The position numbers and the translations under genes are program-made. Below, in pieces: positions 1 through 64,000 of a DNA stretch of 64,000 bases. This DNA is from Cenococcum geophilum 1.58 (taxonomy: Eukaryota; Ascomycota; Dothideomycetes; Gloniales; Gloniaceae): the NCBI GenBank assembly GCA_001692895.1, contig KV748244.1, positions 682,001 to 746,000 of the forward strand, in the 5' to 3' direction. The notes under the pieces were generated by a model that was not told the origin of the DNA, ran no database searches, and saw nothing but the letters and a program-made list of their open reading frames with translations. The number at the start of each line of letters is the position of its first letter. Position 1 is the first letter of the stretch.

Positions 1-363
1 AGTTTATAGTATCTTTAATTTACGCCCTATCGCGATTACTAATTTCCTATACCCTAGCTAATTAACCTCCGCCCTAAAGCAATCGCGACCTACGCACGCC
101 TCTGCTAAAACTAATATATCCCTAGCACAGTCCTAAAATAATCCTTAGTTTCTACCTAGCGCCTAAATAGGCAATACTAATAACGCCGAAATAGCCAAAA
201 CCTAAAACCCCTACGATATTTTTATAGACCTCTTTATATAAATATACCCTAATACTATATAGATAATCTACCGCTTCTTACTGTACCCTAAGACCTTTAA
301 GCCTAGTAAAGCTTAACTTATCCTTATTAACTATACTAACGAGTTTCTTAATAATATTAAAGT
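1..363 (+). other. Leader, possible primer-binding site and gag start of the outer element
   Basis: Bases 2-30 align with the leader of the alpha element at 13505-13533. The TGG that could begin a tRNA primer-binding site in that relative (13510-13512) reads TAG here. From about 180 the sequence is the degraded N-terminal part of gag, recognisable only by alignment to 13740-13960. The LINE insertion interrupts it after 376. Confidence 0.6.
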
Positions 364-376
364 AGGACTATAGTAT

Positions 377-2478
377 TTTATTTTTTATTTTTTATTTTAT
401 CCATTGTATTATACTACGTACAATACTGCGCATGTAGCCTTGGGCTATGGCGCTATAGTTCTATATATATAAATCCTTTCTAGGCAGCTTAATATATACT
501 AGTAGCTATGTCCTAGTAGTTTATAAACCCCTAAATTAGGAGTTTATAGTTTCCTAGTAAAATACTAAGATACTACAACTACTAGGGAATAAGAAAATGG
601 TAAGAAAAACTATAAGAAATCCTAACCCCTGTCCCTATCCTTTTGCAATTTATTTCTGTCCTTTTGCTCTCTAATATCATTTTAAGAGCCTAGTAGGAGT
701 TGCCTCCTTCTAGAATCCTATCTGTTTTTATTCTTCCATAGAATCTTCTTCGCGTACTAGTTTAGCAGCTTTAAGAGTCTCGCAGTCTTTACTATTAGCA
801 AAGTGTTTTTCTTTACAATTAATGCAAAGAGGGGTGGTATGCTAGTAAGGCTTGCCTGTTATTATATAGGTAGAACAGGAATGGTCTTTAGATAAATATG
901 CAGCCGCATAGTATCTGCAGGCCCTAGTAGAGCACCTATCTCCTATATGGCCAAATTTTTGGCAGCTTGTACACTGCGTAGTAGGAGAGACTTCGAGGTA
1001 TTTTACTACCTTAGTAGCTGTACCTGCAATTGATATCTCTTTTTGCTTAAGGATTTCTTGTCTTTTTTCTTCGTTTTCTATAGTAAAAACTATAGAGCCG
1101 AATCTGGTCTGTAGATCGTGTCTTTTTACACTAAATAAGATCCATCTAGGTAGTCCTTATATCCTTATAGGATTAAAGGTCTCAATTTCTTCTTTTAGAA
1201 GCTTAGAGCCTCCTTCTCCTAGGAAAGGTAGGGTAGGAACCCCATAGGGCTATAATTTAAACCCATGGTTCTAGTTTTTATTCTCTTTAAAAAGTAAAGC
1301 AATTATGCCAGATTTCCTTGTATTTAACTAGGAAATCCGCATTATACTCTTCCGTAGTTATAAGAAGAATATTTTGTTTTCCTTTAGTTCTAGCTATAGA
1401 TGCTAAAACAGGTTTTTCTACTTGCAGTTTTAATGCAAATAGTTAATTGACTTTATTTCGTATAGAGAAGGTATTTAGAGGTTAGTCCTTTTGGTCTGTA
1501 ATAAGGACTAGCTTCCTTTCTTNTAGCTGCTTTTTCTTACTTCTAGTAGAAGTAGAAGGGGTAGGAGATGGTGTTGGTAAGGAGGGCAGGGGGGACGAGG
1601 AAGGGAGGTTCTTCTTTAGTCTCTCTGCGTAGGTTTCCTTAGTAGGAGCTACCTCCTTACGGAGAGCTCTTACTTCTTCGACTAATCCTTATAGGATATC
1701 TTTTGCCTTTTCTTTTCCTTTTATAAAGGGATTTTCTCCTACTAGAATACTCCGTGTATAGTCCTCTAGCTGTTTAACTTGTTTTTTTTCTTCTTCTTTT
1801 TCTTCTTCTTCTAGCNCTTTATAGGCCTGTATTAGGCTTTCTAGGGCCTTTTATAGGTATTGTTTAGGAGAAAGGGGAGGGAAAGATATACTAGGTATAC
1901 CAGCCGTAAAAGTTATTAATTTTATTGTCTTTTTTACAGGTTTTTGGTTTTCTTTTTCAGTAGAAAACTGAGGATGTCCTCTTTTTTCTCCTGTCCCAAA
2001 TAGGCCAGGAGAAGGAGAAGGGGCAGAAAAAGTAAATGTAGTCGTAGACTCATTATCACTGATTTCTATAGGAGGTTTTTTTTATGCTTATTAGACTTTG
2101 GCATCTTATAGGGGGGTTTCCTAGTTTTTTCTACCCTTATACCCTTTCTCCTTACTAATCCTACTAGAAGATTTCTGGGGAGATTAGGCTAAAAGGAAGT
2201 AGAAAGACTAGCCCCTATTGGTATTAGTATTGGTAGTAGTAGTAGTGGTTTTAGTGTTCCTGTCCGTGCCTCGCTTATAAGCTAGGACCACCCCTAGAGA
2301 AAATTTTCTGTTGGGATAAGGGGGTAAAATGACAAATAAATCCACTTCTAGCTCGCTAGGCGGTAGGAATTAGGTCTTAAAAGTTGGAAAATCAATTGTT
2401 TTTGATGGTAAGATGGGTATGCGTAAGTTTTAGAGTGTGGCGCTACCTTTTGGTAAGGTTGTATGTGCGGTGAAGTCC
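377..2478 (-). mobile_element. Tad-like LINE, ORF1-only (non-autonomous), with target-site duplication
   Basis: The 13-bp sequence AGGACTATAGTAT flanks the insertion at 364-376 and 2479-2491. On the minus strand the element ends with an A-rich tail of TAAAAA-type repeats (377-402 on the plus strand), as expected for target-primed reverse transcription. Between the tail and the single ORF (728-2104) are only about 330 bases, far too few for the endonuclease/reverse transcriptase ORF2. About 370 bp lie upstream of the ORF. The element therefore looks like an ORF1-only derivative moved by another LINE. It is clearly less mutated than its surroundings. It is inserted in gag of the outer element. 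Confidence 0.85.
728..2104 (-). pseudogene. LINE ORF1 (gag-like RNA-binding protein with zinc knuckles), nearly intact
   Basis: Read on the minus strand, the frame starts at an ATG at 2104 and ends at TAA 728-730, about 455 codons. The N-terminal half is rich in Ser/Pro with an acidic/lysine coiled-coil-like stretch near 1770-1810. The C-terminal part has the cysteine/histidine arrangement of Tad/I-type LINE ORF1 proteins: a CTSCQKFGH knuckle near 955-985, a second Cys cluster near 870-925 and a third Cys/His group near 785-830. It would bind LINE RNA in a ribonucleoprotein particle. Defects: an apparent one-base loss in an A-run just after the start (about 2075-2085), a few TAG/TAA stops of RIP type, and one or two further frame changes near 1150-1320. 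Two N bases (1523, 1816) fall inside. It is not functional as read, but younger than its neighbours. Confidence 0.82.
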
Positions 2479-2491
2479 AGGACTATAGTAT

Positions 2492-2982
2492 ATATATAAC
2501 ACAAACACCGCCAATAAAAAAGCTAATAAAAACCTTAGTGCCCTTATTACTTCCTAAATAGGAACTATTAACTCCTAGGTAGAGACTATCGCCATTCTAA
2601 AACAATTAACCCCTATAATAATAGTAGTAACCTAGCAGAAAAAACGGAGGTCTAAAAACCCGCTAATATTTAGTGGAAAAGGTACCCCGCTAGAATAATA
2701 AGCTAATTTTAAGACCTGGTATATTAAGATTAAGGGAGTCTTTAACCGTGACTAGGATTACTTTAATATAGTTTAGTTCTAGATCCTTTATATCTTAGAT
2801 ATACTAAAAAATAAGGCCTAGAGCTTATATATAAGAACTTAAATAACATATTTACGTAGAAATAGCCCGTTAAGGAAGATATACTTAAAGACCTTATTAC
2901 CTACTATAAGGTCCTTAATATAACCTAAGTTACAAAAAATAAGCTTAACTATTTCCCCTAAGGCGAGCGTAATTACTAGTCC
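2492..2982 (+). pseudogene. Outer element gag, central part
   Basis: Aligns in order with gag of the alpha element at about 14190-14530. The same block is recognisable: a proline/phenylalanine start (NPL.F.GKG) near 2657, a Trp/Tyr-rich helix segment near 2710-2770, and a lysine-rich stretch before the break. Gag builds the virus-like particle. Sequence left of 2983 and right of 43656 joins seamlessly in the relative, so this fragment continues at 43661. Many TAG/TAA stops are present. Confidence 0.8.
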
Positions 2983-3147
2983 ATTAGGAAATTTTTTTTG
3001 GCTATATTATTATAAGCAAAAATCGAGGTCTGCAAAACCTGCGTAAGTTACAATTTTAGCAATTTGCGGGCAATTTATAGCAATTTACTACAAATACACA
3101 ACTCTAATTTTCGGCCGTAATAACGTGGCTAAAAAAAATTTCCTAAT
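2983..3147. repeat. Left terminus of the giant segment, with an inverted second copy of the terminus
   Basis: The terminus at 2983-2999 is repeated in inverted orientation ending at 3147. With mismatches the two arms pair over about 45 bases, giving a 165-bp palindrome-like end. The centre holds GCAATTT-type motifs (3055-3095) that recur near the right end. It could be read as a small independent MITE, but the base after 3147 does not repeat the GTCC target, whereas the distant right end does. Confidence 0.7.
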
Positions 3148-3184
3148 GCATAGGAAGTGTAACCGTAGGGGTAGGCTAGTAAAC

Positions 3185-4070
3185 CTCTCTTATTAAATAC
3201 GAAATTGCTATATATTAATAGGCACACTCCTAGTTCTTTAAGCGGCAAGTTAGCAGATTTCTATTATTAAGTATAAAATTGCCGTATATTGCCTGGTATA
3301 TTACCTAGTTCCTTAAGCGGCAAGTTAATATACTCTAGTTATTAGGCATAAAACTGCTATATATCGCCTAGCATATCGCCTAGTTTCTTAAGCTATAAGC
3401 TAATAAACTTCTATTACTAAGCGCAAAACTGCTGTATATTACTTAGTATATTACCCAGTTCTTTAAGCGGTAAGCTAGTAGACTTCCACTACTAAGCATA
3501 AAGTTACTGTATATTACTAGATATATTACCTAATTCTTTAAATTGCAAGCTAGCAGGCGTTGCCTATTAGTAGAGTATTCTAATATATTAGCTCGCATAT
3601 TACGCGGTTCCTGCGTTATAAGCTAGCAGACTTATTATATTAATAGAGCACCATAATATATTGCCTGGCGTATTACTTAGGTCCTTAAATAGTAAGCTAG
3701 CAGTTATCGCTTATTACTAGAGCACTATAATATATCCAGTTGCTTATTGCCCAGTTCCTTGAATAGTAAGATAGTAAACTTCTTTTATTAATATAAGAAT
3801 TGCGGCATATTACTAATATATCGCCCTATTCTATAAAAAACAACCTAATATACCTTCTATTAACTGTAAGAATGCGGTATATTGCTAAGAAACATTACTT
3901 ACTCTATTAAAAAAAACCCCTAGCATATAACTTCTATTAGCTATAAGACTGCGGCATATTACCTACTATATTACCCAATTCTTAAAATAACAGCCTAGTA
4001 TACTTCTTCTACTAAATAAGACTTTGCGGCAAATTGCCTAGTATATTGCTTAATTCTACGCTAAAATATT
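3185..4070. repeat. Tandem array of a ~75-bp unit (first copy)
   Basis: About twelve degenerate units. The first ones are clearest, with the marker TTCCTTAAGCGGCAAG recurring at about 3234, 3309, 3383 and 3459, i.e. every 75 bases. Each unit also carries ATTGCCGTATATTGCC-like text. It lies directly downstream (3' side) of the SNF2 relic. The same array recurs at 24380-25415 next to the second SNF2 relic. No coding frame is seen. Confidence 0.85.
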
Positions 4071-4089
4071 AAAAATACCTCGCTAGAGC

Positions 4090-7000
4090 ACTTTTACTAA
4101 CTACTCCTTCGAACTCCTTAGCTTATTTATATCTACGTCTAATATCTTATCCATAGCGGTCTTTTTAAACTTATACTTATTTAGAATTCCAACCTTAATA
4201 TAGAAAGCCGTGTTATATAAAATATATATTATTATAAGAGGGTTTTCTTAGCCAATTCGGTAGATGCGGTATATAAACTGTTCCTATTTACTAAAGGATG
4301 GATGAAGCTTTATAAGCATAATAAAGTGTGCCTTATTAAGGGTAATACCCTTTATAATAGCCTTTAGAGATAATAAAAGAATTTATGGTTTGCTTAGCTG
4401 CTTCTATAAGTTATAGATAATGTAGTTCTTTTACTTTAGTAATATTCCTCTAGGGAGATATATAATAGCGTTCTTGCTATATTTAGTAACTAAGGCCTAA
4501 AATAAGTATTAACTTAGAGTTCCGGTTAAGCAAGCTGCTATTAAAAGGTAAAAAGATAGAGTGTTTTGTTACTTACTGCTATATATACCGCCCTAATAGT
4601 TAGGAAATTAGTACCAATAATAACCTTACTATAATACCCCCCAACGTTTTTTAATTATATAACTTCTTTATAATGTGGTGGTAAACGCGGTCCCTCTTAG
4701 ATAGGAAGTCACAATGCTGTCTGTCTATCGGTCGGTCGGTCAGTCAGTTATTAGTCGTAATCAATTAGTAGGAAAGCAGTTAGTAAAAAGAAAGGAAAGA
4801 ATATATTCCGGTAGGTCGTAATAGGGAGAAGGAGAGAAGCCGAAGGCTTAATATATACAGGAAAATGCTAAGGCACTAAGTAGTGGCCCATTTTACCCCA
4901 CCACAATAGATAGCTAAAAGCGCCTTAAACTTTGCATTACCGTAAAGAATTTCCTCCTTATTTTTATCTAAGATGCTTTTAATAGGAGATTTAATTAATT
5001 TTGCGTGAAATTTCGCTTATATATTAATTTTGTTGTCGTCTAGCAGATCCTTATTATATCTATCCTTCTATAAAAGTAACCTAGGCGTTGTTGCTATAAC
5101 ATAGCACGTAAAGTAGGTACTTAAGGAGGTACCAGCTATTTATACTAATTAGTTCCCCTTAGGAGAACTATCTTCTTTTTATTTAACTATTTTCTGCTAA
5201 AATACCTCTTTTATTTCTAACGCTATTATACTTTCTATACCCTATAGCAATTTAATTTCTACAGTTCTATACTTATAGTTTAGGTAGTAAATTTAGAGCT
5301 CGCCTAAAATAACTTTTAATTTTCTTCTGTTAAAGCCGATAGTATTTAAAGTACGGCGAATTTTAAAGTTTATAAGTATTTCTCCGCTAACCTAAACTAA
5401 TTCTTTATATGCTATAGACTGTAAGACCCCTTTAAGGTTACTCTTTCCTTATTTTAAAAAATAACTCTATAGTTTTGCCATATTTTTAACTTTAACGGAC
5501 GTGTATTTTTTAAGAATGCTATTATCTTAGGCGCTTGCCTAATCTAGATTTAAAAGGCCACTTATAATAAACCAATATATATTTACAATACTATTCTCTA
5601 TTAGAGTCCCTAATATAGCCTAGACAAAGAATTTAAGGCGTTTTAGTATAGTACTTTTATAGAAACAAAGAAATTAGTTAATTATAGTCTCTTTATTCTT
5701 CTTATTATAAAACTTATCCTATAAAACCCTATTAAAAATATAATCTTAACCGACTGCTAATCTTTATCCTTTTACTTACCGTTAGACAAGAAGCGGTAGA
5801 CTCTTTTAATAATTATAAAGTTGTTAATAATACGCTGTTTTAGGCATTTAGATATTATAATTATAATAAATCTTATTACCGAGGCAGCCGGGGTTCTAAT
5901 TAAAGGATTACCCTTTTTAAGTAGTAGGATACTATTAAAGAACTATAGGTAAGGGGTTTTTACTTTATCTATAAGAGCCTAATAAGTATTTAAAGTATTA
6001 TAGGTAGTTTAGTTTTCTAACGTTCCTATTTCTAGCTACTTATCTAAAGTTAGCTGCTCTATACCTAGAGAAAAATCTACTATTAAATAGTATATTATAA
6101 CTCTTAGCGGTGCCTGCGCTTGCGTTATAAGTAGTAAGTCTTTAAATAATAAAATATAATTATCTCTCTAGGCAGTAATAATATATAGAATTGCGATAAC
6201 TAGGCTAGCACTATACTGTTTACGTATCATAGATATAGCGTTGCGATTTACGTATAAGTATAGTAGAGGCACTCTATTCTAGCTAGGATACTTAACGCTA
6301 TTAGCCTAGTAGCCCTTTAGTAGATATTAAGTAGCATTTCTAGCCGCTTAATTAGTAGCTACTTCGTCTAAGTTTATGGCATAGTAGTAGTTAAAGATAA
6401 TAGTTAAGTATACGGTTACTGTTTTACTGGTCCCTTTGCCGTCTATAAGAACCCTATTATTTAGCTCTATATATTTCTAGTAGAATATCTTAAATACACT
6501 ATATAGCTAGTATAGGAACGCTCTAAACTCTAAATTAAAACCCTATCTACAGGGAATAGGGACCATATTATTCCCTAGGAGGGCCCCTTTAGAAACCCTC
6601 TATAGCTTAGCTAAGCGTTTATATATCTACTACTCTATTCTTTTAATCTTACCGCCTACTTTTACTATAGCAGCTTCTTAAAATCTAAAAAAAGCTAACG
6701 TTAGTCTAACTCAAGATATACCCTATATGCTTATATACCTATACCTTTACTTAATATAATTGGCAGCCTCTACCTCCCTATTAGCTTTGTTTATTATATC
6801 TTTAAGGGCCTCTTCTTCTAGGTTATCGTCTTCTGTAGAAACCTATATAGTATTACTAGCCAGATCGTCTACGGTTATAACCTATAGTTAAGCTAGTTTA
6901 GGATCTAGAGCGGTTGCGCTTTAGAAAGCATTATAATTATCTTTATTCTCCTCTATACTATTAGGACCCCCTATAGGTTAGATAGCTAGACTGCCGCAGC

Positions 7001-8110
7001 TATCCTTAGTAGCTTGCCGTAATTTACCTTTAGATACTCTAGCAGGTTACTCCCTTTTATAACTACGTTTCTTCTAACCTAATAAACTTAGAATACTGCT
7101 ATACGCTAATAAGGTTAATAAAGTATCGCTCTTACTTTTAGTGTCTTTATTAATAAACTTATTATCTAAGTACTCTAAGTGCTTACGGGTCTGCTTAGAC
7201 GCAGTCTTTTACCGTTTTTTATATATAGGCTTGCCGCGCAAAGACTAGCGAATTGGGGTATTAGCGATGCTAGGAGGGTTTATGCTCTGCTTACGTGGTA
7301 TTTAGTACAGTGTTTTTATAATTAAATACTTAGCTGTAATTGTTAGTATATAGATAGCTAGATATTATTAAAAGAACATATAATTAGTACTCTTAAGTAT
7401 AAATTCTACTTTACTTCTATAGTATAGCATATATTGCTAAAATGCGGCTTATAATGCCCCTTATTAGGTAATATAAGCCTCCTTATAGGATTTAATATCG
7501 ACCTATAATTTAATCCTTATCTAAGTTAAACCCTACTAAGACTATAACCTCTTAAAATAGTAAAAAACTAATTTCTTTAATTATTAGAGTTTTTATATTA
7601 GCTTTTATAATATTATAAATTATGTAAAGCTCTATAGTGTTTTAGGTAGTTAAGTTTATTCTTTAAAATTAGAAGGTTATATTTTTAAGTAAAAGTGGCT
7701 TACCTAATAATGTAGGGCCTAGTAATTCCGAGATTTGCTTAGAAGCAAATATAAGCGCTAGCGTTATTATAGGTTTGAATTTAGTTTAAGTCTAACTTTT
7801 AGGTTTTAACTTATTTTGCCGTTTTATAGTATTAGTTCTCTATAATATTATCAAAGTAATAATGGCATCTTTGGACTAGCTCTCTAAAATACTTTCCCTC
7901 TTAGGCAAGTTGCTAAAAACCTTCTAGATAAAGTTATCGCGTAGTACTTTATCTTTAGCAGTATAAAACGCGACTTTATTAAGCCTAGCCTCTACTATAC
8001 TATCTAATATTATCTTCTTAATTTCCTTAAGGCGACGAGCATTGATTTCCTATCCATTTATAATATTTAAGTCCTTTATAGTAATATATAAAGATACTAA
8101 AATAGAATAA
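4090..8110 (-). pseudogene. SNF2-family helicase-like protein relic, copy 1
   Basis: On the minus strand a degraded long frame shows two SNF2 landmarks. A Walker A-like motif (DGKGTSKT, expected form GxGKT) is encoded at about 6421-6447. The motif VI region (EQFIYRIYRIGQ-like, with TAG for the last Gln) is encoded at 4250-4283, preceded by the GITL..A segment at about 4300-4360. The N-terminal part reaches about 8060 and is not recognised. SNF2 proteins are ATP-driven DNA translocases that remodel chromatin. The spacing between the motifs is large, and motif II was not identified. The frame is full of RIP stops and interrupted by a MITE at 4673-4906. The second copy is at 25430-27339 plus 33285-35115. 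The family call rests on the two motifs only. Confidence 0.55.
4673..4906. mobile_element. 234-bp MITE, TA target, with empty site in the paralogue
   Basis: Flanked by TA at 4671-4672 and 4907-4908. The ends are inverted repeats: ATGTGGTGGTAAA on the left, and the complement of the right end reads TTGTGGTGGGGTAAAA. The paralogous module at about 25845-25860 reads straight through (CTTTATAGATAG) with a single TA, which fixes the insertion exactly. It contains a short (GGTC/GTCT/CAGT)n run at 4716-4750 and has little RIP. TA duplication and TIRs suggest Tc1/mariner-type mobilisation; no coding capacity. Confidence 0.85.
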
Positions 8111-8746
8111 AGAAGAAGTAGAGCGTTGCTATATAAAAGTAGAAGAATCTAGTTAGTGTTTAGTAAAGGTGTAAGTCTAAAGTAGGTGGGTAAGATAAAC
8201 TAATTATAAGAATTAAATAACTGGGCAGATTGCCGCAGTTTTAGGGTATAAGTTATAGCTTAAAGTAGCAATTAGCGGTTAAACTAATTAATTAACTAAT
8301 TAATGTCGCGTAGAGGTGCCGTGTAAGAGTTAGTTAAGGTAGTAAAGGTAAAGAGTTAGGCGAAGTAGATATTAAAGAAGTAACACTAGTAGGTAAATTA
8401 CCGTCATTTAATGCTTATTAATGGTAAGGTAAATTAAGAAGTTCTAGTAAATACGCAAAATGCCAAGTCTAGCGGCATTTTGTAATAGATTGCCTTAGGT
8501 AGTATAAGTCTTATATAGTTATAATTTTTAGGATTTAAGAACTAAACTAACTTATTAATTTATTAAACCTTATAAATCCTGCTAGACTACTAATATAAAA
8601 AGGTAATAACTTAGCTAAGTATAGAATTTACGTATTATTTTTAATTATTTTTTAATAGGAGACTAGGTAAAGCTAATTAAGCCTTTACTATAGCCTTCTT
8701 TAAGCCCTCCTATACCGCCCTTAATTGATCCTCTATATTAAATAGC
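8111..8746. other. Spacer between SNF2 relic and solo LTR
   Basis: Up to about 8375 this is still homologous to the second module (ending about 35115), including a CTAATTAATTAACTAATTAAT run at 8284-8304. From 8376 on I see no gene, repeat or motif. Confidence 0.5.
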
Positions 8747-8751
8747 CGCTA

Positions 8752-9171
8752 TGTAACGGAGCCTTATAGTAGAAACTACGGTAGACTTATTAATAGGCTA
8801 GGTATATAGGTATTACCGGAAGTTAACAACGTAATAATAACTGGTGAAGTGGTTGCCTAATAGATTAACTCTAATTATATTCTAAGAATTACTATAAAGA
8901 AGGAACTATCTAGGTAGGGACTAAGGGTCCTTAAATACACGACCGTACTCCTATAAAATCCTCTTTATACATGATATACGTGTTATACGTAAGGTACGTA
9001 AGTTCCCTTCGTTCCTCGCGTTCCTTACGTAGCACCTCATGTAACCTTAGCTACTATTTCTTATCACATAGTTCCACGGGTTCTATCCTGGACCGTGCTT
9101 ATATTAACTAACTAGCTTCTTCCAACTCCTCTCTAAGTAGTTATAACATCGTACTTAAAGCGTCCGTAACA
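8752..9171 (-). mobile_element. Solo LTR (420 bp) of the Gypsy family found at 48310-57151
   Basis: The inverse complement runs TGTTACGGACGCTTTAAG... to GGCTCCGTTACA and aligns along its whole length with the 419-bp LTR at 56733-57151. TSD CGCTA is present on both sides (8747-8751 and 9172-9176). No internal sequence is present, so it is a product of LTR-LTR recombination. It keeps many CpA/TpG and CpG sites and is much less mutated than the LTRs of the long copy. Confidence 0.93.
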
Positions 9172-9189
9172 CGCTAGTTAAACTATTTA

Positions 9190-9954
9190 ACTACTTATAG
9201 CACTTAATATACCTTATTTAGCGTATATAGTACGTCCTCCCTTATAACCTTAAGCTGGTTCTTTACCAAAAGCTCTTAAAATATTACCTTTCTTTAATTT
9301 ATATTATACGCTTTAATTAGTTATAAATATAGTTTTATAACCTTAGAGATAATCCTACTTTATTACTTAGGCGTCCTAGATTAGATTAACAATAGATATA
9401 TTTTAAGCCTTTTTAGCTTTTTAAAGTTCCTTAATTTCCGTCTTTAAACTCTCTATTTTAGTAATTAGCGGGTAATATAGTCTATAAAGCATCCCATCCC
9501 TCCTTTATGCGACTAATTATCTAACTTACAATATTAAAGAGGTCCCTCTTTATAGTTTTCTAGTTTCTATAACAGCTATCTCTACGGCGCTGTTTTTATT
9601 TAACTTAGTTCTCTCTAAACTACGTATAGTAGTATTTCTAGCGGCCGGTAGAATAGAATGGGTTAGTAGAGGCTTCTTAATAGGTAGCTAAGCTGTCTTT
9701 ATAGCTTTAGCTACCTTATTATTCTTCTCCTACTTAATTAGAAACCCTCTAATCTCCTTTTAATAACTATCCACCGCTTTCTTCTTTCGCGGCTTTAGAG
9801 CTAGCTTAGTGGTCCCATCTCTATTCTTTAGTAACGACTTTTTAATATAGGGACGCTTAGTGCGCTTAGCTAGGGTGGTTGTATACCTAGGGTTTTTATT
9901 TATCTGTAATAATCGATTAATATAAGATATCTATAACTCCTTATTGGTATACAT
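9190..9954 (-). pseudogene. Unrecognised basic protein relic with coiled-coil-like segment
   Basis: From an ATG at 9954 a single minus-strand frame of about 255 codons can be followed to a TAA near 9190. It is broken only by TAG/TAA codons of the RIP type (about 17). The product would be very rich in Lys/Arg (KKK and RKKK patches near codons 70-80). Near codons 185-205 it has a heptad-like stretch (ITKIESLKTEIKEL). No known domain was recognised. It sits between the SNF2 module and an insertion, inside the giant segment, and seems to have no copy in the second module. Confidence 0.45.
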
Positions 9955-10705
9955 ACTATTATAATATTTACTTTAAAATAGGTTAAGGGCTAGTATATAG
10001 TTAAGTTAAAGGGAAATTAGTTCTAATATAGAGAGTAGGTAATAGATAGATAGATAGTATTTAGTAGTAAGATCTAAATGGGAAGCTTATCCTTATTAAT
10101 ATTAAGAATACGTATAAAGCGGATAGGTGGTAGTAATTTAGGGGAAGACTTTAATAGAGGATTATTCTATATAATTAGCAGCTAGTTAATAGAGGAAGGG
10201 CAGGAACCTATAGTTATAATATTATATATTACGACATTTTACCTAACTTCCTTAAATATATATATAGGTGGTGGCCTTTTATAGCATTTTATTGGCATTA
10301 TAAGTTAACGCGTTTTGGTAAGGCTTGCTAATAAAATTACACTAGCTAGGGTGCTCGCAGTATGCTAACCTAGGTAGGAGCGCCTAAAGTACCTAATACG
10401 AAAAGTCTCTTTTACTAAACGAAGGGATATGGAGCTTAAAGCTCCTTACTATTTAGTTACAAATCGCCTCTATATTATAACTATTCGATCTATACGCCTT
10501 TTAGTATTACCTATTTTATAATTAGTAGCGGCTACTACTATAGCTTATTTAAATCTGTAATTAAGTTAATTATTTAGTAAGGCTCTAAAATAAGGCTCTA
10601 GATTTAACTTCGCATATTAATATATAATTAACATTAGTAAGCAATTTAAAAGAGCCCCTCTCTGCTACTAGGCCTCTATCGCGACTCCCTACTTTAGTAT
10701 AGCAA
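9955..10705. other. Intervening sequence without recognised feature
   Basis: AT-rich, RIP-affected sequence of the giant segment. A short GATA repeat (10041-10060) is the only structure noted. No credible frame or homology to other parts of the window was seen. Confidence 0.4.
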
Positions 10706-10871
10706 TGGAGCCTCCTCCTTAACTAATATCCTCTCTACAATCGGCGTTTTCTACGTCTTTATCTACCTCCTATACAAACCCCTTAGAAACAAGCTTATCG
10801 CAATTAAAAAGGTTAAGATAATAACATTATAAGGCATACAAACGCGACTGCAGTATCGTAATTGGGGTATA
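10706..10871 (+). pseudogene. Start of an unrecognised plus-strand gene relic, cut by a Gypsy insertion
   Basis: An ATG at about 10703-10706 opens a Ser/Thr/Leu-rich frame of about 53 codons (MEPPP start) with a few RIP-type stops. It runs up to the family-beta insertion at 10872. Sequence resuming at 24047 could be its continuation, although the frame across the junction is uncertain. Function unknown. Confidence 0.3.
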
Positions 10872-11263
10872 TGTTACGGAGTAAGCACAAGCGGTAATAA
10901 TATATAGTAAAGTAGGTATTATTAAGCTATGTATATAAACTGCGTAATAAAGTTAAGACGTTGCGTAAGGAAAGAAGGTAGGAAAACGGGAAGAAAGGGC
11001 ATATATTGTTAACTTGGTTGCTTAGTTAACACATACATAGGTAAAATAGGGTTTAGGTTATAGTCCTAGCAGAACTTAGCAGAATTTAGTAGAACTTAGC
11101 AGAATATAGCAAAATGCCGTAGATTGCCGTTAGATTACTATTAGATTGCCGTTAGATTACTATTAGATTGCCGTTAGATTGCTATTTTATGGTTAGTCTC
11201 TAATTGCTAAGTCGGTGGAAATAGGTAGACGTATATAAGGTATTACGGGGGTGTCCCGTAATA
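10872..11263 (-). repeat. 3' LTR of family-beta copy 1 (392 bp)
   Basis: Pairs with 23702-24041. It is about 50 bp longer because two short internal repeats are expanded: AGCAGAACTTAGCAGAATTTAG-type (11064-11110) and ATTGCCGTTAGATT-type (11120-11185). Confidence 0.93.
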
Positions 11264-11280
11264 GTACCCCCCCTTTAAAC
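11264..11280 (-). other. Polypurine tract of family-beta copy 1
   Basis: On the minus strand GTTTAAAGGGGGGGTAC directly precedes the LTR. It is the plus-strand primer site for reverse transcription and fixes the element's orientation. The same tract is at 27690-27707 in copy 2. Confidence 0.85.
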
Positions 11281-11299
11281 TTAAGCTTCTGCGAGATAG

Positions 11300-13312
11300 G
11301 GCTATAGTAGTTCTAGGTAGAGTTTATAAAAGTCTTCTGTGGCTTATATAAGTCCTATAGAGTTAATAGGTTCCTATAAGGACTTAGTAAAACCTCTCCA
11401 TTTTATAAGATATATATATTAGCGTTTCCGTTTATCGTACTTAATATTATTAATTCTTTTAATAAAGTACTCATTCTCACCATCTACTTTAACTAGTGGG
11501 GGAGGGTCTTATATCTATTTAGGCAGGGCGTCTAATATAGGGGTAGTAGGGTAGAGGACTGACGTATAGAATACGGGGTGGATTTTAACCGTATTAGGGA
11601 GCTTCAGTTAGTAGGCATAAGGAGAGATAACCTTTTTAACCTTATAAGGGCCAGCGTTCTTTTAATTAAGTTTCTTAATAGGTTGTTTTATATTTAGATT
11701 TCTTATATCTAGCCAGATAAAATTACTAATTTAATAGGCCGGTGCTAGGGTTTGTTTTTTATTTACTACGGCTTTATAAACAGATTAAGCCTATATTATC
11801 TTATTAGTAAGAAACTGTTATAGTTCCTCCATCTTCTTTATAAATTTATTTACTTCTATAACTTATAAGGCGTAATAAGTAGGGTAAAGAACATTACTAA
11901 AGGGTTTAAAACCCATTCGTAGGTGCTAGCCGTAATTAGCTAGAAATGGGGAGACTTTTATAGTTTTTAAGACGGAATTATTTGCAGTAAACTTAGTAAA
12001 TGCGAGCCAGTTAATCTAGTTATCCTATAAATACAATATGTATATCCGAATATACTATTCTATTATAGCATTTACGCGTTCTATTTAGCTATCCGTTTCT
12101 AGGTAATATATAGTAGATAATAGTGCTTTAATATAGAGTTAAGTAGTTAGTTCCTTCTAAAATGCCAAAATAAACTAGCTGCCTCTATTAGAGATAATTG
12201 TTTTAGGAAGTTTATAGAGTTTCTATATATAATCTAGGAATAGTTAGGCAACGGCAGGCGTTAATATATTAGGGCAGGCAATTAAGTGTCTTATTTTAGA
12301 TAGTTGGTTTATAACTACTATAATATTTATGCAGCCTCTACTATTAGGAAGGTTAATAATAAAGTTAATTAAGATATCCTTCCATCTTCGGTCCGGAATA
12401 GGCAGCGGCTTTAAAAGACCGTTATACGTCTTATACGAGGCTTTAGCTCATCGGCAGGTATAGCAGCTAAAGATATACCTTCGTGTTATATTATGCATAT
12501 TCGGCTAATAATACTCCCATTAAAATAGTTCTAGGGTCTTTCCTTAGCCCAGGTAGCCGGCGATAGGTAGATTATATATATATTTAAGGAGTTTAAGCTT
12601 AAGCTTATCGTAATTAGGGATAACTAGACGGTTTTAGTAATATAAGCGGTTTCTATAGGCTTTACATTTACTTAGAGAAATCTTTTTAGAGCGTCTAATG
12701 CTATTTTATATTAGCTTAAGTGTCTCTTAAATAAACTCATTATTTAGGTATTCGTTAACTATAATCTATTTAATCAATCAATTAGTTATTTTAAGGACGT
12801 ATACCGTAAGATATTTAGTAGGAGGGTTAAATAGTTTAGGGTAAAGTAGGGTCTGATTTTAGTAAAAGCGCGCTTCTTCTAGGGCTAGCGCGTCTTGCGA
12901 GCGTTAGGTTAGGGTATTAGGCTTTTAACCTTAGACGCCTAGGTAGTATATAATTAAAAATTGGAAATAAGACAGATATTCTAACTAGCAGGCCTAATGA
13001 TAACTTAGCTATTTTGTGGTTATAAAGTACTATAGGTTCTTATAGTTACTAAGGACCTTAATTAGAAATCTAGCGCCTTTTAGTTCGGGTCGCCATTATT
13101 TAAAATACCTAATAATAGCTAATAATTCCTTATTGTAGATCTTGTAGTTATATTTAGCTAGGCTTAGTTATTTTAAGAAGTATACTATAGGGTATAATAC
13201 TCCATCCTCGTTATATTAAGATAGGATACCTCTAGTAATATAGTTAGATAAGTCGGCTTCTATAATACTTATTTAGTTTAGGTTGAAGTGTTAAAGTACA
13301 GGCGTAGTAGTA
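11300..13312 (-). pseudogene. Family-beta copy 1 integrase (and end of RNase H), degraded
   Basis: Collinear with 27720-29745 of copy 2. On the minus strand the H2C2 zinc-binding region is recognisable near 12410-12570 (PNMHN..RRY followed by the Cys pair). The catalytic core carries a YYPKTDSQ.ER..A..-like block near 12060-12110. Integrase inserts the cDNA into chromosomal DNA. Every stretch is broken by RIP-type stops. The upstream part of the same pol resumes at 20526 after the alpha insertion, which cuts the frame between RT/RNase H and integrase. Confidence 0.75.
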
Positions 13313-13317
13313 AATAT

Positions 13318-13504
13318 TGTCACGGCACTGACTTGTCGCATACTGTTCCATACTGTCTCGTACTGTTTCCTACCGTTGGCTGGCCCACTACTAGCGCCTT
13401 AGCGGCTGGCCCTACTATTTATGTACGATACCCCTTTTTTACCTTCTTCTCTTCTTTATACCACAACGTAGTTATTTAGTCTACTTTATTGCAGCACTAT
13501 AACA
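13318..13504 (+). repeat. 5' LTR of the nested alpha element (187 bp)
   Basis: Runs from TGTCACGGCACTG to GCACTATAACA. Compared with the 3' copy (20334-20520) the differences are almost all C/T or G/A transitions, mostly at CpA/TpG, and the 3' copy is the more mutated one. An incidental 63-codon open frame lies across it and is not a gene. Confidence 0.96.
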
Positions 13505-13746
13505 GTTTATGGTATCTCTAATTGCGCCCCGTCGCGATCTCTATTTTCCTAGTCTACTGTCTCTGTTTTCCTAGTATAATCGCGACCTAGCGCGACTGAT
13601 AACACTATACCACAGTCCTAGACAACCTTAGTACAATTCTAGATAATCTTAGTATAATCTTAGACAATCTTAGTATAATTCTAGACAATCTTAGTATTAC
13701 AGCCAGCCTTATAGATTTTAATTGCTTTACCTAGACCCCTTTAGAA
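13505..13746 (+). other. Leader of the nested alpha element with possible primer-binding site
   Basis: GTTTATGGTATCTCTAATTG follows the LTR. The TGG five bases in could start a tRNA-primed binding site, but I could not match a tRNA. A short repeat, CTTAGTATAATTCTAGACAAT-like, occurs about four times at 13626-13695. Confidence 0.5.
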
Positions 13747-15300
13747 TGGGCGACCATAATATAGAAAACACCCTATCAGCAAATATACGCGAAGCACTCG
13801 CCTGCCTCTTTAATACCTCCTATAACTATATTACCTAGGTAATTAGGAGTGGTCCGGAGTACCCTAAGGACCTTAGCGTGGCAGGAACCTTCCAGCACCT
13901 CTCTATATATATAACCTTTTTAACTAGCGTTAAGAACAGCCTCCAAGCCGTCTATAATAAAGGACGAGCCGCAAAGTCCTAACTTAAAGAAGCCTAGCAT
14001 AGGATTAATTCCCTTACGACGCTTAAACTATATATACAACAATATAAATAGTAAGCTTTAATATATACTACAACCATATAAAACCTAAGCTCTTAGATTT
14101 CCACACTTACCTAGACTATTGCCGATAAGAATATAGCTGCTAGCTCCTATTCTCCTGCCGAGTCCCATAAGAAAAAGCGTAAAGCAAAAAATCTAACCCC
14201 GTTTAATGGTAAGGGATCACCAACTAAAAAGCAAGAAAATTTTAAAATATAGGAAATAAAGGTCTAAGGCGTTTTCCAAAGGGATATAAAGTACTTTAAA
14301 ACCCTAATAGACAAAGTCCTTTATATGTCAGACATGCTAATAGATAAGGCTTATGACTATATTAAGCATAGCCTTAATACGCTACGTATATACCCAAACG
14401 ACTTAAGCAAATAGATCTTCTCTAACCGAGAGTCTATGCTTACATATATAAGGAAGCACTACAAGACTATAGACATAACCCAAGCAGCAAAAAACAAGTT
14501 GGATACCCTAAACTAGGGCAAGTATAACTACTAGTCCTAGAAAGCAAAGCTTAACGAGTTAATAATTAAAGTAAATAAGACTAAGGAACAAAAAGTGGAT
14601 TTACTTAAAAAGAATATTTCCTTAAAGATAAAGGACCTAGCCCTTACCCTTAGCCGCAAAATTGGTAATACTAACTACGTAGGATAGAGTAAGCAGATAA
14701 ATATGTTCGCTTATAACTTACAGAATTACGCTTACCACACTAAGCTAAATACCGCTAAACTAAGTACCGCTAGCGGCTATTAACCTATATTACCATAGAA
14801 TAATCCAATAGACCTTAACGACACTAAATTTAGTAGTAGTAGTCTCCCTAATAACGTCTAAAGATATTATATAGATAACAGACTCTATATAGCATATAGT
14901 CAACCTAGCCACTAAAAAGACGCTTATAACCCTAGCAAGAACTAAAATCCCCTCCTAATGCTACGGCGCTAACCCCTTTCTAGCCGCGGCGGATTCTTTA
15001 ATAAAGGGGATAGTAACCAAGGCGGTAACTATGGACGGGGATATAGGTCCGGACATAGAGACCTACCCCTATAATTTCCTTCCCTAATACAGCCCTAGTC
15101 AATAGCCCTATACAGGAACTACGGACAAATACTCCGTACTAGTATAAACCGTAAGACCAGCCATGTCCTTGGTAAAGTACCCCCTAGCATATATACACCG
15201 TTAGAGACCAACACGTTAGAATATACCAGCCAAGACCACAGCTACTAGCTAAGCCCTACGATCTAGTTATTAAAAGGCCAACCCTTAGACTAAGTTGCCT
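13747..15300 (+). pseudogene. Alpha element gag, degraded
   Basis: A long frame, interrupted by RIP-type stops, encodes a particle protein rich in Lys, Tyr and Leu. The best preserved block is about 14300-14760 (LIDKVLYMSDMLIDKAYDYI, then an R..E.ML.YIRKHYK segment). It matches the outer element's gag at 2650-2980 and 43661-43900. A basic, Arg/Gly/Asn-rich region near 14970-15070 is where a nucleocapsid would be, but no clear CCHC knuckle survives. The start at about 13747 is inferred from an ATG in GAATGGGC and is uncertain. Confidence 0.65.
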
Positions 15301-15399
15301 TTAAGGGTCAGAACCATACGGGGAGGAGGATAAAAGGATTAGATCTATACTACTAGATTAGTTAGATCTTATTCTAAGCCAGCGGCTACTTAACCTTAA

Positions 15400-15975
15400 A
15401 ACAGTAAACAATAATAGAAATGCCATCCTTATTTAGACCTATCTCTCCTTACTACGCAACCTACTCCCAGAAGTTTTTATTAAAACAGTAAGCCTTATTA
15501 ACAGTAATAGTATAGCACCAGCGTTTATAGACGAAGACTCGCTTATAAAAAAGCACAATATTATAATAAAAAGACTCCTAGTCCTAAAACCACTCCGCCT
15601 TACCAACGGACTCCCATCTAGCTTTATTATATATTACTTTATAGCAAAAATAATAATCGGCCACTATATAGAATCTATGCTTTTCTATATTATAAAGTTA
15701 TTACCCTTAACCCTAGTAATCCTTAGAATGCCCTAGCTTAAAAAGCATAACCTAAGCATAGACTTCCCCACCCTAGAGCTTAACTTTAACTCTAATTACT
15801 ATACCTATAACTGTCTCCTATAGTATATTCCTAACTATAACCAAGTAGCACTATACGGATATATTATACGGCTAACGCTTAGATACTGTTAACTAATAGT
15901 AAAAGAGGTACCTAATACCGGTAAACTAATATATACAATAAACGAGGCGGAGATCCTAAAAGACTAGACCACTGC
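15400..15975 (+). pseudogene. Alpha element aspartic protease, catalytic Asp lost
   Basis: The catalytic D-S/T-G triad region reads N-S-N at about 15499-15507 (ATT AAC AGT AAT), followed by the typical hydrophobic and FIDEDF-like residues. A change of GAC to AAC after a T is the TpG-to-TpA RIP context. The outer copy of the same protease keeps GAC-TCC-GGT at 44781-44789. The enzyme would cleave the Gag-Pol polyprotein. It lies between gag and a tandem-repeat linker. Confidence 0.65.
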
Positions 15976-15984
15976 CCTATCTCT

Positions 15985-16215
15985 AAGAAACTAAATTCCA
16001 CTAAATTCCACTATAACTGTCCACTAAGTCCCACTGCAACTTCCCACTAAGTTCTACTATAAATGTCCACTAAGCTCTACCACAAATGTCCACTAAGTCC
16101 CACCGCAACTTTCCACTAAGTCCCACCATAACTATCTACTAAGTCCCACCATAACTGCCTACTAAGTTCCACCGCAACTATCCACCAAGTCCTACTATAA
16201 TCCACCGTCTCCTAC
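15985..16215 (+). repeat. ~24-bp tandem repeat in the protease-RT linker
   Basis: About nine imperfect units of the form TGTCCACTAAGTCCCACCGC. Unit length close to a multiple of three allows passage through a coding frame. The outer alpha copy lacks this array at the matching place (about 45290), while family beta has a related CCACTAAATTCCACTA array at 21815-21965 (inverse strand). Confidence 0.8.
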
Positions 16216-16499
16216 CTATACTATAACACTACTAGAACCACAAGTCCCCCGTATATACCCTCTTAACCTAGGTTAAATAATAAGACACCTAACTTTAAGA
16301 CATTTGCCATATATATATATAACCGCATATATAATAATTAAGGGCGTTATAGCCAAGGCCGAAACCAGAGCAATTAAAACCTCCCCCCCGTAACGCCTAA
16401 CCTTACACCTATCTCCCACGCGTACTATATAGGGCCGCCGCCTTATTTCCGTCCCCCTGGGCTAACTAAGTTATACTAGCCTAGCTATAGCACCGGAGA

Positions 16500-18300
16500 A
16501 CCAGATACGCCCAAACCTGGACGACATTAAATGCACTTATACCGTTAATTTCACCTAGTTCTGTAAATAAAAAGGCGTAAAGGTAATAAGGATCTATATA
16601 GCGGAGCTAGTAGAACTAGTTAAATAAGAAGAACACCAACAGCTACTTAAGGAGCTGCCTATAGGCCTAATAGAAGTACTAAACCTATTAAAAAGGTCTT
16701 TCCGCTAGCTAGTAGAAGGCGACTATATAATAAAGGAAGCCCGTAAAGCGCTACCCCCTTACTTCTACAACTTCCTTAAGATAAACCTAAAAACTAAGTC
16801 CGAGTTCCTATGCCGGAAGATAGTTAATACTAATGTTAAGAAATTTCTAAAAGGCAAACTAGGATTAATCCGCGAAGATATTTTATAATACTTACTAAAG
16901 GAGCTTCGCGAATATATTAAATACTTCCTCCCTAAGAACGTAGATAAGCTGCCCCCTTACCAACCATGGGACCACAAAATTGAGATTATACCTAGAAAGC
17001 AGGCCCCATATTATAAGAACAGACCACTCTTACCCGCTAAACTTAGTTATGTAAAGAAGTGGATTAACAAGATACTAGATAAGGGCTTTATCTACGAATT
17101 AACCTTACTAGCCGCCGCACTACTTCTCTTTACTGCGAAACCCGGCGGTAGTATATAAATCTACTATAACTACCAAGGCCTAAACACAGTTACTATTAAG
17201 AATTGGTACCCATTGCCACTAGTCCGCGAGATACTTAATACACTCTATAGTACTAAGTACTTTACTAAGCTTAATATAATTGCTATGTTTAACCGGATCT
17301 AAATCGCGGAAGGCCACAAGTAGCTTATAGCATTTATTACCCAGTTTGGACTCTATAAGATATTAATTACACCATTTAGTCTCTATAACGCGCCCGCTAC
17401 GTTCCAGAACTATATTAATTATATTTTACACAACGCCCTTAACAACTACTATACTATATACCTTAATAATATCCTTATTTTCTTAAAAACACGCGCCAAG
17501 CATATAAAATATATAAATGAAGTTATCTAGAGACTTAGTAATACTGGACTCCAGATTAACATTAATAAGTCTAAGTTTTATACCACTAAAATAAAATACC
17601 TTGGCTTAATTATCTCGACTAACGGCATAACTATAGACCCTAAGAAGGTGCAGGCCTTATAGAAATAGAAGAACCCAACGTTAGTTAAGGAACTATAGCA
17701 ATTTCTTAGCTTTGTAAACTTTTACTAATAATTTATCTAAGGCTATTCTAAGGTAGTCAAACCCATAACTAGGCTACTAAAAAAGAGCACCAGCTAGTTA
17801 TAGGGCCCTAATTAAACACAAGCATTCTAGACCCTAAAAACAGCGTTTACTACAGCGCCGGTCCTAGCGTATTACGACTATATGAAGAAGACTATAGTAG
17901 AGATAGACGCCTTAAACTGGGCTTTAGGTAGAGTACTCTACTAAGCTAACGAAAGTAACAAGCTTAAGCTAGTCACATTCTTCTCTACTAAGCACTTAGC
18001 CCCTAAATATAACTATAAAATATACAATAAGGAGCTCCTAGTAATTATTAAAGCGCTAAAAGAATAGCGCCCCAAACTATAAGGAACTAAGCAGCCGTTT
18101 AAAATTATTACGGACTATAAGAACCTCCAGACCTTTATAATAATAAAATAACTAAATTAGCGCCAAGTCCGCTAGGCTAAGTTCCTTTCCTAATTTAATT
18201 TCGTTATTATCTATAGGCCTAGTACTAAAGCCACGATCCTAGACGCTCTTAGCCGCCTCCTAGGCGTAGCACCTACTAATACTAGTAACGAACGTCTATG
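16500..18300 (+). pseudogene. Alpha element reverse transcriptase and RNase H, degraded
   Basis: Classic Gypsy RT order is visible: PPYQPWDHKIE-like start (16950), K.GFIYELTLLAA (17080), KPGGSI..YYNYQGLN (17139-17185), W.PLPLVREIL (17207). The active site reads YLNN at 17459-17470 where YLDD is expected. RNase H follows from about 17850 (VEIDAL near 17900, KHLAPKYNYKIYNKELL near 17990-18030). RT copies element RNA into DNA and RNase H removes the RNA. Both Asp codons changed to Asn, which fits GAT-to-AAT mutation after T. Frames are otherwise in place with RIP stops. Confidence 0.85.
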
Positions 18301-20010
18301 ACACCAAGACCGCGTTATCTTACTACTAAAAAAAGTCGACCCTGCTATCCTAGAAGAGCTGCTAAGCGAATTCTAAGACCAGAGCGTCAAAGATTTTATT
18401 ATAGTAATAGACCTAGAGCTTAAGAAAAAACCCCTTAAGGAGCTTATTAAGAATGCCTATAAGGAGAATAAACTTGCTAGGGATATATTGGCTGCGCTAC
18501 GCAAACAGAAAGGCCGTAAAGTACGCCGTTAGCCTAGGTAGATTAGGAAGTTACTCCACTGTAATAAATCTAAATATTTAATTATTGACGGCCTAATCTA
18601 CTATAGGAATTGAGTATTTGTCCCTAATTTACCTAAACTCTAACTAGAAGTTATACACCGCACGTATATTTTAGGTCCTGCGGGCTACCTAGGCCGCGTT
18701 AAAACACTAAACCTCCTTAATCGAACCTATTAGTGGCTAGGTATTTTATAGTTTATAGCTACCTTTGTAAAAGACTGCGCTCTCTACTTCCGTATAAAAA
18801 CCCTATACTTAGCACCACCTAGTTTCCTAAAACTACTAAAACTACCAATCCGCCTATAGACTAATATCTTTATTAACCATATCGTTAACCTACCTAAGTA
18901 CCTTCGCAATAGCAAAACATATAGACACATCTTTGTTATTATTAACCGCCTAATAAAAATAAGATACTTTATTCCTGTCACTAGCCTAGATACTAAAGAG
19001 CTTATTAAAGCATTTATTTACACTATCTATAAGTTACACGGCGCCCTAAACACTATTATCTCCAATAGAGGCTCTTTATTCATCTCTAACTTTTAGCGTC
19101 GCCTAAACCAACGCCTAAAAGTAACCCTAAGCCCTAGTTCTATATAGCACCCTAAAACAGATAGCCAAATTAAGATTATTAATGTAGCAATAAATAAGTA
19201 CCTATGCGCCTTCATAAGCTTCACCTAGGACAACCAGGTAGATTAGCTCCCCCTTACTAAGTTTGCTATAAATAACTAGGTCAATAAGACCACTAAAATC
19301 TCACCATTCTTTGCCAATTATGGCTATAACCTACGTCTGGGCGTTAAACCAGCAGGCCCCTAGCTATTAGCCCTATCCGTATATACAAAGAAGGAGTACC
19401 TATAAGCTAATACTATTATAAACCGCTTTAAGCGTATCCTAACTCAGCTTAAGGCCCTAGCTTATATCTCCCAGTAACGCTATAAAAATAACGCCAATAT
19501 AAAACGGGATAAAAGTATAATATTTAAAAAGGATAATATGGTTATGGTTAGCCTTAAAAATATAAAAACTAACCGGCCTAAAAGAAAGTGGGATAACAAC
19601 TAGGATGAACCCTAGCCCGTCTTAGCTACCTATAGAGGGTTAGTTGTGGTGGACCTCCTAAACTATATCTGTGTTAATAAGTCTTTCTATACTTTAAAAG
19701 TCCGCCTCTAGTTCCCTAAAGAGATCCCTAGCCAAGTATACATTAATAAAGAGGAACGTTATAATATTATAGGCAGGATAGCTAAAAGGGATAATGACGG
19801 TAATATCACAAATAAGTGGGAATTTAAAAAGATTTTTAATGTATATAATAAACAAATGGACGAGTACGGCTTAATATATTATATTAAGTGGAAGTATTAT
19901 AATAAGGAAACCTAGGAACCCAAAAAATCCCTAAAAGGGTGTAAGTATGCACTACTAAAGTTTTATAAGCAACACCCTAAGAAGCTAGGACCCCTAGACT
20001 GGGCATAAAA
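18301..20010 (+). pseudogene. Alpha element integrase with C-terminal chromodomain, degraded
   Basis: The zinc-binding region is near 18560-18780. The catalytic core block with the SIQHPKTDSQ motif is near 19140-19165, followed by F..NYGYNLRLG (GPY-like segment, 19310-19345). A chromodomain is encoded at about 19855-19990: YGLIYYIKWKYYN, then the aromatic EPK segment and LLKFYKQHP. Chromodomains steer such elements to heterochromatin, which suits their stacking here. RIP-type stops throughout; a minus-strand frame over 18784-18981 is only a shadow. Confidence 0.85.
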
Positions 20011-20333
20011 TAAGGGAGAGTTAGTACGCCAAGGTTAACCATATAATAGTCAAGATATTATAGAACTTTAACCGCCGGTTAAAGTTGTCTAATTAGTTAG
20101 ATTCTTACTAAAGGCGCAACGCTAGATTAATTCGGATAGCGGCGTGGAATTCTACCAACTCTATTCACTAAGCTGACTAATTAGGATTTTCCATCCCCAG
20201 GATAGAAAATCGCCATTGGCCCGGTTAAGGGCGGTAAGCAGAACTAATATTTTTGCGACGAAAAAATGCGCATTGCCCGTTTTTAGAGTTACCTATTCGG
20301 TTTAGGGACTAAACCTTTTAGGGAGGGGAGTAC
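20011..20333 (+). other. 3' untranslated region and polypurine tract of the nested alpha element
   Basis: Non-coding. The tract CTTTTAGGGAGGGGAGTAC (20315-20333) ends directly at the 3' LTR. The outer element has the corresponding tract at 61561-61577. Confidence 0.7.
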
Positions 20334-20520
20334 TGTTACGGCATTAACTTATCGCATACTGTTCCATACTATCTCATACTATTTCCTACCGTTAGCTGGC
20401 CCACTACTAGCGCCTTAGCGGCTGGCCTTACTATTTATATACGATACCCCTTTTTCACCTTCTTCTCTTCTTTATACCACAACGTAGTTATTTAGTCTAC
20501 TTCATTGCAGCACTATGACA
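20334..20520 (+). repeat. 3' LTR of the nested alpha element (187 bp)
   Basis: Runs from TGTTACGGCATTAAC to GCACTATGACA and is followed by TSD AATAT. Same length as the 5' LTR. Confidence 0.96.
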
Positions 20521-20525
20521 AATAT

Positions 20526-22420
20526 AACCTTTAGATAGGCAAAGGCCTTCTTACATTCCTTATTAAAGATAAAAACTTTATCCTTTTAGGTTAGAGCTAT
20601 AAGGGGTAAAACTAGAGCGGAGAAGTTATTAATAAACCGTTAGTAGAAATTAGCAAATCCTATAAAGGCTCTTATATTCTTAACGTTCTTAGGTTCTTAC
20701 CAATTTACAATTACTTTAACTTTCTTTAAATCTATTTATATACCGTTTATAGAAATAAGGAGTCTAAGGTATAGAACTTCCGTTTTATAAAACTCGTATT
20801 TATCTATATCTAATTATAAACTAGCTCCGTGCAGGGCTTATAGAACAAGGTTAACGTGTTTCCGATATTTGGTTAGGTTATTACTATATATTAGGATGTT
20901 GTTAATATAAGCAGTATAAAAGATGTCTAGGTAGGGGCGTAGGGTATTGTTTATATAATGTTAAAACGAGCTTAGAGCGTTTATAAGGCTAAAGGGTGTT
21001 ACTAAGTACTTAAATAGTCTATATTGGGTACAAAATGTAGTAAGCTATTTATCCCCTTTTATAATACGGAGACGGTTAAATATAGAGATAATATTAAGCT
21101 TTATATAGTAACGAGCCTTACTTAGTTAGTTTAGCGTCTTTTATATTAACGGGATCGGATATTAGTTCTTAACGGTAACGGCGTTAAGAGCTTAGTAGTT
21201 TATATAGAAGCGTAGACCGCTGCTAGGTTTCTTAATAAAGATCACTAGTACAGCTATAGGTAACGAGCTTACTCTAATAAATCCTTTACTTAGGTTTTCG
21301 TCTAAATACTTTTATAGCACTTAGAGTTTATTTTAGGATATTCCGTATAAGGGTCTAAATCTAGGCTGCTTTCCTTCTTTAAGTATAATCTTATAGTTAT
21401 ATAGTCGGTATTCTAGTAACTTATTAGCTTCCTTTTATAAGAATACATCTAGGCGATAATAATACTCTATTAGTACCTTCGTGGCAGGGTTAGTATACTT
21501 CTTTAGTACTAAGGCCTTTTTAATATCGGCCATTATAACAGCGAAGATTGTATATTTAGGTTTCTTAGCAAGTTACGCTAGCGGAGTAGCTCTAATTATA
21601 TAGATATTTAGGGTGCCGAGCTTGCTTAGATTATTTATAGTTTCTTATTTAGGTTTAGGTTTAGTATTAAGTACAGAGTTAGTATTAGATTTGGGTTTGG
21701 GTTCTTTAAAAATCCTTTTTATAGTAGAATACTAGTCCTTCTAGTATTTTCGTGTATAGAGCTTAAGCTTTTACTTAGCTTAGGGCGGTGTAGTACTTAG
21801 GGCTAATTTATAGAGTTTAGTGGAATTCCCGGATCCTTAATAGATGTTAGTGGAAATCTTACGCTAGTGGAATTTAGTAGAATTCCTAGGTTAGTAAAAT
21901 CTAGTGGATTCCTTAAGCGCGGGGTAGACATTAGTAAAAATCTTAGGCTAGTAGATCTTAGCGGATTTCCTAGATTTTAGTTTAGGGTTAAGGCGGTGCG
22001 TTATATAATACTTCTACTTATAACAGGAGGCGGTAAATAGAAGCTTAAGGTTATTCTAATTAATAGTTACCTTATATAGCTTTATCTAAGGTTATTTAAG
22101 GATTACTAGGTAACCTAGGGTAGTAATAAAAAGCTTAATTAGTTCTTTATAGTTTAGGTATTAAAGTTTTAGGGCTACCACGTAGGTAATACAGCCTAAG
22201 ATGGTGCGTTTACTATTAAATCTAAATACGTTAATATACCGGTTAAGGGGGGTTAAGGTAAAACTATTATCTTACGCAAAGATCCTATTAATAAATCCTA
22301 TACCGCTAGCTCCTATATTAATTAGGATTTAAGTATTAGCCTTTTAACCATTCTGCTAAAGGCGGCAGTTAATAGTTATACTATAGTCCTAAGAGTCGGA
22401 GTTTATAACGTTAAATACGT
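20526..22420 (-). pseudogene. Family-beta copy 1 protease-RT-RNase H, degraded
   Basis: On the minus strand the protease D-T-G region reads N-I-G near 22300-22320. A CCACTAAATTCCACTA-type tandem linker lies at 21815-21965. RT follows with the [12 protein letters not shown] block at about 21205-21240 and the active site YINN at 20898-20909, expected YIDD. Collinear with copy 2 at 29750-31560. The pol frame is interrupted at its 3' side by the alpha insertion at 20520 and continues at 13312. Confidence 0.8.
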
Positions 22421-22559
22421 TTAATAAGATCCTATAGCAGAGCTGTTCTAGAGAGCAACTTAGCTCTAAGACCTTCCTTTTAGAGGTAATTAGGGCGGGG
22501 TTTTTATAGGACGTTAGTTGGAGCTTTGTCCTTATAAGTAGTGCTTACTAAACGTAGGG

Positions 22560-23690
22560 CTAGAACTAAATAAAGATTAGGGATGGTAACCGGAAGATCA
22601 ATATAGTAAACAGCTGCTAGTACTAGCTGTTCGTAAATTATTTTGGGGTATAGAGATAGAGTAGTGGTTTAAAAGGTGGGAGCTGCTTCTATATTTAAAG
22701 CAGAGGCCTAGCTTAATGCGTTATTCTTATTTAGAGGACCCTAATAGGGCGTATCCTAGGGTTTTAGTGTTAATATCTATAGCGTCGAGGTGCTTAGGTT
22801 AAGATAATAACTTAATAGGTATTTATAGGGTTGTTATATTATACTAATAAATAGGCTTTAGTATAAGGCGTAGTATATTATTATACCGTTTGTTAATAAC
22901 GTTTATATAGGCGTTAAGAGTTTCTAGGAGGTTTACGCCTATTAGGGAGGTTTTTAGTTTAGGGCTTAAGGATTTAATAAGGCTATTAATTAGTACGGAG
23001 TTATTCTAGCCTATTTCCTTTACGTAGCGGTTAAATTTAAAGAAGTATACTAGGAAACTTTTCTTTTCTTAAGTTATTTAGTTTATCTTTTTTTAAGTAA
23101 TAGCTTGGCGGTTCGGGTTACTATATATAGCTTTAAGAAGTATAACTAGGCTTTATACTAAGTTTAGTTAGAGAGGTTTAATAAGGTTAGCTGCGTCTCC
23201 TTCTAGTTAACTTAGGGCGTAATAGAGTCAGTTAGCTTTAGTTAGGTAGCGGTTAGTATTACCAGTTAGCTTATTCTTAAGCCAGCTTAAAAATAACTAA
23301 AGCTCTTATTATTTACTAGTAAATACTAGGGGGTCTAGTAGTTTCTTAGATTGTTTTAGTGCGGTAGTTAGCTCTATAGGGTAAGTAACTACTACTAATT
23401 TAGGGCTTACGTTCCGCGTGTTTATCTCTAGAGATAGCGTTTAGTCTTAGGGTCTTAATATAGGCATCTTAAGGATGCGGACTTTTTCTTAAAGTGCTTT
23501 AATTAATTGTTATTATTATACTTCTTATTTAGCTTACTATTAAGTTAAAGTGGCTTAGTGCTATATAAGGGCGTCTATAAAGGACTTTTATATACCTACT
23601 AATTATTCTTAAAGTGCGGCTATAATAGCGTCGGCCGTTATAGGGGCTTTAGGGTCGTTCTGCATTTTTAAAGGGTGGTATAAGTTTTTA
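22560..23690 (-). pseudogene. Family-beta copy 1 gag, degraded
   Basis: A minus-strand frame between the 5' LTR and the protease. Near 22670-22710 a nucleocapsid zinc knuckle can be read as C-F-K-Y-x4-H-x4-Y, i.e. two of the Cys ligands have become Tyr (TGT/TGC to TAT/TAC). The upstream half is Leu/Lys/Glu-rich with no further motif. Collinear with 31700-32870. Confidence 0.65.
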
Positions 23691-23701
23691 ATATAACGTA
23701 G

Positions 23702-24041
23702 TGTCACGGAGTAAGCATAAGCGGTAATAATATATAACGAAGTAGGTATTATTAAGCTATATATATAAACTGCGTAATAAAGTTAAGATGTTATATAAGG
23801 AAAGAAGGTAGGAAAACGGGAAGAAAGGGCATATATTATTAACTTAGTTGCTTAGTTAATACGTATATAGGTAGAATAGGGTTTAGGTCGTAATCCTAGC
23901 AGAATATAGCAAAATGCCGTAGATTGCCGTTAGATTGCCATCAGATTGCCGTTAGATTACTATTTCGCGGTTAGTCTTTAATTGCTAAGTTGGTAGAAAT
24001 AGGTAGACGTGTGCAAGGTGTTATGGGGGTGTCCCGTAATA
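23702..24041 (-). repeat. 5' LTR of family-beta copy 1 (340 bp)
   Basis: Runs from TGTCACGGAGTAAGC to CCCGTAATA and is followed by TSD GTATA. It lacks the expanded short repeats of the 3' LTR. Confidence 0.93.
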
Positions 24042-24046
24042 GTATA

Positions 24047-24374
24047 TATCTAAAACGAGCTATATATTAGTATAAAGAGAACAGTAGTAGAATAAGCAGG
24101 TATTCTAAATTCTATAGCTAATACACTCCTTAATAGATACTAAATTAGTAATAGAGCTCTAAAAGTTCTTAATTAGCCTTATATTAAGTATAGAGTTACT
24201 AATAATCTATTTTTCCTTAGCTGCATTTTAAATTAGGTATAGATCTAGAGCTTTAAGAGCTATATTAACTTTATATTCACTCTTCTCTACTAATTAAATT
24301 GTTAGATTTAAAGTCTATATTAATTATAACTCTAGCTAGAAGCTCTAATCTAATAAGATTACTGCCTTAAAGAG
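24047..24374 (+). pseudogene. Possible continuation of the gene relic begun at 10706
   Basis: This sequence directly followed 10871 before the beta insertion. A Leu/Ile-rich plus-strand frame with RIP-type stops can be followed to about 24340. No domain was recognised and the frame across the junction is not certain. Confidence 0.25.
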
Positions 24375-24379
24375 TAAAT

Positions 24380-25415
24380 TAGCAGACTTTAATTACTAAG
24401 CGTGAAATTGCCGTATATTACCTAGTATACGCCTAGTTTCTTAAGCGGTAAGCCAGTAGACTTCCATTACTAAGCAAGAAATTGCCGTATATTGCCTAGC
24501 ATATTGCCCAGTTCCTTAAGCGGTAAGCTAGTAAACTTCTATTACTAAGCGAGAAATTGCTATATATTGCCTAGTATATTGCCTAGTTCCTTAAGTGGCA
24601 AGCTAATAAACTTTTATTATTAAGCGCGAAATTACTATATATTGTCTAGTATACCGCCTAGTTCCTTAAGCGGCAAGCTAATAGACTTTTATTACTAAGT
24701 ATAAAGTTACTATATATTGCTAGGCATATTACCTAATTCTTTAAATTATAAGCTAGCAGGTGTCGCCTATTAGTAGAGTATTTTAATATATTAGCTCCTA
24801 TATTACCCAGCTCCTATATTATAAGTTAGTAGACTTACTATATTAATAGAGCACCATAATATATAGCTTAGCGCATTACTTAGGTCCTTAAATAGTAAAC
24901 TAGCAGGCGCTACTTATTAATAAAGCACTATAATATACCTAATTATACGTTACCTAGTTCCTACGTTATAAGCTAGTAGGCTCCTCTTATAAGTAGAGTA
25001 TTCTAAATATTGGCTTGTATATTACCCAGTTCCTATATTATAAGTTAGCGGCTTCTTTTATTAACGGAGCACTATAATATATTACCCGCGCATTACCCGG
25101 TTCCTTAAATAGCAAAATAGTACCTTTTCTTATTAATAAAAGAATTATAGTATATTGCCAATATATCGCCTAGTTTTATAAAAAAACAACTTAGTAAATG
25201 CCTTCTATTAGCTATAAAACTGCTATATATCGCTAAGTATATTACTTAATTCTATAAAAAAAAATCTAGTATTTGCCTTTTATTAACTATAAAACTACGG
25301 AATACTGCCTACTATATTGCCTAATTCTAAAAATAATAGTCTATCATACTTCTTCCACTAAAGAAGAATTTACGGCAAACAATCTAGTATATTGCCTAAT
25401 TCCGCGCTAAAAGTA
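24380..25415. repeat. Tandem array of a ~75-bp unit (second copy)
   Basis: About thirteen units homologous to 3185-4070. The marker TTCCTTAAGCGGTAAGC recurs about every 75 bases (about 24438, 24512, ...). It has the same position relative to the SNF2 relic as the first array, so the array and the helicase were duplicated together. Confidence 0.85.
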
Positions 25416-25429
25416 TTAAAAATACATCG

Positions 25430-27339
25430 CTACTATAATCCATAACATTTGCATTAGCTACTTCTTTAAATTCTTAGGCTTATTTATATCTATATTCTTC
25501 TTAAACTTAAGCTTATTTAGAATTCCACTTTTAATACAAGAAGCCTTTAGAAATAATAAGAGAATTTATAGTCCGTTTAGCCGCTTTTACAAGTTATAAA
25601 TTATATAGTCTTTTTACTTTAGTAGTGTTCCTCTAGGGAGGCATATAACGGCATCTTTACTATATTTAGCAACTAAGGCCTAAAATAAGTATTAGCTTAG
25701 AGTTCTAGTTAAGCGTACTACTATTAAGAGGTAAAAAGATAGAGTATTTTGCTACTTACTAGTATATATACCGCCCTAATAAATAAAAAATTAGTACTAA
25801 TAAAAAATTTGCTGCGATAGCCTTTAATATATAGTGCTGCTGTAATTTCTTTATAGATAGCTAAAAGCGTCTTAAACTTCGCGTTGTTGTAAAGAATTTC
25901 CTCCTTATTTTAATCCAAGATACTTTTAATAGGATTTTTAATTACGTTAGTATAGTATTAGACTAGACGTTTATTTTTATTATTATCTAGAAGATCCTTA
26001 TTAAATTTATCCTTCTATAAAAGTAACCTAGGCGTTATTGCTGTATTATAGTACGTAAAGTAGCTACTTAAGGAGCTGCTGGCTATTTATACTAGTTTTT
26101 TCCTAGTAGGAGAACCATCTTCTCTTATTTGACCATTTTCTGCTAAAATGCCTCTTCTATTTCTAACACTATTGCACCTTCTATATAATATAGAAATTTA
26201 AGTTCTTTAGTTTTATAATTACACTTTATATGTTAAATTTAGAGCTAGCCTAGAATAGCTTTCAGTTTTCGGTTATTAAAGTTAATAGTATCTCAGTTAC
26301 GGCGAATGAGAAATTTTATAGGAATTAGGCTACCGACCTTAACCGATTCTTTATATATTATAGACTATAAGGCACTTTTAGAGTTACTCCTTCCCTGCTT
26401 TAAAAATTGGGTCTATAGTTTAGCTATTTTATTAATTTCCGCGAAAGTATATTTTCTAAAAATACTAAGTTAGCTTAAGCGGTTACCTAATCTATATCTT
26501 TAAGGGCGCTTATAATAAACTAGCATATATCTATAATACCATTCTCTATTACTGTACTAGAAATAGCCTAGGTAAAGAATCTTAGGTATAGCGGTACTAC
26601 TTTTTTTTTAAGAATAAAGAAATTAGTTAATATAAGTTTCTCAATTTTTTTTTATAAAACTTATCCTATAAGATTCTGCTAAAGAGCATAGTTATAACGG
26701 TCTATATACTTCTATAGAGGGCCGTTAAAGAACTATAAGTAAGGTGTTTTCTTTTTACCTATAAGAGTCCAACTATTATTTATTATATTGTAATCTAACT
26801 AGTCCCCTAAAGTCCCCATTTAAAGCCATTCCTAAGGGTTTAGTTACGCTATTCCTTTAGATATACCTTTTATTTTATAGTATATTATAAACCGTAGTAG
26901 CGTCTACTCTTTTATTATAAGTATAGAGTCCTTAAATAATAAGATATAATTATCTCTCTAGCTAGTAATCATACTTAGAATTATAATAACTAGATTTATA
27001 TTATACTGTCTTTATATTGTAGATATGGCGTTTTAATTTATATATAAGTATAGAAAAGGCATCTTGTCCTAGCTAGGATACTTAGCGTCTTTAGCCTAAT
27101 TATCTTTCTATAGATACTAATTCGCATTTCTAGCCACTTAATTAGTAGCCACTTCGTTTAGGTTTATAGCATAGTAGTAACTAAAGATAATATTTAAGTA
27201 CGCGGTTACGATTTTTCCGGTTCCTATATTATTAGCAAAAACCCCACTATTTAGTTGCGTGCGCTTTTAGTAAAACATCTTAGATACGCTATATAGCTAA
27301 TATAGGAATAATTTAAACTTTAAATTTAGACCCTATTTA
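25430..27339 (-). pseudogene. SNF2-like helicase relic, copy 2, 3' part
   Basis: Homologous to 4090-6540. The Walker A-like motif reads NNIGTGKI at about 27205-27235, closer to the consensus GTGKT than copy 1. About 150 bases matching 4205-4357 are deleted near 25530, removing the motif VI region. The MITE present in copy 1 is absent. The frame is cut by family-beta copy 2 at 27340 and resumes at 33285. Confidence 0.55.
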
Positions 27340-27689
27340 TATCACGGAGTAAGTATAAGCGACGATAATATATAGTAAGGTAGATATTATTAAGCTATAT
27401 ACATAAACTGTATAAGGAGGTCAAGACGTTACGTAAAAAAAGAAGGTAGGGAAACGGAAAGAAAGGGCATATATTGTTAACTTAGTTGCTTAGTTAATAC
27501 GTATATAGGCAGAATAGGGTTTAGGTTGTAATCCTAGTAGAACTTAGCAAAATATAGCAGAATGCCATAAATTGCCGTTAGATTACCATTAGATTGCCAT
27601 TAGATTACCATTTCGCGGTTAGTCTTTAATTGCTAAGTTGGTAGAAATAGGTAGACGTGTGCAAGGTGTTACGGGGGTGTTTCGTAATA
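27340..27689 (-). repeat. 3' LTR of family-beta copy 2 (350 bp)
   Basis: Starts TATCACGGAG (TG changed to TA) and ends TTCGTAATA. The polypurine tract GTTTAAAGGGGGGGGTAC (minus strand) abuts it at 27690-27707. Confidence 0.93.
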
Positions 27690-27719
27690 GTACCCCCCCC
27701 TTTAAACTTAAGCTTCTGC

Positions 27720-30700
27720 GAGATAGGGCTATAGTAGTTTTAGGTAGAGTTTATAAAAGTCTTCTACGGCTTATATAAGTCCTATAGAGTTAATAGGTTC
27801 CTATAAGGACTCGGTAAAGCCTCTCCATTTTATAAGATATATATATTAGCGTTTCCATTTATTATACTTAATATTATTAATTCTTTTAATAAAGTACTCG
27901 TTCTTACTATCCACTTTAACTAGTAGGGGAGGGTCTTATATCTGTTTAGGCAGGGCGTCTAATATAGGGGCAATAGGGTAAAGGACTGACGTATAAAATA
28001 TAGGGTGGATTTTAACCGTATTAGGGAGCTTTAATCGGTAGGCATAAGAAGAGATAACCTTTTTAACCTTATAAGGGCCAGCGTTCTTCCAATTAAGTTT
28101 CTTAATAGGTCGTTTTGTGTTTAGATTTCTTATATCTAGCCAAATAAAATTACTAATTTAGTAAGCTGGTACTGGGGTTTGTTTCTTATTCGCTACGGCT
28201 TTATAGACAAATTAAGCCTATATTATCTCATTAGTAAGGAACTATTATAGTTCCTCCATCTTCTTTACAAATTTATTTACTTTTATAACTTATAAGGCAT
28301 AATAAGCAGGGTAAGGAATATTACTAAAGGGTTTAAAACCTATTTATAGGTGCTAGCCGTAATTGGCTAGGAATAGGGAGACTTTTGTAGTTTCTGAGAC
28401 GGAGTTATTTATAATAAACTTAGCAAATGCGAGCCAGTTAATCCAGTTATCCTGTAAATACGACGTATATATCCAAATATACTATTCCATTATAGCATTT
28501 ACGCGTTCTATTTGGCTATCCGTTTTTAGGTAATATATAGTAAACAATAGTACTTTAATACGGAGTTAAGTAGTTAGTTCTTTCCAGAATGCCAAGATAA
28601 ACTAGCTACCTTTATCGGAGATAATCGTTTTAGGGAGTCTGTGGAGTTTCTATATATAATCTAAAAATAGTTAGGCGATAGCAGGCGTTAATATATTAGG
28701 GCAGGCAATTAAGTGTCTTATTTTAGATAGTCGGTCTATAACTACTATAATATTCGTATAGCCTCTACTTTTAGGAAGGTTAATAATAAAGTTAATTAAG
28801 ATATCCTTCTATCTTCAGTTTAGAACAGGTAGTGGCTTTAAAAAACCATTATACGTCTTATACAAGGCTTTAGCTTATCGGCAGGTATAGTAGCTAAAGA
28901 CGTACCTTCGTGTCATATTATGCATATTCGGCCAATAATACTCCTATTAGAGTAGTTTTAGGGTCTTTCCTTAGCCCGGGTGGCTAGCAATAGGTAGATT
29001 GTATATATATTTAAGGAGTTTAAGCTTAAGCTTATCGTAATTAGGGATAACTAGACAGTTTTAGTAATATAAGCGGTTTCTATAGGCTTTACATTTACTT
29101 AGAGAAATCTTTTTAAAGTGTCTAATGCCATCTTATATTAATTTAAGCGTCTCTTAAATAAACTTATTATTTAGGTATTTATCGACTATAATCTGTTTAA
29201 TTAATCAATTAGTTATTTCAAGGACGTATACCGTAAGATCTTTAGTAGGAGGGTTAAATAGTTTAGGGCGAAGTAGGGTCTAATTTTGGTAAGAGCGCAC
29301 TTCTTCTAAGGCTGGCGCGTCTTGCGAGCGTTAGGTTAGGGTATTAGGCTTCTAGCCTTAGACGCCTAGGCAGTATATAATTAAGAATCGGAAATAAGAC
29401 AGATATTCTAACTAGCGGGCCTAACAATAACTTAGCTGTTTTATAGTTATAAAGTACTATAGGTTCTTATAGTCGCTAAGAACCTTAATTAGAAATCTAG
29501 CGCCTTCTAGTTTAAGTCGCCATTATTTAAAACATCTAATAATAGCTAATAATTCCTTATCGTAGATCTTATAGTTATATTTAGCTAGGCTTAGTCATTT
29601 TAAGAAGTATACTATAGGGTACAATACTCTATCCTCGTTATATTAAGACAGGATGCCTCTAGTGACGTAGTTAAATAAGTTGGCTTCTATAACACTTATT
29701 TGGTTTAGATTAAAGTATTAAAGTATAGGCGCAGTAGTAAATATAACCTTTAGATAGGCAAAGGCCTTTTTATATTCCTTATTAAAGACAAAGACTTTAT
29801 CCTTTTAGGTTAGAGCTATAAGGGGTAAAACTAGGGCGGAGAAGTTATTAATAAACTATTGGTAGAAATTAGCAAATCCTATAAAGGCTCTTACGTCCTT
29901 AACGTTCTCAGGTTCTTGCCAGTTTATAATTGCTTTAACTTTCTTTAGGTCCATTTATATACCGTTTATAAAAATAAGGAGTCTAAGGTATAGGACTTCC
30001 GTTTTATAGAACTCGCATTTATCTACATCTAATTATAGACTAGCTCCGTACAGGGCTTATAAAACAAGGTTAACGTATTTCCAATATTCGGTTAGGTTAT
30101 TACTATATATTAAGATGTCGTTAATATAAGCAGTACAGAAGATATCTAGGTAGGGGCGTAGGGTGTTATTTATATAATGTTAAAACAAGCTTAAAGTATT
30201 TATAAGGCCGAAGGGTATTACTAAGTACTTAAATAGTCCATATTGGGTACGAAATGCAGTAAGCCATTTATCCCCTTTTATAATATAGAAACGGTTAAAT
30301 AGAGATAATATTAAGCTTTATATAGTAACGAGCCTTACTTAGTCAGTTTAGCGTCTCTTATATTAACGGGATCAGATATCAGTTCTTAACAGTAACGGCA
30401 TTAAGAGCTCGGTAGTCTATATAGAAGCGTAGACCACCGCTAGGTTTCTTAACAAAGATCACTAGTACGGCCATAGGTAACGAGCTTACTCTAATAAATC
30501 CTTTGCTTAGGTTCTCGTCTAAATACTTTTATAGTACTTAGAGTTTATTTTAGAATATCCCATATAAGGGTCCAAATCCGGGCTACTTTCCTTCTTCGAG
30601 TATAATCTTATAGTCGTATAGTTAGTGTTCTAGTAGCTTATTAGCTTTCTTTTATAAGAATACATCTAGGCGATAATAATACTCTATTAGTACCTTTATA

Positions 30701-31560
30701 GCAGGGTTAGTATACTTCTTTAGTACTAAGGCCTTCTTAATATCGGCCATCGTAACAGTAAAGATCGTATACTCAGGTTTCTTAGCAAGTTACGCTAGCA
30801 GGGTAGCTCTAATTATGCAGATATCTAGGGTGCCAAGCTCGCTCAAATTGTTTATAGTTTCTTATTCGGGTTTAGGTTCGGTATTAGGTATAGAGTTAGT
30901 ATTAGATTCGGGTTTAGGTTCTTTAAGAATCCTTTTTATAGTAGAATACCAGTCCTTCTAGTATTTTCGTATATAGAGCTTAAGCTTTTGCTTAGCTTAG
31001 GGCGGTGTAGTACTTAGTAATAACTTATAGAATTTAGTAGAGTTTTTAGATCCTTAGTAGATATCGGTAGAATTCTTACGTTGGTGGAATTCAGTAAAAT
31101 TCCTAGGTTAGTAAAATTTGGTAGATTCCTTAGGTATGGGGTAGACAGTTATAGAAATTTTAAACTAGTAGATTATGGTGGATTTTTCGGATTTTAGTTC
31201 TAGGTCTAAGCAGCAAGTAGTAAGGCACTTCTACTTATAACGGGAGGCGGTAAATAGAAGCTTAAGGTTGTCCTAATTAATAGTTACCTTATATAGCTTT
31301 ATTTAGGGTTATCTAAGGATTACCAAGTAACCTAGGGTAGTAACAAAAAGTTTAATTAATTCTTCGTGGTTTAGGTATCGGAGTCTTAGGAATACTACGT
31401 AGGTAATACGGCCTAAGATAGTACGTTTACCATTAAATCCAAATACGTCAATATGCTAGTTAAGGGGGATTAGGGTAAAACTATTATCTTATGCAAAGAT
31501 CTTATTAATAAATCCTATGCCGCTAGCTCCTGTGTTAATTAGGATTTAAGTATTAGCCTA
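27720..31560 (-). pseudogene. Family-beta copy 2 pol: protease, RT, RNase H, integrase, degraded
   Basis: Minus-strand order: protease with N-T-G for D-T-G at 31528-31536; a short Phe/Thr/Ser linker from CCACTAAATTCCAC-type repeats (31040-31130); RT with [20 protein letters not shown] near 30430-30490; active site YIND at 30117-30128; RNase H about 29300-29750; integrase H2C2 near 28880-29000 (HPG..KTL, YYWPNMHN, Cys pair partly Tyr); core block YYLKTDSQIERVNA near 28495-28540; then F.ANYG..L..G.KPF near 28335-28390. In YIND the first Asp followed T (TpG) and mutated; the second followed C and did not. Confidence 0.88.
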
Positions 31561-31699
31561 TTAACCATTCTGCTAAAGACGGCAGTTAATGGTTATACTA
31601 CGGTCCTAAAAGTCAGAGTTTGTGACGTTAAATGCGTTTAACGAGATCCTATAGTAAAGCCGTCCTAGAGAGCGACTTAGCTTTAGGACCTTCCTTTTA

Positions 31700-32870
31700 G
31701 AGGCAATTAAGGTAGGGTTTTTATAGGACGTTAGCTATAGCTTTGTCCTTATAAATAGTGCTTGCTAGATGCAGGACTAAAACTAGGTAGAGATTAGGGA
31801 CGGTAACCAGAAGATCGATGCGGTAAACGGCTGCTAGTATTAGCCGTTTATAATTCGTGTTTAGGTATAAGAACGGAGCAGTAGTTAGAGAAATAAAAGC
31901 TACTTTTACATTTAAAGCAGAGGCCTAGCTTAATGCGTCGTTCTCGTTTAAAGGACCCTAGTAGGGCGTACCCTAGGGTCCTAGTGTTAATATCCATAGC
32001 GTTAGGGTGCTTAGGCTAAGACAATAACTTAGTAAATATTCGCGGGGTTGCTATATTATATCGTAGAGCGGGCTTCGGTGTTAGGCGTAGTATATTATTA
32101 TATCGTTTATTAATAACGTTTACGCAGGCATTAAGGGCTCCCGGTAGGTCTATGCCTATTAGGGAGATTTTTAGTTTAGGGCTTAGGGATTTAATAAGGC
32201 TATTAATTAGTGCGGAGTCGTTCTAGCCTATTTCCTTTATATAACGGTTAAATTTAAAGAAGTATACTAGGAAACTTTTCGTTCCTTAAGTTATATAGTT
32301 TATCTTTCTTTAAGCAATAGCTTAACGGTTTGGGTCACTATATATAGCTTTAAGAAGTATAACTAAGCTTTATACTAAGTTTGGCTAAAGCGGTTTAATA
32401 AGGTTAGCTATATCTCCTCCTAATCAACTTAGAGCGTAACAGAGTCGGTTAACTTTAGTTAGGTAACGGTTAGTATTACTAGTTAGCTTATTTTTAAGCT
32501 AGCTTAGAAATAATTAGAGCTCTTATTATTTACTAGTAAATACTAGGGGATCTAGTAGTCGTTCGGATTATTTTAGTATAGTAGTCAGCTTAGGGTAAGT
32601 AACTACTGTGGGTTTAGGGCTCGCGTTCCGCGTGTTTATCTCCAGAGATAGCGTTTAATCTTAAGGTCCTAGCGTGGGTATCTTAAGGGCACGGACTTCT
32701 TCTTAGAGGTCCTTAATTAATTACTAGTATCGTGCTTCTTATTTAGCTTATCGTTAGTTTAAAGTAGCTTAGTTCTATTTAAGGGCGTTTATAAAAAAAC
32801 TTCTATATCCCTACTAATTATTCTTAGAGTGCGGATATAATACCGGCGGCCGTTATAGGGGCTTTAGGTT
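31700..32870 (-). pseudogene. Family-beta copy 2 gag, degraded
   Basis: Minus-strand frame with RIP-type stops. The zinc knuckle near 31880-31930 reads C-F-K-C-x4-Y-x4-C, so only the His ligand is lost (CAT to TAT). It forms the particle shell and packages element RNA. Upstream it is separated from the 5' LTR by a short leader (32871-32914). Confidence 0.65.
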
Positions 32871-32914
32871 CGTTCTACATGTTAATAGTAATATAGGTAG
32901 TTAACGTAATATAG

Positions 32915-33284
32915 TATTACGGAGTAAGTATAAGCGACGATAATATATAGTAAGGTAGATATTATTAAGTTATATATATAAACTATATAAAGAGGTTAAG
33001 ACGTTATATAAGGAAAGAAGGTAGGGAAACAGAAAGAAAGGGCATATATCGTTAACTTAGTTGCTTAGTTAACACGTATATAGGCAGAATAGGGTTCAGG
33101 TCATAGTCCTAGTAGAACTTAGCAAAATTTAGTGGAACTTAGCAGAATATAGCAGAATGCCGTAGATTGCCGTTAGATTGCCATTAGATTACCATTAAAT
33201 TGCTATTTCGCGGTTAGTCTTTAATTGCTAAGTTAGTAGAAACAGGTGGACGTGTATAAGGTGTTATGGGGGTGTCCTATAACA
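32915..33284 (-). repeat. 5' LTR of family-beta copy 2 (370 bp)
   Basis: Starts TATTACGGAG and ends GGTGTCCTATAACA, followed by TSD ATTTA (33285-33289). Confidence 0.93.
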
Positions 33285-35115
33285 ATTTACCAGGAATGGG
33301 GACTAGGTTCTTTACTAAGACGGCCTTTTTAGGAACTCTGTATAGCTTAGCTAAATATTTATATATTTATTACTTTATTTATTAAACCTTACCTCCTACT
33401 TTAGCTATAGCGGCCTTTTAAATTTTAAAAAGAGCTAATGTTAGTCTAATTTAAGATGTACTCTATATAACTATATACTTATACCTTTACGCAATAGGCA
33501 TTATAGCCTATATCTCTTTAGCTTAGGTTATATTATCCTTAGGCGCATTTTACCTAAGATATCTTAAATCGCATTAGTTTCTATAATTTTACTAAGAAAA
33601 GCTTTTACGGGTATAGTATTAAATTATTATATAAAGTTTGAGCTAATTAGGGATATAAAGCAGTTTTGCTCTAGGGAATATCGCAATTATCCTTACCGTG
33701 CTCTATATTGTTGGGATTATCTATAAACTAGATAACTAGATTATTGCGGCTATTCTTAGCAGCTTGCTATAGTTTGCCGTAGTTTGCCCGTAGATACTTT
33801 TAGTAGGTTACTCCCTTTTATAATTATATTTCTTTAGACTTAATAAACTTAGAATGCCGCTATATGTTAATAAGATAGATAAAATATCGTTTTTATTCTT
33901 GCTATCTTTATTAATAAACTTAACATCTAAGTGCTTGCGGATTAGCTTAGGCGTAATCTTCTACCGTTTTTTAAGTGCGGCCTTAGCGCGTAAATACTAT
34001 AGGTTAGAGTATTAGCAATTCTAAGAGGGTTTATACCCTACTTATTTGGTAATTAGTATAGTACTTTTATAATTAAATGCTTGGCTGTAATTATTAGCAT
34101 ATAGATAGCTAGATGTTATTAAAGGGACTTATAATCCGTATTTTTAAGTAGAAATTCTACTTTACTCCTATTATATAGTATATACTACTAAAATAAGGCT
34201 TATAATAGCCCTCGCTAGGTAATATAAACCTCCTTATTAGTAACTATATTAAGCTAGGTAATTTTATTCTTATCTAAGATAAAACTTACTAATATTAAGA
34301 CCTCTTAAAATAGCGAGAAACTAATTTCTTTAATTATTAGAGTTTCTATGTTGCCTTTTAAAATTTATAGACTATATAAAGCTTTATAGTACTTTAGGTA
34401 ATTAGGTTTATTCTTTAAAACTAAAAGGTTATATTTTTAAGTAAAAACGGCTTATTTAGTAATATAAAACTATATAATTTAGAGATTGGCTTAGAAGTAA
34501 ATGTACATACTAGCGTTATTATAGGTTTAAATTAGGTTTAACTTTCAACTTTATATTATCTTACTATTTAGTAGTATTAGTCCTCTAGGATAATATAAAA
34601 GGAATAATAGCCTATCTAAACTAGCTGTTTAAAGTACATTCCTTCTTAGTTAAGTTGCTAAGAATCTTCTAAATAAACTAATTATATAGTATTTTATCTT
34701 TAGCAGTATAAAACGTAGGTTTTTAAGCCTAGCCTCTTATATATTATCTAAAATTATATCTTTTAATTTCCTTAAGGCGATAAGTATTAATATCCCATTC
34801 CTTTATAATATCTAAGTCCTTTATTATAATGCGTAAAGATACTAAGACGGAATAAAGAAGGAGTGGAGCGTTGCTATATAAAAGTAGAAGAATCTAATTA
34901 GTAATTAGTAAAGGTGCGAGTCTAAAGTAGGAGGGTAAGATAAACTAATTATAAGAGTTAATCTGCTAGGCAAATTACCATAGTTTTAGGGAGTAAGTTA
35001 TAGCTTAAAGTAGTAATTAGCAGTTAAACTAATTGGTTAACTAATTAATATCGCGTAGAGACGCCGTATAAGAGTTAGTTAAGGTAGTAGAGGTAAAGAA
35101 TAAAGTAAAGTAGAT
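33285..35115 (-). pseudogene. SNF2-like helicase relic, copy 2, 5' (N-terminal) part
   Basis: Resumes the module at the point where beta copy 2 inserted and aligns with about 6540-8375 of copy 1, including the TTAATTAATATCGCG-type run near 35035. The N-terminal region is not recognised as a known domain. Homology to copy 1 ends near 35115, which marks the edge of the duplicated module. Confidence 0.5.
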
Positions 35116-35199
35116 AAGCTTAAGGTAAATACTCTTACTAACACAATATAATACGCGTAAGTTAAAGGGCAATTTACTATAGCAGATTACCGCTAAATG

Positions 35200-36195
35200 C
35201 GCTTCCTCTAGTTATAGAAAATATTCTTTATAAAACTAGTATAATAGACGGAGCTAGAAGTATGTTAGAATATACAACCTAAGAATAAGGGTTAATACGC
35301 CTAGGACGTTTTACCTATCTAGGATTAATATTTTAGCTTAATTAAGACCGCTTTAATATACCCTTTTAAGTAGGGCTCCTAGTAAATAATTAAGACTCTA
35401 AATAGTATTAGATTTAAAGCTATAAGGACTAATACTATATACCGTATATATTCGCAATTACAAAAATAATTATATCCTTAGAGGCTTTAAGCGTTTATTA
35501 TATTATATACTTTAAAAGTCCTATATTCTAAACTAGAATAATTATTAGTATATCTGTCTATAACTCCTCTATCTCTAAGTTAACTCTAGCGTCCTAGGCA
35601 ATATTAAGAAATTTAGGGAAATTTAAAAGACTTATCCACCCTTTTACTAAGTTAGTTTAAAGTAGACTAGTACCTAAGTCTATATAAATTATAGACTGTA
35701 GTATATTTTTTAAATCTCGGCATATATAGATTATAAGACCCTAAACGTTATATTTATTAATATGTTTAGGTAAAAGAGATTAATATATATCCTAAGGCTC
35801 TATATAAGGGTACCCTATAGCAAAATTTGTAGCTCTATATTAAAGTCCTAATTTAGCACTAGCCTAGCCAGCTTTCTTGCGCATATTTAACTACGTGCAA
35901 GTAAGGAGATATTAGGCTACTTTCTTAGTCTACTTAACTAGAGCATTACTAGACTCTAGGATTTAATTAACGATTTTGGCTATAATCTTACTTTAAATAG
36001 TGTAATTTATTTGGTCTTGGAAGCGTATAGATATTGCATTACTTTTATTTATAATGTCCTTAACTACCCCTTTAATCTTATATAAATAAGCGCTACTAAT
36101 ACCAAACTCGGATATAATCTGCTTATCCTTCCTAGGAGTTTTACCGGTAGACTTATACTATGCCTCCTCTATAGTATATACACTATTTAATTATA
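35200..36195 (-). pseudogene. HTH-containing protein relic, perhaps Tc1/mariner-type transposase
   Basis: A single minus-strand frame of about 250 codons can be read from about 36190 to 35440, with only TAG/TAA interruptions, and more weakly to 35200. Near codons 20-50 there is a helix-turn-helix-like block (KDKQIISEFGISSAYLYKIK) of the kind that opens Tc1/mariner and related transposases. The DDE residues could not be placed. No terminal repeats were found. It lies between SNF2 copy 2 and the KDZ transposase relic. The family is a guess from the HTH alone. Confidence 0.35.
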
Positions 36196-36379
36196 TTATT
36201 GCTATGCTAGGTGCGTATAGTATTAGCAAGGGACGCGGGATTAAAGGTTTATAAATGTTTAGCAGTTGTAAATTAATTGTGATAGGTACTATAGGATATA
36301 ATACTGCTTTATATATTATTAGCGCTTAGGATAATATACTATTTAGTATATTTAACTTATAATTTAAAAGGAGCAAGCC

Positions 36380-39300
36380 GTTATAGTTATTACGATGGCT
36401 AGTAAATCGCCGCAGATTATGGCTATTAGATTAGTTATGTAATATACTGCCCTTTTTAGGTATAAACCTACCTATCTAATCTTAATAACAACGTAAGGAG
36501 CCGTATTTGTTACTATTATAATAGGCTTAATAAATTGCCAGTGCCCTAAATATAAGCGCACGATTTCTACTATAGGTAGATTAGTACGATATAAGCTATA
36601 CTATAAAGCTGTAGGTATATATTATCTTAACTAATAGGATAATGTCTATCCTATAATTTAGGCTCGAGTGGATATATATAAAGACGACAAATTTACTGTA
36701 GAATAATGGGTATACGACCTTATAGCAACTAATACCGTTATTAATAATACTTTATTAACTATTATAGGGAATACTAGCTTAATATTGGTAGAGGAGCTAA
36801 GTAATATAGCACTGGTAGAATAACTAACTAGTACTAAAATGCATAGTTACGCAGTAATAAGCCTCTTTACCTTAAATATTTATTATACCTAAACTTATTA
36901 TAAAGTAACTGGCCGCTATATAGGAACCCTACTTAGCCACCCGGAGGGAAACTCTAATTAATAGTCTGCTATAGATCGCGACTACCTACTAAGGCCTAGC
37001 TAGCTAGCAGATAGAATAAATAAAGGTAATAATATATTCTACCCTTTTATAAGCTCTATAGAATAGGCGTAAGTTGCTTAGTAGGTACGTAATAGTATAT
37101 TAGTAAAAGAAATAGACGCGTGGCTATAAGACCCCTATATTAAAAATATAAGGGACGGATATATATTATACTAAAATGTAAAAGAAGTTAAGATAAAACT
37201 ATATTCTATTTTTAAAGGTGTAAGTAATAAGAGCTAGCGAATTACAGAACTTAATATATACGGCAAAAACCTAAAGATATACCACTATAATATACTTAGC
37301 GTGGTGGCCTTCCTAATCAGTTATTTCCAATTTAAAGATAATATAGTTTATTCTCTTATTTATTAGTTTAATGTAAAAGGTAATAAAGTATATAATAAGG
37401 TATACACGGCCGACCGTTAGTGGGAGATCTAAGATTAATTACCTAATGGTGTGATGGCTATTATGGTAATACCTAGTAGCAACTAAATTAAGCTAACTAT
37501 ACTATCCGGAGATAAAAAGGCGCATCCGGTTTATATTATAATACTTAATATTCTATTAAAGACTTAACGTGTAGCTAGTAGGCTAGTAATGCTTCTTCTA
37601 GGTTATATACCTATAGACTTACTAAGTAACCGGATAAACAAGCTAGATATATACTATTAAGTAATAAGTATTATATTTAAACGTAAGTATTTACCTTAGT
37701 AGTATATAGGTACTTAAGTTAATATAAAAACTAGCCCTTAAACGCGCTGCTAGGCGCGGTATACCAATATAATACGCAGATAGGTTTATCTGGCAATACT
37801 ACCCTATACTTACTAGGTTTATAGCAGACTATAAGGAGTAGGTTATATTAATAGGAGTATAATTAAGGTAATACTATATAATGTATTATATACCGCCTTA
37901 TAAATAAGGTAACCTACTAAGTACTATATCTAGCAAATAGCCGCGACGGACGCATAAATCGACTATTAAGTAACTTAAACGATAGTAAAACTCATAGCTA
38001 GATCGCAGCGACCCTAAGTATATTAGGCCAATTAAAATTTTTACCTAGTCCTATTATATAGCAGATATACACGCTATAATAGCCCCTAATTTACTATACT
38101 AGCTATATAAAGGCGTTATAGAGTATTTAATAAGCTAGCTTTAGGCACTACTACTTAATATTAAAAAAGGGAAAGGGAAGGTTCTAATAACTAATTAAAG
38201 TAGTATAAAAACCCTATTATCTACTAAGGATAGGGTAGAACGTCTTCTAACCGTATAATTCATTAAGGTTAAACCCTTTTAGGGTATAATTAGATAGGAT
38301 AACTTTATAGAGTTAAGCTAATAGACTGGAAAGATATATAAGTCCCTTCTTTATTAGATTGTATTAGTTATAGTACTATTGCTATATAGGCACAAGGGGG
38401 TAATGCTATTTATTTATGCTATAGTTAACTTTATATTATTAGCCAAATATAAATTATATAATAAAGATATAATTAAATATCTTAAAGCTGTATTATATTA
38501 AATAGATAAAACTAAGGAGGTGTTCTTACCGTACTAACCTAATGACAAAAACCTACCTAATTTTAATATACCTAAACTTTATGCAATTTCCTACTATCTG
38601 GAGATAATTTGTATATTTGGCGCCCTAATAGGAACTATAATAAAGTACAGCGAAAGGGTATATATTCCTTAGAAGAATTTCTATTAAAGATTAAATAAGT
38701 ATAAAGGGTATAAAGAGTAAATAATTTATCTTAATATGGAATTAATAAATACTATAGTAATGTAAAAGATGGAGCTATAGGAAAATATAAGGCTAATATT
38801 AGCAGCTAATACTATGGAAGATTTATATATTATATTATTATTAGGTATAGTTAACCTAATAGACAAGCCATATAGATGGGATTACTACTAGTTAACTAAC
38901 TAAATGTTTTCAATATGCGGAATAAACCTAAATTTATAGCGTAGAACCTGCGAAATTTAAACTAGGCTAGGTATTAATAAATTTGTTATAAAACTAGCTT
39001 TATTTATATAGAAATGTTATAAGCGAGTTAATAGTATATAAGTAACGGATTTAGACGTTAAGCGCCTTAAAAGGGATGCAGCTTAGGTATAAGATTTACC
39101 TATTAGTATTTATTACTTTATAATATACTATATTTAACGCGGTAAAGACTTTTATAATCTTAATCGACTATATAAAGTATAGGCACGCTATAATCTAGTC
39201 TAGATATAGACTACTGCCCTATAAAGGGACTAAGTTCTTATATAAAAATATAAGAACGTAATAAATAGAATAAAGGGAACGCGGGCTGCCTATTTAGAAT

Positions 39301-39930
39301 TGCTGGTATTAGTATAGGACTTAAATTATATAGGTGAGAAAAGTAGATACTAAGTATACTATAAAGCACTTTTTAAGCTATTCCGTCTATATAATAGAGG
39401 TAAGGTAAATCCTTTTAATAGGATAATTAAAGTGGAATGATTTTTTATAAATATAGCGCAAAATAGACAAAACCTAAACGGCTACCGAATATATACCATT
39501 TCCTATATTAAGAGACCTATATAACTAATACCAACTTCGCTAAATAAAAGAAGAACATTTTAGATAAACTTATATATAGATTGGGATATATATAATCGAT
39601 TCTATAATAATAATTTTCTTTAGATTAACAGTATACGTATAGATAAGTTTATAAAAAAATAAAAATCTAAAACTAAGCTTTTAATTAAATTATAGGAGGC
39701 CTTAGAATAAAAACGAAAATGGCTAATATAATAGGGAATCCGGTATATTTAATCCCTAAAAATCTAGATAAATTAGCTATAAGATAAGGCAAAATAGAAA
39801 GAAGTTAAGAAAGCTGTTAGTTGGCTTAAAGGTAAAGGCGGCGTGTTTAATATATAGGTAAATTAAGTAATAGAGGGGCTCGTTAGAGTAAGAGGCTAGC
39901 TAGCTATACGTATTTTTGCAGATTTTATAT
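36380..39930 (+). pseudogene. KDZ-superfamily (Plavaka-type) transposase relic
   Basis: A plus-strand coding region of about 3.5 kb, the length expected for Plavaka transposases. An N-terminal C2H2-like finger (YCPF...LNNNVRSRIC) is encoded at about 36445-36520. The most telling block is at 37400-37560: YTADR.WEI..LPNG, then I..SS...LT.LSGDKKAHPVYI, LNI. In fungal KDZ proteins the D-K-T-x-L-T-x-F-S-G-D-K-x-x-x-P-V-Y-x-T-x-G-N-I region has this layout. KDZ enzymes are RNase H-fold transposases of large DNA elements. Upstream exons show a frame change near 36440, perhaps an intron. Many RIP stops; the acidic catalytic residues were not all located. It is the best candidate for the enzyme that moved the 40.7-kb segment, but nothing proves the link. 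Confidence 0.6.
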
Positions 39931-39934
39931 TAGC

Positions 39935-40640
39935 AGAGTAGTATAATAACCCCCCCTCTTCTGCCTTTCTCTTCTAATTTACTACACGTTTTTCTTTAAT
40001 AGGCTTTATTTTTATAATAATCTCTACCTTTATAGTCTAAGCTTCTTCTAACTGTTCGTAATTAAGTATATTAACTCTATTAATACTTAGGGCTAAATTA
40101 ATAGCTAATCTTTGCGACCGCCGCTTCTTAATATATAGAATAACCTTATATTACTTCTTTGCAAAGGCTCTCCTTAAGTTTTAAATATAAAATAACTTTA
40201 TTAGCTTGTCGCCTAAGCTAATATACTTTAAGGGAGATTCTAGGTAAAAAAAGGCAAAAATAGCGCAATTAAACTGACTTTGTGTTTTGGGTATATCTAT
40301 AGGCTAACTAGGTGTAAAGGGGAGCTTTAAAGTACGTCTTAATAAGGGAGGAGAATAAGGACAGCCGTTATACACTTACTGCTTAGGTAGTGTTAACCTA
40401 CTAAACTACTAGAAAAGGTTAGCTATATCTATATAAATTAGTTAAATTCTTACATTTTTATAGGCGGTTATAACGCTCTTATCCGTAAAGATTAGCTCTA
40501 GTGCTTACTTATTAGTAGGAATTCTTAATATTATATAGCTGATAGTAAGATAATGCGGCAATCTACCACAATTTGCCCTAAGTGGGCTGGTAATAGGTCT
40601 AAGCTCCCTAGTAGAATATTAAAATCTCCCCCTTTACTCC
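39935..40640 (-). pseudogene. Possible C-terminal tail of a pogo-type transposase
   Basis: A minus-strand frame contains SPPLLRRTLKLPFTPS.PIDIP near 40300-40360, then a Lys/Arg-rich helix (KKRRSQRLA near 40105-40130) and an EQLEEA...K.KPIKEKR coiled tail (39960-40060). Fungal pogo/Fot1-type DDE proteins commonly end with such a TPxTP linker and basic coiled tail. The catalytic core is not present upstream. Low certainty. Confidence 0.3.
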
Positions 40641-40743
40641 TCTATTTTATTAACTGCATCCATATTAATAAATATATAATTTAAAAGTGTTATACTTTAT
40701 CTTTATATCTTTATTAACTTCTTTAACTTCTTCTATATTAGTT

Positions 40744-43120
40744 ATGCCGAAGGTTTACTAACCTCTACTATTTTAAAAGAATATAACTATAGCTTTTAAA
40801 AAGAATAAGGTATAGACTACCCTCTATATAACTGCTTAAAATACTAATATATACCTACCACTAAGGTAAAGGTAAAAGAAATAGTACTACTAGTATAAGA
40901 AGAATCTAGAAACGTATATGCAAACGGCAGTTAGGCTAAAGTACTATAAATAGTATATACATGGTAGCATACAGCTAACTTTAGTAGACGGCTATATATA
41001 GCGATAGAGTATCTAAAGATGGTATTCTAAAATGTTAGTTAGATATAAATAGCAATTCTAAAAAAGATAGAGGCTTAATGCCCTAGGGAAGAGCGTATTG
41101 TTAATAACTCTAGTAGAGTTTAAATAAAGAATCTTTAGATTTATATATACAGAATTTAACTATAGTGTCTATTACATAGACTCTATTCCTTTATACCTAC
41201 TTACGCTTTAATAGCGGTTATAAGTCCTAAATTGCCCTAATAAGCGGCTCTAATACTACTATCCCTTTACTAAAGAGCTTATCTCTAGTGCTAAAGATAA
41301 CTCTATAGCCGAGTCGTTTTATATAGCGCCTATACGCAGTAATAAACTGTAGAAGTCTTAATATAGTATATATATAGTTAGAAGATGGTAAGGAATAAAA
41401 CGTAGTAGTAAACCCAAATTAAAACTTATGGATAAACTAATATTAAAAGCTGCTATGCGCTTTTTTTTAATGTTTATAATGTTGGGTAAGGCTCCTAAAG
41501 GTCTTTCTCTTACGCTATAGCCAGAAGGGAATATAAAGACTCTAGAAAAGACGATAGACTTAGTATAGGATAAAGTAGTGGAGTATAATAGGGTTTTTAA
41601 AGGCAACGGTTCTAGTAAGGCTATATAAAAACCGTTACTATTAATATATTATATGGTAAGCTACCTCTTATTGCTTCTATATATACTAATATAAAATAGA
41701 TATATAATAGTATTAGCTAGTTTTAGTCTTACCTGTTAAGACGCATATAAGATTACGTAAAGGCTAAGTACTTATTTAAAAAGCTCTCTAAGCAGGAAAT
41801 AATTACTAAAGTAAAAGAGCTACTCTATATGGATAACTTTTAATACTCTAAGATAGTACGCATAGCTATACTACCTTAGTACTCTCCTAACTATTTATAG
41901 GGCAAGCAATCCCGCTTTATAGCACCGGTTATTATAGTTAATCTCTTTAAGTCATTCTTTAAAGGAAGGTAGTAATTTGGGTTTAGTATAGATATATAGC
42001 ACTTTCTGCGCCTAATTAGCCCTGGGGCTATTATACTAATTTATATAATAATCCGCCACATTATTAATAAATAGAAAAGTAGTAATTTTACCTAATAAAA
42101 GTTTAAAGCAGGTGCCAATCTTAATAGTAATTTATTCTTTCTCTACCCTTATTCTAATTACCTAGGCTACACTATAACTAACTCTAATATTAGCTATATA
42201 AAAATAGATAAAGGCTATATAGGTAGATTAGTTAATAGAGCGCCAAAACTAGATTTTAGGGCTTCTATAATAGGGCGTCTTAAAAAGACATTAAGTAACT
42301 ATATATAGTAACGACCCTACTATATAAGTAATTCTAAATCTATTTAAATATAGTCTTAATAATCTTTCTAACCTAGATTCCGACTATAACGTGGGATTTA
42401 ATAAGTAGCGCTTTAATATACTTCTACTGGTATATAACTACTTATAATAACAGTTTTGGACTAATACTTATATCTAGGTACTTAACGCATTTCTTTCCTT
42501 AAACCTAGATACCTCCCGCCCTTCCGGCACTATTACCTAGCCTAATATACCCTATAATATATTGCCTAATTAGACTGACCACAGTACTAATTACTAAGGT
42601 AGTAGGCCTAATAATATTAGCGACCTTAATAGCGGTATAGATAGCGGGACTAATATAAATAAGTGTTATAATGGATATAGTGGAGTTAATATAGATAAAG
42701 ATGGCGATACGGATAATGGAATAGATATAGCTTTAGGTGGAAATATAGATAATTAGAATAGTGCGAGAAAGGGGGGTAATAAATATAATAGAGCAGATAT
42801 AGGTAATAATGCCGGCGTAAATAGTGGAGAAGATATAGGTAAGGATAGTGGCGCTAGTAATAATTTCGGAAATAATACCTATAAGCTTATCTTTAAAGGT
42901 ATAAAATCGCGGAATCGGAAACGTACTATTAATATACTATATCGCTAGAATTACGAATAGTTAATAGCTATAGTTAAGCTATTTAGAAAGACGCTTGGGG
43001 CTAAACCTAATATAAGTCTTTAGTATACTATTAAAAAAGGGGTTAAGTCTGTACTATTTAATAATAAGGATTTAGATATCTTTAGAATAAGATAGAGGAG
43101 GGGCTAGGTAAGGTAAATGC
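40744..43120 (+). pseudogene. Unrecognised large plus-strand gene relic with Asp/Asn/Gly-rich C-terminus
   Basis: From an ATG at 40744 one frame runs for about 330 codons to about 41740 with only RIP-type stops. A second frame from 41757 to 42300 encodes a block with PVIIVNLFKSFFKG and a following FGFSIDI...ISPGAI.L.Y....I segment that reminds me of the fungal domain DUF6532. A third frame (42330-43120) encodes a low-complexity part: repeats of D, N, G, S and I (DSGTNINK, GVNIDKDGDTDNG, NNAGVNSGEDIGKD) and then a basic end. Frame changes may be introns or small indels. It is the last gene of the giant segment before the right subterminal repeats. Function unknown; the DUF6532 resemblance is from memory and weak. 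A minus-strand open frame at 41358-41606 is a shadow of this gene. Confidence 0.4.
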
Positions 43121-43200
43121 TTTATAGTCTGTAATAGGTTTAGAGGAATAGCTATTTTATATAGTAGTTATAATATAAATATATTTTTTAAGGCATATTA

Positions 43201-43372
43201 TGGCAATCTATAGCAATCTATAGCAATCTATAGCAATCTGTAGCAGTATATTATAATTTATATAGTTTGTATAGTTTATACAGTTTGTACGGTTTGTACG
43301 GTTTATACAGTTTATATAGTTTATACGGTTTGTATAGTTCGTACAGTTTATACAGTTTGTATAGTTTGCGCG
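43201..43372. repeat. 10-bp tandem repeats near the right terminus
   Basis: Two arrays side by side: AGCAATCTAT repeated about four times (43201-43246) and GTTTGTACGG/GTTTATACAG-type units repeated about twelve times (43255-43372). Non-coding. Confidence 0.85.
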
Positions 43373-43434
43373 CTATTTATTTATAGGGTAGCAAAAAGCT
43401 AGCATTAGTTTAGTAGTTAAGCGTTTTGCTATAA

Positions 43435-43555
43435 TTTGCTATTAGATACTATAAACTTGTTATAAAACGCGTAGTTTACTATTAGATACTGCAAACTTGT
43501 TATAAAACGCATGGTTTGCTATTAAGGTGCTATAAACTTGTTATAAAACGCATAG
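43435..43555. repeat. 40-bp tandem repeat, three copies, right subterminal region
   Basis: Unit begins TTTGCTATTAGATACTATAA and ends AAACGCGTAG. Copies start at about 43435, 43475 and 43515. Each contains TTTGCTATTA, resembling the GCAATTT motifs at the left terminus. Confidence 0.8.
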
Positions 43556-43599
43556 TTTGTATAATTCGCTAATGACTATATCTACCTGCCGCAACCGTA

Positions 43600-43656
43600 T
43601 AGTTTGTGGCAATTTGCCGCAAACCGCAATAACTAGCCTAAAAAAAATTTCCTAAT
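43600..43656. repeat. Right terminus of the giant segment
   Basis: Ends with eight A, then TTTCCTAAT, the exact inverse of the left terminus over 17 bases. GTGGCAATTTGCCGCAAACC at 43605-43624 is a near-palindrome repeated in looser form near the left end. The TSD remnant GTTT follows (43657-43660). Confidence 0.8.
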
Positions 43657-45999
43657 GTTTTAGAAGGGAAAGCTTAATAAGCTAATAGCCCGCACTAAGA
43701 AGATAGATAAATAAAAGGTAGACCTACTCTAAAAGTTTATCTCCCTAAAGATAGAAGAGCTAGTACTTAGACTTACCTATAAAATTAATAATAGCGACTA
43801 TATAGGTTAGAGTAAGTAAATAAATATATTTACTAAGAACCTCGCGAACTATATATACTAAGCTAACCTTAAAAAGAACGCTAACCACCGCCTACCTACT
43901 TAAGCCCCTACCCCTATATTAACCCTAACTCTAGTAGCAACTAGAGAACCTATAAACTTTAATAAAATCTTAGACACGGAGCGTAAGCGCCGTATTAATA
44001 ATAGATTATACCTTACCTATAGCCTACCTAGCTACTAAAAGGACGCCTATAACCCTACTAAGATAGTAAACCTAGTCCTAATACTACCCTATTAAATAAT
44101 ATAAACTAATAACCGTAGACGTGGTAACCGTAGAGTTTATTATAAACACGGTAACTATAGAGCCTATTATCCCTTAACACAGCAATTTGGGTCCTTAGGT
44201 TATTGATAAAAATCAACTAATTGGAAAAGCTGGGTTAATATAAATATTTAATTAAATCCAGTTATTAATATAAGCAAACTTAGCAAAGAACCCTGCCGTG
44301 TTAAGGGATAGCTATAGTAAATAACCCCCCCCCCTTTAACCCTACGGCTTAGTTACTCTAAATAATACCCTATATAGGAGCCTAACCCATTAATAACACC
44401 TAGTATTAGCAACTCCGTGCTAGCGAATATAAACACGGCCATGTTATTAGTAAGGTATTGTCTTTTTATACCCCAACTAAGACTAAAACTAATACCGCTA
44501 GTTAGATAGACACTAGACCGCCCTACTAAGACAGCCCTATACCTTAGTTGTTAAAAGGCAGACCCTTAAACTAAATTATGTCTAAGGGTCTAAACCATAT
44601 AAGGAGGAAGACGAGAAGATTAGGTCCTTATTACTAGATTAATTAGCCCTTTCTATTAGTAAGTTGCTACTTAATCTTCAATTAGCAAATAATAATAAGA
44701 AATTAATCCTTATTTAAACCTAACTCTTTTTATTATATAACCTATACCCCTAAGTTTATATTAATATAGTAAGCCTAGTAGACTCCGGTAGTACTATAAT
44801 AGCATTTACTAACGCAGAGTTTATTATAAGAAAGTATAATATTATAACTAAGAAGCTGCTAGTACCTAGGCTACTACGCCTTATAAATAGCATCCCAACT
44901 TCGCTTATTATAGACTACTTTACTACCCAAATATTAATTAGCCTCCATACTAAAGCTATACTCTTTTTTATTACTAAACTCTTGCCTACTACCCTAATTA
45001 TCCTAAGTATACCTTAGCTTTAAAAGTATAAGCCCCACCCTAGCTTTAAGAAGCTTAAGATTTACTTTAATTTAGACTACTACTCTAGGTACTACCTCCC
45101 GTAGGGAATAACTAACGGTAGTAGGAACGCCTTATATAGATACTCGTCACTACTAAGCCTAGTACCTAAGACTATATATAAAGCCCTAATAGTAAAAGAC
45201 GTTCCTAATAAAGGGGAGCCCGTATAGCTATAAAGCAATAAAATAGTAGAAGACTAGACTACCCTAGTACTTAAGACTAAAACAATAGGCTAGCTAGCCC
45301 TACCGAGACTAAGGAAAAAGGTCCGCTTTACACTACTACTATTAAGAATCTAACCCTAACCTATATACTATTTAAACCCTAGCTACCTAGCCTAATACCT
45401 AAAACTAAGCTATATACTATATACGCACACTATAGCTTACGTTATAGTAAGGACTAGCTATAAAACTACTAAGACTTAGATAATAGAAACCGCGCCACTA
45501 TAACGCCTAACCTTATACCCGTCTCCCGCGCGTACTATATAGGGCCGCCGCCTTATTTCCGCCCCCCTAGGCTAATTAAGCTATATTAGCCTAGCTGTAG
45601 CACTAGAAAATTAAACACGCTCTAACCTAGACAATATTAAATACGCTTATACTGTTAATTTTACCTAGTTCTATAAATAAAAAGATATAATAGTAATAAG
45701 GATCTATATAGCGGAGCTAGTAGAACTAGTTAAATAAGAAAAGTACTAATAGCTACTTAAGGAGCTGCCTATAGGCCTAATAGAAGTACTAAACCTATTA
45801 GAAAGATCTTTTCGCTAGCTAGTAGAAGGCGACTATATAATAGAGGAAGCCTATAAAGTACTGCCCCCCTATTTCTATAACTTTCTTAAAATAAATCTAA
45901 AAACTAAGCCCAAGCTTCTATGCTAGAAGATAGTTAATACTAATATTAAAAAATTCCTAAAAGGTAAACTAGAATTAACCTATAAAGATATTCTATAAT
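43657..45999 (+). pseudogene. Outer element: rest of gag, protease and start of RT region
   Basis: Continues gag exactly where 2982 stopped (TAGAAGGGAAAGC matches TAGAAAGCAAAGC in the relative at about 14536) and follows the alpha element to the position equal to 16887. The protease keeps its active-site codons for D-S-G at 44781-44789, because that Asp codon follows an A and so is not in RIP context. The ~24-bp protease-RT repeat of the nested copy is missing. The region before RT (NFTQFYKQK, IAELVELVKQE near 45655-45740) is preserved in outline. RIP-type stops are dense. The gag-only element at 46000 interrupts it. Confidence 0.82.
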
Positions 46000-46170
46000 T
46001 GTCTGAATAAGGTTTTGCAATACGGTGGATACGGTTGCTTATAACCAATTGGGTTAATCACATAAGCTAAGCGAGCTCAGGAGGTCTGTCAAATTCCACC
46101 TGTAGAAGTAGAAAGAAAGAAAGAAGACGAATACAATTAAACCAAAAACCCCCCCACCGTAATCCAAACA
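46000..46170 (+). repeat. 5' LTR of the gag-only element
   Basis: 171 bp. Includes a GAAAGAAAGAAAGAAGA purine run (46109-46127) and a C-run before the end. Followed by CTGGTTAGTACTACATAG, where TGG could start a primer-binding site. Confidence 0.95.
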
Positions 46171-46428
46171 CTGGTTAGTACTACATAGATCAGTAAGGTA
46201 TAACGAAGAGAGGTACTGTCTAATTCTCTAGACCTCTTGTTAAAGGCTAAGAATTAAGGTATTGCTTGCTAAGCCCAAAGGCCAGTTTATAAGGTTACTC
46301 GCGCTTCTAACCTACGTCTATTACGCCTTTAGAGCAACTAGTTTATGGGTGTATCCACGCTTCTAGTCTAACTGTTGAATTAACTGCGGAACCAAAAGAT
46401 AGCTACCTTCGCAACAAATACTGCCGTG

Positions 46429-47871
46429 ATGGCTACCTCCGCGATGGCTACCTCCGCGATAAATACTGAAAAATAGGAGACTGGAATTAACGCGACCGTA
46501 ACCAACATTAAGGAAGTCAAAGCATTCGTTAATTAGCGTTTATTAATATACGAGAAGAAAGGATAGAAGGGATTCGACTTATAGGAGAGCTTTATTAACG
46601 ACTTTAAGTCTTTTATAAAGGATATACTTAATGATCTTAGTAAGGATCAATTAAAAACGATTAGGGATTACCTCTGTGAAAATAGGGTATATATACGAAA
46701 GGAGGCAAGGAAGTTAATTGTAGACGGCCTCCTAGGAGCTATTCACGAACCAACTCCCTTAAAATGGCCTACTGACGACCCTACTGACGACCCTGTCGAC
46801 GACTCTACCGACAACCCTACCGATGACCCTACCGACGACCCTACTGACGACCCTACCCCACCTCTACCATCGACTGCTCCTATTTAAACTACCCCAGCCA
46901 TAAACCAGCTTGCCCTACAAGGAAGCTTCGGAAGAGAGATTACTAACTTAGCTAAGCTCTACACGGACGAAGTTAAATACTCTGGCGAATAAGATAACTT
47001 TAATTTTAAGTTTGAGATCTTCTAAAACTACTACCTCTAAGTTAGTGTCCCTAAGCAAGCGTACATTATTACTATTCCTACTATACTCCGCGGCCTTGCT
47101 CTTAAATACTACTTTACCCACCTTAAAGACTTTAACCTTCTTGAGAATGTATGTATAGGCCTTAAATTATACTTTAAAGGCGACGAATATAAACGTAATA
47201 TCCTATTAAAATGGAATGCAATTACGCTTAAACAAGTTACTGCTTAAAAAGGACTTAATACAGGCTAAGCATTTTAGGTATTAATCGACGAGATGTGGTA
47301 ACTATAATGTGGGCTAGTAAAGGACCTTTAAAATGACATAATATTCTATAATAAGCTCCTTACTGCGTGCTAAGATATATCAGCTTGCAAACCAGCCTGT
47401 TTTCGACCTGCTACTACCCTTACTGGCCTTATCAGCGACATTAAATCCTTAATCGCGACGTACGGTAAACAAGAACAAGAGATTGAGTTATTCTATACCG
47501 ACCGACGATACCACCCCTCTAACTAACGATACTACCCCCCTAACCGCCAACACCGCAACAAGGGCAAAAAGTGCTTTGTATGTAATAAATCTGGATATTA
47601 GTCTATAAACTATATAAAAGACGAAAGGGACCAAAGAATACGTTAATATGTCTCCAACTTTAAGGGCAGCAACGGTAATACTGAGGATGACGTTAAATAA
47701 GGAGATTAGGGAGCCTCTAACTTCTATCTTAATATAGAACCCTATTCTAGTTATTACGACAACCCCAAGGTAGAGGTGTTTTGGACCGAATTTGCAAGGG
47801 AACAGAAATAGAGACTATGGACTTATTTACCACTTTTCTTATTTTCTTAGTTGTTGCCAGTGTCTGAATAA
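46429..47871 (+). pseudogene. Gag with Thr-Asp-Asp-Pro repeats and zinc knuckle
   Basis: One frame of 480 codons from ATG 46429 to TAA 47869-47871, the last codons lying in the 3' LTR. About 15 internal TAG/TAA codons, all explicable by CpA-to-TpA. An in-frame ATA at 46399 may be the mutated original start, since the ATGGCTACCTTCGC context is repeated there. Codons about 117-145 encode seven to eight T-D-D-P repeats from a 12-bp DNA unit (46768-46857). A zinc knuckle near 47570-47620 reads C-F-V-C-N-K-S-G-Y-W, with later ligands changed to Tyr/Asn-type residues. The knuckle resembles the CFVC..xGC/HTxEER type found in fungal retrotransposon gags. Gag would package RNA. No pol follows. Confidence 0.75.
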
Positions 47872-48031
47872 GGTTTTGCAATACGGTGGATACGGTTACT
47901 TGTAACCAATTGGGTTGATCACGTAAGCTAAGCGAGCTCAGGAGGTCTGTTAAATTCCACCTGTAGAAGTAGAAAGAAAGAAAGAAGACGAATACAATTG
48001 AACCAAAAACCCCCCCACCGTGATCCGAACA
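47861..48031 (+). repeat. 3' LTR of the gag-only element
   Basis: 171 bp, differs from the 5' LTR by a handful of transitions and is the less mutated of the two. No clear polypurine tract stands before it; the nearest purine-rich text is at about 47798-47820. Confidence 0.94.
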
Positions 48032-48079
48032 ATAATACTTACTAAAGGAGTTTCGTAAATATATTAAGCACTTTCTCCC

Positions 48080-48266
48080 TATTACGGCACTAACCTAACG
48101 CGTTGTTATGGCTTATATACGCGTATATATAAGCACGGACCTAACCCCTAAGCAATACGTATATATACCGCCTCACCTTCTATATAGCTCCTTATATAAT
48201 ATCGTTTGTTAATTATATATAGTCACCTTATATATTATACCTTAATAGTTTATACGTACTATAATA
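48080..48266 (+). repeat. 5' LTR of the non-coding LTR element
   Basis: Starts TATTACGGCACTAACC and ends CGTACTATAATA; pairs with 58021-58207 over 187 bp. Confidence 0.93.
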
Positions 48267-48309
48267 GTATATTGTGTTATTTTATACGCCCCTAGTAGGG
48301 CCTTATTTC

Positions 48310-49732
48310 TATTACAGACGCTTTAAGTACAATATTATAACTACTAGGAGAGGAGTTAAAAGAAGCCAGTTAGTTAATCTAGGTATAGTTTAGGATAGAG
48401 CTAATAGAGCTATATAATGAGGAATAGTAACTAAGGCTATATAACGTTATACGCAGTATATATAGTATATAAAGGGAACATACGTATAATACGTATAATA
48501 CATACCTTACGTATAAAGCGGATTTCTTAGGAGTACGGTTGTGTATTTAAAGGACTATAATCCCTACTTAGGCTGTCAAAAACGGACTCTGCACCTGTAC
48601 GTGGTGACGGCTACAAACCTAAGTTTTAGACTTAGAGCCAACGCAGAGACGTCGCACAGCGTGCGATACGACCTAGTGGTGGTGGTTATAGGTATTATAG
48701 GCGGTGGTGAAAAGTTTTCATATGGGATGGTGAGATCTCAAAAACCACCACTAAGTGCCCCCTACGATAACAGCAACACTATTCTCCTATTAAGGCACCT
48801 GTACGATCCAACATGGATACATGGCACTTAATAGCATCCCCCGACCCCCAATAGAAAGCATCGATAACCTCCTATCGACGAACAAGCTATTGCGAACGGA
48901 TAAGCAACGAGCAAATATACGGCCCCTCCTAACCCCCAGGGCGATCGCCCGCGGAGCATGCGGTTACTCGCCATCAACTATCGAATACCAAGAAATACCT
49001 AGCAGCCTAGACGACACCGTACGGTTTTCCTGTCTCCTCTTAAGGAGTGGTAACCCTTGGCGAGGGCCTAGTAACTGGGGCCTAGGCACAAAAGATACCC
49101 AGGCATACACGTCCCGCTTGCCTTATAGTATAGTGTAGTGGTAGTTTATGGATAAATCCCCCTTACGCCTTCGATAGGCCTTAGGGGGGGGGAGGCATGG
49201 CGTATATAGTAATGGTTAAATAAAGAGATAGTATATAGGGGATGGCCAAGATATGGGAAACAATAGTATAGTAATTAATCAATTATAAGGACTGTATGTC
49301 CTAGTAAAGGAAGCAGTGGTTCCTAAAGAGTTCGAACATCTAAGGAGGACAGGACGTAGCCGTAGGCCCGCAGGGCCGCCGCTATAGACAAATATGGCAA
49401 AACGGGGTTTTTCATCCTACTGAGGTGGCTCATAGGGTTTTTCCTCCCCCAACTATAGGGTTTTTCTTCCTGTAAACTACAAGTTTTTCCCCCTGTAACG
49501 GAGTAGTCTGCGTGGGCCGCATAGGATCCGTATTAGACGTTAAGCAATGAGAATATTATTATAATCCCTACTTAAATAGTTCTCTCCTTTGTAGTAAATC
49601 TTAGAATATAATTAGAGTTAATCTATTAGGTAACTACTCTACTAGTTATATTTACGTTATTAATTATTCTATACCTATATACCTAGCCTATTAATAAGTT
49701 TACCGTAGTATTTCCTATAAGGCTTCGTTACA
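48310..49732 (+). repeat. 5' LTR of the gamma element, split by a 989-bp insertion
   Basis: Removing 48571-49574 (insertion plus one TSD copy) leaves exactly 419 bp, the length of the 3' LTR. Starts TATTACAGACGC, ends GGCTTCGTTACA. Confidence 0.92.
48571..49559. mobile_element. 989-bp unmutated insertion of unknown class with 15-bp TSD
   Basis: TATAATCCCTACTTA stands at 48556-48570 and again at 49560-49574; the 3' LTR has this site once. The inserted DNA is GC-richer and keeps CpA/TpG freely, so it escaped RIP. No LTR, TIR or poly-A tail is evident: one end is GGCTGTCAAAAACGG, the other GCAATGAGAATATTAT. Two open frames overlap by 11 bases: one ends at 48831, the other is 105 codons (48821-49138); neither is recognised. 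At 49408-49490 GGGTTTTTC-like text recurs four times. A long, variable-size TSD suggests target-primed retroposition, but the missing tail leaves the class open. Confidence 0.85.
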
Positions 49733-49771
49733 CATTTACTACTAAGGTTATAATAAAAGAAGTTAAATAAT

Positions 49772-52700
49772 ATGCCACTAAAAGCAATAGCTATAACGGC
49801 GTTAACAGCGGCGACTACCTTAGGATTAGGTAATAATATTAGTATAGTAAATACTAACTCGTAACTAGTTACTGTTAAATAGCTATAAAAAATAGTTAAT
49901 TAATTAATAGATAATAATAGGATACTTAAAGAAAGGATTAATGGGATTAGAGCAGCTAAGGTTAAGTTACCCTTAATTAAGTAATTCTTAGGAGAGAGGT
50001 TAAAGCTTAAGGGATTCCTTATATAAATGTACTTTAAGGTTACGCAAGAAGGAGTAAAGCTAAAAACGCTTACGGATTAAGTTACTTACGTAGGATTATT
50101 CTTAACGGGAAGGGCACTTAAGTAGTTTAAACCTTACCTTATAGAGGTATAGGAATATAGCATAACGACCACTAACTAGGAGGTATAGTATATGTTCTTA
50201 AGTTAGAACGGGTTCGCGGAATAATTAACATAAATATTTAGAAACCCGGAGGCAACCATTATAGTAAAAAAAAAGCTTTAAAACCTAGTATAAAGGACTT
50301 TAGTAATTGAATATATAACGTAGTTTTAAATATTAGTAATATAAGTTAAATAGAATAATAAAGCGCTTATGGCATAGTATAAGTAAGGACTTAAAGCTAA
50401 AGTCTAGGGCGTAATTATCCTAATAGAAGATACGGATACTCTTAGAGAGTTAACTAATTAAGTAATTAAGATCAATAATAGGATCTACTAAAAAGAGTAG
50501 ACTAAGAAGGGTTAGGATAAAGTTTTATAGTCGTATAAGGCGCAGAGCACATATTAGCAAAGTTAAAGTTAAAAACTATAGTATAGCACAGAGCTAATAA
50601 ACCTAAGTGGTACTAAAGAAAATAAGAAATAGAATAAATAACTATAGAAACCTAAAGGATAAGGATTAAGTAATTAAAGGTTTAAAAAGTAAAGGCTAAG
50701 CCAGGGATTTTAGTAGTAGAAGATGTTTAGGCGGACTCTATAGTAAGAAAAATAGTTTAAAAAAGGAGCTTATATAAATTACGGAAAATATGGTTATTAT
50801 GTTAAAGACTATAGAAGTAGTTAAAGTTACTATATAGTAAAAGGAATGAGACTAGTAGACAATATATATGTATAGAGGGATAATAATATGCTATAAGGAA
50901 CAAAAGAGTATTTAATTAAAAGTTTTGCGTTTTATTATAATAACGTATACTAAATTTATAAAAACGCTAAATATAGCGCAAGCTATTAGCTATAAGAGCT
51001 ATAATTAATAGAATATAGAGAAACTAATAAACTAGTTTGCAGATTAGATATTAAAGATAATAAGTTTAATATAGGCGAAATATTTAGTAATAATAAGGTA
51101 ATAAAGGCAGCTTACTAGGAGTATATAGACGTTAAAAATGTTATATAAGAAGTAGAGGATAATTCCACTACAGAATAGGGAATATTAGTAGGGATTAAGA
51201 CCCTACTAGATATAATATCTATTGCTTTATAAGATATAAGAGAAGTAGAATAGTAAGCTACTTTAGCACTCAATAAAGGCAAAAGGCTAAAGGCTTAAGA
51301 TTTTTAAGATAAGATAAGAGATAACTAAGATTCTTAAAATAAGATAAGGTAAGCTTAAGGACCTATAACAGACAATAACCGATAGAGCAGAGTAATAGCT
51401 TAGTTTAGCGATATATAAATAAGCTTAGGATAAAGTTTCCTAAAGATATAAGAGTTTTAAGATAAGATAAGTAAGATTTAAGAGTTTTAAGATAAGATAA
51501 AAATATTATAGAAGCCTAGTTAAACTAAGGCTAGAGCTAAGCTTAAGATAGAAGTAAGCTTAGGACTAAAAATCTTATAAAACTAAGATCTTAGCAATAG
51601 AATAAAAACTATTAAAGAAATTGCGAGTAAGGCTTAGTAATAAGATTAAAATGCTAATACTAAGATTAAAAAGTAAGAAAACATTAAGGATCTATCTATA
51701 AGATATAAACCAAAAAAAACTATAAAAGAATTTAGATAAAGAATTATTATATAGCAAGAACAGAAACTAGATAAGAGATCTAGTATATTAGGTTGTATAA
51801 GAGATAGAGCACTAGTATAAAGAATTACTAATAGGCCTAGGGCAGGCATACTAAGAGCTAAGTGGCTTACTAAATTGGAAAATAAAGAGAATTTAGAAAC
51901 CCCTACTAGATTTAAAAAACAATATATAAAGGGCTATTATAACGTAGTAATAAGAAGATACTTCCTTATAGATAAGCTATATATACTTTAGTAGCTATAC
52001 TAAAAGTAGTATAGGCAAAGACATAACAATAAGTAGAAAGATTTCTATATATAGTTGGATAAATAAGTTATCTATAACCACCTAATTATAGAGAAGGCCA
52101 TAACTTATATTAAAGAAGCCTTAATTATAATGTTAAAGGATCTAGAAAAATAATTAGAGGACTAAAGAAGCGAGAGGCGTATCTTAGTACCTATAAATAA
52201 AGTTATAACGTTTAGATTAATATAATAAAGATTTAAACTTAAAATAAAGATAAGTTAAGAGTTAACCTAAAGCACCTAGTATACTATACGCTATTATAGA
52301 TTGTATACGTGGACGATATATATAAAATATATAAGAATTTAAAGAAAAAGAATTAGAAATACCCTATAAAGATATATTAGGCGCTAGATAAATAATAGTA
52401 TAGAAATACTAAGTATATATATAGCTGGCATCTAATAGAAGTTTAGGAGTTAGGATATTTAATACTTTAACTAGGAAGATTCCTTATAGAAGAATACTTA
52501 GACGGATAATAGTAGTAAAAATGCTTAGAGAATATATGTCTATAGTATATAGAAGATAAAAAGTAAACTAGGTATTAGCTAAAGAGTAAGCTAAGTATAA
52601 TAGGATTAAGCAGCTAATAGTTAGGAAAAGTAGAGGCCTATAAAATTAAAGGGAGCTAGTAGTAGAGCCTTAGACCCTTAAAGGAATTTAAGAATAATAC
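49772..52700 (+). pseudogene. Gamma element gag (and gag-pol spacer), degraded
   Basis: ATG at 49772 opens one frame kept for over 330 codons apart from RIP stops. Conserved Gypsy gag text: KLKGFLIQMYFKVTQEG near 50005-50055, TYVGLFLTGRALK.FKPYL near 50090-50140, then YKQGLKAKVQ near 50380-50410. The CCHC knuckle at 50771-50812 has all four ligands turned into Tyr (spacing X2, X4, X4 preserved): TGT/TGC to TAT/TAC and CAT to TAT. From about 50820 to 52700 the frame continues as Lys/Gln-rich, low-complexity spacer, including AAGATAAGATAAG repeats at 51300-51500. Gag forms the particle. A minus-strand open frame at 51646-51849 is a shadow. Confidence 0.8.
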
Positions 52701-52739
52701 CTAAATTTATAAGTTAAGTAGTAAGATTAATAGTTTAAA

Positions 52740-55700
52740 GCGCTAATAGATAGTAGAGTAATACGGAACTATATCTTATTAGTAGTAGTTAAGAGAATAG
52801 GATTACCTTATAGATAAAAGAAATAACCTTACTTATTAGTTATAATTTTAAGAGATCTAATAGCCTATAGAGGAGGGATTATTAACCTTAAAATAGGACC
52901 TATTTAGATAACCATTAAAGGAAAATAAATTAAGATATCTTTTAATATCCTACTATTAGGACGGGATAAGGCAGTATTAGGAACGCCTTAGTTATAGAAA
53001 TATAATCTAAAAATTAATTAGATTATAGGTTAGGTTAATATTAGAGATACTTAATGCCGTAAAATGTAATAATAAATTAAGTTAGTATAGTACTAAGTTA
53101 GAGCGATATATAAAGAGACTAAGTAAGGCTTAAGTTATATACTAAAGAGATATTATAAGTATAGTAAGAAACTATAAAGCCTAAAAAGTAAAAAGTTAGT
53201 AAATTATATAGTATAGAACTATAAGATAGAGTTAGAACTAAGAATAAGTTTAAGGTTCTTTCCAACTTATAAGCTTACTAAAGAAGAGTTAAGAGTACTT
53301 AAAGAGTTTATTTAGGAAAACTTATAAAAGGGATATATTAAACCATTACAATTATTAGTAGGTTATTTAGTACTATTTATACTAAAGAAGAATAGAAAAC
53401 TTAGGTTATATATTAACTACAAGCAGTTAAATAGCATTACTTAAAAGGATAGGTATTCTTTACCCTTAATTAGTAAAATTTAGGATTAGATAGGTAACGT
53501 ATAAATCTTTATAAAGATAGATCTAAGAGAGGCGTACCATTAAATTAGAATTAAGGAAGCTAACAAATAGAAAGCAGCCTTTAGATTAAGAGAAGGGCTA
53601 TATAAGCTATTAGTTATATAATTTGGATTAATAAACGTACTAGTAATATTTTAAAAACGAATTAATAGTATATTAGGAGAACACCTTAATAAGTTTATTA
53701 TAGTATACCTTAATAATATTATTATCTACTTAATAACTAAGGAAGAGTATAGGGAATATGTTAAATAGGTTTTAAAGAGATTATAGGAGGAATAGATACT
53801 AGTAGTAATTAAGAAATGCGAGTTCTTTATAAGAAAAACCAATTTTATTAAATTTATTATTAAACTAGATTATATTAGTATAGACCTAAAGAAGATCGAA
53901 GCTATAGTAAGTTAGTAAGAACTAGAGAATATAATATAGTTAAGGTTATTTTTAGAGTTTTGCAACTACTATAGAAGGTTTATAGCATAGTAATTAAAGA
54001 ATATTAAACTATTTACTAGGCTTATAAAGAAAGAGGAACTATAGGTATAGGGAGATAAGTAAAAGAAGTTATTTAAGGAACTTAAGAAATTGTTTACCTA
54101 GGAACTAATCCTTAAAATTTACTAACTAGGACTAGACACGGTTGTGGAAATAAATATATTAGATTATATATTAGAAGTTTACTTACTATAGAGGTATAAG
54201 GACGTATAGCATATAGTATTATATTATAGTAGAAAGATAACACTACTAAAGTTAAACTATAATGTCTATAATAAGGAGTTATTAGGTATAGTTATAGTAC
54301 TTAAAAAATAAAGAGCATTCTTATAAAGTATAGAGAAACTATTTATAGTTAAGATAGATTATAAAAACCTAATAGGGTTTCTAATAATAAAAGAACTTAA
54401 TTATAAATAGGTTAAATAGGTAGAGATACTTATAGAATACTATTTTAAGATTTAGTATACTAAAGGAACTAAAAATATAAGAGCAGATATACTTAGCAGA
54501 AAAGCTAAACTATAAAATAATAAGAAGCTATTAGGAGCAATACTACGCAAAGATAAAGATAGACGGATTAGATATAATTACCCTAAACTAGTAGTAACTT
54601 AAGAGGATAATAAACTAGAAAGAGTCTATAAGATATTAGAAAGCTTTTAGGTATAAAAAATTCTAAAAGTATAATTAAAAGATTTATAGATAGATATATA
54701 CGAGAATTAAGAAGTAAAGTATATCCTAAAGAGCATAGTAGAGTATTTTATGGAAGATTTCTATAAGGGAATAACTTAATGACATAATGGAGTAATAGGC
54801 TTAGTGTTAAGACTTTAAAAGAAATATATTATTAACGGAATCTAAAATATTATAAGAAAAGTAATAAAAAAGTATCTAGATTACTAAAGAAATAAACTAA
54901 TAAGGTATAAGCTATATAGAGGGCTATAACCTATTAAAATACTAGAGAGACTATAGGAGGTCATATTATAGGACTTTATTATTAAGTTACTAAAATTAAG
55001 AGATCCTATTACTAAATAAGATTATAATATAATCTTAGTAATAGTAAATAAGTTAACTAAATAGGGCTACTTTATAGCATATACAGAAGATATCTTAGCG
55101 GAAGATATTGCTAGAATCTATATTAAAGAAGTATTTATAAGATATAGAGCACTAAGTAAAATTATATTAGATAGAGATCTAAGATTTATAGCAGTATTCT
55201 AGGAAGTATTCTTAGTAGAGTAAAGAATTAGAGTAGTAACTTCTACTATATATTATCCGCAAATAGATAGTTAAATAAAAAGACTAAATTAAACGCTAGA
55301 ATAGTATCTAAGGCATTATATTAATTATATATAGAATAATTAGGTATTGCTATTACTAGTTATATAGTTTATATATAATATAACACTATAGGAAGGAATA
55401 GGCATATTACTATTTAAGGTAAATTATGGATATAAGCTAAGAATATTATTGTTACTATAATAAGTAAAAAAAAATAAGTAGCATAGCTAAAGAAAGAATA
55501 AAGATATTAATAAATCTTTATATAAACCTTATAGAATTAGTAAAAAAGGTATAAAAAAGAATAAAAAGGTACTATAACGCTAAGAGATCTAAGGGACTAG
55601 ATCTTAAAGAGGGAGATAAAGTGTGGCTACTATACAAAAATTTTAAGGGTTAATAACTAAGTAAGAAGATAGATTATGTTAGACTAGGACCTTTTAAAAT

Positions 55701-56080
55701 TATATAGAGGATTTTACTAGTTATATTTAAGTTAAACCTANTAGCTAAGATAAAGATCTACCCTATATAGTATATTATAATACTAAAGCTAGTATATAGG
55801 AATATTAAACCACTAGTTTATAAAGCAGACATATATAAAGGACAGGAAAAAGATAAATAGTAAGTTTTAAAGATTATTAGTTATAAGGATATTAATAATA
55901 AAATATAGTATAAAGTTAAGTAGATAGGCTACACTAAGACTACCTAGAAGCTATTAGAGAATTTAAAAATTGCTATAAGAAAGGTATAGGAGTATTAGAA
56001 GAGATTAGGTTAGGCAGTATTAATAAAGAAGAATTACTAAAGAATAAGTCACCTAAGGGGGACCTAAAAAGAGCAGTTGC
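52740..56080 (+). pseudogene. Gamma element pol: protease, RT, RNase H, integrase, chromodomain, degraded
   Basis: Protease active site reads D-S-R at 52749-52757 (GGA to AGA for Gly), followed by the LLLGRD segment near 52965. RT: F.TYKLTKEEL..LKEFI near 53260, LRLYINYKQLN near 53400-53435, IDLREAYH near 53515-53540, active site YLNN at 53706-53717 for YLDD. RNase H near 54140-54480 (YNKELL at about 54270, DILSRKA at 54485-54505). Integrase core from about 54930 to 55450. The C-terminal chromodomain is near 55865-55990 (IQYKVK.IGYTKTT.). One N at 55741. RIP-type stops in every domain. Confidence 0.85.
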
Positions 56081-56732
56081 CGAGCTACTTAGATTTATTT
56101 CCTTCCCTATTAAAAGAGAATTTGTTTTTTTATCGCTAAGTTCCTATAAATCTTATTTTATAAGTTTTTACTCCTTAAAATAAACCTTTTTACAACCCTT
56201 TTTAAGACGAAGTAACTAAGTAGACGTCGTAATATAGGCTTTAAGGGCCTTCTGCTCCACATTATAAGAACGTTTTAACTTAGTAAGGGCTTTAGACAGT
56301 TTACTATCTAGCTGCGTAGTAGTAGATTAAATATAAAACCCTAAGATAAATTAATTAAGAAACTAGACGATTATTAAAAGCAATAGGTTGCGTATATTTA
56401 GTATTAAAGACAAAGTAAATGTTATAGGATAAATAAATATTTACTTTAATGCACTCTAAATAAGAGGACAGTTATTGCGAAGATAGACTTACTAATATAA
56501 TATAAACTAACCCCTCTTTTAAATAGCGAGAATACAGAGACGGTATAATCTTACTAAGAGATAATATCACAGCAATAGTACGAGCACGGCGTTGCGCTTG
56601 CGAAGAAGAAGAAGCTTTATGTATAATAAGTAATAATATTAACTAAATTAATTAGATGGATATTATACCTCTAGTAAATAACTTAAAGATATTAAGTGTC
56701 TTTAAGAATAAAGATGGAAAGAAGGGAGATAG
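56081..56732 (+). other. 3' non-coding region and polypurine tract of the gamma element
   Basis: No reading frame recognised. The only feature is the purine tract at 56711-56732 adjoining the LTR. Confidence 0.6.
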
Positions 56733-57151
56733 TGTTACGGACGCTTTAAGTACAATATTATAACTACTAAAAAAGGAGTTAAAAGAAGCTAGTTAGTTAA
56801 TTTAGGTATAGTCTAAAATAGAGCTAATAGAGCTATATAATAAGGAATAGTAACTAAAGTTATATAACGTTATATGTAGTATATATAGTGTATAAAGGGA
56901 ACGTATGTATAATATATATAACACGTACCTTACGTATAAAAGGGATTTCTTAGGAGTACGGTTATATATTTAAAGGACTACAGTCCCTACTTAGATAGTT
57001 TTCTCCTTTGTAGTAAATCTTAGAATATAATTAGAGTTAATCTATTAGGTAACCAGTCCACTAGTTATATTTATATTATTAACTATTCTATACCTATATA
57101 CCTATCCCATTAATAAGTCCACCGTAGTATTTCCTATAAGGCTTCATTACA
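56733..57151 (+). repeat. 3' LTR of the gamma element (419 bp)
   Basis: Starts TGTTACGGACGC and ends GGCTTCATTACA. It contains the uninterrupted target of the 989-bp insertion at 56972-56990 (ACAGTCCCTACTTAGATAG). Confidence 0.94.
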
Positions 57152-57156
57152 GTTTT

Positions 57157-58020
57157 TAAAGCCACGTTTTTTAAGCTACCCTACCTTAGGCGGGATTCTT
57201 ACCCTTATATAATAATGCCGACCTAGTAAAATCTCTGTTAAATCTATCTAAATTCTTAAGCTAACCTCTTTATTTCCTTCCTAAGTTTCTAAGCTGGCTG
57301 TAGGGAGATACCCTATAGGCTATATTTCTTAGTTTTAGTGTTTACCTAAGTTTCCTAAGCTGGCTGTAAGGAGTTTACCCTATAGGCTATAGTTTCTCTA
57401 TCTTAGTCTCCGAGTCTCTATATCTAGCTATACTTTTACTTTATATTCCAAGTTTTTAAAGCTGGCTATAAGGAGATACCCTACAGGCTATATTCCTTAT
57501 GTTTTGATTATAGTATAAGACTATAGGTTACCGATTTTAATCTCTCCGTCTTTCCGTCTTTAAATCCATATAGATAGTACTTTAAGTTTACCGCGATAAG
57601 AATTTATGTTTTAACCTTAATCTCTATACTCTAAGCCTTTTAAGTTTACGTAATAACCTTAATCTCTATAACCCCTAAGCCTTTTAAGTTTACGCCTTAA
57701 CCTTAATCTCTATAACTTTAAGCCTTTTAAGTATTAATATCCGCCATATACCCCGTAGATAAATTTTTTCTTATCTCCTTTATTTTACCCCTTTGCCTTT
57801 AGCTTTATTTAGTACTTAAGACAAGCACTAGCGGAGAGCAATGTAGTAGGGATATAGGTAGGAGGGTCTAAGAACTATAAGGACGAGGACCTTTAAGGAC
57901 TAAAAGAACGAGAACCTTTAAGGACTAGAAGGATAAGGATATATATCTATTTTTTTACCTCTATATTTTTACTACCGTTACTTAGCTTATAGGAGCTCGC
58001 CTTATTAGGGAGGGATATAT
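57157..58020 (+). repeat. Interior of the non-coding LTR element: three families of short repeats
   Basis: No coding frame. (1) Three spaced copies of a unit with AAGCTGGCTGTAGGGAGATA and CCCTATAGGCTATA near 57288, 57355 and 57450. (2) Three copies of CCTTTTAAGTTTACG plus CCTTAATCTCTATAA between 57610 and 57735. (3) Three copies of a CCTTTAAGGACTAGAAGGA-like unit at 57885-57935. A purine tract, TTAGGGAGGGATATAT, abuts the LTR. Confidence 0.75.
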
Positions 58021-58207
58021 TATTACGGCACTAACCTAACGCGTTATTATAGCTTATATACATGTATACATAAGTACGGACCTAACCCCTAAGCGATACG
58101 TATATATACCGCCTTACCTCCTATATAGCTCCTTATATAACATCGTTTGTCAATTATATATAGTCACCTTATATATCATACCTTAACAGTCCGCACGTAC
58201 TATAACA
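58021..58207 (+). repeat. 3' LTR of the non-coding LTR element
   Basis: 187 bp, TATTACGGCACTAACC to CACGTACTATAACA, followed by TSD CTCCC and the alpha pol sequence. Confidence 0.94.
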
Positions 58208-61200
58208 CTCCCTAAAAATATAAATAAGCTACCCCCTTACCAACTATAGGATTATAAAATTAAGATTATCCCCAGAAACTAGGTCCCGTACTATAAAAAT
58301 AGACTACTCTTACCTACTAAACTTAGGTATATAAAGAAATGGATTAATAAAATGCTAGATAAGGGTTTTATCCGCAAATTAACCTTACTAGCTACTATAC
58401 TACTCCTCCTCGCTACTAAGCCCGGCGGCGGTATATAAATCTACTATAGCTACTAAGGCCTAAACATAGTTACTATTAAGAATTGGTACCTACTGCTACT
58501 AATCCGCAAGATACTTAACGTACTTTATAGTGCTAAGTACTTTACTAAACTTAATATAATTACTACGTTTAACCAGATTCGGATTATAAAAGGCCATAAG
58601 TAGCTTATAGTATTTATTACCCGGTTTAGACTCTATAAAATACTAGTTATACTATTTAGCCTTTATAACGCCCTTAATAACTACTATACTACCTACCTTA
58701 ATAACGTCCTTATCTTTTTTAAAATACGCGCTAAGTATACTAAGTATATAAATAAAGTTATCTAAAGACTTAGTAATACTGGACTTTAGATTAATATTAA
58801 TAAGTCTAAGTTCTACGCTACTAAAATAAAATACCTTAGCTTAATTATCTTAACTAATAGCATAACTATAGACCCTAAGAAGGTATAGGCCTTATAGGAA
58901 TAGAAGGACCCGATATTAATTAAAAAACTATAATAATTTCTTAGCTTTATAAACTTCTACTAATAATTTATCTAAGGCTACTCTACCGTCGCTATACCTA
59001 TAATAAAACTCCTAAAGAAGGATATTAGATAGCTATAGGGACTAAAATAAGCTAAATCGTTTAAGGCCCTTAAGGGAGCCTTTGCCTTAGCACTAGTACT
59101 AGCATACTATAACTATTTAAAAAAACAGTAGTAAAAATAGACGTGTTAAATTAGGCTTTTAGCGAAGTCCTTTCCTAGTACAATAATAACAGTAAATTAA
59201 GACTAGTTGCATTCTTTTTCGCAAAGTACTTTACGCTAAAGTAAAACTATAAGATCTATAATAAAGAACTCTTAGCTATTATTAAGGCTCTAAAGAAATA
59301 GTGTCCTAAGCTATAAAGGACTAAGGAGCCGTTTAAAATTATTACCAACTATAAGAACCTATAGACGTTTATAACTATTAAGCAGCTAAATTAGCGCTAA
59401 ATCTAATAGGCAGAGTTCCTTTTATAGTTTAACTTTATAATTATATACAGACCTAGTAGTAAAGCCACGCTCCCTAATGCCCTAAGCTGGCTATTAGGAA
59501 TAAGGCCTAAGGACGCTAATAATAAACGCCTCCGCTACTAAGCCTAAGTCGTTATACTACCCTAAAAAGTTAACCCTATAATCTTAGAAGAATTACTATA
59601 TAAATCCTATAACTTTAATAACGCGGAGTTTATAGCCGCTCTAGACCCTAAAATAGCTAAAAGGTTACTAGTTAAGTTAATTTAGTTAGGATACTAGGAG
59701 AACAAACTCGTAAGAGATATAGTAGCGGCCCTACGTAATTAGAAAGCTTACTAATAGCTAAAGAAGATTAGAAAATTACTCTATTATAATAAGTTAGAAT
59801 ATAGCATTATCAACAAATAGATCTACTTCCGCTAATATTTCTTTATCCCTAACGCCCTAGACCTCTACCTAGAAGTTATCTATTACTCTTATAGTAGCGG
59901 CCCCGCTAGTTACCTTAGTCGGGTTAAAACCTTTAACCTCTTAAACTAAATATACTAGTAGCTAGGAATCTCCTAATTTATAGCTACCTTTATTAAAGAC
60001 TATGCCCTATACTTTCGCACTAAGACCCCCTATTTAGCCCCGCCTAGTTTTTTAAAGCTACTAAAACTACCCGCTTATCTATAAACTAATATTTTAATTA
60101 GCTATATTATAACGCTACTGGTATACTAACGCTATAGTAAGGTATATAAATATATCCTTATTATTATAAACCGCCTAACTAAAATATAATACCTTATTTT
60201 AGTAATAGGACTCTTAACAGAGGAGCTAGTTAATAGCTTTATTAATAATATATATAAGCTCTACAGTGCACTAAGTATAATTATCTCTAATTATAGTTTA
60301 TAATTTATTAGCAACTTCTAGTAATAACTAAGTAAACGCCTTAAGATAACCCTAAGACCAAGCTTAGCCTAGCACCTAAAAACGAATAGCTAAACTAAAA
60401 TTATTAACGCTACCATAAATAAGTACCTTTATACTTTTATTAGCTTTATATAAAATAACTAGGTTAACTACCTACCGCTTATTAAGTTTGCTATAAATAA
60501 CTAAATTAATAAGAGTATAGGCATCTCCCCATTTTTTGTAAACCATAGCTTTAACCCTCGCCTTGGAATTAAGCCTACTAGCCCCTACCTACTAATACTA
60601 TTAGTATAAGCAAGGAAGGAGCTCTTCTACGCAGACTTTATAGCCAACCACTTTAAGCGGATATTAATATAGCTTAAGGCCCTAGCCTGAATTTTATAGC
60701 AATACTATAAAGAGAATACTAATACCTATAGGGACGAGAGCGTGTTATTCTATAAAGGCAATATAGTTATAGTTAGCTTAGAAAATATAAAGATAAATAG
60801 ACCTAAGAAGAAATAGGACAATAAATAGGACGGCCTATACTCTATACTTATAGTATACTAAAGGGTAGTTATAGTAAACCTCCCGGACTATATTTAAGTA
60901 AATAAATCCTTTTATATATCTAAGGTCCGTCTTTAGGCTACTAAAAAAATCCCTAGCTAAGTAAATATTAATACTATAGAGCGCCGTAATATATAAGGAT
61001 AAGTAGTAGAGAGAAATAATAATAGTAATATAGAAGACAAATAGGAGTTTAAGAAAATCCTTAATATATATAACGGAGACCCCTAAGGCCTAACTTATAA
61101 GATTAAATAGAAATATTATAAGGATATAACCTAGCAGCTAAAAGAAAACCTAAAGGGTTATAAATAAGCTATATAGCACTTTTATAAGCAACACCCTAAA

Positions 61201-61577
61201 AAGCTAAGACCCCTAGACTAGGTATAAGATAAGGAAAAGCTACGCTAAGGTTATAGCCGACCACCGTATTAAAATTTATAGTGGTTAAGATGTTATAAAA
61301 CTTTAACCAGTAGTTAAAGTTATTTAATTAGCTAGATTCTTACCAAGAAACGCCATATAGATTAATTTAGGTGGCGGTATAGAGTTCTGCTAACCTTACT
61401 TACTAAACTAACTAATTAGGATTTTCTATGCCCGGTATAGAAAATTGCCATTAGCTTAATTAAGGGCGATAAGCGGAATTAATATCTCTGCGGTAAAAAA
61501 TAGGCGACCCTATATACTACCTATTTTAGAGTTATTTATTTAATTTAGGGACCAAACCATCTAGGGGAGAGGAGTAC
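58208..61577 (+). pseudogene. Outer element RT, RNase H, integrase and chromodomain, degraded
   Basis: Collinear with 16925-20333 of the nested alpha element. The 43 bases at 48037-48079 supply the missing start. Landmarks: KPGGGI..YYSY.GLN near 58420-58460; RT active site YLNN at 58694-58705; RNase H KYFTLK.NYKIYNKELL near 59228-59275; integrase core near 60060-60600; chromodomain near 61090-61215 (YKIK.KYYKD, then FYKQHPKKL). A deletion of about 50 bases relative to the nested copy lies near 58667. The polypurine tract is at 61561-61577. It is more heavily mutated than the nested copy, as expected for the older element. Confidence 0.87.
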
Positions 61578-61764
61578 TATTACGGCACTAACTTAACGTA
61601 TACTGTTTTATACTATCTTATACTATTTCCTATTATTAGCTAGCCCACTACTAGTACCTTAGTGGCCGGCACTACTACTTATATATAATATCCCCTTTCT
61701 ACCTTCTTCTCCTCTTTATACTATAACGTAGTTATTTAGTCTACTTTATTACAGCACTATAATA
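61578..61764 (+). repeat. 3' LTR of the outer alpha element
   Basis: 187 bp, aligned base for base with 20334-20520: starts TATTACGGCACTAAC, ends GCACTATAATA. TCTAC follows at 61765-61769 and would be the TSD; its partner lies left of the window. Confidence 0.94.
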
Positions 61765-62150
61765 TCTACTACTATATTTGCCCTACCCTTTCCTTATTAC
61801 CGCTACTAGCAGTTAAATAGTCTTCTAATAAAGGCGGCGATAGCTTAAACATTCTTAATATTTAATTGCCCCCTTATAGATGGGTTTAATAGTTCTATAA
61901 GAAGGCAAAAATGGGCATATATAAGCTAATTAAGTATAATCTAATTTCTAATACCTAACTATAAGTTAACAATTTAAATATACTTCTAACACCTCTAAAG
62001 CCGTACTCTACTATAATCCTCTTTATTAATAGCTATTAATTAAGCGCTCGTTAACTTAGGATTAGTGTTTTATTTCTAGATTTCTTATAAGGCCCTAAAA
62101 TATAATCCTATAAACTAAAGGCTGCGTTACTATATATAAATCGAGCTTAA
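61765..62150. other. Flank right of the outer element, nothing recognised
   Basis: AT-rich, RIP-like composition. No frame, repeat or homology to other parts of the window was seen. Confidence 0.4.
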
Positions 62151-62470
62151 TCCTCTAGTAGATAGCTAAGTAAGCCCGCGAAGCCCTACTGCACGCGTCC
62201 ACGTCGCCGCGGGTGGAAACATCATCGGGAAATCATTCCCTATGATGGCTAAGTGCAGAGGCGATAGAGGAGAGCCGTCGCAGCGCGCGCAGCGCGCTGG
62301 TGTTGCGACTCTGTGGTGTTGAGCCTATAACGCATATATCGCCCTTAACAACACTAGAAGTCCTACTGCCCCTACTTAGGGCTCCTGCCATACCATCTAG
62401 GGGGGCCATTAAGGGAAACTGGGATACGAAAACCGCCCAACGTACGACTACCTAGCTCGCAGCCAGGCCT
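62151..62470. other. GC-rich, little-mutated stretch with two hairpins
   Basis: CpG and CpA are both common here, unlike the surroundings. Hairpin 1 at 62220-62247: CATCAT-C-GGGAA-ATCA-TTCCC-T-ATGATG, arms fully complementary apart from the opposed C/T. Hairpin 2 at 62277-62309: GTCGCA and GCGCGC pair with GCGCGC and TGCGAC. No reading frame. It could be the promoter or 5' UTR of a transposon, or a structured RNA. Confidence 0.5.
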
Positions 62471-62664
62471 AAAACTAGCCTTATTCAGCTAGTCAACGTA
62501 AACGCGCCCTAGGCGTATAATAGGACACCCTTAGGCTTACACTAGCTTTAAGACTAAGAAAATACGGCAAGGGCGTAGGGAACCTCTTTTTATAAGAACT
62601 TATTAAGGTTAACGCGTTATAGATACTTTGTACGAAACTTATTAAGGCCCTAAGGCCACTATAA

Positions 62665-62780
62665 AGAACTTATTAAGGCCCTACCTAGAGAACTTATTAA
62701 GGCCCTACCTAGAGAACTTATTAAGGCCCTACCTAGAGAACTTATTAAGGCCCTACCTAGAGAACTTATTAAGGCCCTAC
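62665..62780. repeat. 24-bp tandem repeat, almost five units
   Basis: Unit AGAACTTATTAAGGCCCTAC plus CTAG, copies starting at 62665, 62689, 62713, 62737 and 62761, nearly identical. Two further AACTTATTAAGG cores lie just upstream (62597, 62637). Confidence 0.93.
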
Positions 62781-62825
62781 CATGAGGGCCTATCTAGTAT
62801 CTGGTACACCTAGGTAACTTAAAAA

Positions 62826-63110
62826 AGGGTCTTAATAGGCGTGGTGCGCGTAACCTAGACGACAGTAACGTAATAGCGACGTAATAGTAACATAATGGCG
62901 ACCAGACGGCTTAATAAGGTGGAAATATAGGCAAAGCTCTAGGCAGCGGAAACACAGGCCAGCTTTAATAGCCCTATAGCGTACGACTTAGTTAACTTAT
63001 AAGTAACTTACAGAAGGGTCTTAATAGGCGTAGTACACGCAACCTAATGCGCATATATATAAGGCGACTTATAGGAGGGTCTTAATAGGCGTAGTGCATA
63101 TAACCTAATA
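62826..63110. repeat. Dispersed 31-bp repeat, three copies
   Basis: AGGGTCTTAATAGGCGTRGT followed by GCRYRTAACCTA occurs at about 62826, 63015 and 63076. No coding frame covers all three. Confidence 0.75.
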
Positions 63111-63180
63111 TATATATATAGGGGAGGCTATAGGGGAAATATAGGCTAGTTAGATAAGGTCTTAATAGTTAAAGATATAA

Positions 63181-64000
63181 GCTAGCTTATAAAAGGGGGG
63201 GACATAAGCTTAGTTAGTAGGAGAGGGGGGAGTAGGTCGTCCGGTACGGGACCTAGTATCTCTACAGCCCCTCTCCTATAAAACATAGTCAGCCTATTAT
63301 AAGGAGACTCTTATAGGCAACGCGAAACGGGAACCTCCCGCGGGGTATAGTGTGTAGTAGCCACTACTAGCTCTAAGGACCTTACCCCTTAGCTAGGCTT
63401 TGACCCTTAGTGCACTTAGTAGGTAGGCAGGATTATATCCTAGCCAGAGAGACTACTATATGGCTTAAGAGAACGGATACGCGTGTTGGTATATTAATAG
63501 ACGGAACTATCCGTTTCTAGGGCGGTACGCCAGTAAGATATACTTAAGGAGTAAACAGGAGTTACTTAGGCAGGAAGGTTTTAGCTAGGCCTAACTATAG
63601 AAAGTGCGCCTAAGTCTGCATTACAAGATGCAGCCATAACGCCTTTATAGGATTACGCTAGTAGGCGTATAAGACAGGAGTTGCAACCCCTAGAAATGGC
63701 AGCTTATACCCATACCGGCGGAAATAATAGAAAAGTGTAAAACTAGAGGCTATAGAAGGCTCCTAAGCTATATAAAAGCGTACCAACTCTAGAAGGAGAC
63801 TCTTATATAGACTGCTGGGGGGGCAGACTAGTACTTAGGCTAATAACCCGTTATAAGATATCCAAAGAATAGTGAAATTCCCTATACGAGTGGTAGTGGC
63901 AGCTAACTGCTTATAGACTAGGGACTAAAGCACTAGAAAACTAAGGGTAGAGGCTTAGATAAGCAGGTATGTTAAACTCTACTATATTACTAGCTAATAT
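63181..64000 (+). pseudogene. Unrecognised degraded gene, open at the right edge
   Basis: One plus-strand frame (phase of 63181) runs 273 codons to the window end. It is interrupted only by TAG/TAA of RIP type, about 30 of them, and by no TGA. The product would be rich in Tyr, Trp (counting mutated codons), Arg and Gly. Better-preserved pieces are LYPSQRDYYMA near 63433-63465, INRRNYPFLGRYASKIYL near 63493-63546 and WQLIPIPAEIIEKCKTRGYR near 63697-63756. I know no family with this pattern. Preceding GC-rich hairpins and tandem repeats could be its promoter/5' UTR, for instance of a LINE or another transposon. Confidence 0.45.

Follow-up and report, generated by a model that had tools for sequence, protein, structure and literature searches.

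The window analyzed here is a 64,000-nucleotide stretch of the Cenococcum geophilum 1.58 genome (contig KV748244.1, positions 682,001 to 746,000), in which a retrotransposon gag sequence is interrupted by a long segment with inverted termini. Is this segment a giant DNA transposon, and of which family, or a small element swollen by others nested within it? An earlier note, made from the letters of the window, had leaned to a giant, cargo-carrying DNA transposon that could not be assigned to a described family. A giant, multi-gene element is what we find, but an element that looked unassignable now gains a named family, Plavaka. Taken as a whole, a family of ~21-kb cut-and-paste DNA transposons of the Plavaka lineage (PlavakaB type) is a model that we consider highly probable.

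Boundaries of the insertion

The limits of the segment were set by a search for terminal inverted repeats, by comparison with the empty site, and by paired ends in the genome.

2982 to 43657, no strand assigned: whole insertion, later insertions included, with termini C(ATTAGG)...(CCTAAT)G
43640 to 43657, minus strand: right terminal inverted repeat (repeat search, genome paired ends)
2980 to 2981, no strand assigned: left-hand 2-bp target-site duplicate, TC (empty site, duplication statistics)
43658 to 43659, no strand assigned: right copy of the duplication, TT, the change from C to T being that expected of RIP

A search of the window with ATTAGGAAATTTTTTTT, allowing up to 3 mismatches, gave five matches, three of them exact: at 2983 (plus strand), 3131 to 3147 (minus strand), and 43640 to 43656 (minus strand). 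The inner inverted copy at 3131 was absent from the earlier note.

Insertion into gag is borne out by five gag copies elsewhere in the genome (L079 to L083, five of the 39 other gag matches), which do not have the segment and align unbroken across the junction. Against this empty gag the joined flanks hold four surplus bases, namely C 2982, G 43657, and a 2-bp duplication. The inverted ends described earlier therefore stand, but each reaches one base further out (CATYAGG..CCTRATG, 2982 to 43657). The element's own length is 20,893 bases, the two terminal bases extra, in agreement with the former estimate of ~20.9 kb. The target duplication had been read as 4 bp, GTCC/GTTT, which for the window copy alone is an equally possible reading. 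Across 15 paired copies, a 2-bp duplication, mostly TA, is exact in 13 and present in all 15 when transitions are allowed, and none of 20,000 permutations reached the observed values. The 4-bp reading, exact in 1 of the 15 and found in 2 with transitions allowed, was rejected.

Copies of the element in the genome

A search of the 177-Mb genome to which the window belongs found 21 near-full left ends, and for 15 of them a right end follows in order on the same strand; five of these pairs are spaced just 20.7 to 20.8 kb apart and have an SNF2 region, a Plavaka gene, and a DUF6532 match in common order. Behind the 21 left ends, the SNF2 region was found in all 21, a split Plavaka gene in 18, and a DUF6532 match in 9. 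One copy, C80, is an uninterrupted unit of ~21.0 kb, in which 20,869 bases align with the window in collinear order. Because of these paired ends and this uninterrupted, collinear copy, the segment is, on sequence comparison, one mutated copy of a real ~21-kb transposon family and not a swollen small element.

The window and C80 differ at 1,955 positions, 1,897 of them transitions and 58 transversions. The copies whose sequence was read are decayed by C-to-T/G-to-A mutation (RIP); several copies retain the unmutated terminus forms CATCAGG and CCTGATG. Related right ends (L060 and L062 to L074), 81 to 84% identical among the matches listed, are those of other elements, which have minisatellites of their own. 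A Plavaka match lies within 45 kb of 1 of 24 related right ends.

Comparison with C80 also upholds the four later insertions that had been subtracted from the window copy.

4673 to 4905, no strand assigned: MITE-like 233-bp insertion with ends GTGGTGG..CCACCAC
8750 to 9172, no strand assigned: ~420-bp insertion, with an inverted repeat copy at 56732 to 57151
10870 to 24044, no strand assigned: LTR retrotransposon (LTRs 10870 to 11266 and 23702 to 24044) that itself houses another, nested LTR element (13315 to 20520)
27339 to 33288, no strand assigned: second copy of the LTR retrotransposon seen at 10870 to 24044

Transposase and class assignment

36528 to 39128, plus strand: Plavaka transposase relic, ends approximate and set by eye in C80, with a C2HC-like finger near 36528

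The transposase, described previously as a KDZ-type relic, is by domain match a Plavaka enzyme. C80 gives two PF18759 matches in two frames (E values of 4.2e-22 and 1.1e-18), which map to 37265 to 37633 and 37734 to 38135 of the window; the window's own match covers 37259 to 37630 (E value of 7.5e-17). An open 392-amino-acid relative, P0001, carries PF18759 and shows 67% identity across 62% of the query. The genome contains 123 PF18759 matches, each with at least one stop, so that no intact Plavaka copy is found among them. A second, better preserved Plavaka group is also present.

On the basis of termini and the 2-bp duplication, the family is most likely PlavakaB, the match of the window's termini holding only when T in place of C, and A in place of G, is attributed to RIP. 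PlavakaB transposases bear a C(2)C and an H(3-4)H motif between the second D and the last E; reading the mutated C80 frames by eye allowed no more than a guess at a C-x2-C-like and an H-rich stretch.

Six-frame Pfam scans covered C80 from 301 to 9999 and from 10001 to 19999, the last 1.3 kb lying outside. At an E value of 0.1, they gave Plavaka and DUF6532 matches but none to PF18758 (KDZ) or to the DUF3435 tyrosine-recombinase captain, and no TET/JBP gene was found in them; in mutated sequence such absence is weak evidence. A genome search with PF12851 gave 0 matches, as did its control. Pfam scans recognized no domain in long parts of the element.

Putative SNF2-like helicase

3167 to 8371, plus strand: first copy of an internal direct duplication, with ~75-bp tandem repeats and SNF2a (self-comparison, C80)
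4083 to 8133, minus strand: SNF2a helicase relic, ends approximate and set by eye, split by the insertion at 4673 to 4905, mapped from C80
24366 to 35116, minus strand: second duplication copy with the SNF2b relic, split by the LTR element at 27339 to 33288

The element apparently carries two copies of an SNF2-like helicase, on the evidence of motifs and weak domain scores, which support the duplicated SNF2-like genes proposed before. The internal duplication pairs 3167 to 8371 with 24366 to 27339 plus 33285 to 35116. In SNF2a, motif VI lies near 4280, III near 5613, II near 5718, and I near 6443; SNF2b is missing the part that bears motif VI, the gap falling at about 25532. Motifs I, II, III, and VI in order, in RIP-tolerant form, were found once in C80, on the expected strand, and in 0 of 60 shuffles, in a test that was not blind, the patterns and spacings having been chosen after the frames were read by eye.

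The best Helicase_C copy scored an E value of 2e-4 and 22.0 bits, against a curated Pfam cutoff of 23.5, and four of the nine copies given had no match. The N-terminal piece had no Pfam match, and a search with it returned only unrelated proteins at an E value of about 0.7. PF00176 has 72 matches in the genome, none inside the 15 paired intervals, and went undetected in the C80 scans. Searched against the PDB, a 17-copy profile reached RAD5 at an E value of only 0.1, level with an unrelated dehydrogenase, and the long SNF2 frame gave no match. A homologue search found none at an E value of 0.001 among 7985 scored candidates.

DUF6532 and the right-hand region

41691 to 42110, plus strand: relic of a DUF6532 (PF20149) gene, located by way of the C80 match
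42571 to 43128, plus strand: D/N-rich reading stretch, seen by eye in C80, which may be either a gene of its own or the downstream part of the one encoding DUF6532

The DUF6532 domain matched with E values of 4.2e-6 in C80 and 5.8e-14 in C64. The nine copies above threshold do not include that of the window, which is missing from the 76 DUF6532 matches in the genome. A homologue search found none among 627 candidates. The second Plavaka family of the genome also holds DUF6532, at a fixed distance, and because both families keep it, the protein looks like a transposition partner.

Left end of the element

2982 to 3148, no strand assigned: MITE-like left-terminal block, with an outer terminus and an inner inverted terminus at 3131 to 3148 (repeat search, sequence comparison)

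In its structure the left end looks like a MITE that was captured. In L036 and L037, ~300 bp of different left-end sequence replaces the block. At C72:7851-8083, C83:561890-562124, and C26:554019-554273, two left ends in inverted orientation make up a short form, that on C72 alone having been read as sequence.

Proposed mechanism and alternatives

In the model that we favor, the Plavaka transposase, with its N-terminal zinc finger and DDE catalytic domain, would have mobilized the entire element by binding its repeats, both terminal and subterminal. EnSpm elements employ a second DNA-binding protein, and the DUF6532 protein may have played a comparable part. The SNF2-like ATPase may have opened the chromatin of the element or held it open against silencing. 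A MITE of two inverted left ends probably replaced the element's left end, after which the transposase would have cut at the outer end of the MITE and at the element's own right end, and the resulting form would have multiplied. Later the family was presumably killed by RIP, and the window copy received its LTR retrotransposons.

The short double-ended forms, together with the 167-bp block between inverted termini at the left end of the window copy, could be taken to indicate a small MITE-like element that is large only through what inserted into it, as the earlier note had offered as its alternative. This is highly improbable, since C80 reaches ~21.0 kb as a single uninterrupted, window-collinear unit without later insertions, and together with four like-spaced pairs of the same gene order it already refutes such an origin. 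A nonautonomous composite, in which a host block with SNF2 and other genes lies between Plavaka ends and the transposase comes from elsewhere, is unlikely. The better preserved second Plavaka group could have supplied that enzyme, and the long domainless stretches would suit a host block, but 18 of the 21 copies have a Plavaka gene of their own at a constant place, and DUF6532 accompanies both Plavaka groups.

Starships are giant, cargo-carrying elements whose defining feature is a DUF3435 tyrosine-recombinase captain. The size and cargo of the segment recall them, and a KDZ-like sequence had been noted earlier, yet an origin as a Starship-type or KDZ-type giant element has very little probability: neither captain nor KDZ domain appeared in the C80 scans, weak evidence as that is, and the element has terminal inverted repeats and a 2-bp duplication.

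Relation to known systems

PlavakaB, a lineage of CMCT DNA transposons, is described in Kojima 2025 (PMC12730594) as having termini 5'-CATCA..TGATG-3' and target duplications of 2 or 3 bp; the Plavaka elements there were reconstructed from Agaricomycotina, some with TET/JBP as an extra gene. The segment family shares the Plavaka transposase, the termini, and the 2-bp duplication, but it resides in a RIP-active host, probably one of the Pezizomycotina, is 21 kb long, and has SNF2-like and DUF6532 extra genes, with no TET/JBP seen. The terms "SNF2" and "DUF6532" are absent from the main text of that article. KDZ elements (Kyakuja, Dileera, Zisupton) are, according to the same source, likewise fungal DNA transposons that may carry TET/JBP, but PF18758 was not found in C80 and Zisupton duplications are 8 bp (PMC12730594). 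In the red alga Chondrus crispus, enlarged EnSpm/CACTA families measure 16 to 20 kb with 4 or 5 ORFs (PMC6431247); they resemble the segment in broad clade, size, and number of ORFs and differ in host kingdom and transposase lineage.

Our literature search found no giant Plavaka DNA transposon from Ascomycota and nothing joining KDZ, SNF2, and fungal transposons, and the size and gene content seen here were not met before for Plavaka in that literature. Giant PlavakaB elements of RIP-active fungi may, we suggest tentatively, possess a two-gene core of Plavaka and a TNPA-like DUF6532 protein, with at least one family adding an anti-silencing SNF2, the present one having multiplied after a MITE of its own kind replaced its left end. 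If true, a transposon-borne SNF2 remodeler would be a second antisilencing route beside TET/JBP dioxygenases in fungal DNA transposons. The model thereby proposes a concrete role, open to testing, for DUF6532, a domain of fungi without assigned function. A published account names DUF6532 alongside Plavaka and KDZ among the extra domains of two Ganoderma species.

Termini, target duplication, and decay of the segment

The genome comprises 177,193,698 bases in 162 contigs, and the window corresponds to C69:682001-746000. No closed reading frame of at least 150 codons is listed in the window, and the TpA/ApT ratio is 1.5 to 1.9 in every 4-kb block, the pattern expected from repeat-induced point mutation (RIP). 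On this evidence, the host is probably a filamentous ascomycete with active RIP.

The 17-base inverted termini reported in the earlier note are exact, at 2983 and, inverted, at 43640-43656, and a third exact copy lies inverted at an inner site, 3131-3147. Restoration of the gag sequence without the segment was also confirmed, as five insertion-free gag copies, fetched among 39 other genome matches to gag, align over the junction. Searched with the left end, and with 40 out of 460 candidates scored, the genome yielded at least 101 matches, of which 21 were near full length. With the right end, for which 40 out of 298 candidates were scored, it yielded at least 41 matches; the best 17 sites were taken as the family right end, 23 others, 79 to 82% identical, were kept apart, and one match was a second piece of a counted site. 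The termini do occur in pairs: for 15 of the 21 left ends, a same-strand right end follows 20.7 to 43.1 kb downstream, and five of these pairs are spaced 20.7 to 20.8 kb.

In all 15 paired copies, the base adjoining ATYAGG on the left is C or T and the base following CCTRAT on the right is G or A. This indicated that the true terminus is CATYAGG, its C read as T after RIP. The 2-bp flanks just beyond that terminus agree exactly in 13 of 15 copies and in all 15 with transitions allowed, values attained in none of 20,000 permutations, and TA stands on both flanks in 8 of 15. The previously proposed 4-bp target duplication (GTCC/GTTT) fits one of the 15 copies exactly and two with transitions, and gives way to 2 bp. 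A 3-bp duplication fits none exactly and two with transitions.

An uninterrupted copy of the family

The copy designated C80 (L075-L077), elsewhere in the same genome, is a single uninterrupted unit of approximately 21.0 kb. With its four later insertions removed, the window copy aligns to C80 in one piece over 20,869 columns, 18,914 of them identical, with 1,897 transitions, 58 transversions, and 156 gap columns. Given only 0.3% transversions, the two copies were nearly identical before RIP. The element is arranged, from left to right, as follows:

Left end
75-bp tandem repeats
SNF2a, minus strand, helicase-like relic in one copy of an internal duplication
Stretch without a recognizable domain
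Second repeat set and SNF2b, minus strand, relic in the other copy
Plavaka transposase gene, plus strand
DUF6532 gene, plus strand
D/N-rich stretch
Short repeats
Right end

In the window, the SNF2a relic is interrupted at 4673-4905 by a MITE-like insertion of 233 bp whose ends read GTGGTGG..CCACCAC.

Transposase and placement among known elements

Pfam scans of C80 covered six frames of 301-9999 and 10001-19999, reaching to 1.3 kb from its end. The transposase, earlier taken for a KDZ-type relic, proved to match the Plavaka domain (PF18759; E values of 4.2e-22 and 1.1e-18) in two neighboring frames. The break between them is intron-like and is present in other copies of the family too. A protein search with the mutated Plavaka frame yielded one relative, P0001, from a single 1,692-base contig, with 392 open amino acids that share 67% identity with the query across 62% of its length. 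Its N terminus matches a C2HC finger weakly (E, 0.025, under the cutoff), followed by Plavaka (E, 1.9e-36). The open frame indicates that an unmutated close relative exists somewhere. All 123 Plavaka matches listed in the genome contain one or more stops.

Plavaka has been grouped with EnSpm in the CMCT clade, apart from KDZ, and PlavakaB has CATCA..TGATG termini and a 2- or 3-bp duplication (PMC12730594), as does the window/C80 family. With these termini, this duplication, and a Plavaka transposase, the element is no longer unassignable to a described family, as the earlier note had it. The segment is a genuine, defunct copy of a giant Plavaka family, and that family is most likely PlavakaB. 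Some PlavakaB families carry TET/JBP as an extra gene, and neither SNF2 nor DUF6532 is mentioned in the main text of that source (PMC12730594). Among the publications covered, mostly listings and largely outside the subscription literature, we found no account of either within Plavaka. Size alone is not new, since EnSpm families of 16 to 20 kb with 4 to 5 open reading frames occur in a red alga (PMC6431247).

DUF6532 and a second Plavaka family

DUF6532 (PF20149) was detected in C80 (E, 4.2e-6) and in the C64 copy (E, 5.8e-14). Across the genome, 49 of 76 DUF6532 matches have one of the 110 Plavaka sites no more than 30 kb away, against about 2.8 expected by chance, and 27 have no such site within that distance. 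DUF6532 follows the split Plavaka gene on the same strand, 4.4 to 5.1 kb downstream, at 14 of 43 split matches, which include copies outside the window/C80 family. It also lies 15.2 to 16.6 kb upstream of one-frame Plavaka, on the opposite strand, at 22 of 67 matches. The one-frame group (for example, C8:1424602 and C28:2020710; L085 and L086) is a second giant Plavaka family, in which the upstream distance to DUF6532 is about 15.5 kb; its right end in two copies, TTTTCC[TG/CA]ATG, is also of the CATCA type and lies some 2 to 3 kb downstream of the Plavaka match. Since two families of unlike gene order share the same pair, we propose from this arrangement that DUF6532 may be a functional partner of the Plavaka transposase. 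That DUF6532 might be the general partner of Plavaka transposases is the foremost hypothesis to come from the family.

Copies, sister group, and related ends

Among the 21 near-full left ends, the SNF2 region accompanies all 21, the transposase, as a split Plavaka gene, accompanies 18, and a DUF6532 match accompanies 9. Two of the 17 right ends lack a listed left end, C19:285398 and C3:5674441, the latter with SNF2 and Plavaka upstream. In another ten left ends, which form a sister group, the match starts only at query position 160 or 161; of these, 9 have the SNF2 region, 6 have Plavaka and DUF6532, and none has a listed right end.

Inverted termini enclose the first 167 bases of main-group copies, as in short forms at C72, C83, and C26. 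Instead of this 167-base block, L036 and L037 have some 300 bases of ordinary left end adjoining the same internal sequence. L038 has a different MITE-like block at a slightly shifted place. Judged from these junctions, the simplest reading is that the outer terminus of a MITE took over the original left end, perhaps twice. Six sister copies (L039-L044) share more than 300 bp of different sequence left of the junction, with no recognizable terminus within 1.5 kb; this sequence is not explained by MITE replacement. The right ends at L060 and L062-L074, 81 to 84% like those of the family, have subterminal minisatellites peculiar to them, and most end in CCTRATG. A Plavaka match lies within 45 kb of 1 of 24 such related right ends, which perhaps belong to a large nonautonomous family.

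SNF2-like genes

The duplication of SNF2-like genes holds as two minus-strand copies; their domain scores are weak and the second copy lacks motif VI. The C-terminal stretch was recovered from 18 copies. Of the nine given to Pfam, five matched Helicase_C (best E, 2e-4), every time under the curated cutoff, and two chance-level matches to other families also appeared; the N-terminal piece had no Pfam match. Single-copy queries against the PDB best matched snf2/rad54 helicases (E, 0.13 and 0.32). With RIP-tolerant forms of the helicase motif patterns, the ordered series of motifs I, II, III, and VI is found a single time on the minus strand, never on the plus strand, and in none of 60 first-order shuffles, the patterns and spacings having been set after the frames were read. 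In C80 the second copy is without the stretch bearing motif VI, and in the window it has neither motif V nor motif VI, so that at best one copy would have been an active ATPase. SNF2 function is the weakest claim on the element. Several mutated SNF2-domain copies, each with numerous stops, also cluster on a few contigs (C75, C71, C36, and C100), perhaps representing another repeated element with a helicase.
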